Assembly (NCBI GenBank): GCA_948144175.1 | Contig: CANXME010002050.1 | Coordinates: 372,001 to 436,000, forward strand | Reading direction: 5' to 3' | Source of the DNA: Closterium sp. NIES-65 | Taxonomy: Eukaryota > Streptophyta > Zygnematophyceae > Desmidiales > Closteriaceae | Length of the DNA stretch: 64,000 nucleotides | Part shown: one piece after another, positions 1-64,000 of the stretch | Layout: each line of letters opens with the position of its first letter | Position numbering within the stretch: the stretch's first letter is position 1 | Position numbers and translations under genes: made by a program | Notes under the pieces: generated by a model | What the model was told of the DNA's origin: nothing | Database searches by the model: none | Seen by the model: the letters and a program-made list of their open reading frames with translations, nothing else

Positions 1-403
1 TACCATCTAAGTTCATTTTGTGCTATCACCTGACCTAAACGTGCACTAGGTTTGGTTGGGTTGTGGTGTGGTGGGGTGGGTGCGGGGAGAGTGACGAGCA
101 GAGGGATTGATACATCTGCAATGATACACCCACAGAGGAGGGAGTAGATGGGAGGGTAGGTTGGAAGGCGAGGCACCATCCACTCATGCTCCTGTGAGGG
201 TATGTATTTTCCAAGACAATGAAGATGTGGCAACCCCTTGCACGGTTCATCCATGTTACAGTGGGCTATTTATGTGTAACATAATGTATATTGAGAAACC
301 TTCAACTTGTGTTTAACAAAGTTAAAAACATGGATTCCTAGTTTCCACTATGTATCTGTCTATATTAACCTATTTTCCCTGGCCTTGGTTGTGCTACATC
401 CCT
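1..403. other. Flank downstream of ORC6, no gene seen
   Basis: This is the 3' flank of the minus-strand ORC6 gene. It is AT-rich around 260-370 and presumably includes the 3' UTR and polyadenylation region. I see no coding signal or mobile-element end here. Confidence 0.5.
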
Positions 404-3400
404 CTAGGCAGCTGCGGTCTTGACGCGTTTAAAGAGCAGCTTCGCCTGACACAGCTTGCCTGCAGGGCCTGGGTGGACATGGAGAAACAAACGGGGTTGG
501 TTTGACAGGACGAGAAACATGGGGAGCGGGGTATGTGGGGAGGGACACGCGGGGAGGGACACGCGGGAGGGACATGCGGGGAGGGACATGCGGGGAGGGA
601 CATGCGGGGAGGGACACGTGGGAAGGGGCACACGGGGAGGGGCATGTCAGGTGTGGCATGTGGTGGTTCATGGCAGAGGGGCCTGAGACCCTGTAACGCC
701 CTGTGGAAGCCCATGCATACAGGTGCCAGCATCTTATAGACACACATATGGGGAGAATATGCAAACACGCCAAGATGGGCAAAATAAGGACACCTTTTGT
801 AGTCCCTCTGGGGCTTGGATTGCATATACCTGGGGGTCTCTTTAGGAGAGTGAGCTTGGCTTGGGGCAATGGCATGGTGCGGTTGTTGCTCCTGCTGGCA
901 GGAGCCTGTGACTGTGGTGCCACGTCAGCTGAGGTAGTGCTCCGCTGGTGCTCTGCCACATCAGCAGCTGCAATGCTCTGCGGCTGCTGGTGATGCCGTT
1001 GCTGGTGCAGGTGTGCCACGTCAGCAGCATGCATGCACTGCTCCTGTGTGGTGCACGGGACATGAAAATGGAGTGCAGTAGTTGCACCTGTTCTAAGACA
1101 TATGTTTTGCATACGTAGGACATGAGACTATATGCAGCAACCACATGCAGAAATCCATGAAGATGTTCTAAATGCACCACACAATGGATGATGACCATGC
1201 AAGCCCCGTTGATGCGACACATGTATTGTGCCACATGGCGCACACTGTACCATGTCCAACGCCCCATCGCTCCCCATGCCCCACACCCCATGCTGCACAA
1301 CACCATGCACCAGAAAGTCATATGCTGCCCGACCAAGCGTGTCACATAATAAAAAGCCGCGACATGCGCCATGTGTGCCATACACCACCCCGCACCACGT
1401 CGTTATGCAACCCATGACATGCTCTGCAACTCACCAACTGGGCGTGCCTGACAATCAGTGATCCATCCTTTTCAGCTGCCCCACGGGCACCATCAGCTTT
1501 TGCTGCATCGTGTGAAGCTCTGAGTGGTGATTCACAGAGTGAGCTACTTAAAGCTTGGTGCATATCATTGAGCTGTTGCTGGTTACACTGCTGCGGTTGC
1601 TGCTGCTGATGTTGCTGCTGTTGATGCTGTTGCTGCTGTTGCTGCTGGACTGGTGGGTGCTGGCGTGGCAGAGAGTGCTCCTGTGCCTTGCTGGGTGTGG
1701 GGCAGCTGTGGGACGACCCAAACAGGTCTGCACAGTGGGCTTCCATGCTTGCCACCACCTGGTGACGCAGGGAGGTAGCACATTGTGGGGTGGTGTGAAC
1801 ACAAAATGGATGTTCCGTGTGTGCCATGCTGCACAAGGTGGCATGAACACATGATGGCTATGCCGCGATGCATTGTAGAGGTCCCCTCATTAGTGTAGCA
1901 CAGGACGGATTAGCCACACTGCATTATAATGGCGCCTCAGAAGTGTGTCACAGGGGGGACGCTGTGCTGGCATCAGGGACAGATGCGGCCTGCAGGGGCT
2001 TGTGAGTGCAATCTGAACAAAGCTCAGAGGACAGAGACGAATGCACAAGCAAGTGCAGAAGAGGTGTTAAGCACATTAGGTACAGGTGCATGAGAGATGC
2101 ATGTACCTGCTGAAACTCATCCTTGCCAACCCGTGTGGCTTCAAGCAGCCTGTCCGCGTCCATCTTCAGCTGCATGTGATGTTCACATGCATGCATGTAT
2201 GCACATGATATTCCAATGCATGCATGAATGCGTGTGTGACAGACATGCACATATAAGGGACATGCCCATGCGCATGCCACACACATCTCATGCACATGCC
2301 AATGCAAATGCAGACACCCAAGCACGCGTGACCATGCGTGCACATGGGCAAATGTACGCACAGCAATGGTTAGGCACAGACACACACATGCAAAATTAAA
2401 GCCCCATGCTTTGCATCTGCATAACCTCACGCAGGTCGGTGCCTCCCTTTCATCTTGCTCTCGTGATAATGAATGGTTCTTGATTGAGACGACTCATAAC
2501 TCTCTGCTCTCACCACTGGAGACACCCTCAACAACTCAACCCACCACACCTTCTCACACCAACTCCCACCCCCTCCCCCCCCCCTCCCCCCCCATTCTCA
2601 TTCCCGTCCCCCTCCATCCCTTCCCCCTCTGGCCACCATACCTAAGCCCTGGCGCCACCATAAACACATAAACACACTGCAACTAGGGACTCACACCAGG
2701 TACATCCCATGCATTCGCACAACAGAACATGGGAAACTCATGGCGCACTTAATTTCATGTGGTGTGGCAGTGAGTGAGCTCAGCGCAGCTGCCATGAGGT
2801 GACCTTTGATGCAATTCAAAAGTATGAGAGTTTACTCAAAAAGTGTGAGTGAGTTGACTCGGAAGTTGTGAGTTGACTCGAACGTAACCCACGGCGCACT
2901 TGGTGCATGTGGCTGTGAGCACGAGCGCTGCTGCCATGGGGTGAATTTTAAGGCGACTCAATTGTTGTGAGTGGACTGAACAGAAGCCCACAGCGTACTT
3001 GGTTGCGTGTGGCAGTGAGCATGAGCGCCGCTGCCATGTATGCCGGCCGGGAGAAGTCAGTGCCTCCCCTGCGTGCCTCTGGGAGGGCAGCAGTGAAGCG
3101 CGCGGTGAAGCTGAGAGGCGGTAGGCAGACCACCACGGAGGTGAGGTGAGGGGACAGGATGGAGGGTGCAGGAGGGAGAGGGCAGGGAGAAGGGGTAAGG
3201 GAAGGGGGCAGGGTGGAAGACGAGGCTCGGAGAGGAAACGAAGCAACAGTGGAAAACTGTGGCACCGCTTCTTCTCATCACGCAGCACTGACAGGCCCAC
3301 TCCCTCTCCATAAATCCATCCACTTTCCCCCTTCCCTTTCCTCACATGTGCAGGTTGCGTTGGGTGGACTCCAGCACTCGCATGCACCCAAACTGAAGGG

Positions 3401-5402
3401 CCAACTGGGGTAGGCTCAACTGCGACCTGCACGCGCACAGCGCACAGAATAGTACAGCTGGCATGTGGTGTGGCGAGAGGCATGCGGTGAAATGCACATG
3501 ACAAATGGCCGGTGGGACATGCGTAGAGAAGGGCATAGATACAATAGATACACAAGCGTGAAGCCTGTAACCTGGCCCAACCCGAGCTTGGCCCAGCGGC
3601 GTGACGAAACGTGGTGGCTGTGGCCTTGGAGTCACGCTGCTGTGGCTTGTGCTGGGTCTTACTTAGGAGGCAGGCAAGGGTCACTTGGGCTCACGCCGCT
3701 TAACAGACTGCGGTGCGCTGTGCCTCAAAAGTATATCCTAACAACGGCGCTTACTTGACACTGAGAGCGGTTCTGAATGGCCGCGCGCGCCCGGGCCCAT
3801 GTTGTTGGCATACGCCAGGGTGGTGGCCTTGGGCAGTGGCTGTGTTGAGTTGCAGCTTTGCAATTGATGCCAGCAACTGCGCATACCTGACGCCTAGAGC
3901 GTTCTGAATGGCTGCTCGCGCCTGGGCGTATGCAGGTGGAGACATGCAGCTCAGCTTGGCTGCCTTGCGCGCCTCCACTGCTGTGCTGCCCATCCTGCCA
4001 TGGAACCGTAAGGCCATTTTGCCGTTGACACGAGTGAGTGGGGCAGGAAAGCGTGGGAAGGGAGGGGAGGAGAGGGGGGAAGGAGAGGACAAGCCTTTTA
4101 GCATAAAGGCTTTCCGAGCATCCCATGCAGTGCCAGCCAGCCTGCGAGTGCATCAGTGCATCGTGGGGTGGTTGTGGTACCTCCCAGCCCAGCCTTCCAA
4201 TGTCATTGCAGGGCATGGCACCAGCGTGAGTAGTACCCGTGCAGATGGTGGAGGGGTGGGTGTGTCACGAGCGCGTAGGCGGTGATTATAATATTGAGGG
4301 TGGTTGGAAGTGCGTTCGCGCTTCGGCGGGTGGTGAGGAGAGGGGGAACGGGGGGAACGAGAGGGAGGGAAGGGAAGAAGGGGTGGATGGGAGGGAGTGG
4401 GAGATGGGAACCGGGGAGGGGGATGAGAAGGGGAGGCAGTGAGGGAGAGACGGAGGGAGGGAGGAGGGAAGAAGGGAGGGAGGGAGGGAGGGAGGGATTG
4501 AGAGAGGGAGGGAGGAATGGAGGGAAGAAGGGAGGGAGGGAAGAAGGGAGGGAAGAGGAGAGGGAGAGAGGGAGGGAGTCAGGGAGGGAAAGAGGGACGG
4601 ACGGACGGACGGACGGACGGAAGGACGGACGGACAGGCGGATTGACGGACGGAAAAGGGGAGGGAGGGAGAGAGGGAGGGAAAGATGGTTGTTCGAGGGG
4701 GTTGTGTTTCAGGGTAGGGGGAAGATTATAACGCGTACAGGTGGCAGGCGATGTCGAAGCAGATGACAGCCTTGGCTACCTCACCCTGCGCAGAGAATGG
4801 GGTGATAATGGCGGAAGGAAGAGATACGGAAAAGCTAGTTTAAAAAGGAGGCGTAGTAAGGACGAGGAATCAGGAAGGTTTGGCACGATATTTCTGTCAG
4901 CTACGAGAACAGTTGCTTAGTCGGATGGCACACGCATTCTCGCGACAATCTCAGTCGCAAGAGCCGCGACAGGACCGTGAGGGCTTCGGAATGTCGGGCT
5001 GAGCCGGACACTGAATGGAACGGTTGGATTGATGCGACAGCAAGCGATGACCAATCGCCATCTCCCGTAGCTGCCCAACGCCTGTTTACCGGCAGTCAAC
5101 TTCCAAGTGGTGTGTGGCTGGCGCTGGGAACTCCTCATTAGGAAACTCGGTTCTAATCAATTACAAGAAAAATCTGCATGGCGAGTCGGGCGTAATTTTC
5201 CTCCACATACCACGCCGAAAGTGCCCGGCTCAAATTTCAGGTTGCACATTCTTAGCAGCTCGTCGGCCCGCTTTACAGTCGGATGTTTCTTCTTGCTTCT
5301 ACGTCTATCTCTGGAAGCATCGAAAAGGAGAATATCACTCGAGTTGTCAGACGGCTCAACTGATTGCGACAGGAGTCTTGATTGGACTTCATTCATATCC
5401 AT
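404..5402 (-). CDS. ORC6: Origin recognition complex subunit 6 (ORC6), 9 exons
   Basis: ORC6 is the smallest subunit of the origin recognition complex, which licenses replication origins in the nucleus. Exons in transcript order: 5402-5211, 4785-4739, 3994-3887, 3426-3346, 3110-2999, 2169-2107, 1758-1435, 1043-830 and 468-404. All junctions are GT-AG and the phases agree, giving 402 codons including the stop. Family landmarks in order are RADELLRMCNLKFEPGTFGV at the end of exon 1, GEVAKAVICFDIA (exon 2), KLSCMSPPAYAQARAA (exon 3), LALQFGCMRVLE (exon 4), LPEARRGGTDFSRPAYMAAA (exon 5), LKMDADRLLEATRVGKDEF (exon 6) and VVASMEAHCADLFG at the start of exon 7. These match the order of the plant ORC6 cyclin-like folds. 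After that the protein departs from the family. Exon 7 encodes a polyglutamine tract and exon 8 a Q/A/H-rich stretch, so the protein is about 100 residues longer than usual plant ORC6 (about 280 aa). A second in-frame acceptor for the last exon lies at 459. The polyQ tail and last two exons are the least certain part. Confidence 0.86.
538..645. repeat. 14-bp minisatellite in ORC6 intron 8
   Basis: About eight tandem units of the form GGGGAGGGACAYGC lie between exons 8 and 9. The sense (minus) strand is C-rich, like the other long introns here. Confidence 0.8.
1585..1660 (-). repeat. CAG-type tract encoding polyglutamine in ORC6 exon 7
   Basis: Imperfect CAG/CAA repeats on the minus strand encode glutamine runs broken by histidines in the ORC6 frame (QQQQQQQHQQQQHQQQQ). 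The surrounding exon has a clear acceptor and a GTGAGT donor, so the tract looks translated. Confidence 0.75.
2090..2360. repeat. CATGCA-rich alternating tract
   Basis: The region around exon 6 of ORC6 and the adjoining part of intron 5 is dense in CATGCA, ACATGC and GTGCATG words. It does not form a strict tandem array. Confidence 0.5.
2740..2948 (-). repeat. Two decayed copies of the ORC6 exon 5 3' end
   Basis: Exon 5 ends with codons for MAAALMLTATRNQ followed by GTACGC. Downstream in intron 5 the same stretch recurs at about 2885-2945 (reading MAAALVLTATCT, then AAGTGCGCC) and at about 2745-2810 (MAAALSSLTATPH-like, then AAGTGCGCC). Each copy spans the exon end and the donor region. Confidence 0.75.
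3735..3832 (-). repeat. Copy of the ORC6 exon 3 3' end in intron 3
   Basis: Exon 3 ends with sequence for PAYAQARAAIQNALGVR and donor GTATGC. About 60 bp further into intron 3 is a second version containing GCGGCCATTCAGAAC and CAGTGTCAAGTAAGC, again with a donor-like end. This is a duplication across the exon-intron junction. Confidence 0.75.
4330..4690. repeat. GGGA/GGAC simple-repeat block in ORC6 intron 2
   Basis: The block is long runs of GGGA and AGGG units followed by a (GGAC)n stretch at about 4595-4650. On the ORC6 sense strand this is a CCCT-rich polypyrimidine tract inside intron 2 (3995-4738). Confidence 0.85.
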
Positions 5403-6124
5403 TGCTATAGACGAACTAGCGCTGAACGATTCTCAGGATCAATGATAAATTGGCACAGCTGCACAAGACTGTTCTGATGGAAATGACAGCAGGACTTGTC
5501 TCCGACCAAGTTGTGACTGATGATCATTCGAGAGACGAAATTTGAAACTGCTTCACCAAAATATATATCACTGTCTTCGATTGAGAGCTCCTCTGTACCA
5601 GAAAGAGACGAAAACATGATCCTTCATTGATATCAATGACATGAAGGATTTCTGGTGCTTAGAAGACATGAAAAGCCCTCTCCATCTGTGAAAAAATACA
5701 TTCAAGATTCTTGGAGCTATGTCATCATAATATGACTGGTTTTTTGTCATATAGATTTAATTCCTGTACCTCTTTTTGTTCTGAAAACTTGTACCCAGAT
5801 CTTTCTTCATATTTTGAGTAGAACTGTGGTACTTTATCGTACCGGTGATTTGATCGTGTCCATTTAGGAAACATTTTGCTTGCGTTGTTAGATCACAACA
5901 CCTCAATCATGAGCCGATTATAGATGTTGCTGCAATAGCGACTCGTGTATCGTAACGAATTGCGCCAATATCGACTATCGCCGACCATATTGCCACTGCT
6001 TCTGCCTTTCACCCGCACTTGCCAACTCATATTTAGCCTTACCTAGCTTCATCAGCAGCCGTCAGACCAAGGACTGCCTGTCAGCTACCTCAGTCTGTGA
6101 GCTGTTTCCGACAGCTTTCACCAA
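5403..6124. promoter_or_regulatory. Shared divergent upstream region of ORC6 and invertase
   Basis: About 720 bp separate the ORC6 start codon (minus) from the invertase start codon (plus), with no other gene between. The region must hold both promoters and 5' UTRs. It is AT-rich compared with the flanking introns. I could not assign a TATA box or start site with confidence. Confidence 0.6.
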
Positions 6125-8361
6125 ATGGCAAGCCTCCCAGAGCTTCGCCATCCACTACTTCACTCAGAGAGAAAGGAACGCCTACATAAATGCTGCACAT
6201 TTTTCCTGCTTTTTATCGCATTTTCCGCAGGCTGCGTAGGTGGATTTATCAACTTCTATCATTCAGCAAGAGATGAATCACCTAAGCACAGAATACCTAA
6301 CAGACGGACAGCGTTCCATTTTCAACCGGAAGGGAACTGGATGAATGGTCAGTATACATCAGTGGGTAAAATCAGTGACTATGTAGTAAACATCTCATTG
6401 TGCCCTTGATGACTGAACCCCCGTTTTCCCTTTGCAGATCCGAATGGTGAGCGCTGCTTTTTTGGGACCTATGTCGGCGGGTCAGTTTCTTACTATTATG
6501 TCTTCATTCAGGGCCAATGTACTACAAGGGATACTATCATTTATTCTACCAGTACAATCCTTTTGGAGCAGTTTGGGGTAACATAAGCTGGGGTCATGCA
6601 GTTTCAAGCAACTTGATCCAGGTATGAAGCAGGTTCAACATGTTTTATACCTGCTATGTCGTCCTTGACTGACATGCTCCTGCTGGCAGTGGACCCACTT
6701 GCCAGTGGCCATCAGTCCTGACAAGTGGTATGACGCAATGGGTGCATGGTCGGGTTCCGCTGTGGTTCTTAGTGACGGAACTCCTGCTATCCTGTACACC
6801 GGAAGCAGCAAAGATAATGTGCAGCTACAAAACCTGGCTTTTCCAGAAAACGCATCTGATCCTTACCTCACAACATGGGTGAAAAGCCCTTACAATCCCA
6901 TAGCCGTTCCACCTCCTGGAGTTGGCAAATTTGATTTCAGAGACCCATCCGCATGGAAGGGAAGTGACGGAGTGTGGCGAATGATTGTTGGGTCAAGGCA
7001 AAATGGGACCGATTGCGTGTTTATGTACAAGAGCAAGGACTTCACTAACTGGTCGAAAATTCCTCAAACGGTTAGGACGGCGCCAGGACGAGCTGGAATG
7101 TGGGAGGTAAGTGTTTTGGGTCCCAGTATGATGTGCGGGTTTCTTGTTTATCTATTAATTTAACGAGCTCCTTCTCATGCAGTGTCCTGATTTATATCCT
7201 GTTTCTACGAATGGCAATGCTGGACTGGATACGTGCTCTGAAGATGACGTTTGCCGTCACGTTCTAAAGGCATCCTTTGATGACGATTTTCTTGATTACT
7301 ATGCCATTGGAACCTACAGCCAAGCAAATGAAACTTGGGTTCCAGTGGATCCGCAAATCGATGTCCAAAATGGGCTGCGATACGACTATGGGAAGTTCTA
7401 TGCATCAAAGACCTTTTATGACCCGTCCAGGCACCGCCGTATCTTATGGGGATGGGTGAATGAGTCCGATTCACAAAATGACGACATATCTAAAGGTTGG
7501 GCTTCAGTCCAAGCTATTCCACGTGTTGTCAGTTTGGACAGGTCAACAGGAAAGCACTTGTTGATGGAGCCTGTAGCGGAGTTAAAGCTTTTGCGAGGAA
7601 GACACTTACATGATGCTGGCCTCACACTAAAGGAGGGGATGAACAAGCTTGTCAACGGCCTTACAAGCATGCAGGTAATGGAACGCTTTGAAGGCTTTCC
7701 ACGGAGTGTTCGTTCGATTATTAACAATTCTTGACTGCAGGTGGATATGGAGATAGTATTTGCCATTCCCAACATCACGACGGAGTACCGCCCTCTTGAC
7801 AGTGACTGTGGTTGGGATGAAAATTCTGTTTCAAAAGTTGCTGGCCGATTTGGGGTCCATGTTCTTGCCTCAGCAAATTTGGAAGAAAGAACATCTATCT
7901 ATTTCGAGCTCGCCAGTGGTGGACCTTTGGGTCAATGGCAAGTTCGATTCTGCAGTGACCAAAGAAGGTGAGAAAGATTATTTCTGAACCTGCCTTGCTT
8001 AGCCTGACTCGTTATGCGTACAGGTCTTCATTGTCAGAAACTGCGGAGAAGAGTATATATGGGAGTCAGCTTCTGCTGCAGGAATCTGAGGATAGGCTCA
8101 TGCTTAGAGTTTTGGTAAGTAAGCTAGCGGAGATACTTTCTTCAACCAGCATCTTCATTTTCTCATATATTTACTATATTTTTTTCACTTCAGGTGGACA
8201 ACTCAATTGTGGAGTCCTTTGCCCAAGGAGGAGAGTCTGTCATAACAGCAAGAGCATACCCAACAACCGGGAAATCAAACAGTATATATTTATTCAACTC
8301 TGGACCAGCTATAAAAGTGATTTCGTTCGATGCTTGGGAGATGATGACTACCAACAATTAA
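6125..8361 (+). CDS. Acid beta-fructofuranosidase (invertase, GH32), membrane-anchored
   Basis: This enzyme hydrolyses sucrose to glucose and fructose. Exons: 6125-6347, 6438-6446, 6512-6621, 6690-7106, 7183-7674, 7741-7967, 8024-8114 and 8194-8361. All are GT-AG and phases agree, giving 579 codons including the stop. Exon 2 is only 9 nt (ATCCGAATG) and completes NDPNG, the mini-exon known from plant invertases. Catalytic motifs are visible. The nucleophile Asp in WMNDPNG is at about residue 75, RDP in FDFRDP at about 199, and the acid/base Glu in MWECPD at about 253. The C-terminal beta-sandwich region includes [13 protein letters not shown]. The N-terminus has PLL followed by basic residues and one hydrophobic segment (about residues 24-45), the layout of vacuolar invertases with a type II anchor. 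WECPD carries Pro, which is usual in cell-wall enzymes (Val in most vacuolar ones), so location is uncertain. Introns are short and free of the repeats seen in neighbouring genes. Confidence 0.96.
6438..6446 (+). other. 9-nt mini-exon of the invertase gene
   Basis: It is flanked by TTTGCAG and GTGAGC. The nine bases join exon 1 (ending AATG) to exon 3 (starting GGCC) to give N-D-P-N-G-P. Without it the catalytic Asp motif is lost. Confidence 0.92.
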
Positions 8362-8624
8362 ATGGACACATAGAAAACCTGATGGATGGCCGTTGTTCAG
8401 TAGTAATCCCAGACAGTGGGGGTCATGTTTGGCAGTCTGAAATGTTTTCATTGAATCACACGAGTCAATGTTTCAGCAGGCACATCCATGCCAGAGCAGA
8501 GATGCCTCTCAGGATTGGGATTGTATGAACGTGTTATTATTACGGTATTTCAGAGTCCGATCCGATCTGATCGATTTAAGTGAGATTAAGGCAGACAAAT
8601 CGTATGGTATAAAGGGTACCGGTA
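8362..8624. other. Convergent intergenic space between invertase and OPT
   Basis: The two genes end facing each other with about 263 bp between stop codons. The 3' UTRs probably meet or overlap. No other feature is apparent. Confidence 0.6.
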
Positions 8625-11273
8625 TCAGCTACCAACATAGTTTGGACATGCAGAATTTACTGATGTAACTGCTGTGGGATCAGTTGCGCACATAGCCAGC
8701 GGACAGTTATCAGAAGATGTTACACCAGCACCCCACCAGGAGAGGGAAACTGAAGGGGTTTCAACCTGAACCCCAAAAAATATGAAAAGTGCCATGAACA
8801 TGACTCCAGAATCAAGTGCTGCTGACAGCACGTAGTTGTAGCGACGCCACCAATCCTGGAAAATTACGAAAAGGAGGAGCCGCAGACGCAAGGGTCAGAT
8901 ACAGGCAAAACGCATACTGTATTCCTCTCCCTGTGAATGATGGTGAATGAATCAAGCTGTCATGAGAACATACTTGGAATGTTATTGCTGGAAAGCAGAC
9001 CAATCAGAGGCGTGCTACCATACCGCACCTTTCGGTAAGTGAAGATGAGCTTGTTGAAGATAAAGCCCATGGTGAGCCAGCCCAGGTAGTTGATGGGTGA
9101 AGCCGGCGGCATCATGCCCACGCCTGTGAGCATCACTGGGATATGCACCTTGGTCAACCACTGCAAGCGACATGGGAGTGAGACAGCCATCAAAATGAAG
9201 GAGGTGATTAGTATGGTATGTAGCCACGGCCCAACACATGTTCTGATTTTCAAAACTTAAAAAACGGCCACAGAGCCACTGTCAATATGTCACGGTGAAA
9301 TATCCGCAACTGCCACCTGTGTCGTCAACTCACGCAACCTCTGTCCCCAACATCCCACCACCTGCCGATGCCAAGCCATCATCAAGCTCCAGCTCTAAAT
9401 AAGATCTGTGACAGGGTTCCCCACAGAACCACCAACCGATTTTGCCAACCCACTGGCTGCCTCTGCCAGCCCACCAACTTTTTTGAACAACTCACCATTT
9501 GTCTGCGTTGACTCACCCTCCATCTGCATGGAGTCAACATGTGCCTGCACCATCCCACCATCTTTTGCATCATCTCACTCACCATCTGTCTGCATGATCT
9601 CACAACGTGTCTCTACCAACTTACCACCTGGCGCGGCCACATCTTGTGCGCGGCCCAGAAGGGGATGGGAGCGAGCGCCCCTCCAAGGAACCACCAGTTG
9701 AGGTTGTTGTAGAAAGCTGTGGGGCCAAACATGCGCTCGGGGCCGATCAGCCCCCAGATGATTGAAGCAGAGTAAAACACGTTGGCTGTCGGGCACGTCC
9801 ATGGGGAATTCTCCGGGAAGTTCTCGTCATTGATCTGATTTAGGGGAGGTGAGTGGGGATGGGAGCACGGGGACGCGGGAGGAGGAGCGGAAAGGGGGAG
9901 TGGAGGGAAAGGAAGGAATTCCATGCAGATGGAAATTGGTCAGTGAGACATGGGTACTAAGGCGCGACAAGGAACACAACATGCGTTCGAGGCTGATGTG
10001 TCCCCAGATAAAGGACGTTGAGTAGAAGATTGATTGGAAGAGAGGGTGGTAGAGAGTGCACGGGATGTGGCATGGCAAGCAAAGGTGGAGAAAGGCAAGG
10101 AAGTTCCTCTTTTTCCACCTTGCAACGAGCCCATTCTTGATCATGTTGCCGAGCCACTGTATCATACCCTGCAATTCGTCCACAGCTTCTGAGGCGCCTC
10201 AAAACAAGACAGGACTGTTTTGAAGCGCCTGATACGTTGTTGCCTTCCCATCCCACCTTGCAGATGAGCCCATTCTCCACGGTGTCATGGAGAAGTCAGA
10301 ACTTATGAGATGTCTATTGACGCGTCTCAAAAGGTGTCGTAGAGACACCAGGACTTATGAGTTGACTAAAGGGGGACAAAGAGAGGGAGAAGGCAAGAAA
10401 GTTCGTTCTTCCTTCCCACCTTGCACATGAGCCCATTCCTTCCCATCCCAATCCTTCCCACCTTGCACATGAGCCCATTCCTTCCCATCCCAATCCTTCC
10501 CACCTTGCACATGAGCCCATTCCTTCCCATCCCAATCCTTCCCACCTTGCACATGAGCCCATTCCTTCCCATCCCAATCCCTCCCACCTTCCACATGAGC
10601 CCATTCCTTCCCATCCCAATCCTTCCCACCTTCCACATGAACCCATTCCTTCCCATCCCAATCCTTCCCACCTTGCACATGAGCCCATTCCTTCCCATCC
10701 CAATCCTTCCCACCTTGCACATGAGCCCATTCCTTCCCATCCCAATCCCTCCCACCTTGCACATGAGCCCATTCTCCACGGTGTCATAAAGCCACATGGG
10801 CATTTATAGCCACTTAAGAAGGACCATGGCACGGGGCCGCGCAGGGCAGTGACGTCTAACGCACCTTAACAGCTCCTTCCCACCTTGCAGATGAGCCCAT
10901 TCTCCACGGTGTCGTAAAGCCACCAGGACGTGCCGAGATTGACAAGGCCTGCCAAGATAGTGGCGAACACCTGCACCACAAACATGGCTTGTGGTGGGAT
11001 CTGTGTGCATGCATGGATATGCACATGCACATGAATGCACATGCACATGCACATGCACATACAGAAAGTGGGCAGAGTGGGAAAGAATTTGTTTCGAAGA
11101 TACCAGCAGCTATACACACACACGAAAACCCTTCCGAAGGGCAGATGCAGTGTGTGAGAACGAGGGCAGATGAAGAGTGTGAATGAAAACGGAGCAACTG
11201 TGTGTGGCGAAGTGGGAGAATCTGCAAACATTCAACAAATTTTTTAGATGTAAAAATAGAAACCGAAAGAACG

Positions 11274-11316
<43 letters not shown>

Positions 11317-14300
11317 TGTTTGCAACAGTAATCAGGAATTTGCCCACCTTCATGTAATGCCCGAGCTTGAAGTCTTGCAAGAAGGCGATGGCCTGCGTCA
11401 TGCTAATGTACCCATACGTCTTGAAACACACGTTCCCTATCGGCTCCCCGGGGCGAATATACCCCCAGATCATCTCCGTGATTATATTGAGCCCCGGCTG
11501 CTGATTGGTTGTGGCGGTGACTATGCCGATGGGCAGGGTGAAGAAGAGGGAGAGGGCGGCGGAGAGCAGCAGGCCCCACCAGGGCAGCTGGAAGTAGGCG
11601 TTGAGTTCGAGGAAGGCGATGCAGACAGCGATGTTGGCGAGGAGCAGCAGCAGGAACCACCACCAGGGCACCTTGGGGTAGCGCTGCATGAGCCGCGTGT
11701 GCACGTCGGGTTTCACCTCCGTGGCTGATAGGGATTGGAAGGAGAGGGGGGAGAATCTGACAGGTTGAGATGGCTGACAGCTGCTCTCGAGGTCTTGCCT
11801 CTATGGCTGCTGAGTAGTTGGGGGGAGGAGGAGGGGGGGGGGGTGGGGGGAAGGAATGAGGAGGCTTTTGAGGCGTCTTACAGCTGCATGAGGAGCAGCA
11901 GGAGCCAGCACCAGGGCACCTGTGAATGGAGAGAATGGAGAGAGGAACGTGGGGTAGAATGGGAGATATCCTGTGAGTGGGTGACTTGTTTCAAGACCCC
12001 TCAGGCGCATGTGCACGTCGGGCTTTGCCTCTGTGGCTGAGAGGGCAGGACGTAGGGGCCATGCGAATGGGATGGGTGTGGGTGGTTTGAGATGACTCAC
12101 AGTGGCATAAGACATGTGTGCACACGAGGTGACTTTTGGGTCGACTCAACAGTGGCATAAGACATGTGTGCACACCACGCTTTACCTCTGCCTGAGAGGG
12201 AGGGGGAGGATGGAGTGCATTGTGATTTGGCACCGCACATGATAGAAGCTCTGGAACAGCAAGTACATGCATGTGTACAGGAGTGTGTGTGGTGTGTGAG
12301 TGTGTGGTGTTAGTGTGTGGTGTGTGAGAGTGTGTGTGTGTGGTGTGTGAGTGTGTGTGAGTGTGCATGTGAAGTGCATGTGAAAGGAAAAGCATGTATG
12401 TGCCTGTACATGTGTGCAATCAGGTATGTTACCTTGCCTTGCATTGGTCGACCTTCCATACCACCATACATACCACACCACCATACCACCGCACCACATC
12501 CACCTGCATCCACCAGCACTCATCATCTGCTGGTAGATCTCCTGGCCATACCACAGCAGTGCTATCTTATACATGACATGACACCAACTGATCTACCACC
12601 ACCCACCCAACACTTCACCCGCCAGCACTCATCGTCCACTGATAGATCTCCGACCCATACCACCCGTATATTCCACAGCGCCACACCACACCACCGCACT
12701 GCACCCATCCGCACTTACCAGCACTCATCGTCCGTTGATAGATCTCCGGCCCATACCACAGCGCCACGTGCACCACCGTCGCAGTCAGCGCGGCAAACCC
12801 CAGCCCGTAGCACAGCGCAAAGAACACCGATATATACGGCGCCAGATTCTGCTCCGTATACATCGTCTCGTTCAGCCGGAAATCTGGTGTGATAATCGCC
12901 TGCACCGGGTATCGATCCCCCGACCACTGGTAGGTTCCAGAGGAGAGGAAGGGGAAGCGGGTGGCGGCGAAAACGTTGCCCCAGTAGCAGATGGGGATGA
13001 GGACGTAGACGAAAAGGGCGAAGCCGATTCCAACGTTGAGGATGGCGAACCAGGGCGCGGCGAGGGGCGAGGCGAGGAAGGCCGACATTGTTGCCCAGTC
13101 GAGCGTGATTGCACCCAGACCCATGCCCCTCAGACCTGGTTGGGTGGGGAGGGGAGGGGAAAGAGAAAAAGGGGGGCGTGGAGTGATCTTAAGAGTGGGA
13201 GGGCGAGGAGAGAAAGGCCGACATTGTTGCCCAGTCGAGCGTGATTGCACCCAGACCCATGCCCCTCAGACCTGGTTGGGTGGGGAGGGGAGGGGAAAAA
13301 GAAAAAGGGGGGTGTGGAGCGATCTTAGGAGTGGGAGGGCGAGGAGAGAAAGGCCGACATTGTTGCCCAGACAAGCGTGATTGCACCCAGACCCATGCCT
13401 CTCAGACCTTGTTGGGTTGGGGGAACGAGGGAAGGGAGGGAAGAGAGAAGGAGGGGAAGAGAGAAGGAGGGGAAGAGAGAGAGAGGAAGTGGGTGGGGAG
13501 TGATCTCATATACGGCGAGGGGCGAGGGGCGAGGGAAGGAAGGTTGACATGGTAACCAAAACGAGGCTGTGGCGCCGAGACCCATGGCAATCAGAAGACC
13601 TGGAAGGGGGTGGAGGAAGGGGGTGGAGGAAGGGGGAGAACGAGGAAAAAGGAGAGTAGTGATATTGGGAATGGTAGTAACGCGGACACGGTAGCTTGGT
13701 CAAGAGAGATTGCACCAAGTACCATGCCCCTCAGACCTTGGGGGCGGAAGAAAGGGTGGGGGGGGAGGAAGGCTGGTCAATATGCTGTCTCAGACAAGAG
13801 TGATGACGCCCAGCCGCCCAACCCATGTTCCTCAGACCTGGCAAGGCAGGGTGAAATGGATGGGGAGATGTTGTGGGGGAAAATACTCTGAGAAAATGTG
13901 AGGTGAAATGGGCGGCAAGGCGCGAGGAGAGGAAGGCGGCCATGGTGGCCCAGTCGAGGGTGACTGCTGCACCCAGACCCATGCCCCTTGGCCCTGGGGA
14001 ATAAGGAGGGGGGGAAACAGAGGGCGGGGATGGTGTGATGGGGAGGCAAAGGATGAGCGAGGAGAAACCAGAGGCAGGGAGAGCAGAAACGGGAGTAAGG
14101 AGGGGAGAAAGGAGGGGTACGAGGCTGGAAGCATGTGGGGGGGGGGGTTGTGATGAGGGGATTCAGGGGCAGAGAGGGGCAAAACAGGCACTAGGAAGGG
14201 AGAACGAGAGCGCCGCAGAGAGATGGGGGGAAGGGGGGAGAGTGGGGGGAGGGGAGAGTGGGGCAGGGTGAGACAGGAGATGAAGCACCCATCAGAGCCG

Positions 14301-17300
14301 AGTTGCTGTGCGGTGACAGAGGAAAGTAAGACCCAGCCAGTGCGAGGGGGAAGGAATGGGGAGAGAAGGGGGAGAATGGAGACGAAGAATTCACCTGAGC
14401 CGAGCTGCTGTGCGGTGATAGAGGAAGGCCGGACCCAGCAGACCCAGGAGAGGGGAGGAAAGGGGTAGGGGGAGGAAGAGAGGGAGGGGGAAAGGAGGCT
14501 GGGCGAAGGGGAACGACGGCTAAGCACCCACCTGAGCCGAGCTGCTGCGCGGTGATGGAGGCGGGCCAGACCCAGCAGACCCAGGAGAGGCAGGAGACGA
14601 TGGGGATGAGGTAGCCGGGCACGAGGTACCAGCAGAAGGAGAGCGCTGTGATGAGGAAGAAGAAATGCGCCCGTGTCAGCATGCCGCGCGCTGGCGTGTC
14701 TGACTCATGGAGGGTTCTGGTGGGAGGGAAAGGGGGGAGGGGAGGGGAGGGAGGAGGAGGGAAGGAGAGGGGGAGGGGGGGGAGGGGTGTGGTTTGTGGA
14801 GTTGCGTAAAGCAGCAGGAGTGGGGCAGGAGGGTGCTGGTGGGAGGGGAGGAGGGGGTTGTGGGGTGGAATGGGGCGGGGTGGGGTGGAATGGGGTGGGG
14901 TGGGGGTGGGGTGGGGTTGTGGAGTAGAGGCACCTGGAGTGGAGCTACAAAAGGTGGTGGGGGGATGACGAGGAGGAAGTGTCGCATGACTCCTGATGAA
15001 ACACGCATCAAAGGATTCATGGGACAGCTCTAAAGGTAAAACATGACCAGTGTATGGACAGGAAATAGATAAGGGTGACAAATGTGATAATTCGGGTGTA
15101 CTGTAGACGGGAGGAATATATACAGTAAAAACAGCCACGAGGGTCGAGGGTGAGTAACCCAACGCCCAAGTGACGCAAGATTGGGTCAAAGCTGACTGGA
15201 GCGACTCGGGGGAGGGGTCACGAGAAATGTCCAAGGGTGGAAGAGGTTCGCGCGCTTCGGAGTAGATCTCGATGCTGAGCAGGGGTAGCAGCCCAGGAGG
15301 AGAAGGGACCCTACGGGAAGGGAGTGATAAGCCTAGGTAGGGAACCTGAGCTGCCACTCTTGCTTCTCTTCTTCAACTCGTGGGAAAGTCTGTATGCTTG
15401 CTAGTGAATGAAGGATTCTCACTGCTTTACGACTAGATCTGCGATTGAGAAGCCAAGCGACGAGCGGTTAAGCTAGACGCTGAGAGAAGAGATTGGGGCT
15501 TGAAGAGTAATTCCGAGCGCCTTCTTTTGGGACGGGCCCAGAAGCACTTATCACCTACAGACGGAGGAAGGAGAAGAAGGACCAGCAAGAGGTGGTGACA
15601 CGATCGGAAGGGTGACAAGTTCCGGAAGCTGGGTGGCAGAGTCCGAGTGCGAAGGGAGGACCGGAAGTGTGCGACAGAAGAAGAGCGTGCGTGTCAGCAT
15701 GCTGCGCACTCGTCTGTTGTGTCTCACTCGTGCGTTGTGTCTCACTCGTGTGTTGTGTCTCACTCGTGTGTTGTGTCTCACTCGTGCGTTGTGTCTCACT
15801 CATGTGTTGTGTCTCACTCGTGCAGGGCGTTGCGTGGGATGAAAGAGGCAGCTGGCTGAGGAGAAGAGAGGGGAGTTGAGGGGAGGGGAGGGGAGGGAGG
15901 GGATGGTTGGTTTGGTGTCTAAGGAACCCAAAGAGGGGTCTGTGCAAGCAGATGGGCGTGGGCATGGGGAGGCAGTGGGCATGGGGAGGCAGTGGGCATG
16001 GGGAGGCAGTGGGCATGGGGAGGCAGTGGGCATGGGGAGGCAGTGGGCATGGGGAGGCAGTGGGCATGGGGAGGCATGTGATTGTATGACACTGAATTGC
16101 TGGATTCAGGGCTCAAGAGGGGTCAAGAGGGCTCAAGAGGGCTCAAGAGGGCTCAAGAGGGCTCAAGAGGGCTCAAGAGGGCTCATAGCCATGGATCAAA
16201 ATGGGGGAGATGGGGGAAAAGGGGAAAAGGGTGCCATTTTAAAGGCGCCGCGCTTCAATATTATTTTCAATTGAGCTGATACCCATGGATCAGAGGGAAG
16301 AAGGTGTGGGGGGGACGGGTGAAGGGTGCGGACGGAAACGAGAGCTTGCTTGCCTGAACCTAGACTCATGCTTCATGCCAGGATGCTTCCAACGACGGAG
16401 AGCGAGGGGAGAAAGTGGAAGGAGGGGGCGTGGTGGAAAGGAGTGGTACGTACCGGTAGAGTGAGACATAGACAAGGTCTGTGGGCCACCACATGTGTGC
16501 CGGCTCCTGATGAGCAATCATGACGATGATGCGTTAAGAGGGGGAAGAGGGGAGGGTGGGAAGCAGGGGGGAGAGGGGAGGGTGGGAAGCAGGGGGGAGA
16601 GGGGAGGGTGGGAAGCAGGGGGGAGAGGGGAGGGTGGGAAGCAGGGGAGAGAGGGGAGGGTGGGAAGCAGGGGGCAGAGGGGAGGGTGGGAAGCAGGGGA
16701 GAGAGAGGGCATGAGTAATGGGAGACGTAGACGAGGTCTGGTGGCCACCACATGTGCGCCAGCTCCTGATGAGCGGCAGGGGGGGACGGTTTGGGGACAG
16801 ACGGGACGGGCAAGGGAGGGTGGGAAGCAGGGAAAGGGGAGGAGGGGAAAGGAGTGGGGAGTAGGGAGAGGGGAGGAGGGGGGAAGAGTGGGGAGGAGGG
16901 TTCGGTAATGACAGATGTAGACCAGGTGTGTGGGCCACCACATGTGGGCTGGCTCTTGATGAGGGGCAGTGGGGCCGATGGGGGGCAATGGGGGGAGAGG
17001 AGGGGCAAGGGCGGGTGGAAAACAGGGAGAGGAGAGGAGGGGGGAGGAGGAGGGGCGTTGGTTGTGAGTGATATAGACGGAGGGTCACCACATGTGGCTC
17101 CTGACGCGGGGCAATGAGGCACAGCCGGGGGCGATGGTGGGAGAGGAGGGGCAGGGGAAGGGTGGAGATTGAGAAAGGGAGGGGGGGGAGGAGCGGGGGG
17201 GTGTGGGGGGAGCGGGGGGGGGTGGGTTGCATCGGTGATGAGAGATGCGGTAATGGGGAGGGGCGAGGTGGGGAAAGGGCAAGGGCAACTAAGAGTGAAG

Positions 17301-20300
17301 ACTGAAAGGAGAGGGAAAATGAGTGACTACTATCGGTGGGTGGGTGGATGGGTGGGAGCGACAGAGGAGGTGGGCATGATGAGATGATGGGGCGGCTGGG
17401 AAGGCAGAGGAGTGGCTGAGAGTGTGAGAATGCCCATCCGTATGCACGCCCGCCCTGCCCATCCACTTCCCTGCCCGCCCATCCACTTCCCTGCCCACCC
17501 ATCCACTTCCCTGCCCGCCCATCCACTTCCCTGCCCGCCCATCCACTTCCCTGCCCGCCCATCCACTTTCCTGCCCGCCCATCAATTTCCCTGCCCACCC
17601 ATCCACTTCCCTGCCCGCCCATCGTACCCAGGCCCGCCAATCTCACCACGAGGTACCGTCTGAACATGCCCGCCCACCCGTATCCAAGCACTTGCGTTGT
17701 GGTGACGAGCAGAAAGGCCGGGAAGAAGGCCAAATGCTGGTAGGGCGAGGGGGGGAGTGGAAGAGAGAGAGAGAGAGGAGGGGAGGGCGGGAGGTTGGGA
17801 AGAGAAAGAGCGGTCACGGGGGCAGATGAAGCGGGATGAGAAAGGCGAGTTGGGAAAGTGAGGAGTACGTAGAAGGGAGTTGGAGGGAAGGCATGTGAGG
17901 AAGGAAGGGATGGGCAGTCGTGAAGGGATGGGCAGTCGTGAAGGGATGGGCAGTCGTGAAGGGATGGGCAGTCGTGAAGGGATGGGCAGTCGTGAAGGGA
18001 TGGGCAGTCGTGAAGGGATGGGCAGTCGTGATCACTCGTGGTTGGAAGGGCAGCAATGAGAAGGATTTTGATTGGGCAAGAAAGAAGAGTGTATATGACT
18101 ACCGTTGGTCCGTTGCTAAGAAAATTGGGAAGAAATGGATTGAAGAACATGCACACAGAAGGGTGGCGGCACATGAACATGCACACAGAAGGGTGCAGTG
18201 CAGAGAAGCGAGGTGGAAGCAGAGAGACATGGGGGTGGGTTGTAATGGAGGTATGGGGTAATGGGGGCGTGGGGGCAGGAGGGCGTGGGGGCAGGAGGGC
18301 GTGGGGGCAGGAGGGCGTGGGGGCAGTAGGGCAGGAGGCACTCACAACGTCGTAGAATTGCTTCATGATGGTCACGATGTCAATGGCATACGCATTGCCG
18401 TTGCCAAAGGCTGAACCGCAGTTGGCGAAAATGCCGATCAGCACATGCTCCTGTGGGGGGCAGTGGACGGGAAGCAGCATCATGCAGCATGCCCACACGC
18501 ACGCACGCACCCCCCCCCTCCCTCCCCCCGCATCTCCTCTCTCCTTTCCCCCCCATCTCCCCCCCCCCCTCCCCCCCCACCACCTCCCCCCCCCTCCCCC
18601 CCCACCTCCCCCCCACCTCCCCCCACCTCCCCCACACCTCCCCCTTCCTCCCCCCCACCTCTCCCCTCCCCCACACACACATGCAGGTCACACATAATGC
18701 TGCTGAAGCGCAATGCACTTTGGTGTGGTGCTTGGAGGCTGCCTGGATGGAGCCTGGTGATGCCTTCCTTCCTTGTACATGCACACCACTTCATCCCACA
18801 GCTGCACTACTGCATGTGCATGTGCATGTGCATGTGCATGTGTATCTGCATGTGTATGTGCATGTGTAAGTGCATGTGCGTGTTTATGTGTGCGATTTGA
18901 GCGTCAATCGCACTGCATGTGCATGTGTGCGCGTCCATGCATAATCCACCTGCCCGCCCGCCCACACCGACTGACTGGCACTGGCCCATGCATGCAGCCG
19001 CACCTCCTTTCAGGGACCTACCTACCTACGCCAGGCTCTTGCAGCATCATCGTCATGTCATGGCACGTCACAACAGCCCACGCCCATGCAATCTTCTGGA
19101 ATTCTCAAACGTGACATCAACTCTTGCACCAGCTGGGCACGCATATATCACCTTGACACTGAAGGGGAGAGCATCGGGGTTGAAGCGAGGCGACTAGTCG
19201 ACTCAAAACTCACCTCTTTGAGCATGTGCGCTTGCACTAGATTGGTTGGCATGTAATCGTCTCGTTACCTTGACGCTGAAGGGGAGTGCATCGGGGTTGA
19301 AGCGGCGCTCTATCCTCGCTAAGAGGCGACCCATGTAGAGAGATAGGATGATAGCAGCGATGGGGTTGATGATGATGGACTGGGTCCTGTGGTGCATGAT
19401 ACGCACATGCACATGCACATGCACATGAACAGGGACATGCACATGAACACGCACACGCACATGCACAGGTACACGCATGGGCACACACACACAGACACAC
19501 ACGGGTTACAGGCATCGTCCGCATGAAAAGCATGGCACGAGCATTCCGGTAATACTCACCATTCACCGAGGTGAAGGGGGCAGTGACTGGAAAGCAAGAA
19601 CGCACGGAGGAGGGCGGTGGTGGGCATGGGAGAGACCCATGGGTTGCCCGTGCATCGGGCGTTCACAGCATACGGGCATGATACATGGAGAAGGTGGCAA
19701 GCAATGCATGGGCATCGGGCAATGCAGGTTCTGAAACTGCTGTTCACGACGTGCAGTGACTGGAGTGGAAAGGAAACCAGCTGAGGACTTGGACGAGATT
19801 GCATGCATGCTGGCTGGGCTCGGGGTGTGTGTACATGCTGCTGGGCCCACCGAAACCAGGAGCACTGCTTTGCATGAAGCTTCTCTTTTACGACTTGGTT
19901 TGTCCAGGCGCGCACCTGAAGCAACCCGCACCTGAAGCAGCGCCCACCTGAAGCAGCCCCCACCTGAAGCAGCGCCCACCTGAAGCAGCCCGCACCTGAA
20001 GCAGAAGCACGGCCCACCTGAACCAGAAATATTGGTTGATGAAGGCGAGCAGCGCGCACACGATACTGCCAATGATTACGACGCGCCACGTCAGGCACGG
20101 CAGCGACGGGTCGTCGAACGTCGCCACCGTCAGTGCGACCTCCTCCACGGGCGACTGATCGTCGCACTCCTCCTCGTCCTCCTCCTCCTCATCCTCCTCT
20201 CCGTCTTCCTCCTCCTCTTCCTCGTCGTCCTCTGCGTCCTCTTCTCCGTCTCCGTCTTCGTCATCGTCCTCCTTCCCGTCTTCCTCTCCCTCCTCGTCTT

Positions 20301-20583
20301 CCTTGCCTCCGTCGCCGTCTAATTTTCCGTCAGCATTTTCGTACTCCGCTTCCTCCCCGTCCGCCTCTTTCCCGTCCGCGTATTCCTCCCCTCCGTCCTC
20401 TCCTCCTCCACCTTCGTCCTCTCCCGACGCCGCGTCCAACCCTCCTGCCTGCTCTACCTCCCCCGAATCGTTCCTCTCCGGATCGTTTCTCCCATCCTCC
20501 TCCCCCTCCTCGCTCCGGTTCCCGTTCCCCGCTGTTCTCTCGCCTCCCTTCTTTTCCCCGCCATTTGCCACCATTGGAAACAA
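8625..20583 (-). CDS. OPT-family oligopeptide transporter, 12 exons
   Basis: This is a proton-coupled oligopeptide transporter of the plasma membrane or an endomembrane. Exons in transcript order: 20583-20018, 19386-19269, 18450-18346, 17736-17647, 16506-16454, 14716-14532, 13135-12719, 11724-11348, 11000-10884, 9834-9625, 9160-9029 and 8855-8625. All junctions are GT-AG and the lengths sum to 2,601 nt (866 aa plus stop) with matching phases. Landmarks are SPVEEVALTVATFDDPSLPC (about residue 145), EHVLIGIFANCG, TTQVLGYGWAGMFRRYLV, EPAHMWWPTDLVYVSLYR, SWVCWVWPASITAQQLGSG, the KIPPQ variant of KIPPR across exons 8 and 9, SPWTCP, NWWFLGGAL and DWWRRYNYVLSAALDSG. The usual NPG motif reads NPDALPFSVKEH. 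The first 140 or so residues are extremely Asp/Glu-rich, which explains why the protein is longer than the usual 700-760 aa. Introns reach 1.7 kb and are packed with copies of exon edges. Substrate cannot be told from sequence. Confidence 0.95.
9390..9624 (-). repeat. Donor-like degenerate repeats after OPT exon 10
   Basis: Exon 10 ends CAGGTG followed by donor GTAAGTTGG. The next 230 bases of the sense strand contain a series of similar words (GATGGTGAGTGAG, GATGGTGGGATGG, AATGGTGAGTTG, GTTGGTGGGCTGG) at irregular spacing of about 25-40 bp. They look like diverged copies of the junction. Confidence 0.5.
9955..10078 (-). repeat. Decayed copy of OPT exon 10
   Basis: The sense strand encodes SIFYSTSFIWGHISLERML, clearly related to exon 10 (NVFYSASIIWGLIGPERMF). 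It lies upstream of the true exon in intron 9 and has lost the conserved WTCP segment. Confidence 0.75.
10105..10365 (-). repeat. Dispersed copies of the OPT exon 9 3' end
   Basis: There are three further partial copies downstream of the main array. One at about 10335-10362 reads SWCLYDT. One at about 10240-10292 reads DTVENGLICK followed by GTGGGA. One at about 10110-10165 is more diverged. Confidence 0.65.
10420..10805 (-). repeat. 42-bp tandem array made of the OPT exon 9 donor region
   Basis: About nine units of 42 bp. Each contains GAATGGGCTCATGTGCAAG followed by GTGGGAAGG, the last six codons of exon 9 (NGLICK) plus its 5' splice site. The unit length is a multiple of three, so translation repeats every 14 residues. 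The array starts with a longer copy that includes the TTTATGACACCGTGGA part of the exon. Confidence 0.9.
11278..11315. repeat. (AT)n microsatellite in OPT intron 8
   Basis: About 19 AT units, with an ACATGC-rich stretch nearby at 11020-11065. Confidence 0.9.
11880..12205 (-). repeat. Copies of the OPT exon 8 5' end with acceptors
   Basis: Exon 8 begins after TCAG with codons for TEVKPDVHTRLM. Intron 7 holds a copy at about 11998-12045 (TCAG then TEAKPDVHMRL), one at about 12150-12205 (CTCAG then AEVKRGVHTCLM), and a third fragment at about 12100-12145. A separate fragment at about 11880-11925 copies the downstream VPWWWFLLLL segment. Confidence 0.75.
12500..12670 (-). repeat. Two copies of the OPT exon 7 3' end
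   Basis: Exon 7 ends with WYGPEIYQRTMSAG and donor GTAAGT. Just downstream are WYGSEIYQWTMSAG at about 12615-12665 and WYGQEIYQQMMSAG at about 12508-12555. Neither copy keeps the GTAAGT donor. Confidence 0.85.
13195..14003 (-). repeat. Serial copies of the OPT exon 7 5' end with acceptors
   Basis: Exon 7 begins GLRGMGLGAITLDWATMSAFL. Copies of this 60-75 bp lie upstream in intron 6 at about 13199-13272 (almost identical, including the CAACCAG acceptor), 13340-13415, 13530-13600, 13690-13740, 13790-13835 (poor) and 13915-14000. Divergence varies between copies, which points to repeated events over time. Confidence 0.88.
14285..14460 (-). repeat. Two copies of the OPT exon 6 3' end
   Basis: Exon 6 ends SWVCWVWPASITAQQLGSG with donor GTGGGT. 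Intron 6 contains WVCWVRPSSITAQQLGSG at about 14392-14455 and GWVLLSSVTAQQLGSDG at about 14288-14342. Confidence 0.85.
15660..15835 (-). repeat. Copy of the OPT exon 6 start grown into an 18-bp array
   Basis: At about 15668-15715 the sense strand reads RSMLTRTLFF, matching exon 6 RGMLTRAHFF. Just before it are seven units of the type GAGTGAGACACAACRC, similar to GAGTCAGACACGCC at the same place in exon 6. The array seems to derive from the exon start. Confidence 0.7.
15953..16190. repeat. Two minisatellites in OPT intron 5
   Basis: About seven copies of a 17-bp unit (GGGCATGGGGAGGCAGT) lie at 15957-16077, followed by about nine copies of a 10-bp unit (GCTCAAGAGG) at 16110-16186. Confidence 0.9.
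16540..16702. repeat. 26-bp minisatellite in OPT intron 4
   Basis: About six units of the form GGGAGGGTGGGAAGCAGGGG lie immediately upstream (in transcript terms) of exon 5. Confidence 0.85.
16715..17112 (-). repeat. Three decayed copies of OPT exon 5
   Basis: Exon 5 (53 nt, 16506-16454) encodes EPAHMWWPTDLVYVSLYR. Upstream in intron 4 are ELAHMWWPPDLVYVSHY at about 16720-16775, EPAHMWWPTHLVYICHYR at about 16903-16965, and a badly damaged version keeping CCACATGTGGTGACC at about 17060-17105. Only the 3'-most copy has a good donor (GTACGT). Confidence 0.88.
17455..17625. repeat. 20-bp minisatellite in OPT intron 4
   Basis: About eight or nine units of CTGCCCGCCCATCCACTTCC begin about 20 bp after the exon 4 donor in transcript direction. 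The unit resembles the first bases of the intron (GGCGGGC, TGGGCGGGCA). Confidence 0.88.
17905..18035. repeat. 18-bp minisatellite in OPT intron 3
   Basis: About seven units of GTGAAGGGATGGGCAGTC. A second short array (GTGGGGGCAGGAGGGC, about four units) lies at 18265-18330 next to the exon 3 donor. Confidence 0.88.
19148..19195 (-). repeat. Copy of the OPT exon 2 3' end
   Basis: This 43-bp stretch matches the end of exon 2 (RRFNPDALPFSVK) with few changes, followed by AAGGTGATA. It lies in intron 2, about 75 bp beyond the true donor. Confidence 0.8.
19838..20017 (-). repeat. 16-bp array of the OPT exon 1 5' splice site
   Basis: The true donor is TTCAG then GTGGGC at 20018/20017. Six more TTCAG|GTG units follow downstream at 22-bp and then 16-bp steps (cacctga on the plus strand at 19993, 19977, 19961, 19945, 19929 and 19913). 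A further copy of TCCTGGTTTCGGTGGGCC lies at about 19843-19860. Confidence 0.88.
20160..20480 (-). repeat. Acidic low-complexity coding tract in OPT exon 1
   Basis: GAG/GAC-type codon runs encode an N-terminal Asp/Glu-rich region of more than 100 residues in frame with the conserved SPVEEV motif. It lies before the first membrane segment and is probably cytosolic. Confidence 0.8.
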
Positions 20584-21466
20584 ACGTCAAACCGGCGAAA
20601 ACAGCGAGATAAGGACTTAGTGTAACATTGGGTTACGAGGGAGCTCTGTAGTTGACTTGGCCAGTCTAGACATGGATGTGGAAGTGGGGTATTACGCGGC
20701 GACTGGCACAAAGTGGCTGGCTAGTCTCGTCGGATCTGGTTTCATTAGGCGCTACGACACTTCGTAAGGATCACGTTCCTTGCACGCTGGGTTAAAGCTG
20801 GTTCTGTAAGTTGCATAGAGAATACGGACAGTTACAGATCGGTGGTGAATATATATTGGGTGCTCGAACCCTAATCTGGGTACAGTAGTCACTCAGGTTT
20901 CTAGTCGCGACTGTCACTGGGAATAGCCGCCTCCTAGTAGGCACCTTTGTCGCTTCTGAGTCCCTATTTGTTTTACCGAGATTCGAAACACCTACATGAG
21001 CAAAATCGTCATGTGCATTACAGTCGATATGAAAAATAAATAAAAAGGGGTAATCTACATAGAAATTTAAACAAATAGATTATTCTGGTTCGCATTTAGT
21101 AGTACATAATGTGTTCCTTTTTTTCATGCTCTGGAGATAATCATATACTGTATGCTTATTTGGTAGTGAAATGAATTAGAATTCAAGACCTTCGCTCCTT
21201 CATGCATCTGCGTCCTCACCTCTGAGGCTTCTATGGAAGGGCCTTGCATATCTCAGCAGCAAAGCAGAACCTATCGATATGATTCAAAACACTAAACTTG
21301 GGAGGAGGACCCTGCGTTTCCTCAACCAGTCCTATCCCATCTCTTCTAAGTCATGCTAATTGGCTTTTTTTTTTTTTACATTCCAAGTGTGCATGATGAT
21401 TTGAATGCCCCTTACGCGTCACCAACCACATAATTCCTTGATTATTCTTCATGTGCACTCAGCCTG
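20584..21466. other. Intergenic region: OPT upstream and RRP36 3' flank
   Basis: It contains the OPT promoter (next to 20584) and the RRP36 terminator region (next to 21466). The 20990-21400 part is AT-rich with a T-run near 21366. I see no gene here. Confidence 0.55.
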
Positions 21467-24400
21467 CTAATGCTCTCGGCGGAACGGCACCTTGGTGTGC
21501 TCCCTCGCTGCATTTCTCTTCCTCTTCTTCGCCATAAATGAGTCGAGCTTGCCACCCGCCTGCAACACACACACACACACACAAGAAAAAGGCGAGGGAC
21601 GAAGATATTAAAGGTGGTTGGAAACAACTAGTTTGGCTATGGAGAGACATAAGACCGTGGAAGCGACGCTCATTTAATGATCCCAGAGCAGAAAGTAATG
21701 CCAATGGAAAAAAACAAACAAAAACAAAAACAGCAGCATTGTTGATCGTTTGTGAGAAGGTTCCTTTGAGTTGTTCAGTACAACCCCAACCCCATGCTTT
21801 GTGTGCTGTACTGAGCATGTGATGGATGTCAACGGGCGCACCTTGAGCTCTTGGTACTTCTCGTACAGCTCTTCACGCCGGCGAGACGCTGCAGAGAAAC
21901 ATTACACCACATGACCACACAGCACCCGCACCGCACCACACCGCACGCAATGCCGGATGCCAGAGCAAGTCGAAAGGGGATGCCAGCGCAAGTCGAAAGG
22001 GGATGTGAGGCAAGCAAAGACAAGAGGGGTGTTGGGGTCGGGGGTAGAGGAGGGCGTGTTGTTAGAGGTAGGGCGCAGGGTGGGTGGGCTGGAGCAGGCA
22101 GGGGAGGTGGGATGGCTATCAAGGGAGGAGGGTCGTGTGGCGTGAGCTGTGGGGGGTGTGAGCTAATGAGAGGGTCGTCGAGGGAGGTGGAATTTAGTTC
22201 TTCGCACGCCACTCTGCTCACTGGAAGCTTAGGGTCAGCAATGCATGTCCGATGGGAGCACAGTGTTGAATTGCTGGGATGATTGATGTGATGCATGGGT
22301 ACGGGCAAGCACATGGCGCCCTCCCCCCGGCCACATTCTCTCGCCCACAAACACACGAGTACACGAGAAAACGAGCACAGAAAAACACAAGCACACAAAC
22401 AGACCAGCACACAAACAGACCAGCACACAAACAGACCAGCACACATGCACACAAACAGACCAGCACACATGCACACACACAGACCAGCACACAAACAGAC
22501 CAGCACACAAGCACACAAACAGACCAGCACACAAGCACATAAACAGACCAGCACACAAACAGACCAGCACACAAACACACAAACAGACCAGCACACAAGC
22601 ACACAAACAGACCAGCACACAAGCACACAAACAGACCAGCACACATGCACACAAACAGACCAGCACACAAGCACACAAACAGACCAGCACACAAGCACAC
22701 AAACAGACCAGCACACATGCACACAAACAGACCAGCACACTAACAGACCAGCACACAAACAGACCAGCACACAAGCACACAAACAGACCAGCACACAAAC
22801 AGACCAGCTCACATGCACAAAAACAGACCAGCACACAAGCACACAAACAGACCAGCACACAAACAGACCAGCACACAAGCACACCAGCACACAAGCACAC
22901 CAAGCACACCAGCACACAAGCACACCAGCACACAAGCACACCAGCACACAAGCACACCAGCACACAAGCACACCAGCACACAAGCACACCAGCACATCCA
23001 TTTGGTCTGGTAGAATGGTTTCATGGCCCCCTTCACCGCCTCTCTCTCCTGCTGCTACAATGACTTTTAAGTTGACTCAAAAGTCATCTCTTTCGCACAC
23101 CAGCACACAATCACACAAACAGACCAGCACACAAACACGCCAGCACGTACACTTGGTCTGGTAGAACGGTTTCTTGCCCGCCTTCACAGCCTCCCTCTCC
23201 TGCCGCTTCAGCTCCATCTCCCTCCCCACCTTCTTCTGCCTCTGGCTCTCACTCTTCAATGACTGCTCCTGTGGAACAGAACACCAGGGTGTGGGTGAGG
23301 GGTAGAGAGAGGCATGAGGGGTGTGAGGGCAAGGAGAGGGCATGAGATGTGTGCGAGGGGCAGAGAGAGGGGGTCCGGGCGGGGTCTGAAGGGCATAGAG
23401 AGGATATGAGGGGTAAGAGAGAGAAAAATAGGGGCGTGGACAACAAGAAAAATCTGGTGCAGCAGAGATGGGTGTGCATTTGTTGAAAGGCAGGGCAATC
23501 ATAGCCGAAAGCAGACCAAGAGAGGCAGCGTGAAAGGGAGGGCAAGGGAGTGAACAAGAGCGAACCAAGCGAAGGGGGCTACAGACTCGAAATGAGAGAA
23601 ACTAGAGACAGCGAGAAAGAACGGAGCAGGGAGACTAGAGAGGCGAATGGTTTCGACCACAGGACGGATGGACGAGCAATTTTTCTAGATGAATTCCGCG
23701 CATTGGAACTCTGAGAGAAGTAGAAACGCAGTCAGGATCTGACACAGCATGCGTGGAGTGGACGGCGCAAGGCACACAATCTAAGTGAGGCACACAATCT
23801 AAGTGAGGCACACAATCTAAGTGAGGCACACTAGGGATGAGCAAAGGGCGAACACGAACATGTTCGTCTTCGCCCCTTGTCGAACACCCTCTTTTGCCGA
23901 ACCGAACAGTGTTCGGTTCGGCGAACAGTTTAGGAAAAAACAGGTGTTCGCTGTTCGCCTGTGGAGGCGTGTTCGGGCGAACCTCGAACACTGTTCGTGT
24001 TCGTCGCGGGCAAATTTCAGCAGCGGCCCGAACACGAACGTGTTCGGGCGAACATCGAACACTGTTCGGCGAACGATTTGAGCTAAAAAACAAAACCTGT
24101 TCGGTTCGCCTCGAACACGTTCGAGGCGAACCGAACAGGTGTTCGCCACCTTGCTCATCCCTAGGCACACAATCTAAGTGAGGCACACAATCTAAGTGAG
24201 GCACACAATCTAAGTGAGGCACACAATCTAAGTGAGCCGGCTTTTGAGGCGCCTCAAAACAGTATGCACCGACGAGACGAGCACAGTAGCTTACAATTTG
24301 TGCGAGTCGCCGCTTGATCTTCTTCCGCTCCTCCTCGTCCTTTGCCCTCTTCAGCTGCCTCTGCACCTCCTGGTGATGGTGTAGCAGCAAGGAGGGGTAG

Positions 24401-27400
24401 GTGCAGGCGAGGTGGGGTGGGTGCAGGCGAGGTGGGGTGGGTGCAGGCGAGGTGGGGTGGGTGCAGGCGAGGTGGGGTGGGTGCAGGCGAGGTGGGGTGG
24501 GTGCAGGCGAGGTGGGGTGGGTGCAGGCGAGGTGGGGTGGGTGCAGGCGAGGTGGGGTGGGTGCAGGCGAGGTGGGGTAGGTGCAGGCGAGGTGGGGTGG
24601 GTGCAGGCGAGGGGGCGATGTGAGCAGGTTGGGGAGCATTGCGAGTGGCAGAAATTCAGTGGGGATTTAGAAAAAGGAAAGACCATGCTGCAGGTGTTGC
24701 AGCAAGGAGGGGATTGAGTAAGGGCGACAGGGAGGAGCGGGAGCAAGAGGGGGGTACTTCATAATCCAGGGGGTGCTCCAACCAACAAGTGAAGTGACAT
24801 ACTCTCACAGGCACAGCACAACAGCAGCATTGCTCTTATGCACAGTAAGCGGTTAAGAACGGTTCCCTTTCTCCTTTCCCCTCTAATGTACATCATCGTA
24901 ACCTTAACTTGCCTCTTTCTCCTTGGGAAGTGTTTCTGCAAAGAGGAACTTGTAAGCAGATTTGAACCTGGTAATAAAGAGGATAGAACGGAAACAGTAC
25001 GAAATTATAGCAGCTATTACAACAACGAAACGCCGAGAAAAAGAGCGAGAAAAAGGAGAGTCATCAATATTTGAGATGGGCAATGAGGAACTAAGGAAGG
25101 CAGTTGCGTTTATTATTGAGTCGAGTCACAAGGTGACATGAGGGAGGTTGGGAACTGTGCATGAACTATCTCCCCCTATCTCCACAAAAGGTCCCCTTTC
25201 TCTAGGCATGGGCATCTGGCCCGACCCGGCCCGACCCGTCCCGTTTAGGGCGACCCGTTAGCTTAACGGGTCGGGTCGGGTCGGGTTAGCGGGTCGGGTT
25301 TGACTCTGTTTTGGTGACCCGACCCGCCCCGTTGGAACGGGTATTTGTGACCCGTAACCGGGTCGGTTACACCACGGGTCGGGTCAGGTCGGATCAAAAT
25401 ATGCTACATAGCAGCAGGGTATGGTGGCGCCTTGGCGCTGCTCCAGGTGGCGTTCGCGATGCTGGAGGTGGGGACCGCGATTCTGGCTGGTGGCGTTCGC
25501 ACTACTGCAAGGCCGCTATCGCGCTATTGCGGGGATGCGATCCCGCTAATGCGTGGCCGCGATCGCGCTGCCCTAATGTGGTGCCGCGATCGCGCATATG
25601 CGGGGCCGCGATCGCGCTATTGCGGGGACACGATCCCGCCAATGCGTGGCCGCGAGTGCGCTGCTGCGCCCCTGGTCGTGCGACACTGGGAAAGGCAGGA
25701 GCGCCTATGCCTATAATGAATATAAATATTAAAATAGTGCTAACATTGAAGTCAAGACTGTAAGAGTTTTGGTAGGTGCAGTGGAGATTTACTAACTTGA
25801 TTAGAGACTAGATCTGAATGTCGAGGGAAACAAAACATCAAAACCAACTGATGTTCTCCCCCTCTCCAAATTGTACCCTAAGCAGAGAACGGGTCGGGTA
25901 ACCCTGTCATTTGACTGGGTATGCGACCCGGACGGGACGGGTCAACCCGACCCGGCGGGTCACTGATACCCGTCTATAAATCACATTGACGGGTCACGGG
26001 TCGACCCGACCCGCCCGGGTAAACCCGACCCGACCCGGACGGGTCGACATTCTCAGCATTCCTGACCCGACCCGCCATTTTAGGCGGGTTGGGTCGGGTA
26101 ACCCGACCCGTCCAGGCCAAATGCCCATCCCTACCTTTCTCCTTTGCCCTCGTCCCCCACCCCACCCGATCCTTCTTGGGCCCCCACTCCCACTCCCACT
26201 CCCACTCCCACTCCCACTCCCACTCCCACTCCCACTCCCACTCCCACTCCCACTCCCACTGTGATGAGTCGACTCAAAAATCGTCCCCCACCCGATCCTT
26301 CTTGGGGCCCCACTCCCACTCTCTCCCTCTCTCTCAGTGCCCACCTGCCTTCGTCGTACTCCCCCCTGTCCCTTCCCTTCCCCCCCCACTGCCCACCTGC
26401 CTTCGTCGTACTCCCCACAGAGCGACTCAAAGCGCGGGTCTCGAACAACCTGCGGGGAAGGGGCGGATTGGGGTGGGAGGGAAGACTTTTGAGTCGTCTT
26501 TTGAGTCGCCTAAAAAGTCGTCCCACAGAGCGACTCAAAGCACGGATCTTGAACAACCTGCAGGTGACGGGGCTGATGGGGGGGAGGGGGGGGAGGGAAG
26601 ACGTGGGAAATGGGGGGAGATTGAGGCAGATTGTCGAAAAATGAGAGTGACTGGGCGAGAATGGAAAGGGGGAGAGGAAAAGAATGGGGGCGAATAAAAG
26701 AGAGATTGATGCGTTGCGTTTAGGGGAGGTTGGCGGGAGATTGGTGGGGAGGGGAATGGCCTGCATTTTAAAATCTCAGCGCAGGCACGGGTCCCAAACA
26801 ACCTGCAAGCCTAGATTTGGATCTGGGGGGATGCGCGGGAATTGGGGGAGGTGGGGGGAATGAAGGAGATGGGGGGGGACTGGGGGAGATAGAGGAGGAT
26901 GGGGGTTTGGATTGGGGGAGATGGGGAGAAATGGGGAGACATGAAGACCTCACAGCATAAACACACGCACACCAGCATTACTGCAGCTATAGATCTCACC
27001 TTCCTAGGGGCGTCCACCACTTGTCTCAGCCGCGGCACGGGCTTCTTAGCTGGAAGCTCCATGGGTCGGTTCTTGTTGGCCCGGCGCCGCACCGCCTCTG
27101 CCAGCACTTTCATGCGCTTCAGCCCCACCACCCCCGCTGCTCCCCCACTGCTGCCCTCTGCTCCTGCCTCCCCTCCTGCTCCTCCCCCTCTCACTCCCTT
27201 CCCTCTATCCCCTCCTTTCCCCCTCCCAGCTTCGCCACAATCCCCATCGTCACCATCACTAGAGACAGAATCAGCACCAGCACCAATGCCGGCCTGACTT
27301 CTCCCCCCGACCCCACCAAGGTCCCCGGTCCCTCTCAGAGGGGCAGCAGCCCACCCGCGGCTTCTCATTTGCTGGATCTCCTCAAAGGGAACGTCTGCTA

Positions 27401-28103
27401 GCTGCTGCTGCAGGCGCGACTGAGGTGGGCAAGGGGGAACAGGAGGGGGATTAAAACCGGAGTCCCAAACAGCCCAAAACTGCCTCAACCTTCCTAACTT
27501 TGGTTGGGAATAACCTTGTAGAAATTTGTCAACTTCGCGAATTGTGGGAACGGTTTTCGCTACCCAAAAATTACTGTACTGGCAACGACGACAGCCGTAA
27601 CGATTTCGCCCAAAAAAAATCCGCTGAACCGAAATGCGACGCGAAGGGGTTCACGAGTTGCATTCGAGATCTGGTAACTCTCGCGACCACTATATCACTC
27701 AATGACCCTTGGGTTCCTATCTCGCGAGCCAGTTGCCGCTCTTTCCCCAACCAATCTTCCTAACTTCGAAACCTGTGAGACTCCGATTTTAAGGAAAAAG
27801 GAGAGGGGAGAGGCGAAGAGGAGAAAGGAAAGTGAGAGGCGTGAAAAACATTCTAACCCATCCCCGGCTTCTTGCTCAATGAATATTCTCAGAAGGCACA
27901 TCCGCTAGTTGCTGCTGCAGGGGTGGTGATAGGGGAGTAAGGGGAATGGGAAAGGGAGAGAAAAGAAAAGGGTGTAAGGAAAAGGGAGAGGGAAGAGAGA
28001 GGAGGGAAAGAGGAGCAAGAAAAGTGAGAGGCGTGAAGGACAATGCGGCCCGCTCGTGGCTTCTCTTCTCATGAGCTGACTCTCCTCAGAGGTTGCGTGT
28101 GCT

Positions 28104-28136
<33 letters not shown>

Positions 28137-29075
28137 GCCTGATAGGGGAGCAAGAACAGGGGAGAGAGTAGATGGGAGAGGGGAGAGAGAAGGTAGAGGG
28201 GCGAGGGAATAGGGCAGAGGGGAGGGGGGAGAGGGGAGAGGGGAGAGGGGAGATGGGAGAGGGGAGAGGGGAGAGGGGAGAGGGGAGATGGGAGAGGGGA
28301 GAGGGGAGAGGGGAGAGGGGACTCGGGCTCAGCTTACCAGCTCATCCTCTGCGTCGCTCTGCTCCTCCGAATCTTCTCCCTCCTCCTCACTTCCACTTTC
28401 CACCTCCCCCTCTTCCCCCGCCAGCCCCTGTTCCTCCTCCTCCTCCTCTTCCTCCTCCTCCTCCTCCTCCTCCTCCTCCTCCTCCTCCTCCTCCTCCTCC
28501 TCTTCCTCCTCCTCCTCCACCTCTCCCTCCTCCTCCTCTTCCTCCTCCTCCTCTTCGTTCTTTGCAAATCTACCAAAACCGGAACTATCCGACTCTCTCC
28601 CCTGAACCCCCCCAAAACCCTTTCCCTTCTCGAACCCTCCTTCCCCGTTCAAACCCCTTCCGCCCTTCTCCCCACCCATGCTCCTCCCAGGCCCGAAAGC
28701 CTCCGCTCCGCCAGCACTTAAGTGTCCCGCGATATTCCCCTGAAACTTCCTCTCCCTGCCCCTCTCGTCTCCACCCGCGCTCCCCCTCCCTCTCCCTCTA
28801 TCTTTCCCCCGCCCATTCCCTCCCCCGCGCATCGTTCCGCCCTCTATTCTTTTGCCTACTGAACCCCCATGGGACTGCGCGTCGCCTCCCCTCGCCTCCT
28901 CCCTTCCTCTGACTTCTCCCCCGCTCGTTGACAGTCCTAGAGACCCTGGCAAGTCGTCAACCAATACCTCGAAGCCACGTGTCCGGTCGCCACCTTTTGC
29001 CGCCCCGCTAGCAGAAAATGCCAGCCGCCCTTTAGGCCCTCCGCTGTGTGATTTCTTCCCTCGCCCCGGACCCAT
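21467..29075 (-). CDS. RRP36: rRNA biogenesis protein RRP36, 8 exons
   Basis: RRP36 is a nucleolar component of early 90S pre-ribosomes needed for cleavages leading to 18S rRNA. Exons in transcript order: 29075-28338, 27419-27000, 26449-26397, 24967-24913, 24369-24295, 23268-23151, 21888-21842 and 21559-21467. Phases agree throughout, giving 532 aa plus stop. Family landmarks are SRLQQQLADVPFEEIQQMRS at the start of exon 2, RANKNRPMELPAKKPVPRLR at its end, VVRDPRFESLCGEYDE (exon 3), FKSAYKFLFAETLPKEKE (exon 4), KRAKDEEERKKIKRRL (exon 5), AGKKPFYQTK (exon 6), RRREELYEKYQELK (exon 7) and GGKLDSFMAKKRKRNAAREH (exon 8). All introns are GT-AG except intron 4, which starts GCAAGT (a GC-AG intron). 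Exon 1 encodes a long Gly/Arg-rich then poly-Glu extension, and exon 2 has a Gly-rich insert between its two conserved blocks, so the protein is about twice the usual size. Confidence 0.94.
22385..23135 (-). repeat. 700-bp satellite grown from the RRP36 exon 6 donor region
   Basis: Units of GTGTGCTGGTCTGTTTGTGT on the sense strand repeat for about 700 bp in intron 6. The first bases after the exon 6 donor (GTACGTGCTGGCGTGTTTGT) are the same motif. A copy of the exon end itself (GCCATGAAACCATTCTACC, reading KPFYQTK) lies at about 22993-23033 inside the array, without a GTACGT donor. Confidence 0.85.
23775..24240. repeat. 18-bp array split by a transposable element
   Basis: Units of AGGCACACAATCTAAGTG occur on both sides (about 23775-23831 and 24164-24237) of the hAT-type element listed next. 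The array clearly predates the insertion. Confidence 0.9.
23832..24163. mobile_element. hAT-type non-autonomous element in RRP36 intron 5
   Basis: This is a 332-bp element with terminal inverted repeats TAGGGATGAGCAA / TTGCTCATCCCTA. It is flanked by GGCACAC on both sides (7 bp, in a repeat context that hides the exact duplication). The inside is full of short GTTCG/CGAAC palindromes and could fold back on itself. It has no coding capacity. Confidence 0.85.
24393..24615. repeat. 20-bp minisatellite in RRP36 intron 4
   Basis: About 11 units of GTGCAGGCGAGGTGGGGTGG lie just upstream (transcript direction) of the exon 5 acceptor. Confidence 0.92.
25203..26133. mobile_element. hAT-type non-autonomous element, 931 bp, in RRP36 intron 3
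   Basis: Its termini are TAGGCATGGGCATCTGGCC and, inverted, TAGGGATGGGCATTTGGCC. An exact 8-bp target duplication CCTTTCTC lies at 25195-25202 and 26134-26141, which is diagnostic for the hAT superfamily. The ends are dense in CGACCC/GGGTCG repeats, and a GATCGCG-rich stretch lies in the middle (25500-25660). No transposase frame is present. Confidence 0.93.
26180..26262. repeat. (CCACTC)n microsatellite in RRP36 intron 3
   Basis: About 13 hexamer units lie between the hAT-type element and exon 3. Confidence 0.92.
26330..26365 (-). repeat. Copy of the RRP36 exon 3 3' end
   Basis: GAGTACGACGAAGGCAG followed by GTGGGCA, identical to the true exon 3 end and donor at 26397, is repeated about 57 bp further into intron 3. 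Confidence 0.85.
26510..26815 (-). repeat. Two copies of the RRP36 exon 3 5' end
   Basis: Exon 3 starts after GCAG with GTTGTTCGAGACCCGCG. Intron 2 has TGCAG plus GTTGTTCAAGATCCGTG with the following FESLCG codons at about 26522-26566, and TGCAG plus GTTGTTTGGGACCCGTG at about 26785-26812. Both keep acceptor-like sequence. Confidence 0.87.
27840..28142 (-). repeat. Two copies of the RRP36 exon 2 5' end
   Basis: Exon 2 starts SRLQQQLADVPFEEIQQMRSRG. Intron 1 contains LQQQLADVPSENIH-stop-ARSRGW at about 27845-27925. A second copy at about 28035-28140 is expanded by CAG repeats and continues CTGAGGAGAGTCAGCTCATGA. Confidence 0.83.
28165..28322. repeat. GGGGAGA minisatellite next to the RRP36 exon 1 donor
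   Basis: Tandem GGGGAGAGGGGAGAT units. On the sense strand this is a pure CT tract at the beginning of intron 1. Confidence 0.9.
28430..28560 (-). repeat. Poly-glutamate coding tract in RRP36 exon 1
   Basis: GAG/GAA codons encode more than 40 nearly uninterrupted glutamates in frame with the RRP36 protein, ending shortly before the conserved part begins in exon 2. Confidence 0.88.
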
Positions 29076-29338
29076 GACTGTAACGTCAATTCACGTGGCA
29101 ACTAACGTGAATTCCCAGTCATGAATAAAACTGCTAAGAGAGGCGAGCGAGCGAGTAGTAACGACGACACGGAAAAACAGAGGGCTTGCGAAGTTTGCCT
29201 CAGCTATTTCTGTGTACACAAACGCGAGCAACTCTGGTTGCACAAGAAACAGCGCAAACTCCTCTCTCTGTTAAACTCGGGTCCCGTCCAGCGCGTTCAT
29301 TTTTGTTTGCCAAATGTTACCACATTGGAAAATCCGAA
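29076..29338. promoter_or_regulatory. RRP36 upstream region
   Basis: This is the sequence between the RRP36 start codon and the first mobile element. It must contain the promoter and 5' UTR. No clear core element was recognised. Confidence 0.5.
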
Positions 29339-29341
29339 TAA

Positions 29342-29828
29342 GGGCGCTTCACCTGAGGGGCGGAAGGCCAAAATCCGAACCGGCGTATCAGTTTGACTGT
29401 ACGAACAGTATCCCAAATGAGTTCGAACACAAATACGTACAATGAGCGAATGTGACACAGGCCATCACAGGTGACGCCATCGCTATTCGCACACGCGGTC
29501 TGTTCGAACACAGCGACGTCGCCCACAAAAGAGCGACGTCGCCAAACATTGGGTCCCTCCCTCGCAAACGTTCATGGGCGACCCGGAAGACTGTGGACCA
29601 ATCATATCAGTCGTTTGTGCGGAATTGTGTGTCACCTATCCCAACCTGTTCGAACAAACGTGTTCGAACGTGCGGGATGATGAAAATCGTGCTTGAGGTG
29701 ACAGCTCTGTTCAAATTGGCGAAATTGTGCTTCGCGACGTCACGATCACCACTACGAACATAGGCGAAACAAGTAACGTTTCGCCTGTTCGAACGAGTAT
29801 GTTGTTCGAACCGACAGGTGAAGCGCCC
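29342..29828. mobile_element. PIF/Harbinger-type MITE
   Basis: This is a 487-bp element with perfect 14-bp terminal inverted repeats GGGCGCTTCACCTG / CAGGTGAAGCGCCC. It is flanked by TAA on both sides (29339-29341 and 29829-29831), the 3-bp target duplication typical of Harbinger. The interior holds several TTCGAAC-like palindromes and no transposase frame. Confidence 0.9.
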
Positions 29829-29831
29829 TAA

Positions 29832-30555
29832 GAATGGGTTTCGCGAGTCACATCAGGACCCAACAGCCTCAAAACGAACCTCGACGCTTCACCTCAACGC
29901 CGAACCTGCGATTGATCGAGGGAACGACGCTTTACCGCACAAAAAACTCTCGCGTTGCATTAACAGCTTCTAGAAGCCTTCTCAACCATGCCAACAAACG
30001 ACCCTTCGTAGGATCCATTACAGGTTCGGCGTTGAGGGGACGCGTCCTCAACTGCCGCAACCCACCCTGCGGACAACAGACCGCCGTACTCGCTGTAGCG
30101 GGCTCCTGCCATCTGTAAGGGAAATACGCAATGTACAAACGAGAGAGCATAGAAAAAACGAGAAAATGCATAGCATCGATAAAAAATTTAATTTACATAA
30201 AACAACGAGATATTTGCATTGATGACGCACGAAGAGTGGTGAAATATCTACATAAAACAATGTTCAAAATTGTGGGTTCGGTGCATTTAGGGATTGATTG
30301 AATAACACGCATTTGTATACTTCTCATTAGATGATGTCTCGGTCAAGTTGAATTGCAAGTTCAGCCCCCCAGAAATCAGCCCTTTTACGTTGATCTCGGA
30401 TTAAAAGTATTATTTTCATGATTTTGTTTGTCCCTTGGGCCGATTAGACAGCATGTTTTCCTGTGTAGCTTTAGATTTTCACCAGATTTTTTTTAACCAG
30501 CTCTGAATTTCAACCTTCTATCGAACGGGACAATGTATGTGAATTTGCTGGAATT
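29832..30555. other. Unannotated stretch between MITE and copia LTR
   Basis: Mostly AT-rich from 30120 onward. I found no gene, repeat array or element end that I can support. Confidence 0.4.
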
Positions 30556-30918
30556 TGTTGGAATAACCGAAAGGTTATATAAAGCATTCCCGAAGCTGTT
30601 CCACTGTACCAGTACCGAAATAGCTCATATAGAGCATGCGGAATGTCGAGGGTCACCCAAAGGTCAACCGTCTGAGGAAGTCAACGGTCGTGACCCTTGA
30701 CAATCCAGTAAACGCACGACAATTAATTCACTGCAACATGGTAACTGTCGAGGATAGCAATAGTCACGGTTACTGTAGCTATGCAATACAGTTAATAAGG
30801 AAATGTACCCCTCTGAGTACATGGCTAGCTAGATTTCTACTTAATCTCTTGTACTCCTATCTTTCAATCATCTTGTTCTCCTTCAATTATTATTCAACAA
30901 GGTCACTACAGAGACTTC

Positions 30919-32522
30919 TGCCAGAATGTTATAATTGTCTAGCCTGCAATGGGGTACTCTATAGAGGGTACAACCCAATTAGGGTTTCCTACATGTATGC
31001 CAACTGCTGCTAGTGCAAACTCTCTCTTCTTTATTCCTCGTTCTTTCACATGCTATCAGAGCATCTACGCTCCTGGCCTGTGGGCCCACCTAACTGCTTC
31101 GGCTGCTACTCCGTGTGCTTCACGTCCCGTGGCGTGCCCCTAGCGGCCCCGTCGCCGCCCCTATCGGCCCCGTCGCTGCTCTTAGCGGCCCTGTCGCCGC
31201 CCCCATCGGCCCCGTCGCCGCCCTTCTCGACCCCTCACGGCCACTTCGCGGCCCCGTCGCCGCCCCTAACGGCCCCGTCGCCAACCTTTCAGGCCCCTCG
31301 CGGCCCCTTCGCGGCCCCGTTGCCGCCCCTACCGGCCCGTCGCCGCCCTTCCACGCCCCTCGCGGCCCCTTCGCGGCCCCGTCGCCGCCCCTATCGGCCC
31401 CGACGCCGCCCCTTGCGGCCCCGTCGCCGCCCCTTTCGGCCCCGTCGCCGCCCCTTTCGGCCCTGCCTCGACCCTGCCCCGGCCCCGCCCCGGCCATGCT
31501 CTGTCGCCTTTCGCGGCTCACCGGGGGCACGTGCCCCGCCCCCCCCCTCTTTTCCCGTCGCCCGTCGCGGCTCCCTGGGGGGCCGCACGCGGCCCCCTCA
31601 GGTCGCCTCGACAGGCGACGTGAGGGGCGACCTGGGGGGGGGGGGGGGGGGGGGGGGGGGGGGCGAGTGTCGCCCCTTCTGCCGCCTGTTTTGGCGCCCT
31701 GGGAGGCCGCGCGTCGGCCCCCTCCTCCTCCCCCCCCGTAACCTCCCTACCCGCCGTCCCGCCCTGCCCTGTGTTAGGGTCTGGGGGTGGCGAGTAGGGG
31801 GTGGCGGGTGTGTGGTCTCCCCCTGCTCCTCCTCCTCCTCTATCTCCCACTGCTGCAGCTGCCGCTGAGGGGGGTGGGTGTGTGGGAGTCGACGGAGTGG
31901 TGCTAGGGGGTGGGGTGTGAGTGAACCTAGGGTGCAGCAAGGGGTGTGTGAAAGGGGGGTGCTGTGGGAGTGGAACTAGGGTTTGAGCAGGGGGTGTGTG
32001 TCGAGGGGTATGGGGCAGCTGGAGGAGGTTGTGTGAAGGTAGCTGTCGTGTCGCCTGCAGCGCCTGTAGTCCGTCGCCCTTGCTTCGGTAGCCAGTGAGC
32101 CTGTTGCACCAGTCGCCAGTGGGTCCGTTGCTCCTGCCGCTCGTCTATAGCCGCGGAGCCGGTTACTCCAGTAGTCCGTCGCCCTTGCTTCGGTAGCCAC
32201 TGAGTCAGCCACTCCTGTGCCCGTGCCTCTGCAGCTTCAGTCGTTGCCTCCCATCTTCTCTCCCTCCACAGTTCCTCCTCCTCGTCACTTGCCCGCTGTG
32301 ATTAACTCTAGCTTTGCTCGCTATTGTGAACTCCTGCTCTATGTCTGCTTGCTCATTGTGTTGATTACACCCCACTTTGGCTATGGGGGTGTGTCAGAAT
32401 GTTATAATTGTCTAGCCTGCAGTAGGGTACTCTATAGAGAGTACAACCCAATTAGGGTTTCCTATATGTATGCCAACAACTGCTAGTGCAAACTCTCTCT
32501 TCTTTATTCCTCATTTTTCACA
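30919..32522 (+). mobile_element. Element D: short non-autonomous LTR retroelement
   Basis: LTRs of 132 bp (30919-31050, TGCCAG...TTCACA) and 131 bp (32392-32522, TGTCAG...TTCACA). The 5-bp target duplication ACTTC at 30914-30918 and 32523-32527 proves insertion into the LTR of element C. A PBS-like TGCTATCAGAGC follows the 5' LTR and a polypurine tract GGCTATGGGGGTG precedes the 3' LTR. The interior is GC-rich tandem repeat (31120-31740), including about 30 consecutive G at 31634-31663, with no gag or pol. Confidence 0.9.
31110..31745. repeat. GC-rich tandem leader of element D
   Basis: Variants of CGGCCCCGTCGCCGCCCCTA repeat through about 600 bp. A comparable leader lies between PBS and gag in B1 (39050-39660) and B3 (55270-55850). 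Confidence 0.8.
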
Positions 32523-32691
32523 ACTTCATTGTCTCCTCTCAGACTTAACAGATTCTATCCTATCCACTGGATCCTTGGTTATATCAGCATGGTATGAGAG
32601 CTAGAGTGGATTATACGATCTGTCAAGTCCTCGTTCTTCTCAGAACAATCCCTTTACAAAGTCAGTCATTACACCTCAAAGTCTGCAATAC

Positions 32692-33985
32692 TATGGCTCC
32701 TGAAGGAAAAGCTACTGCAAATTCACCGGGCCCACCACCAGCAACGACTAACGCGCCATCAGCGGTGACCTCCGTCAGCGCCGCTGTCGTTGAGGAACTA
32801 GTCGCACGCATCAACGCCCTTGAAAGCCATCAAGCAATGAGCGTTGACGGCTCAAGCTATGCACGTGACGTTGCTGGACCTCCTCTCCCTGGAGAAGACC
32901 GCCGCGTCAACTCCCGAGAGATCCTTCACCTTTGACAATCGTCAAGGGTCAGCTCCTGCACAAGACAACCCACAGCACTCACAGTCAGACGTTGCTTCAA
33001 TGCAAACCAAATTTGTACTGACTTCAAAATTGAAGACCTCAACTCCTTTCGACGGAAAGGATTTCTACACGTGGAGTTTCGAATTCGAGCTTCTCGCGAC
33101 AACCGCTCAAATCTGGATGTACTACGACGGAAGCCTACCTTTTCCCTCGGAAGGTACCATCCGGGAGAAGCATCAATACTTCCACGAATCCCTCCTCGCG
33201 TACACCGCTCTCCTTCGCAATCTCTCACCTGAAGAGCAGCTCGGCATTCGCCCTTATAAGACGGAGTGGGCTCCCGCGCAAGCCTCTTGGGAACACCTGC
33301 GCAACTCATACATGGCAACAGATCCAGTTACGATGAGCCGTCTACTCAGCCAACTGACTTCGGGTAAAATGAAGCAAGGGGAGAAAGCGGGACTGTATGT
33401 CAACCGGTGCCGCAATCTACATGACCAAGTCAAGAAATGCGGTGGGACTGTCCCCGACGACATGTTCATCTGGATGGTCATCTCTGGCCTCGGCCCCGAC
33501 TGGCGACAATGCCAGTCACTCCTTCGTGTCCGAGAAAACATATCAGAGTCAACTCTGTGCTCCACGCTTCTTTCGGAACAGAAGGAAATCGACCTGTACA
33601 ACGAGAAGAATGTTAAACGGGAGAAATTAGTCTTCTACACATGAGCATCACAAGGGGAACACCGCAGAAAGAAGGGATCTTTCTGCAAATACTGCAAGAA
33701 GTCTGGCCACTCTATCAACCAGTGCTACAAGCGCCAGGCCGCTGACGAGCAGCGCAACGCCTCCAGCCAACAACCATCGACGCAGACAAAGCCCTCCGCC
33801 ACTGTGTCGCCTCCTTCCGTTGCCAGCACTTCACAATCCCCTGCACTGATCACGACGAATGACAAAGGAAAAGGAACAATCATAAGCTGCATGGCTCGAC
33901 GCAACAGAGGGTCCTGTTACTGGGATCGAGTAACATTCACTTGCAACAATCCCATCAACCCCGTTGCGCCCAGTCCAGACAATGA
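32692..33985 (+). pseudogene. Copia gag of element C
   Basis: The start ATG at 32692 follows the PBS. The frame shifts near 32870-32900, after which a gag (UBN2-like) region continues with PFDGKDFYTWSFEFELL, then LLSQLTSGKMKQGE and a CCHC zinc knuckle CKYCKKSGHSINQC at about 33690-33735. A TGA at 33642 and the shift break the frame. The protein is related to the gag of element A (FDGKDFYSWSFEFEL). Confidence 0.85.
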
Positions 33986-34316
33986 CCCAACTGATAAGAA
34001 ACGAGGAATGAATGCATTGAGCAGAATGAGGAGTACAAGTAGTAAACCCTAAAGTGTTGTACCCCATATGAACTGCCCCACTACAGCCTACACCGACTAT
34101 AGCATATATGCCTGACACACCCCCATAGGCAAAGTGGGGGAGAACAAGGGGTCACAAGACCAGTCAAGCAAAGCAAAGCAAGCTCAAGGTGGATCACAAC
34201 GTCACCACAAAGTCCGAGCACAAGAGCAAGGCCACAAGGCCAGTTCACATGCAAGATCATATATATAAAGGTTAACAAGCAAGTGCAGGTATAAAAAGAG
34301 TACAGTACAAACAAGG

Positions 34317-35747
34317 TCAAGAAGTGAGCAAGTGAGGCCAAGTAGGCACAAGACCTAGCATAGCATAGAAGCGCTGATGATCACAAGGCGGAAGGGCCTT
34401 GGTAAAGATATCAGCAGTGTTGGCCTCAGAGGCCACGTAGGTGAGGCGGAGCTGACCATGTTGCTGCAGCTCACAAGCCAGGAAGTAGCGAAGAGCAATG
34501 TGCTTCGTTCTGTGCTCCAGTCTGTGCTCCCGACACAAGGCCAGCATGGTCTTGTTGTCTACGTACAGAACTAGAGGAGAACGAGGCGGCCCTCCTAGGT
34601 CAGTCAGCAGGTAGGTGAGCCAGCGTAGCTCCTGTGCAGCCATGGCCCCTGCGTAGATCTCAGCCTCACAGCTGGAGGTGAGAACAGAAGACGAGCGGGT
34701 AGACCGCCACGGAACAGAGCCGGAGCCAAGGCTGAAGGTGTAACCCTGTGACGACCGCTGTGTCGGCTGGTCGTCAGCCCAAGAAGCGTCTACGTGACCT
34801 CTGAGGACCACTCGATGTCGCCCTCCAAGCACTAGCCCCATGCCCGACGTACTGCACACGTAGCGCAACACCCTCTTCGTTGCACCCATGTGCTCTGGTC
34901 GGTGTCTCCCAGGAGCAACGTAGCGTGCCAAGATGCTAAGAGGGTATGCAAGGTCAGGTCGTGTACATGTCATCAGGTACATGAGGCAGCCAACAAGCTC
35001 TGGGTACGGGCCACTCGGCTCTACGGACTCATCCGAAGGCAGAGCTGAGAGCGAGTGGCGAGTAGACAGAGGAGTGGCCTGAGACGAGGAGTACGTGAAG
35101 CCCAAGCGCTGAAGGACCTGCTGCACCATGTGTGACTGAGTCAGGGTAATGGTGCGCTGTGCTCTGTCCCGGCTGATCTGCAAGCCAAGGTAGCTGCGCA
35201 GTTCACCCAGGTCTGTGCACGTGTGTCTCTTCTGCAGCTCGGACTTCACGTGGGCGAGTCCAGCAGTGTCAGCAGTGGCAAAGACCAAGTCGTCGACGTA
35301 CACGAGGATGTAGAACGGCGGCAAAGAGGTGTCGGTGCGCAGAAACAGCGACGGGTCGGCTGTAGAAGGAGCAAACCCAAGAGCCGCAAGTGTAGTCCTC
35401 AGTGTGTCGTGCCACTCACGGGGCGCCTGGGGGAGACCGTTGACTGGCCGCCTGAGGGTCCACTGGGTACTAGGAGGAAACGACCCAGTGAAGCCAGGTG
35501 GGCGGCGCAGCCAGATCTCCTCGTGCAGGCTGCCCTGCAGGAAAGCTGTGCTGAAGTCAAGAGAGTGAAGCTCGTAGTCGCGCTGAGCGGCTATGTGCAG
35601 CAGCACATGAAGAGTGGTCATCTTCGGGGTGGGAGAGAAGGTCTGGAAGTAGTCAACTCCGTGCCGCTGATTGAAGCCTCGAGCCACGTAACGCGCCTTG
35701 AAGACAGGCGGAGAACCCGGAGGCCGCTTCACCCTAAAAATCCACAT
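34317..35747 (-). pseudogene. B1 reverse transcriptase and RNase H
   Basis: An uninterrupted 476-codon frame starting inside RT. It shows ARGFNQRHGVDYFQTFSPT, the catalytic box LVYVDDLVFA, a GCLMYLMTCTRPDLAY segment, RNase H residues in SCEAEIYAGAM, and the terminal ADIFTKALP motif. It lacks its own start because it is part of a polyprotein. The sequence is in better shape than the corresponding part of B2. Confidence 0.85.
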
Positions 35748-36943
35748 GCCAGTGACGATGTTCGCCCCAGGTGGAGGAACCTCATCAACTCGTCAAAGGT
35801 GACGTCCAGGGAGGACAAAACACGGCGCGACGTGGGGTGGTAAAACTGCCACCCAGGCGCGTCAGGGGGGAAGCCGAGGAAGACGCAGGGAATAGCACGG
35901 GGGGACAGCTTGTCCGCAGACAAGTCGTGGACAAAGGCCCGAGATCCCCATACCCGAAACGCAGACGTATCGCCAACCTTCCCCGTCCACCGCAAGGTGG
36001 GGGAGGTCTCTGGCAAGGAGAACCGGGGCTGAAGGTTGAGCTGATGCGCCGCGTACTGAACCTTAAACGGCCACAGAAAATGGGGGGCAGCCGCATGGAT
36101 CATGGACGTACGAGCGACGTCCATGACCATGCCAATGCGGCGCTCAGCAATCCCATTTTGCTGTGGAGAGGCTGGAAGCGTGAAGGTCTGGCGGATGCCC
36201 TGTGCACGACAGAAGGCTCCCAGACGGGCAGAGGAAAACTCCCCGCCTCTATCAGAGTGCAGACGCAAAACAGGAAAGTCTGAGCCGAATCTCTCCCTGA
36301 GGTGGAGACGAGCTGCGCGGATACAGTCGATCAACACCTCAGTGACGTCACCCTTGCTGCGCAAGGGAAAGACTGTGGTGTAACGCGAGTAGTCGTCAAC
36401 CACCAGCAGGAAGTACCGCTCGTGCCCCTGGCCACGGACGCGGGCGGGGCCCCACACGTCCATGTGGAGGGTCAGTAGTGGAGCCTCTGTCGGAGGAAAC
36501 TTGGAGGAGTGAGGGGCGGCGCGCTGTCGCCCCTCGACGCAGGGGACGCACGTAGGGGCAGGCCTCGGAGGTAGGGGAGGGAGAGACCGGGGGAGACCAG
36601 AGACAAGGACACGGGAGGCCATGCCTCGGAGACGAGGCGCGGAGGGGTGACCAAGGCGGTGGTGCCAGAGGATAGTCTGGTGGGACAGGAGACGACACGA
36701 GCAGGGAGCAGACTCAGGACCAGACCTGGACGCTGCAGTAAACACCTGACTCGACGCAGCTACCTGGCCAGACTCAGCAGCCGGAGGAGACTCAGTAGTA
36801 AGGGTGTACAGGCTCGACCCTGGCCGACGGGTGAACGTGGCCAAGTGTCGGCCTGTCCGAGCACACGTGTAGTGGGTCACCCGCTGACTCGCAGGAGTGA
36901 ACTGGTCAACCCCCCTATCCTGAAGGTCCGCTCCACTCACCAA
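35729..36943 (-). pseudogene. B1 GAG-pre-integrase and integrase core
   Basis: A pre-integrase segment (LWHHRLGHPS, then CVPCVEGRQR) is followed by the integrase triad: the first Asp in LHMDVWGPAR, the second in HSDRGGEFSS and the Glu in NGIAERRIGM. The frame ends at a deletion joint near 35785, where sequence corresponding to about 1.6 kb of B2 (about 41927-43535) is missing. Confidence 0.85.
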
Positions 36944-38703
36944 GTTTGTAGAGAACGAGGGGAGGTAGAGACCTCACAGGGTGCCAGAGGGGGCTGCCGG
37001 GCACGGTAAGACAGTGGAGAAGCTAGCAAGGACAGGACCCCCAGAGGGGTCCGCCAGGGAGACTGCAACCGGCCGACTGAGCGGCGTAAGAGTGGTGCGG
37101 TCTCGAAAGAAGGAGCGGGATGCACCCGAGTCAAGGGTGAAGGTGTGTAAGGCCTGAGCCGACGTACTACCTGAGAGAGCAGACTCACCAGCACCTGGGG
37201 CAGCAGACGCACCAGTACCTGGGGCAGCAGAGGCACTAGCACCTAGAGCAGCAGCCTCACCAGCACCTAGAGCAGTGGCCTCAATGCCCGGGTCAGGCGG
37301 TACAGACAGGTAACAGTCACCCTCAACACTAGTAGTAACAGAATTCATGGCAGCAAGGATAGCATCATAGTCAAGATCAAAGATGTCAACCCCCGGCCTA
37401 GACAGATCTCCCCAGCGAGGGATCTCTGACGCCTCAGGGAAGTGGCGACGCCACGCGTCCGTCATGCGACCGAAGTAGCGCTAGGTGGAGTGTGGGCCCC
37501 AGCACTGCTCACCAGCTCGGTCGCCGGTACGGAGGACGTAAGTGCAGGGACCAGTACCCCCACCGCGCTGACGCGCAGCGTACCACTCACGAAGCTGCTG
37601 AGGGGACAGAGTCACACCACTCCGCTGCTGTTGGCGCGGACCACGACCTGACCCACTCCTCTGCGCAGAGTCGCGACCCGCTCCACCACCGCCGCCGCCG
37701 CCGCCTCCGACGCCTCCTCCACCTCCGCCTCCTCCGCCACCTCCGCCGCCTCCGCTCCCTCCGCCACCACCGCCGCCTCCTCCGCCTCCACTGCTGCCAC
37801 CGACGCCTCCACCCCCGCCACCACTCCCACCACCACCCCCACACCCTCCACTGCCTCCACCACCACCTCCACCGCCCCCGCCTGCCCCTCCAGCGCCCTT
37901 GCCCTCCTTGCCCTTGCCGGTGCGGCGTCTCCCGCTAGGGACAGACGCAGCGCCGACCGACTCGAAACCAACGAGGTCGGCTGCAGCAGCAGAAGCAACA
38001 GAGGGCAAGAGGGGGGAGGGGGAACACCCCTCAAAGACGGGGGTGCGAGGGTCACCACGAGAGGCTCCTACAGCGACTATGCTCTTCTCTGCTGCTAGGA
38101 GGCCCTTCTCGAGGAGGTCAACGGTGAGAGTGGTGGGGCAAACTGAGAGGAAGTGGTCCCTGACTACGCGGAGAGAGTCAGGGAGCCGGGTGACTATGTA
38201 ATAGAGGGTGATGTACATGGGGGGGGGGTTCTTGGCGCAGAACTCAGCAAGAAGCGCAGCGCGGTAGCGAGTGTCACTAGTGCGGAGGTGCGTAATGAGG
38301 TTTGCGACTGTGGGAAAGGCAGCAAGGTCAGGGAAGAGGTACGGTAGCATGAGGCGGCTCAGTGCAGCAGTGGCAGGGGAAGAGTAGCGTGCAACTACAG
38401 CGTCGTTCAAGGTCTGAGCACTCTTGTACTGGCTAAAGTGTGCACGCTCAGTGATCGGTAAGTGGAGACGCACAGCAAGACGAGCAGCAGCATCGCGTGT
38501 CGCCCACTGTGAGCGAACAGTGCTGTCAGCAGTAGCAGGCGGGGCAGGGGAGGCACCAGAGGTGAGGTCGAACAGAGAGAGGCCGTCTGCCCTATCGCAC
38601 TGGAGGAACAGCTGGAGGTCATCGACCCAGACCTCGAAGTCAATGGCACGGCCCTCAGCATCAAAATTAAGGACACTGGGGGTAGCTATAACTACAATGG
38701 CCT
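36944..38703 (-). pseudogene. B1 gag and protease region
   Basis: Gag contains FDAEGRAIDFEVWVDDLQLF and SRLMLPYLFPDLAAFPTV. A very long glycine tract at about 37690-37900 follows, then a Cys/His motif (CTYVLRTGDRAGEQC...RCFGR). A protease-like segment TLDSGASRSFF is at about 37095-37130. TAG (37478) and TGA stops interrupt it, and the start codon is ATA. Confidence 0.8.
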
Positions 38704-38739
38704 AGTAGGGAGTGTGCTCACCAGTAGGAATAGCAGGGG

Positions 38740-39700
38740 GTCGACAGTAGGGCGGCTCGGCGACTGGGCGGCTCACCTGCTGGGCGGCTCGGCTGCTGGG
38801 CGGCTCGGTGGCTCGGCTGGTGGGCGGCTCGGCTGCTCGGCGGCTCAACTGCTGAGCGGCTCGACTGCTGGGTGGCTCAGCTGCTCGGCAGGTGGGCGGC
38901 TTGGCTGCTGGGCGGCTCGGCTGTAGGGCGGCTCGGCTGCTCGGCAAGTGGGCGGCTCGGCTGCTGGGCGGAGCGGCTGCTGGGCGGCCCGGCTGCTGGG
39001 CTACTCAGCGGCTCGGTCGCTGGGCGGCTGAGCGGTGACAGGGCCGGTGGAGGCGGCGATGTGGCCGCTAGGGGAGGGCGACGGGGCCGTAGGTGACGGC
39101 AACGGGGCCGTTGGTGGTGGCTGCGTGGCCGCAGGTGGCGGCGACGGGGCCGCAGGTGGCGGCGGGGTGGCTGCAGGTGACTGCAACGGGGCCGCAGGTG
39201 GCGGCAACGGGGCCGCAGAGGGGCCGCAAGGGGCCGCAACGGGGCCGCAGAGGGGCCGCAAGGGGCCTAGACGGGGCCGTAGAGGGGCCGCACGGGGCCT
39301 AGACGGGGCCGCAGAGGGGCCGCAAGGGGCCTAGACGGGGCCGCAGAAGGGCCGCACGGGGCCTAGACGGGGCCGCAGAGGGGGCCGCAAGAGGCCTAGA
39401 CGGGGCGGCGATGGGGCCGTAAGGGGCCCAGACGGGGCGGCGACGGGGCCGTAAGGGGCCTAGACGGGGCGGCGACGGGGCCGTAAGGGGCCTAGACGGG
39501 GTGGCGACGAGGCCGTAAGGGGCCGTAAGGGCGCCGCGAGGGGAGCCAACGGGCATCGCGGGGGGGCCGTAAGGGGCCGTAAGGGCGGCGCAAGGGGCCG
39601 TAGAGGGCGGCGCGAGGGGCCGTAAGGGCGGCTTAAGGGGCCGTGAGAGGGGCCGCTAAAGGCGACGCGAAGGGGCCGTGAGAGGGCGCGACGGTAGGGA
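38740..39700. repeat. Two-block GC-rich tandem leader of B1
   Basis: GCGGCTCGGCTGCTGG-type units at 38745-39030, then GGGGCCGTAAGGGGCCTAGA-type units at about 39200-39640. It lies between PBS and gag. Confidence 0.85.
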
Positions 39701-39924
39701 GGGCACACAGAGCGCGAAGCGCGCTCCGGGCAGGAAAAAAAATATATCATGGTTGGCCCTAGGAATCGTTCCCACTAGGGAACCTGCTCGATACCATGAT
39801 AAGAAACGAGGAATGAATGCATTGAGCAGAATGAGGAGTACAAGTAGTAAACCCTCAAGTGTTGTACCCCATATGAACTGCCCCACTACAGCTTACACAG
39901 ACTATAGGACATATGCCTGACAAC

Positions 39925-40960
39925 TCTCACTGTCGACCTCCTCAAGGAGCGCCTCCTAGCAGCAGAGAAGAGCATAGTCGCTCTAGGAGCCTCTCGTGGT
40001 GACCCTCGCACCCCCGTCTTTGAGGGGTGTTCCCCCTCCCCCCTCTTGCCCTCTGTTGCTTCTACTGCTGCGGCCGACCTCGTTGGTTTCGAGTCGGTCG
40101 GCGCTGCGTCTGCCCCGAGCGGGAGACGCCGCACCGGCAAGGGCAAGGGGGGCAAGGGCGCTGGAGGGGCTGGCAGGGGCGGTGGAGGTGGTGGTGGAGG
40201 CAGTGGAGGGGGTGGGGGTGGGGGTGGGGGTGGTGGTGGGAGTGGTAGCGCTGGTGGAGGTGTCGGTGGCAGCAATGGAGGCGGAGGATGCGGCGGCGGT
40301 GGCGGAGGGAGCGGAGGCGGCGGAGGTGGTGGAGGCGGCGGAGGCGGCGGAGTTGGCGGAGGCGGCGGTGGCAGCAGTGGACCTGGTCGCGGCTCCGCAC
40401 AGAGGAGTGGGTCCGGTGGTGGTCCGCGCCAGGAGCAGCAGCGCAGTCGTGAGACCCTGTCCCCTCAGCAGCTTCGTGAGTGGTACGCTGCGCGTTAGCG
40501 CGGTGGGGGTACTGGTCCCTGCACCTACGTTCTCTGTACCGGTGACCGCGCTGGTGAGCAGTGCGGGGGCCCGCACTCCACCCAGCGCTGCTTCGGCCGC
40601 CTGACGGACGCGTGGCGTCACCAGTTGCCTGAGGCCTCTGAGATCCCTCGCTTGGGAGAGCTGTCTAGGGCGGGGGTTGCTATCTAGGCCTCTGAGATCT
40701 TGATTTTGATGCTATTCTTGCTGCCATGTATGCTGTGTCTGAGAGTGTTGAGGGTGACTGTTACCTGTGTGTTCCGCCTGACCCGGGCATTGAGACTGCT
40801 GCTCAAGGTAGTGGTGAGGTTGCTGCTCTAGGTGCTAGTGCGTCCGCTGCCCCAGGTGCTGGTGAGTCTGCTCTCTCAGGTACTACGTCGGCTCAGGGTC
40901 GAGCCTGTACACCCTCACTACTGAGTCTCCTCCGGCTGCTGAGTCTGGCCAGGTAGCTGC
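39925..40960 (+). pseudogene. B2 gag 3' part and protease remnant
   Basis: It begins TLTVDLL and continues through the Gly-rich tract (about 40180-40400) and SPQQLREWYAAR, then a TAG where B1 has CAG. The Cys/His segment and a shortened protease region follow. Confidence 0.8.
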
Positions 40961-40970
40961 GTCGAGTCAG

Positions 40971-43760
40971 GTGTTTGCTGCAGCATCCAGGTCTAGTCCT
41001 GAGTCTGCTCCCTGCTCGTGTCGTCTCCTGTCTCACCAGACTCTCCTTTGGCACCACCGCCCTGGTCACCCCTCCCTGCCTCGTCTCCGAGGCATGGCCT
41101 CCCATGTCCTTGTCTCTGGTCTCCCTCGGTCTCTCCCTCCCCTACCTCCGGGGCCTGCCCCTACCTGCGTCCCCTGCGTCGAGGGGCGACAGCGCGCCAC
41201 CCCTCACTCCTCCGAGTTTCCTCCGACAAAAGCTCCGTTGCCGACTCTTCACATGGACGTGTGGGGCCCCGCCCGCGTCCGTGGCCAGGGGCACGAGCGT
41301 TACTTCCTGTTGGTGGTTGACGACTATTCGCGTTACACCTCGGTCTTCCCCTTGCGGAGCAAGGGCGACGTCACTGAGGTGTTGATCGACTGGATCCGCG
41401 CAGCTTGTCTCCAGCTCAGAGAGAGTTTCGGCTCGGACTTTCCTGTTCTGCGTCTGCACTCTGATTGAGGCGGGGAGTTTTCCTCTGCCCGTCTTGGAGC
41501 CTTCTGCCGAGCACAGGGCATCCGCCAGACCTTCACGCTTCCGGCCTCTCCACAGCAAAATGGGATTGCTGAGTGCCGCATTGGCATGGTCATGGACGTC
41601 GCTCGTACGTCCATGATCCATGTGGCTGCCCCCCATTTTCTGTGGCCATTTGCGGTTCAATACGCGGCGCATCAGCTCAACCTTCAGCCCCGGGTCTCCT
41701 TGCCAGAGACCTCCCCCACCCTGCGGTGGACGGGGAAGGTTGGCGATGCGTCTGCGTTTCGGGTCTGGGGATCTCGGGCGTTTGTCCGCGACTTGTCTGC
41801 GGACAAGCTGTCCCCCCGTGCTGTTCCCTGCGTCTTCCTTGGCTTCCCCCCTGACGCGCCTGGTTGGCAGTTTTACCACCCCATCTCGCGCCGTGTTCTG
41901 TCCTCCCAGGACGTCACCTTTGACGAGTCGGTGCCTTACTATCGTCTCTTCCCCTACCGCGCTGCTCCCCTTCTCCCGCCGCCGCTCTTCCTTGCGCTAG
42001 GTCCTCCCCCGGTAGACCCCCTCCCCCCTCAGGGTCCTACCCCGTCAGGTGTGTCCCAGGTAGACGCAGTCGAGACTGTCAAGGTAGCTGTTGACTCTGG
42101 TGCTGCTAGAGGTGCTGAGCCTGCGGGTGCCAGGTCTGGAGGTACTGAGCCTGGGGGTGCTGAGCCTGGGGGTGCTGAGTCTTGGGGTGCTGAGCCTGGG
42201 GGTGCTGAGTGTGGGGGTGCTGAGTCCGGAGGTGCTGAGCCAGGGGGTGCTGAGCCTGGGGGTACTGAGTCGGGAGGTGCTGAGCCTGGGGGTGCAGAGC
42301 CTGGGGGTGCTGGGTCTGCTCGTGTGGCCTTTCACGGTGCTTCGTCGAGACGGGAGCCACTCTCTCCGCAAGAGCTACGCGAGTGGTTTGCCCGCCGCTG
42401 GAGCCGTGCTGCTGGAGCTGGAGGTTCTACTGTTGCCGCTGGTCCTGGTGGTACTGGAGCTGCTGGGACTGGGGGTGCTGCTGGGGCTGCTGGAGTTAGT
42501 TCTGCTGGTTGTACAGCTGGTGCTGCTGGCAGTCCTGGAGCTGACGGTCCTGCTGGAGTTGGTGCTGCTAGAGCTAGAGTTGGAGCTGCTGGGGGTGTTG
42601 GCGCTGGTGGTGCTACTGGCGCTGGTGCTTTTGAAGGTGCTGGAGTTGGCGCTGTTGTAGCTGGAGGTGCTGCTGGTCCTGGTACCCCCGCTGGGGATAC
42701 TGGTGCTGTCCCTCCTGGTTCTGGAGGCGCTGCGTGGCCGAGGCCGTACTTCGTTCCCCTTCTTGAGCAGGTTCTTGGTCTCCCACCCTCTACTGGTGCT
42801 GCTCCTCCCTTAGAGTGTCCACAGCCTGTCCAGTCGCAGTCACAGTTACAGCCTGCCTCCCCCCTGCCTGCTCCTTCTCCCTACACTGGTCCTACTGGAG
42901 GTCTTGCTGAGCGTCGTGAGCCTGCGTCTCGTCCTGCGTCGCCTGTTCGTGCCACTTGCACCAGTCGTCGTGCTCCGCGTCCACGTCCTCCTGCGGTCCC
43001 AGGCACACACCAGATGGCACTGCGTCCTTCCACTGCTCCTCTGCGCGTCCCGTTGCCGTCTCCTCCAGAGTCCTCAATTCCTGTTCTTGCTGACCTGGAG
43101 TCTGACTCTCTTCGTGCTGCCAGTCCTACTGTCACGCGTCTCCTGGCTACTGCTGTCACTGACCCTTCCTTTGAGTCCACTGCTGCGTCTGCCCTCGTTA
43201 CTGAGCTTGTCGACTTTGCTGCTCGCTGTCGTCTAGACTACGCTACTAGTCTTGTTGCTGAGTTTGAGTATGTCTGTCCTCCGTCCGTCGAGGGTGAGTG
43301 TCCCCTTAGCACGGACGTCCTTGAGGACAGGCAGGAGGAGTTCCAGTGTTTTGCTGCTGCTTTGCCTCATCAAGTGTCCATGCTGATTGCCCCTGAGGGA
43401 GACCCGGATGCACCAGACATCCCGACTCCTCGATCGTACGCTGAGGTGATCGAGGGTCCCTACCCCTCACAGTGGCAGTCAGCCATAAACGCAGAGATGG
43501 CTTCCTGGAAGTCCACAGGCACCTACGTCGACGAGGTTCCCCCACCTGGGGCGAACATCGTCAGTGGCATGTGGGTTTTCAGGGTGAAGCGGCCGCCGGG
43601 TTCTCTGCCTATCTTCAAGGCGCGTTACGTGGCTCGAGGCTTCAGTCAGCGGCAGGGAGTTGACTACTTTCAGAACTTTCTCTTCCACCCCGAAGATGAC
43701 CACTCTTCGGGTACTGCTCCACATAGCCGCTCAGCGCGACTACGAGCTTCACTCTCTTGA
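40971..43760 (+). pseudogene. B2 integrase, linker and start of RT
   Basis: Pre-integrase and integrase core, with a TGA in place of Arg at HSD-stop-GGEF (41466). Downstream the frame 41586-43760 is open and holds the integrase C-terminus, a 15-bp repeat block coding for EPGGA-type units (about 42110-42315), a Gly/Ala-rich linker and RT up to FKARYVARGFSQRQGVDYF. A frameshift then occurs near 43670. Confidence 0.83.
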
Positions 43761-45000
43761 CTTCAGCACAGCTTTCTTGCAGGGCAGCCTGCACGAGGAG
43801 ATCTGGCTGCGCCACCCACCTGGCTTCACTGGGTCGTTTCCTCTTGGTACCCAGTGGAGCCTCTGGCGGCCAGTCTACGGTCTCCGCCAGGCGCCACGTG
43901 AGTGGCACGACACACTGAGGACTACACTTGCGGCTCTTGGGTTTTCTTCTTCTACTGCCGACCCGTCGCTGTTTATGCGCACCGACACCTCTTTGCCGCT
44001 GTTCTACATCCTCGTGTACGTCGACAACTTGGTCTTTGCCACTACTGACACTGCTGGACTCGCCCATGTGAAGTCCGAGCTACAGAAGAGACACACGTGC
44101 ACAGACCTGGGTGAACTGCGCAGCTACCTTGGCTTGCAGATCACCCGGGACAGAGCACAGCGCACCATTACCCTGACTCAGTCACACATGGTGTAGCAGG
44201 TCCTTCAGCGCTTCGGCTTCACGTACTCCTCGCCTCAGGCCACTCCTCTGTCTACTCGCCACTTCCTCTCAGCTCTGCCTTCGGATGAGTCCGTAGAGCG
44301 GAGTGGCCCGTACCCAGAGCTTGTTGGCTGCCTCATGTACCTGATGATCTGCACACGACCTGACCTTGCATACCCTCTTAGCATCTTGGCACGCTATGTT
44401 GCTCCTAGGAGACACCGACCAGAGCACATGGCTGCAGCGAAGAGGGTGTTGCGCTACTTGTGCAGTACGTCGGGCATGGGGCTAGTGCTTGGAGGGCGAC
44501 GTCGAGTGGTCCTCACAGGTCACATAGACGCTTCTTGAGCTGACTACCAGCCTACACAGCGGTCGTCACAGGGTTACACCTTCAGCCTTGGCTCCGGCTC
44601 TGTTTCGTGACGGTCAACCCGCTCGTCTTCTGTTCTCACCTCCAGCTGTGAGGCTGAGATCTACGCGGGGGCCATGGCTGCACAGGAGCTACGCTGGCTC
44701 ACCTACCTGCTGACTGACCTAGGAGAGCCGCCTCGTTCTCCTCCAGTTCTGTACGTAGACAACAAGGCCATGCTGGCCTTATGTCGGGAGCACAGACTGG
44801 AGCACAGAACGAAGCACATTGCTCTTCGCTACTTCCTGGCTCATGAGCTGCAGCAGCATGGTCAGCTACGTCTTACCTACTTGGCCTCTGAGGCCAACAC
44901 TGCTGATATCTTTACCAAGGCACTTCCGCCTTGTGATCATCAGCGCTTCTGTACTATGCTAGGTCTTGTGCCTACTTGGCCTCACTTGCTCACTTCTTGA
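43660..45000 (+). pseudogene. B2 reverse transcriptase and RNase H
   Basis: RT continues in another frame with LDFSTAFLQGSLHEEIW. The catalytic box reads YVDN rather than YVDD. Stops occur at 44194, 44536 and about 44608, where B1 has CAG or TGG. RNase H keeps CEAEIYAGAM and ADIFTKALP, ending at 45000. Confidence 0.85.
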
Positions 45001-45325
45001 CCTTGCTTGTACTGTGATCTTTTTATACCTACACTTGCTTGTTTACCTTTATATATATAATCTTGCATGTGAACTGGCCTTGTGGCCTTGCTCTTGTGCT
45101 CGGACTGTGTGGTGACGTTGTGATCCACCCTGAGCTTGCTGTACTTTGCTTGACTGGTCTTGTGACCCCTTTTTCTCCCCCACTTTGCCTATGGGGGTGT
45201 GTCAGGCTTATATGCTATAGTCCGTGTAGGTTGTAGTGGGGTATTTCATATGGGGTACAACACTTAAGGGTTTCCTACTTGTACTCCTCACCTTGTTCAA
45301 TGCAATCATTCCTCGTTTCTTATCA

Positions 45326-45619
45326 CCTAGTTCGTAGCTCCCCTGCACGTTGCCGTATCAATGAGACTGCTACGATGGCTGCAGCTCAATTGCTGACGAA
45401 CACCTTCAAGCAATGCTCGCAAAAGGGCGTTGCGCGAATCATAGAGGTGATTCGCGAATGGATGGCGACTGAGCAGTCGCAGACGAACCGACCGCTCAAT
45501 TTCGGAGGCGCGCTGGCAGATGATAGCTGGCCGACCGATGGGGATACCCAAGCTGGAGGTGACGTCGATGACGGTGTGGAGGTGTGGCGTCGGAGTGACG
45601 ACGATGCTTAAGGTAATCT
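45326..45619. other. Junction between B2 LTR and Harbinger region
   Basis: No element end was recognised. A short plus-strand frame (45375-45611, MAAAQLLTNTFKQCSQ...) is open but matches nothing I know and could be chance or a remnant of a Harbinger accessory gene. Confidence 0.35.
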
Positions 45620-46963
45620 TCATGTAGCGCCTCGCGAACCTTTTGTGGCGCTCTTTGAGATTTGCCTTCGTAACTGCCAGGTCCGCGTTCCAGTTGTACT
45701 GCGCTAATTCGCCCCTTGTCTACCACAGGTCTCGATTGATCGAGACCGCATTCCACTCATGATTCGGATTTTTCATCCTTGCTCCCGCCATCTTGATGCC
45801 CATGTTGTGCAGTATCACCACACAACTCGCGCCCGCAAGGACTCGCCATAAGGCACAATCGTGCAGTCACGCGAAGAGGCGGTAATGTGAGAATTGAGGA
45901 ATGAAGAAGAGAGAGTTTCACTAGCAGCAATGAGGATACATATAGCAAACCCTAGATGGGTTGTACTCGTTATAGAGCACCCCATTACAGGCCAGAGAAT
46001 AACATTCTGACAGGTAACGCCCTTTGAACTGCCCAATCGTGCGCTCCACTGACATGCGGGTGGCCGATTAGCATTAGTTGAAAGTTTGCTCCCACTCTAG
46101 CATGAGGCGGCCGGTGGGAGCGTGTAGAGGGGTGAGGCAATAGCTGCAGAGAGGGTAGGCCGCGTCGCCAACCAGCTGGTAAGGCGCGATGTTCCCCCTT
46201 TCTAGGCGTTCGTAGAGGCTTGACTGGACGAACACCCATTGGTCATGCGCGGTGCCGGGAAAGACGATAAGGTAGTCCCATATGATTCCCTTGGCGTCGC
46301 AGGTTACTTGTAGCTGCACTGCATATTGAGATTTTCTAGTAAAGTATTCGGCTCTGTGCCCTTCCATTCCGCGTATTTGAATGTGGGTCCCGTCGATAGC
46401 TCCAATAACCATGGGCACGCCTTTTATGCTGCGGAACTCCTCAGCCATTTCACCCATTTCTTCTCTTGTCGGGAAACGTACCCATTCTGCTTTGAACACA
46501 CGTGGGAAGTTCGACTGGAAGATGTCCACTAGCTTATGACAGAGCGTTTTAGGGACGCCGAACCAGAAGGCCAAGTCGATGTACGCCATCGCACTGGCGA
46601 AGTACTTGATCGGCACTAGAACGGCGACTCTAATGGGTATGCTGTGGCGCTGGATTACCGGGTTTAGTATGGCCGACATGCCATCGCAAATGTAGTCTAG
46701 TATTGCACGGTTAATAAGTCGACAAACGTCTCTTCCGACATTGATGCCATTTCATCTTCCCACACTCCAAGACGACGCCGACGCAAACGGCGGTTCCTAG
46801 CACGCAGTTCACTTCGCGACTCCACGGCATGCTCTTCGAAATCGCCGTGGTTATTCTGCTCGAGAAATTGGACGCATACATTAATCGCACTATTAACGAA
46901 ACTTTCGTAGTAGAAGGCATGCCACGCTATTAACAATCGCGGCACGAACGGAACGTCATTCAT
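45620..46963 (-). pseudogene. PIF/Harbinger transposase, split by a solo LTR
   Basis: This is a DDE nuclease of the Harbinger superfamily. The N-terminal part (MNDVPFVPRLL..., 46963-46700) is out of frame with the main part (46679-46074). The first Asp is in IGAIDGTHIQIRG, the second in LVGDAAYPLCSY and the Glu in MSVERTIGQFKGRY. A solo LTR interrupts the gene right after that, and the C-terminus (VVILHNMGIKMAG) continues at about 45830-45770. I could not find terminal inverted repeats. Confidence 0.87.
45886..46012 (-). mobile_element. Solo LTR inside the Harbinger transposase
   Basis: A 127-bp solo LTR (TGTGAGAATTG...ATTCTGACA) resembles the LTRs of elements C/D and B. The exact 5-bp target duplication GGTAA is at 45881-45885 and 46013-46017. 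Confidence 0.92.
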
Positions 46964-47324
46964 GGTGTGTGTTTGAGCTGTTGAAGCAATTGCATAATGT
47001 ATGAGCCGATGTCAACACCTTTCATTTGCTCAGTCCCGATTGGTGTGTGGTTGTGAAGTTGCTGGTTTACTAGGGGTGAGTCTGGAACGTTGCTACGAGA
47101 ACCTGCTGACGTGGCGTGATGTTGATGTGGGTCGAGTCGTGGACACCTGGGCAAGTGGTTGGGTCGCATACTCCACATCAGCAGGTGTTTGGAGTCGCAG
47201 AGGTGTGTTAGCTGGCATGTTTTCTTGATATGAGGTTTTAGCGAGGCTGCAAATTTACAGGCGAGAAATCCATTCCTGATACGAGGTACCCCTGATATGG
47301 GGTCGTAGGAATACGCTCTTATTA
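46964..47324. other. Flank of the Harbinger gene
   Basis: A minus-strand frame at 46960-47331 may be an upstream exon or leader of the transposase. I cannot identify it. Confidence 0.35.
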
Positions 47325-47521
47325 GTTGCACCCTTTCATATTCCTTGTAATCTTATAAAAAGCTTGTATTACTTTTCTATAATCAATCTATCTTGCCCTC
47401 TATAAAAAGTTTGGAGCGCAAGGTGGTTCAACACTTCATCATTGAAACGCTTCCGCAATTACAACACTTCTACTCAGAGTTTAGCCTTGTAATGATCCTA
47501 AGGACTTTTCTCAGCCCAACA
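47325..47521 (+). mobile_element. Truncated LTR of the element A family
   Basis: Shares TTGCACCCTTT, TTCCTTGTAATCTTATAAAA and the 3' end TTTTCTCAGCCC with the LTRs at 49334 and 57920. The 5' part is missing. Confidence 0.85.
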
Positions 47522-47534
47522 ACCGTGTCCTATC

Positions 47535-48995
47535 TGTTGAATTAGGTTCTTAACTCAAGCCTTAGTTGCCTAGGGTTGAGGTAGGAAGGTTGAGGGTCGA
47601 GGGAAAAAGGGTTGGCCAAAGAGGGTGATTCAATATTGAGCAAGGGTATAGGAAAGAACATGCAAGGAAAGAAGGTGCACCGCCTAGAAAACATAATAAC
47701 TGTACTACAACTACAAGCAGTTATTAAAGATATAAGACATATTTCGACATGCCCCCATAATTGCTTGTAGGAAGAAGTGTAGTTACGCCCTCTAAAGGGG
47801 TACACCATGCAGAGTGCGCAGCGGAAGAAGGAGAGACGTACCAAGGAGGAGGTGAATGAGGGATGAGGAGAGGTGGGGGGGAGCCACGCGACGAACCCCT
47901 CTTACGAACCCCCGTTTTACTAAGGGGGGGGGGGGGTGAGAGGGGGATGAGGAGAGGAGGTGGGGGAGCCACGCGGCGAACCCCTCTTACGAACCCCCAT
48001 TTTACAAAGGGGCGGTGAGAGGGGGATGAGGAGAGGAGGTGGGGGGAGCCACGCGGCGAACCCCTCTTACGAACCCCCAAGTCCATACCCCCTTTCAGCC
48101 ACCCTATAAAACCTTGCCGCCGTTGTTCAGCCGCCACCCGGAACCGCACCCTTCCGCCACCCCCTCACCCTCCCCCCACAGCGGCACGTGCGGCCGTGAG
48201 AAAGAGAGGAGGAGGGGCGGCAGCAGGTTGCTCATACCCGCCACCCCCAAACCCCCACCCCCCCCCATTGCTGCACGCGCAACACGGAGAGAGAGGGGAA
48301 GGCGAGCGGCCGAATAGCGGTGTGGCGCAGCAGCGCACCGACCTGCGTCAACCACCCACGCCCCCCCCTTCCCCCCGCCACCTCCTCCCACAGCGGAAGC
48401 CGCGGCGACGAGAAGCAGGGCGCCCACGGCGATGCAGGTCGCCCGCGACGACTAGACGCAGGTCGCCCACGGGTGATAGAAAGGAGGTTGCTCGCGGCGA
48501 CGAGAAGCAAGTCCCCCGCGACGATGGGAAGCAGGTCGCCCGCAGCGACGGGAAGCAAGTCGCCCGCGGCGACGGGAAGCGGGGCAGCAGGGCGTCCGAG
48601 GTGACGAGATGCGGGGCGCCGTACGGGGCTCGACATCGCATCTGTCGCGGCCAGCACCCTGAGCACCGTGATGAGCGCCACAACGGGCGCGACGGGTGCT
48701 GCGACAAGAAACGCGATAGGGAGCGCCATGGCTAGCGGTGGGCCCATATATTAGGAACGTGATAGCTGTGATAACATGTTGAATTAGGTTCTTAACTCAA
48801 GCCTTAGTTGCCTAGGGTTGAGGTAGGAAGGTTGAGTGTCGAGGGAAAAAGGGTTGGCCAAAGAGGGTGATTCAATATTGAGGAAGGGTACAAATAGGAA
48901 AGAACATGCAAGGAAAGAAGGTGCACTACCCTCAAAACATAATAACTGCACTACAACTACAAGCAGCTATTAAAGATATAAAACATATTTCGACA
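47535..48995 (-). mobile_element. Element E: 1.5-kb non-autonomous LTR retroelement
   Basis: LTRs of about 215 bp (47535-47749) and 219 bp (48777-48995), both TGTTGAATTAGG...TTTCGACA, nearly identical. A polypurine tract lies next to the left LTR and a PBS-like TGTTATCACAGC (minus) next to the right LTR, so it reads right to left. The interior has about three copies of an 80-90 bp unit containing CGAACCCCTCTTACGAAC (47880-48085) and GC-rich repeats (48400-48610). No gag or pol. Confidence 0.85.
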
Positions 48996-49333
48996 TTCTC
49001 AAGTGTTGAATCCACACCTTCCACGCTCCAAACCTTTGCCGTTGTGCTACCCGCTCATTACGGTACAAGGGAAACTTTTTACATATATACAAAGGTGTGC
49101 TAGCCATTTTTCACCAATTCAGAGCGGGGCTCGGTCGAAATGCCTGTACCAGGGCTTATTTTTGGACTTTGCCTACTCACGACTAGCCGCGTAGACATTT
49201 TCAAAACCCTCTTGAGCAGTGTGTCCTTTTTGGAAACACTGATGGACCAGTGTAATTTGAAGTTTTGAAAAAATTACCTAGAGGCATCAGTGTAGGTATA
49301 TTTTTTATCCTGATTGTATTGTAGGCAGCTTAG
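48996..49333. other. Unannotated stretch between elements E and A
   Basis: AT-rich, no open frame or repeat that I can support. The last five bases (CTTAG, 49329-49333) are the left target-site copy of element A. Confidence 0.4.
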
Positions 49334-49837
49334 TGTTGGAAACAAGTAACTGAACCCTTCTGATGTGTCGGAACATCGAACTGTAAACGAAGCAAATAAC
49401 AACGAAGCAACGGTGGGTCAACCGAGGAGGTTGACAAAATGTTACTGCTGGAGGTTACGCGAAGGTCAAAGGTCAGCGACCTTTGACTCAACAAATGCAG
49501 CGCGACAGCAAGGACAAACAACTGATTCAGTATTGAGCAGTTGCCCGAGTCGTCACTCTATCGAACCGCAACAGCAACAGTAAAACATTTATTGCACCCT
49601 TTGATATTCCTTGTAATCTTATAAAAGCTTGTATTACTTCTTCATAATTAATCAATCTACCCCTCACATACCAGCGCAAGGTGGTTCAACAATTTATCAC
49701 TAAACACTTCCGCAATACAACATCTTTATCGAAGTTTTAGCCTTGCAAAATCCTAAGGGCTTTTCTCAGCCCTACATGGTATGAGAGCAGACAAGGCAAA
49801 ATTCCACTTCGTTCAAACTCCTACAACATCAGAAGAC

Positions 49838-51060
49838 ATGGCAACACAGAAGGAGAGAAGCTCCTCTAACGGCTCTCCCGGTACTACTCCTACTCCACCT
49901 CCAGCCTCTGGTCTGCAGACAGAGGGAGGCACGGCAACAAGACCAGATGCTGAGCCCACAGAAACTCCTGCGAACCAAACAACCGGCTTTGACCCAAACA
50001 TGATGGAGAACTTCTTCTTCTTCATGTCCTTCTAGCAAGCAGCACCTGCAAGCAGCACCTGCAAGCAGCACCTGCGCAATCAAACAACAGCAACAACAAC
50101 AACGGTCTCACACCCATGAGTCTTGACGCCTCATCCTACGCGCACGCAAATGAGCAGCAACCTACCTTCGCTCCGTACGAGCCTCGACGCGGCTCCATTA
50201 GCTTCATGCCGCATCAGCAGCCTTCACCTGGACAAGAGAAGACACTAGACGCGCTTCAAGTACAATCGCAGTTCGCGCACGTTCTAAAACTACAAACATC
50301 AAGACCATTCGACGGCAAAGACTTCTATAGCTGGTCATTCGAGTTCGAGTTGATGATGGAAGGCGCGCAAATTCTCGGATTCTTCGACGGTTCCCTGCCA
50401 TACCCAACGCACGGAACACAGTACGACAAACAGCAGTATACATACCAGTCACTGATGGCGTACACAATCCTACTACAAAACCTAACGCCGAATGAGCAGC
50501 AGAACATCCGGTCTTATCGTGGATACGGCAACTCCGCTGAGCTCGCGTACAGCCACTTGAAGAACCTGTATCAAGCAACAGATAGCGTCAATCAAAGTCG
50601 GTTAATGGCACAGCTGACAACAGTGGAAATGAAACCCGGCGAAAAGGGAATGGCGTATATCAGCCATTGTCGCGGACTGCGCGACTGAATCCTTCGATGC
50701 GGAGGATCGATATCCGAATAAGCCTTCGTGATAGTTGTCATCTTCGGCCTTGGTCCTTATTGGCGTTCCACTAGAGCTATTCTTCAAGCTCACGGGAAGA
50801 TCTCTGAAGCGGCACCCTGCGCTGAAATCCACGCTGAACAGCAAGTCATGGACATGCACGAAGAACGTCACAAGAAACGAGCATTAGCACCCGAGTTCGC
50901 GTTTCATACCCAATGGCGCTACAACAACAACAACAACAACAACCAATAGAACAAGTATCAAGCACAACAACCCGTACCTCCGTTCTGTCATCTCTGCAAA
51001 ACGTCAAGTCACCCTCGCACACACTGCCCAAATCGACAGCAGTCAACGGCACCGCACCGC
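49838..51060 (+). pseudogene. Element A gag
   Basis: The start is at 49838. The frame stops at 50033 and reopens with PFDGKDFYSWSFEFELMM, DSVNQSRLMAQLTT and a zinc knuckle CHLCKTSSHPRTHC at about 50987-51030. A TGA at 50686 and a frameshift break it. Confidence 0.85.
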
Positions 51061-51084
51061 CAACTTCGAACTTCGAGTAGTCAG

Positions 51085-52060
51085 GTGGCCTCTACACAGG
51101 CGCATCCCACAAATCAAATGCAGTCTTCAATGACATCAACCACGCAACCTGCACAAGGAACACAAAATGTCGTCAGCTGGATGACAAAGATAACAGACTC
51201 CTGCGTCAACGAATCACCACCACACTACTCACCAGAAGAGCTACTCGACGAAAGGACCCCTCGCCGCAAGTCTTTGGAACCAAACCCGACGTCCGCAGCC
51301 ATCGCCCAGAGCGAGCCGTCCGAGAAAGATACCTGGTTCTTGGACAGCTGCTGCGGACAACACATGTGCTCCTCGGGTCGTTTCGTTCAACGGGAACATC
51401 AACTACAGCGTGAAGTCGTCATCACCGTTGCCAACAACCAGAACCTGCGCACACAAAGACAAGGGATAGTTCAGCTTCAGTCACGAGAGACTAACGATAT
51501 TCAGCAAATGTCGAAAGTCTTAATTGCAGAAGGACTAGGCTACAACTTACTCAGCGTCAGCCAACTAATGGCAAACGGTATTCATCTTGAAGCAGACAGC
51601 ACCACTCAGGAATTCAAGCTGTATCACGGGAGAGGTGGACTCTACATCGGCAAAGCAGTCTTGAAGAACAATGTCTTCGTTCTTGACTTCGTTCCAGACC
51701 AAGGCACCGCCGATAGTGACGCCATCGTCAATTTCACCTCCTGGACGCACCCGCCAGATCTAGACCCCGACTTCAGTCCTGGAGGCTTTTGGTATTTGCA
51801 CACTATGCCTGAAGCAGAACGAACAAGAGCGTTAGTAACAATTCAACAAACACCGGCAGTAGCAGAGACAACACCGGCAGCAGCTAAGACAACACGGCAG
51901 CAGCAAAGACAACATCGGCAGCAGCAGAGACAACACCGGCAGCAGCAGAGACAACACCGGCAGCAGCAGTGGCAACACCGACTACAACACCAATTGCAGG
52001 TCCTTCAACGGCACCCGTCTTTATCGATGACACTCCACCGACTCTTGCGCAGCAGTTGAC
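51085..52060 (+). pseudogene. Element A protease region
   Basis: A retropepsin-like segment WFLDSCCGQHMCSS has the Asp and Ser of the usual D-S-G triplet followed by Cys where Gly is expected. It continues to GLGYNLLSVSQLMANG. A CAGCAG-type repeat tract (51890-51985) follows. Confidence 0.8.
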
Positions 52061-52109
52061 TCCAACTCCAGGAGAAGTCCACAGAAGCGCCAACTTCACC
52101 GCCGGTTTT

Positions 52110-53030
52110 TACTCCAACTCCGACTTGTACAGGCGCTTACCCGGACATTGCGCTGGCGAAGACATCTGGCATGCAAGAATGGGACACTTGAGCAACACAA
52201 CGTTAAATAATATGATACAAACAGGCGTCCTTGACATAGATCCACTACTTCTAACCGACGGCAGAGAACTTCAACGAGTCCGCGGAACATGCTTTACCTG
52301 CCCTGAAGCCGACTTACCGCATCAGCTGTTCGTCTCTCACCACAACCCAAGTGCACCAGCGTACACACCACTGGAGAAGGTGTAGAGCAATATACTATAC
52401 AACCGTGAACTTGGACAAGGAGCTTATAACTACGTGATCACGTTTATCGACGCCGCCACACAATACATCTGGCATCTCAACCTTTCGAGCCGTCACATGG
52501 CCTTCGAAGCTTTCGTCGCCTGGCTTCCAGTAGCAGAACGGGAATCGGGAGTGAATCTGAAAAGCTTCCAGTCAGACGGGGGAGGAGAATATCATTCCTA
52601 GAGGTTCAAGGAATACCTTGCAGATTGAGGCATCAAAAGGCTCATCTCCCTTCCCTACGCCTATTAACATCAAGGCGTGGCAGAAAGAGTGAACATGGCC
52701 CTTCAGAACACCGTGCGCAAAATGTTACGTGGCATGCAGCTACCCAACCACCAGTGGCCCGAGGCGATGGACCACGCTGTGATGCTGCACAACTTTCTCT
52801 CGTGATCATCGCTCCCGAACAACGCATCACCGCACCTGCTGTGGACAGGAAAGTTGGGCAGCAAAAAAATGTTACGAGTGTTCGGCTGCATGGTACAGTA
52901 CCGACCCCCAGCTGCACGAGCCGGCCGATTCTCTCAACGCGCACAGTGGGGAGTACACCTGGGCATCGAAAAATATTACAACGCGTGGAAGATTTTCAAC
53001 GTCCACTCAAAGGAAACAGTAGCAGCACGT
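52110..53030 (+). pseudogene. Element A pre-integrase and integrase
   Basis: Pre-integrase WHARMGHLSNTTLNN is followed by a Cys pair, then an integrase core with SDGGGEYHS. Stops occur at 52383, 52600, 52625 and near 52803, all positions where a single C-to-T or G-to-A change would explain them. The frame resumes with LGIEKYYNAWKIFNV. Confidence 0.8.
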
Positions 53031-53645
53031 GACGTGATTTTCTACGAACGACTCACCCTCTCAACATACCTTGCCAGCCTGGAAGAAGACCGAGACCCCA
53101 CAGGCGGATTTCATGGTGACCGAGCCTTCGCTTCGGCAGCAAACGAAGCTGAATGGGACGAGCAGAACGTGGACGGAGCTTCGGAGGAAGCCGGACCTCT
53201 TCCGTACTGCTCAGTGGACATTCCCATGGATGACGAGAACCCTCGCGAAAGCATCAACGCCGAAACCTACTGTCACTTCGCCGACAACGGTTACGTTAGA
53301 CCCGCAAGAGTCAACACCGACGAAGCACAATGCATAGGACCCAATTTGATACCTGACCCAGAAGCAGGAGACGAAGTAGCTTATCCCGAGAACGCAAATC
53401 TCCCCCGCTACACACAAAGTGGGTTACAGATACTGGGACTCGTCACTGCCATCCACGGAGCAGCGCCACCTAAGGAGCCTGCCACGGTTCAGCAGGCTCT
53501 GGGGAGGGGGGAGCAGAGGGAAAAATGGCGCAAAGCCATGGACAAGGAGTTAAAGGCGCAGGAAAAACACAACACGTGGAAAGTCGTACCCATCAGAGTG
53601 GCACGCAACAAGACAATACTCATCGAGAAGTGGGTTTTTCGTGTA
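53031..53645 (+). pseudogene. Element A integrase-RT linker, left copy
   Basis: Acidic linker then the RT start (KWRKAMDKELKAQEKHNTWK, KWVFRV). It ends abruptly at about 53645 where the B3 fragment begins. The 53187-53645 part is duplicated at 56059-56514. Confidence 0.82.
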
Positions 53646-53659
53646 ATAGACACAGCATA

Positions 53660-55031
53660 CATGGTAGAAAGAATAGCATCAAAATCAAGATCATAGATGG
53701 CAACACCCGCCCTATACAGCTCGCCCCAGCGAGGAATCTCTGTGGCCGCCGGGAACTGGTGACGCCACGCGTCCGCCAGGCGGCCAATGCAGCGCTGAGT
53801 GGGGTGCGCACCCCCACACTGCTCACCCGCACGGTCGCTGGTGCGCAGGACGTAGGTGCACGGACCAAAACCCCCACCCTGCTGGCGTGCAGTGTACCAC
53901 TCACGGAGCTGCTGAGGGGACAGGGTCTCACGACCGCGCTGCTGCTGCTGGCGCGGACCACCACCGGAGCCACTCCTCTGCGTAGACCCGCGACCAGCTC
54001 CACCGCCACCCCCGCCGCCTCCGCCGCCTCCGCCGCCGCCGCTACTACCGCTGCCTCCGCCGCCTCCTCCACCGCCGCCACCTCCGCCACCTCCGCTCCC
54101 ACCGCCACCGCCGCCGCCGCCTCCGCCTCCACTGCCGCCACCGACACCTCCGCCCCCACCTCCACTCCCACCGCCACCCCCACTCCCCCCGCCGCCTCCA
54201 CCTCCACCTCCACCGCCCCCGCTCGCCCCTCCAGTGCCCCTGCCCCCCTTGCCCTTGCCAGAGCAACGTCTCCCGCTAGGGGCAGACGCCGCACCGACCG
54301 ACTCAAGACCAAGGAGGTCGGCCGCAGCAGCAGAGGCAACAGAGGGCAGAAGGGGGGAGGGGGAACACCCCTCAAAGATGGGGGTGCGCGGGTCACCACG
54401 AGAGGCCCCTACAGCGACTATGCTCTTCTCGGCCGCTAGGAGGGACTTCTCGAGGAGGTCAACAGTGAGAGTGGTGGGACAGACTGAGAGGAAGTGGTCC
54501 CTGACTACGCGAAGGGAGTCAGGGAGGCGAGTGACTAAGTAGTAGAGAGTGATGTACATGGGGGGGGGGGTTCTTCGCGCAGAAGTCAGCAGGAAGTGCA
54601 GCGCGGTAGCGAGTGTCACTAGTGCGGAGGTGCGTAATGAGGTCAGCGACTGTGGGAAAGGCAGCAAGGTCAGGGAAGAGGTACGGTAGCATGAGGCGGC
54701 TCAGTGCAGCAGTGGCAGGGGAAGAGTAGCGCGCAACTACAGCGTCGTACAAGGTCTGAGCACTCTTGTACTGACTAAAGTGCGCACGCTCAGTGGTAGG
54801 GAGGTGGCGACGCACAGCAAGACGTGCAGCAGCATCACGAGTGGCCCACTGTGAGCGAACGGTGGCGTCGGCATCGGCAGCAGGGGTAGGGGAAGCACCA
54901 GAGGTGAGGTCAAAGAGGGAGAGACCGTCTGCCCTATCGCACTGTAGGAAAAGTTGCAGGTCATCTACCCAGACGTCAAAGTCAATGGCCCGACCCTCAG
55001 CGTCAAAAGTGAGAACACTGGGGGTAGCCAT
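53660..55031 (-). pseudogene. B3 gag
   Basis: Begins MATPSVLTFDAEGRAIDFDV, with an intact start codon, unlike B1. One frameshift falls in a run of C (sense strand) at about 54560. The Gly-rich tract spans about 54000-54230, followed by the REWYTARQQ segment and the Cys/His motif. Confidence 0.85.
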
Positions 55032-55169
55032 GACAGCAGTAGACTAGCAGCGCTAATTGTAGAGTAGGGGCAGTGCGGTGACAGAGGCGCTGCTCTTACC
55101 AGACAGGGCGGTTTGGGCAGCTCGGGCAGCTCGGCAGCAACTGCAGCTCGGCGGCACCCGCGGCTCGGC

Positions 55170-55850
55170 TCCTCAGCTGCTCAGGCGGCTCAGGCGGCTC
55201 GGGCGGCTCGGGCGGCTCGGGCGGCTCGGGCGGCTTGGGCGGCGTAGCGGCGCGGGCGGCTCGGCTGCGTAGGCGTTCGGGCAGGGCCGTAGGTAGGGCG
55301 GCGGGGCCGGGTCGAAGGTAGGGCGACAGGGCCGGTGCGAAGGTAAGGCGACGGGGCCGGGGCCGGGCCGTAGGTAGGGCGACGGGGCCGGGGCCGGGTC
55401 GTAGGTAGGGCGACGAGGCCGGGGCCGGGCTGTAGGTAGGGCGATGGGGCCGGGGCCGGGCCGCAAGTAGGGCGACGGGGCCGGGGCCGGGCCGTAGGTA
55501 GGGCGACGGGGCCGGGTCGAAGGTAGGGCGACGGGGCCGGTGCGCAGGTAGGGCGACGGGGCCGGGGCCGGGGCCGGGTCGTAGGTAGGGCGACGGGGCC
55601 GGGTCGAAGGTAGGGCGACGGGGCCGGTGCGCAGGTAGGGCGACGGGGCCGTGGCCGGGCCGCAAGTAGGGCGACGAGGCCGGGGTCGCAAGGGGGGGCG
55701 ACGGGGCCGGGGTCGCAAGTAGGGCGACGGGGCCAGGGCGCACGTAGGGCGACGAGGCCGGGGTGCAGGTAGGGCGACAGAGCCGAGGCGCAGGTAGGGC
55801 GACGGGGCCGGGGCGCAGCTAGGAAAGGGGAGCGCGACTCGGGGTGCACG
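55170..55850. repeat. GC-rich tandem leader of B3
   Basis: GGGCGGCTC units (55170-55250), then AGGTAGGGCGACGGGGCCGG-type units to 55820. Same two-block plan as in B1. Confidence 0.85.
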
Positions 55851-56058
55851 CACTCCGGGCAGGAAAAAAATATTTCGAGTTGGTGGTCCCTAGGCACAGT
55901 TCCCACGAGGGAACCTGCTCGATACCATGAGAAGATTGAAACGAGAATGAATGAACTATGAATGAACAGAGTACAAGTGCTAACCCTAATTGGGTTGTAC
56001 CCCTTATGGGCTACCCCACTATAGCCTACACAATAAGCACAAGCTATATGTTTTGACA

Positions 56059-57230
56059 GCCGGACCTCTTCCGTACTGCTTAGTGGACATTCCCATGGAT
56101 GACGACAACCCTCGCGAAAGCATCAACGCCGAAACCTACTATCACTTCGCCGACAACGGTTACGTTAGACCCGCAAGAGTCAACACCGACGAAGCAGAAT
56201 GCATAGGACCCAGTTTGATACCTGACCCAGAAGCAGGAGACGAAGTAGCTTATCCCGAGAACGCAAATCTCCCCCGCTACACACAAAGTGGGTTACAGAT
56301 ACTGGGACTCATCACTGCCATCCACGGAGCAGCGCCACCTAAGGAGCGTGCCACGGCTCAGCAGGCTCTGGGGGGGGGAGCACAGGGAAAAATGGCGCAA
56401 AGCCATGGACAAGGAGTTAAAGGCACAGGAAGAACACAACACCTGGAAAGTCGTACCCATCAGAGTGGCACGCAACAAGACAATACTCATCGGGAAGTGG
56501 GTTTTTCGTGTAAAAACGTTGGCAGACGGAACCATTGACAAATTTAAGGCGCGCTGGGTCGTACGTGGCTTCGATCAAGAGCACGGACGAGACTTCAGTG
56601 AAACGTTCGCGCCGATCAGCTGACACACCTCACTACCGATTCTCCTCGCGATAGCCGCTATGAAGCGAAAGAAGCTGTGACAAATCGATGTCTCCAACGC
56701 CTTCCTTTACGCCCCTGTTGACGCTGAAATCTTCGTCGAACAACCACATGGGTCTAATGAAGACCCTAACCAAGTCTATCAGCCACCAAAATCCCTATAC
56801 GAGATCAAGCAGGCTCCGAGGTTGTGGTAGCAGTACCTACACGCCCGGCTAATTCGTATCGGATTCCGTCAACTGCCGCACGATCAAGGGATGTACTGAC
56901 TCACCAAAGGCGCCGACTACATTCTGCTCATCGCCTACATAGACGACTTTTCATCGGCTCGACTGACGGTATTACAACCTGGTTCGAAGGGGAGCTGTAG
57001 CAGGATCTCACACTCACCGTCTCCTCCACCGTGACGCAGTACCTCGGACTCAACATACAGGAAGGAGAAAACGTGATCCACCTCAGCGCTGCGAAATACG
57101 CCGACACCATTGCGAAATGCTTTGGATCAACTCCGTTCATAATCTCCACGCCATATTGCTACACCGATGGAAACCGCAAGGAAGCCTTCGCTCCACTCAA
57201 ACCCGCCGGCATACGCGACTATTAACGAAA
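56059..57230 (+). pseudogene. Element A reverse transcriptase, right copy
   Basis: Repeats the linker and RT start of 53187-53645, then continues properly with FKARWVVRGFDQEHGRDF. RT motifs include QIDVSNAFLYAPVDAEIF and YIDDF. Stops lie at 56622, 56678, 56828 and 56897. Confidence 0.85.
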
Positions 57231-57419
57231 GCCGGGATGTTTACTTTTCGCAGCCGTCACCTGCCGACCTGACCTATCGTACTCCGCGAGCCAACTTCCC
57301 AGCTACCTCAAGAAGCCTGAAGCAGACCACATGGCCGAGCTCGACCGCACTCTTCACTAACTTGTCAGTACTTTGACGATCGGCCCGACCTACTACAAAA
57401 ACGGAACCTCGACACCTAA

Positions 57420-57900
57420 GCTATTGGCTATGTAGACGCCGACCATGCCGACGACGCCGACAATAGGCGCTCGCGTACCGGCTACATCTATCAACTTGAA
57501 CCTATCGGGCCTATCTCGTGGCAGTCGAGCAAACAGGAACTAATCGCCCTCTCCTCAGTTGAAGCAGAATATATTGCACTCTGCTTGGCCACCAAGGAAG
57601 GACTGTACCTTCGCGAATTGCTGGAAGAAGCGAAGTTGGCCCAGTTACCTAGCTTCTCTCTGTTCTGCAACAACCAATCTGCAATTTGGATAGCGAACAA
57701 GAACGGGTTCGCGAACCGGACGAAGCACATCGCCCTGCGATATTTCTATGTAAAAGACGAGTTCGAGAAGGGGAGACTCGAGCTATCCTAGTGCCCCACG
57801 TCCGAGATGGCAGCTGATTACTTGAACAAGAAGCTCGGAAAGCAGAAGTTTGAGTACTGCATGCTGCTGACTGGACAAAGCCACGTCACCTGCAGCAACA
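57420..57900 (+). pseudogene. Element A RNase H
   Basis: Contains RSRTGYIYQL, the VEAEYIALCLATKE core and NRTKHIALRYFYVKDE, then a TAG at 57789 before the terminal motif. Confidence 0.85.
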
Positions 57901-58362
57901 CTCCAGAAGCGAAGGGGAGTGTTGGAAACATGTAACTTAATGCTTCTGATGTGTCGGAACATCAAAAGGTAAACGAAGCAAATAACAACGAAGCAACGGT
58001 GAGTCAACCGAGGAGGTTGACAAAATGTAACTGCTGGAGGTTAGGCGGAGGTCAAAGGTCAGCGACCTTTGACTCGACAAATGCAGCGCGACAGCAAGGA
58101 AAAACAACTGGCTCAGTATTGAGGAGTTTCCCGAGTCGTCACTGTATTGAACCGCAACAGCAACAGTAAAACAGTTATTGCACCCTTTGATATTCCTTGT
58201 AATCTTATAAAAACTTGTATTACTTCTTTATAATTAATCAATCTTGCCCTCACATACCAGCACAAGGTGTTTCAACAATTTATCACTAAACGCTTCCACA
58301 ATACAACATCTTCATCGGAGTTTTAGCCTTGAAAGATCCTAATGGCTTTTCTTAGCTGAACG

Positions 58363-58812
58363 CTCAGTATGTGCTAGCAGCAACCAAGCTCGAGGCCAAA
58401 ATTGCGCAAGATTACTAATCCTGCGTGGGGGTTGGTGAACTCAAAAGTCGAGCGTAGTGGCTTGTCTGGTTTCGCTGGAACACTTGTTTTTTTGCCGAGT
58501 CAGCAAGCTTCCTGGGGGGAACGTGTGTTTGGGGACCTCGAGCCCCAAATTGCAGTGAGTGCAGCTTCGACTAATCAAGTTGCATTGCCTCTAAAGTAAC
58601 GTGTAGGTTGCAAGCAGGCACGGAGTGACGCGGTGTCGGTTGTGAGTACTCACGTGGTGGCGTTGAAGGGCATCATTACGAAATTGGGTGTATCATTACA
58701 AAATTTCTAGGAAACTTTCTCTCGGTAAGTAGAGTTTTCGAAGGGGGGGGAGGGGTTCCCTGTACGCTGTTCATGGTAATCTTTGTTGAAAGGTAAGTGA
58801 CTGGAGTGAGTA
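58363..58812. other. Unannotated stretch between element A and Tigger element
   Basis: It has a G-run near 58745. I see no gene or element end except the TA at 58811-58812. Confidence 0.4.
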
Positions 58813-61537
58813 CCGTATCGCCCCGGATATACCCGCAGACCTATTAAAAGCGCATGCGCTTCTATCTGGGGTAATGCGCTTATGGCCGATCCTCAATTAG
58901 AAGCGCACCCCCTAAAATTCGTTACTTATTATAAGAGCACCCTTGCTGTATAGACAAGAATGTATGTCAAGCTTTTCCACTTTTTTTACTATCATCATCA
59001 AAACTACATTTTACTATCTAAATTTTTCCACTAAACCCTCTACTTTGTGGGACAGCTGGCTTCTCCGGTGCGCCATCACTAGTCCGTCTTCGCTCCCGTT
59101 AAGGGAATTGCTGATGCCGCACGTGAGGAATGCTTCCTTAATCAGGTCGGTAGGCACAGCTTTCCACGCCCATGAAATCCACCTGAGCACCACCTCCGGA
59201 GGTGGTTTCTTGATGTTCCTTGCACCAAACGCAAGGGAGTGGGGAACACGTGAATCCACAAGCAGGCAGACAAGCACACGAAGGGGTCACGGGAGGACAT
59301 TTAGCTGACCTGTAGGTGTCAAAATGCTCATGCCGTCTTGCTCAAACCAGGTCTGGTACTGCTGCCGAGCACTCGCTTTGAAGCTCTTGTTGATAGACAC
59401 ATCGAGCGGCTGCAAGTATGCCGTACATCCCGCCGAGAGATCGCCGGCAAGATGTTGAGCACCGCAAATCTCGCCTTGACTTCGGGTGTCAGGTGACCAC
59501 GGTAGGAATCGAGTACCAGCATGGCGCTCCGGCTCTGCACGCCGAGTTTTGGTTTCAAGAACGGCACCACGCCCGCATCGAGCCACTGGATGACGCCCGC
59601 GGCCTCCATCCACACGTTCGCTTGGCAGCCGCCACGACATCGGCACACAAGCAAGCGGTGGTTAATTAATATTTTGTTTTTATCGTCCAAAACATGCGCA
59701 TTAACATATTCTTACCGTTCGGGAAGTCACCCTTTGGGAGAGTCTTGCGCTTGAAAGCACCCACGGCTTCAACTTCTCGCCCGTCGTCGTGTACGCCAGC
59801 ATCACTGTGACTCTTTATTTATGGTAACCACCACTGCGGATGGGCACCGACTTTACGCCTGTCTGCTCCACCTGGTAGTCGCCGGCATCTCCAACCACAA
59901 AGGCGTCTGGTCGGCGTTGATGATGTACCGATTCTCGATGTCGTACTCGTTGCGTGCGTCGCGGACGTACTGCCAAAATTCCTTGCATTGCTTAGCCACA
60001 TCTGCGCACGGGGAGGGAGGGATAGATAGAAGAGTGGATGAGTACCGCTACAAGACAAAGATACATGGGCGGATGAAAGTACACGGATAGATACAAGATA
60101 AAGATACACTGGCGATGACAGTGCACGGACAGGCACTTATGCTGCTGTGTCTTTTGCAGCCACCTTAGTTTTCATGCGCACGGTGAGGTTCCACTGCTTG
60201 CGGAACCGCTCCGACCAGCGCTGACTCCCTTTCCACTTGACTTCCGGGAACAACACCTTCATCATTTTGCGTGACCATTCTTGCAGCCGGCTGACTGATA
60301 CTGCCACACCGCGGCGTCGCCAGTACAGGAGTTGGTCGTACACCTTCAGCTCCATAGGTCTGTACCAGGAAGATCTTTCGCGCCCATGAAGTCGACACCG
60401 TGCGCTGTGTGTAGCCTTGAGCTGATCCGCTTGGGTTTTCCACTCCATCAGGCATTTGCGGTGTATGCCAGCCTCCCACGCGACCTCGCTTATCGATGCC
60501 GCAAGCTCCAACCGAACGAGCCACCTTAGTTTCTCCTGGTTCGCCGTCGCCGTCGCCGGTGTTATGTTTATTGGCGGCCATGTCATCGTCGGCGCCCACA
60601 GGCGACTCGTCCCACATGCAAGCTTTAGGATCTCCCCACCGCGGTGCAAGTGGCGGAGCATGGATGAACACATCGGGGGCCTTGGGTGTATCTGGTTTAG
60701 ACAGCCACTCGTCGAAAGTTGCTGGTAAATGCAGCTGGAGCACGGGCCATTGATGAGAAGTACTCGCATTAGGAACAGGAGGATTCGAAGGATTCGGAGG
60801 AGCGGGAGGAGCAGGAGGAGTGGGAGGTGCAGGAGGAGCAGGCGGAGCAGGCGGTGCAGGGGGTGCATGTGGCACTGGAGGCGCTGGTGGCTCATGGCTA
60901 TACCACCCGTCCGCGGGAAGTCGCCACGGGCGAGTTGGTTTCTTCTTGAAGAGGAAGTGCGTCCCACTGAATTCCGCCATGGATCGCCAGCTAGGCGGGC
61001 TAGACAGGAAATTGAATTAAAAACAATGAAGAGGAGGGTGCACGATCGGGCATCGACGGGGACCCTGTAGGGTTGGCGGCTCGGGGTCCTCGTCAATGTC
61101 ACGCGGGAAACCCCCCCCTAGCCCCCGTAGAGGAACCTGGGTGGCAGCATCTACGCTGCGGTGGCAGGGAATCTTTCCCACCCTTTGAGAGGGTTCGGAA
61201 GAAATGCACATGCCACGCAGCGCATGCGGCCATGATTGGGCCGCACGGCAACATCCCCGTCACTGCTGTCACGTTCAATGGTTCTAGACAAACATGTGCG
61301 GTGGGAAACCGAACCACAGTTGTTTTTGTCTGTAAACCATGCACGATCCCACTTGTTGCATGGTAGGTTGAATTCGCCTTATTGAGGGCTTCGTTTTGGT
61401 ATGTTTAAAAGTGAATTTCATTTTCCCCCTATTACAAACGCCTGCGCTTATAAATTCGACTCAATTTTAAGCGCACCCCCCCCCGAAAATACTGTTTTAT
61501 TATAAGCGCACCTGCGCTTATATCCGGGGTAATACGT
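58813..61537 (-). mobile_element. Pogo/Tigger-type DNA transposon
   Basis: Termini CCGTATCGCCCCGGATATA and, inverted, ACGTATTACCCCGGATATA, flanked by TA on both sides (58811-58812 and 61538-61539). The subterminal regions carry AAGCGCA repeats in both orientations. It is about 2.7 kb with a damaged transposase on the minus strand. Confidence 0.85.
59025..60980 (-). pseudogene. Pogo/Tigger transposase
   Basis: An N-terminal proline/alanine-rich stretch (about 60900-60760) is followed by a psq-type helix-turn-helix (LELAASISEVAWEAGIHRK), then a CENP-B-type domain with RWSERFRKQWNLTVRMK. The nuclease shows the first Asp in YIINADQTPLWLEMP, the second in MLVLDSYRGHLTPEV and the third in LQPLDVSINKSFKA. 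A C-terminal segment PPPEVVLRWISWAW lies at 59230-59190. The pieces lie in different frames, so it has frameshifts or introns. Confidence 0.85.
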
Positions 61538-61899
61538 TAGGTTAGGTCAAGGCACGGGTACAAGACAAGTGTCGAGAGAAAATGTTGTACCCCTAAGGCA
61601 TAACCAAGTACACGCTAAACTAACATATGCAATATAACTTTGACACACCCCCATAGCCTAAGTGAGATGCATCAAACCAAATGCAACAAGCATGTGGTCA
61701 GACCAGTCTAGAGAAGAAAGCTAGATAGAGCTCAGGGTGGATCTCAAGATCACCACACATTCTGAGCACAAGCAAGCGGTCACAAGGCCAGTTGACATGG
61801 AGAGTTCATAAAAGCAAGTGCAGTATACCGATCACAACCTAACAAGAGCAAACATGCAGGTATAATCATATATATCAGTGTACAACAAGTTCAAGGCAA

Positions 61900-63313
61900 G
61901 ATTAAGAGACAAGCAAGTGAGGTAGAGTGGGCACAAGCCCAAAAGCAGTGCAGAAATGCTGATGATTACTAGACCCAAGGACCTTGGTGAAGACATCAGC
62001 AGCGTTGGCCTGTGTGGACACGTAAGCAAGACAAAGCTCACTACGCTACTGCAGCTCTCGCATGAGGAAGTAACGGAGAGCAATATGCTTTGTTCTGTGC
62101 TCCAGTCTCTTGTCCTGACACAAGGCAATCATGGCCTTTTTGTCAATGAACGAGGTCGCTCACCCAAGTTGGTCAGCAGGTAGGTCAGCTGGCGGAGCTC
62201 CTATGCAGCCATAGCCCCAGCGTAGATCTCGGCCTCAAAGCTGGAACTGAGAACAGAAGAAGAGCGAGTGGACCTCCATGAGAAAGAACCAGTGTCGAGG
62301 CTGAAACTGTACCCCTGTGTCGACCGTTGAGTCGTCTGGTCGTCAGCCTAAGAAGCGTCTGAGCGACCGGTGAGAACAACTGAACCCCGACCTCTAGGCA
62401 CGAGCCCCATGCCTGATGTACTGCACAAGTAACACAATACCCTCTTTGCATCTTCCCAGTGAACCTTTCGGTGTCTACAGAGAGCAACGTAGCGAGCCAA
62501 GAGGCTGAGAGGGAATGCGAGGTTGGGTCGTGTGCATGTCATCAGGTACATGAGGCAAACCACAAGCTCTGGGTACGGAGCACTCAGCTCTACGGATTTG
62601 TCCGAAGGTGGAGCTGAGAGCGAGTGGCCGGTAGAAAGAGGAGTGGGCTGTGGAGAGGACCACATGAAGTTGAAGCGCTGAAGGACCTGCTGCACCATGT
62701 GTGACTAAGTGAAGGTGATGGTGTGGCGTGCTCTGTCCCAGGTGATCTGCAAGCCAAGATAGCTCCACAGCTCACCCAGGTCATTGCAAGTGTGTCTCTC
62801 CTACAGCTTCTGCTTCACTAAGGCCAGCGCCTCCGTGTTAGAAGTAGCAAAAATCAAGTCGTCAATGTATACGAGAACGTAGAACGGCGGCAGAGAAGTG
62901 TCTATACGCAGAAACAACGAAGGGTCAGCAAGCGAGGGAGCGAAGCCAAGAACCACAAGTGTAGTCCTCAGTGTGTCGTGCCACTTGCAGGGCGCCTGTC
63001 GTAGGCCGTAGACTGGTCGCCAAAGACTCCACTGGTTACCCTCAGGAAACAACCCAGTGAAGCCACGTGGACGGCGCAACCAGATAGCCTCGTGAAGGCT
63101 GCCCTGCAAGAAAGCTGTCGAGAAGTCGAGGGAGTGCAGCTCGAAGTCGCGCTGTGATGCAACGTGCAGTAGCACCCAAAGAGTGGTCATCTTTGGGGTG
63201 GGGGAGAAGGTTTGAAAGGAGTCGTCCCCCTCCAGCTGACTAAGCCTCGTGCAACGTAACGCGCCTTGAAGACAGACGGAGAACCCGGCGGCCGCTTCAC
63301 CCTGAAAATTCAC
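61900..63313 (-). pseudogene. B4 reverse transcriptase and RNase H
   Basis: RT has SLDFSTAFLQGSLHEAIW and the catalytic box LVYIDDLIFA (intact). Later parts (CLMYLMTCTRPNLAF, FEAEIYAGAM) are separated by stops at about 62704, 62350 and 62203 and by frameshifts. Confidence 0.85.
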
Positions 63314-63410
63314 ATGCCATCGACTATTTTCGCCCTAGGTGGGGGAACCTCGTCGACGTAGGTGCCTGTGGACTTCAAGGAAGCCATCTATGCGTCCGTG
63401 GCATCTGCCA

Positions 63411-63902
63411 CTAAGAGGAGTACAGACCCGTAATCGCCTCTGCGTAAGTGCGCGGGGTCGGGATGTCTGGTACATCCGGGTCTCCCTCAGAGCAAAGTAG
63501 CGTGGACGCGAGATGAGGTGCAGCTGATGCTAGGCACTCTAGCTCAAACTGCCTGTCCTCTAGAACGTCACAGCCAAGGGCAAGCTCACGCCGCTCGGAC
63601 GGAGGACACGAAGAGTAAAAAACAAGACTCGCAGCGTAGTCAAGGCGGCACAAAGCAACAAAGTCAACAAACTCAGCAACTAAGGCATACGGAGCAGCAG
63701 ACTCAAAAGAAGGGTCAGTCACAACCGTGGCAAGGAGACAAGTGATAGTCGGACTGGCTATACGGACAAGGTATGACTCAAGGTCAGGAACGTGAGGAAG
63801 AGAAGTCTCAGGAGGAGACGGGAGGAGATTACGCTGTGGAACAGAGGAAGAACGAAGTGCCATGATGTGTGTGCCAGGGACAGGTGGAGGACGAGGACAC
63901 AC
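63411..63902 (-). pseudogene. B4 linker between integrase and RT
   Basis: Matches the B2 linker (VPGTH-MALR, VTDPSFES, CRLDYA-SLV, GDPDVPDIPTPRTYAEAI). Non-catalytic, proline-rich at its start. The upstream part lies beyond the window. Confidence 0.8.
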
Positions 63903-64000
63903 AGTACGACAAGAACGGGCAGGCGTGATAGGATCTCTACGCTCAGTGAATTGCTGTCACTGCAGTGTGAGGAGCGCGAGCAGGCAGTGGGGAGCCAGGC

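Follow-up and report, generated by a model that had tools for sequence, protein, structure and literature searches.

Where does the sequence of a long intron come from? The usual credit goes to transposons or drift, and a 64,000-bp stretch of DNA from the desmid green alga Closterium sp. NIES-65 (hereafter the window) raises the question of whether an intron can also be lengthened with copies of the exon edges that flank it. Our analysis covered one genome, through this window and two sampled gene families. The genes at issue, all on the minus strand and all with hand-built exon models, are an OPT oligopeptide transporter gene (8657-20574; Pfam PF03169, with Closterium orthologues), which has 12 exons and 11 introns of 173-1737 bp; RRP36 (21467-29075; 8 exons, Pfam match); and ORC6 (404-5402; 8 exons, the last donor and acceptor being tentative; Pfam match). 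We rejected a supposed additional OPT exon near 19560-19590, since including it breaks the frame and the neighbouring exons join without it. An acid invertase gene on the plus strand (6125-8361), with 8 exons and introns of 56-90 bp, provides an internal control.

The original prediction held that introns of the three minus-strand genes are built from copies of their own exon edges, and such copies are present. Comparison of a 40-bp exon-edge probe with the adjacent intron (z>10 against dinucleotide shuffles) identified a strong copy at 13 of the 50 internal junctions. OPT (7/22) and RRP36 (4/14) are affected as predicted; ORC6 is affected at two junctions only (2/14). The same probe and threshold found an exon-edge copy at none of the 14 invertase junctions, again as anticipated. 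A 60-bp probe yielded 30 copies at 14 window junctions, at identities of 0.79-1.00. The matches are direct and local: exon probes matched adjacent introns of the window genes directly in 31 of 622 tests and in inverted orientation in 0 of 622, and the figures for non-adjacent introns of the same gene were 0/2843 and 1/2843, respectively. When OPT exon 9 was searched at the DNA level against the whole genome, its 8 matches fell only at the two OPT loci. The copies thus do not look like a dispersed repeat family or introner, in which one element recurs in unrelated introns, as judged from the other introns of the same gene and the exon 9 search. Copying in inverted or dispersed form, as by templated insertion or retrocopying, was also rejected, there being no inverted copies beside the exon in either the window or the sampled genes. 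Acceptor-side copies lie upstream of the exon and donor-side copies downstream; the intron on the wrong side of the exon gave a match in 2 of 44 window tests (z>10), and both matches involve 53-bp exons (OPT exon 5 and RRP36 exon 3) copied nearly whole. This sidedness needs no special cause, because a tandem duplication that crosses a junction can leave its spare copy only in the intron.

Several junctions carry more than one copy. At the acceptor edge of OPT exon 7 (source 13065-13135), the 60-bp probe lists four copies and a further listing gives five, spread over 13201-13988 (13201-13271, 13337-13407, 13521-13595, 13676-13736 and 13912-13988), the nearest unit measuring 136 bp. The donor edge of the same exon (source 12719-12762) has two copies within 12514-12663 (12623-12663 and 12514-12557), as does that of exon 6 (source 14532-14590), within 14295-14453 (14395-14453 and 14295-14337). 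Elsewhere in OPT, the 60-bp probe revealed a copy of the exon 2 donor edge at 19152-19187 (source 19269-19304; period 117 bp), two copies on the acceptor side of exon 5 within 16722-16955 (16722-16765 and 16918-16955; source exon 16454-16506) and a copy of the exon 6 start at 15676-15710 that stops 24 bp before the junction. Copies of the exon 8 start occupy 11890-12036, one at the edge (12003-12036) and one from deeper inside the exon (11890-11921). Copies of the exon 9 donor edge extend over 10257-10795 (10756-10795, a 42-bp array at 10410-10774, and 10257-10286), the exon 1 donor (TTCAG|GTGGGC) is included in a 16-bp-unit array at 19908-20004, and a weak copy (74%) of the exon 10 interior lies at 9978-10027. 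In ORC6, the exon 3 donor edge is copied at 3756-3796 (period 132 bp) and the exon 5 donor edge twice within 2762-2938 (2900-2938 and 2762-2796; 60-bp probe). In RRP36, two copies on the acceptor side of exon 2, within 27857-28115 (27857-27921 and 28065-28115), fall 5-8 bp short of the junction; exon 3 has an acceptor-edge copy at 26522-26557 (period 108 bp) and a donor-edge copy at 26345-26364 (period 52 bp); and a donor-edge unit of exon 6 spans 22944-23059 (exon part 23002-23059; period 151 bp). The latter adjoins a 16/24/40-bp array at 22346-22996. Short-unit arrays (<40 bp) form a second repeat population within the introns.

Exon-edge families account for 17% of the intron bases of the window genes and all repeats for 29%, so although the copies are real, to say that the introns are built from them is too strong for the part that can still be recognised. 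The copies drift free of coding constraint: in the window, codon positions 1, 2 and 3 differ at 35/406, 37/406 and 94/407 sites. Where two copies could be compared, the nearer was the more similar in 17 cases and the farther in 6. The intron parts of the units have diverged about twice as far as drift would predict from the exon parts (identity 0.675 versus ~0.83), which counts against duplication followed by drift. Might selection retain the copies as spare splice sites, as the original prediction suggested, or as decoys? Most copies do keep their GT or AG, and the database model of the near-identical OPT gene in NIES-64 uses a copy of the exon 1 donor, which lengthens the protein by 18 in-frame residues. 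Retention of the dinucleotides (20/24 and 39/46) is nevertheless close to what identity alone predicts (0.84 and ~0.79), the level of difference is the same at codon positions 1 and 2, and copy-to-junction distances are not reliably divisible by three. We therefore regard selection of this kind as very improbable.

Are junctions preferred, or do duplications arise everywhere, with exonic ones purged and the slower-changing exon making edge copies easier to spot? Geometry alone would yield the observed layout, and in the window genes copying of exon sequence drops to zero more than 100 bp inside the exon. Junction edges lay in repeats at 14 of 50 junctions, versus 4.8 ± 1.9 for random points when only intron-only families are counted; with every repeat counted, this is not above all intron points (10.4 ± 2.6, P 0.115). 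However, of 12 long-unit families grouped by hand in the window, 10 include exonic sequence (just 8 bases in one case), and implanted random duplications, with the detection advantage included, predict a junction share of 0.24 (P 2.4e-5 for 10/12 and 2.6e-4 for 9/12). A laxer listing adds five intron-only pairs with periods of 40-200 bp (87, 127, 93, 78 and 71 bp) and weakens the result to P 0.002 for 10/17 or 0.009 for 9/17. The last three of these pairs sit within transposon-like elements. Low complexity at intron starts does not account for which junctions bear copies (P 0.76). An early null based on the coverage of random 40-bp intron probes had hinted at no junction preference and was set aside after the implants and sampled genes; in our view, short-unit arrays confounded it, as did multi-copy junction families that were scored as intron. 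From the window alone, junction preference is less certain.

The sampled genes, from the proteasome and TCP1 families, were picked by Pfam family alone, and they extend the pattern beyond the window. Copies on the correct side were found at 25 of 46 exon-core ends in proteasome genes (15 loci, not all independent) and at 30 of 52 in TCP1 genes, versus 3/46 and 0/52 on the wrong side. Repeat coverage of exon edges was 61/132 and 101/161, compared with 61/699 and 61/608 for flanks 100-400 bp away that are not exon copies. This amounts to a 5-6-fold enrichment at edges in both families, and to 3.4-3.6-fold against flanks more than 400 bp away, so the check for an excess at exon edges, made here in two families rather than genome-wide, came out in favour of one. 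Coverage was also frequent for TCP1 probes lying over 60 bp inside the exon (60/125), so copying extends far into exons there. Given these excesses, duplication with no junction preference seems an improbable account.

The steps of the ladders are similar across genes. Among 74 steps in the sampled genes the median is 145 bp, with 49 falling within 120-179 bp, and steps within a family can be equal (for example 156/154, 145/145, 104/104 and 124/124/124); window steps are shorter (mean 116 bp). Periods lie between 96 and 174 bp in 25 of 28 measured units, whose copied exon edge is 34-107 bp long (up to 150 bp, the limit of another measurement). The middle of the unit lies close to the junction, at +2.6 (SD 20) and -10.6 (SD 20) bp in the two families, and units in the sampled genes consist of roughly 65-85 bp of exon and about 60-70 bp of intron. 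The intron part, with an implied length of 62-76 bp, would fit ancestral introns of about 70 bp, like the 56-90-bp introns of invertase, in which case any ~145-bp unit touching an intron would include an exon edge. The outer ends of the copies mark no old intron end, with AG within an 8-base window in 9/23 donor-side and GT in 2/23 acceptor-side copies, frequencies that we estimate to be about chance or below, and the idea that the unit is an entire ancestral short intron is unsupported by them. Moreover, units differ between gene copies in OPT intron 6, which was already 1.4 kb long and is 98.5% identical between them. We accordingly give ancestral shortness little chance of being the explanation.

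The comparison just mentioned involves two near-identical OPT copies in the one genome, that of the window and C1965. At junctions these differ by exon-edge-bearing inserts of 120, 136 and 550 bp. Across all the gene copies compared, proteasome pairs included, units of 16, 42, 120, 136 and 140 bp differ. The C1965 copy has an extra 120-bp unit at the exon 6 donor, lacks one 136-bp unit at the exon 7 acceptor, is 210 bp (five units) longer in the exon 9 donor array and has one unit fewer in the exon 1 array. Among proteasome gene pairs, four of five matched in their units at the cores tested. Such presence and absence, together with the equal steps within families, would also be expected if the first duplication at a junction were random and the exon edge, kept intact by selection, thereby served its copies as a permanent recombination partner; unequal exchange would then re-amplify or delete junction units, and repeats confined to the intron would lose homology. 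Alone, this exchange gives no common ~145-bp step across unrelated genes and leaves over an excess of single-copy junction families, and we judge it unlikely as the full account.

As far as the sequence itself can tell, the duplications are direct, local, junction-spanning, decaying, variable in presence, enriched at exon edges and stereotyped in step, and the recurrent tandem duplication across junctions that was originally proposed very probably took place. Our best combined explanation, which we think somewhat probable, is that introns grow by recurrent junction-straddling duplication of ~145 bp, with the spare copies drifting in the intron. A unit straddling the junction would be duplicated in tandem, repeatedly, lengthening the intron each time; splicing would keep to the site beside the intact exon, so that the spare copy would end up inside the intron, drift there and be moved deeper by the next duplication, producing a ladder. 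Units may later be gained and lost when the exon edge recombines with its own copies. The length of the step and its centring on the junction would suit an event scaled to chromatin or to the lagging strand, such as faulty processing of Okazaki fragments on exon-phased nucleosomes, and we tentatively suspect a cause of this nucleosome or Okazaki size. A similarly tentative possibility is a genome-wide mutational process in Closterium that duplicates nucleosome-length DNA (~145 bp) centred on junctions, exon-phased chromatin setting both place and length.

Related phenomena are on record. Gao and Lynch reportedly treated internal gene duplication, and earlier work is said to describe human introns arising from tandem arrays. 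Like intronic minisatellites and VNTRs, the Closterium repeats are direct tandem units of short length that form ladders with a repeated step and vary in number between close gene copies; unlike them, they are tied to splice junctions, with the junction near the middle of the unit, and share a step of ~145 bp. They resemble tandem exon duplication in the two 53-bp exons copied nearly whole, but most units copy an exon edge, and the rarity of wrong-side matches in the window and both families is not that of whole exons duplicated with both splice sites. In the potato RdRp case (PMC4974935), a tandem-duplicated sequence crosses an intron-exon boundary and the duplication makes a new intron. Tandem duplication involves splice sites there too, whereas in Closterium existing introns hold serial copies, each unit makes up a fraction of its intron, and roughly half the exon ends sampled bear copies. 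In an intron made in that way, the first bases would repeat the start of the downstream exon and the last bases the end of the upstream exon; we found instead serial copies, periods of 96-174 bp in 25 of 28 measured units, and a median length of 1021 bp for the 12 copy-bearing window introns. Okazaki-flap internal tandem duplications (PMC12633238) offer a workable source of local direct duplications, although the portion of text consulted links them to no exons. We found no description of junction-centred ladders in the open-licence literature that we searched, which is weak evidence of novelty as most subscription journals fall outside that scope.

These ladders have several implications. A recognisable part of the window-gene introns, 17% of bases, comes from their own exon edges in steps of common length. 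Unit differences between near-identical gene copies make intron growth directly measurable, and each junction thereby gains an approximate clock. Gene predictors may mistake exon-edge copies for exons or for alternative sites, as database models of OPT seem to do, and the ladders could be used to ask whether gene structure is shaped by units of chromatin or replication. If our interpretation is correct, a so far unnamed ~145-bp process at exon-intron junctions would act as a conveyor belt of decaying exon-edge copies that lengthens introns.

Exon edges of OPT, RRP36 and ORC6 recur as diverged copies in the introns that adjoin them. With exon models built for OPT (12 exons), RRP36 (8) and ORC6 (8), 13 of 50 junctions gave a match at z>10 between a 40-base exon-edge probe and the intron next to it, in agreement with the dozen or more put forward in the original prediction. 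The intron on the exon's opposite side matched in only 2 of 44 such tests, both involving 53-bp exons, which bears out the proposed layout of acceptor copies upstream and donor copies downstream; the invertase gene, described as lacking copies, indeed had none at 14 junctions with the same probes and threshold. This acid invertase is of the plant type, with a 9-bp DPN exon, and its top identity among the matches listed is to Closterium sp. Yama58-4 (78% over 56%). Direct-orientation matches occurred in 31 of 622 exon-probe tests of adjacent introns and inverted matches in none of these 622, while other introns of the same gene gave 0 direct and 1 inverted match in 2843 tests; on this sequence evidence, the window copies are direct and local. 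Copies were found for 24% of exon probes within 20 bp of the edge, declining to 0 past 100 bp, as expected if they came from duplication across the junction.

Junction coverage in the window (14 of 50) was not significantly different from that of all intron points (10.4 ± 2.6, P = 0.115) and exceeded the value for intron-only families (4.8 ± 1.9; 0 of 3000 draws). Short-unit arrays (<40 bp) occupy parts of these introns. Of the 12 families grouped by hand from longer units (outside arrays, period 40-200), 10 include exonic bases, one of them just 8, and the remaining two are tied to exon-edge copies. An implant null, in which 3341 random duplications of the observed lengths and ages were placed into the same window introns and detected at rates of 0.87-0.90 (junction) and 0.72 (intron-only), predicts a junction share of 0.24 (P = 2.4e-5 for 10/12 and 2.6e-4 for 9/12). 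Under a laxer repeat listing, five further intron-only pairs of period 40-200 appear, three lying within transposon-like elements, and P becomes 2.2e-4 (10/14), 0.002 (10/17) or 0.009 (9/17). By eye, two elements in RRP36 introns (window 23840-24165 and 25205-26130) look like MITEs, with ends resembling inverted TAGGGATG / TAGGCATGGGCA-type termini, and one lies within an 18-bp array. The RRP36 exon 4 donor (window 24912) apparently opens a GC-AG intron (GAG|GCAAGT), and the reading frame is intact with that donor. By eye, window 31000-64000 appears to consist mainly of copia-like retrotransposons, and its large GC-rich tandem arrays to lie within or close to reading frames.

Because the window was chosen by a reader who had seen the pattern, the junction excess there could by itself be a selection effect, and further genes were therefore picked by Pfam family alone (PF00227, proteasome; PF00118, TCP1), for a scope of two conserved families plus three window genes in one genome. 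The end-probe test (40-bp end probes, 1.5-kb flanks, score 34) was fixed on the proteasome sample and left unchanged for TCP1; the window tests had other thresholds. From 44 PF00227 exon matches, 15 loci with 23 matches were fetched, near-identical copies being excluded. First-end copies lay upstream in 14/23 and last-end copies downstream in 11/23, with wrong-side copies in 2/23 and 1/23 and inverted copies in 0/92. The second core of locus L018 is itself a copy, and omitting it gives 13 and 11 of 22, with 1 and 0 of 22 on the wrong side. The loci are partly dependent, with 91-99% similarity between cores within the sets L017/L018/L026, L024/L025 and L013/L019; dropping L018, L019, L025 and L026 leaves 9/17 and 9/17 on the correct side and zero on the wrong side. 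PF00118 yielded 93 matches, in about 11 gene-copy groups by our own reading, from which five genes with 29 matches were fetched and three matches overlapping a better one were removed as copies. In the resulting 26, copies lay upstream in 15 and downstream in 15, with wrong-side copies in 0/52 and inverted copies in 0/104. MCM gave 86 matches, with neighbours overlapping by eye. Repeats of period 40-400 covered 61/132 exon-edge probes in the proteasome genes and 101/161 in TCP1, and 10/78 and 60/125 of the probes >60 bp inside the exon. For flank other than exon copies, classes that in both families still include unannotated exons, the respective values were 79/384 and 70/420 at 0-100 bp, 61/699 and 61/608 at 100-400 bp, and 0.10-0.14 and 179/1015 beyond 400 bp.

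With splice sites set by simple rules rather than RNA, 46 of 87 junctions in the two sampled families have a copy within 420 bp. Ladders, or series of such copies, comprise 74 steps with a median of 145 bp, 49 of them within 120-179 bp (uniform expectation 16%); omitting L014, L018 and L025 leaves 70 steps, again with median 145 and with 46 in that range. Steps inside one ladder are not independent, and one value per locus gives a median of 152 over 16 loci. Nearest-copy periods have medians of 146 and 155 in the two families, whose units <200 bp (38/46) average 66 and 83 bp of exon and 71 and 62 bp of intron, centred at +2.6 (SD 20) and -10.6 (SD 20) bp relative to the junction. When 28 units are pooled, window genes included, 25 have periods of 96-174 and the exon share is narrower than under uniform placement (KS P = 4e-6); ten window units have a mean period of 116. 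At one TCP1 exon match (1716749, locus L035 on contig C43), the acceptor side carries three consecutive 124-bp steps upstream, the nearest copy being 100% the same over 56 bp, and this ladder is probably a recent expansion.

Recurrent duplication straddling the junction, pushing the spare copy deeper into the intron like a conveyor belt, predicts that nearer copies are closer to the exon in sequence. At 26 junctions of window and sampled genes that have at least two copies, leaving out the array at exon 9, the nearer copy was more similar in 17 and the farther in 6, with 3 ties (Wilcoxon P = 0.004). Selection for spare splice sites, also suggested originally, found no such support, since splice dinucleotides are retained at about the level drift gives. 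Of 24 window copies whose distance to the junction is 3 bp or less, 20 retain them (expected retention 0.84 at a mean identity of 0.916, the array copies in this set being non-independent), as do 39 of the 46 nearest copies from sampled genes (identity 0.887, expected 0.79). Across 26 copies, exon 9 array copies omitted, differences from the exon affected 35/406, 37/406 and 94/407 sites at codon positions 1, 2 and 3, and two stops were present. The share of differences falling at third positions is 0.57, slightly more than the 0.5 expected under an unconstrained copy and silent exon drift (P = 0.05), and these sequences suggest copies with no sign of coding constraint beside an exon drifting silently.

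Tandem duplication across the junction is, at the sequence level, close to shown; for its placement and ~145 bp length, a nucleosomal reason may apply. The DNA of one nucleosome is 147 bp, near the ~145-bp step, and nucleosomes phased by exons could bring one unit end to the middle of the exon and the other one dyad into the intron. Excerpts of published work describe Okazaki ends enriched around nucleosomes in yeast (PMC8496332) and escaped flaps able to produce internal tandem duplications (PMC12633238). Exchange, with the intact exon edge as a lasting recombination partner for its own copies, may also be at work. Intron parts of units show an identity of 0.675 over 22 copies vs ~0.83 predicted from twice the exon-part drift, an excess divergence that sits neatly with neither the nucleosome/Okazaki reading nor exon-anchored exchange, and that may stem from slippage in low-complexity intron, exon conversion of copies, or copy choice by exon match.

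The OPT query is matched at 91-98%, over 50-100% of its length, by proteins from Closterium NIES-64, NIES-65, NIES-68 and Naga37s-1. One predicted Naga37s-1 protein has 29 copies of a 7-residue unit derived from the exon 7 edge, and a second has four copies of a longer unit (spacing 55, 71 and 55 residues). Database models show 18 added residues after OPT exon 1 in the near-identical NIES-64 gene and one Naga37s-1 gene, and 16 in another Naga37s-1 OPT model; those of NIES-64 map to the 16-bp donor array (window 20018, the exon 1 donor, and 19963), as if that model used a copied exon 1 donor.

In the 874 Mb assembly G000, the window OPT lies on contig C1752 and a second copy on C1965. Their exons are 98-100% identical and their introns 0.98-0.995, except 0.93-0.94 in introns 4 and 5; intron 3, with its 7-kb difference (609 bp in the window, 7621 bp in C1965; L009/L010), was left out of the intron comparison. 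Where sequence is extra relative to the other copy, gain and loss are alike possible: C1965 has an extra 120-bp unit at the exon 6 donor and 550 bp carrying exon 5 edge copies at the exon 5 acceptor, and the window an extra 136-bp unit at the exon 7 acceptor. The 42-bp array at exon 9 differs between the copies by 210 bp; further differences are one 16-bp unit at exon 1 and, away from junctions, 100 bp of a 20-bp array, stretches of 50, 91 and 701 bp, and four of 13-18 bp. Four of five proteasome pairs show no unit difference at the tested cores, two of these having indels elsewhere (120, 34 and 64 bp); in the remaining pair, L022/L028, one difference is a 140-bp ladder unit that includes a copy of an exon end, another is 52 bp holding a partial copy, and arrays have changed as well. 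Many sampled genes are present in G000 as 2-3 almost identical copies on separate contigs, and such copies are a handy resource for scoring recent indels.
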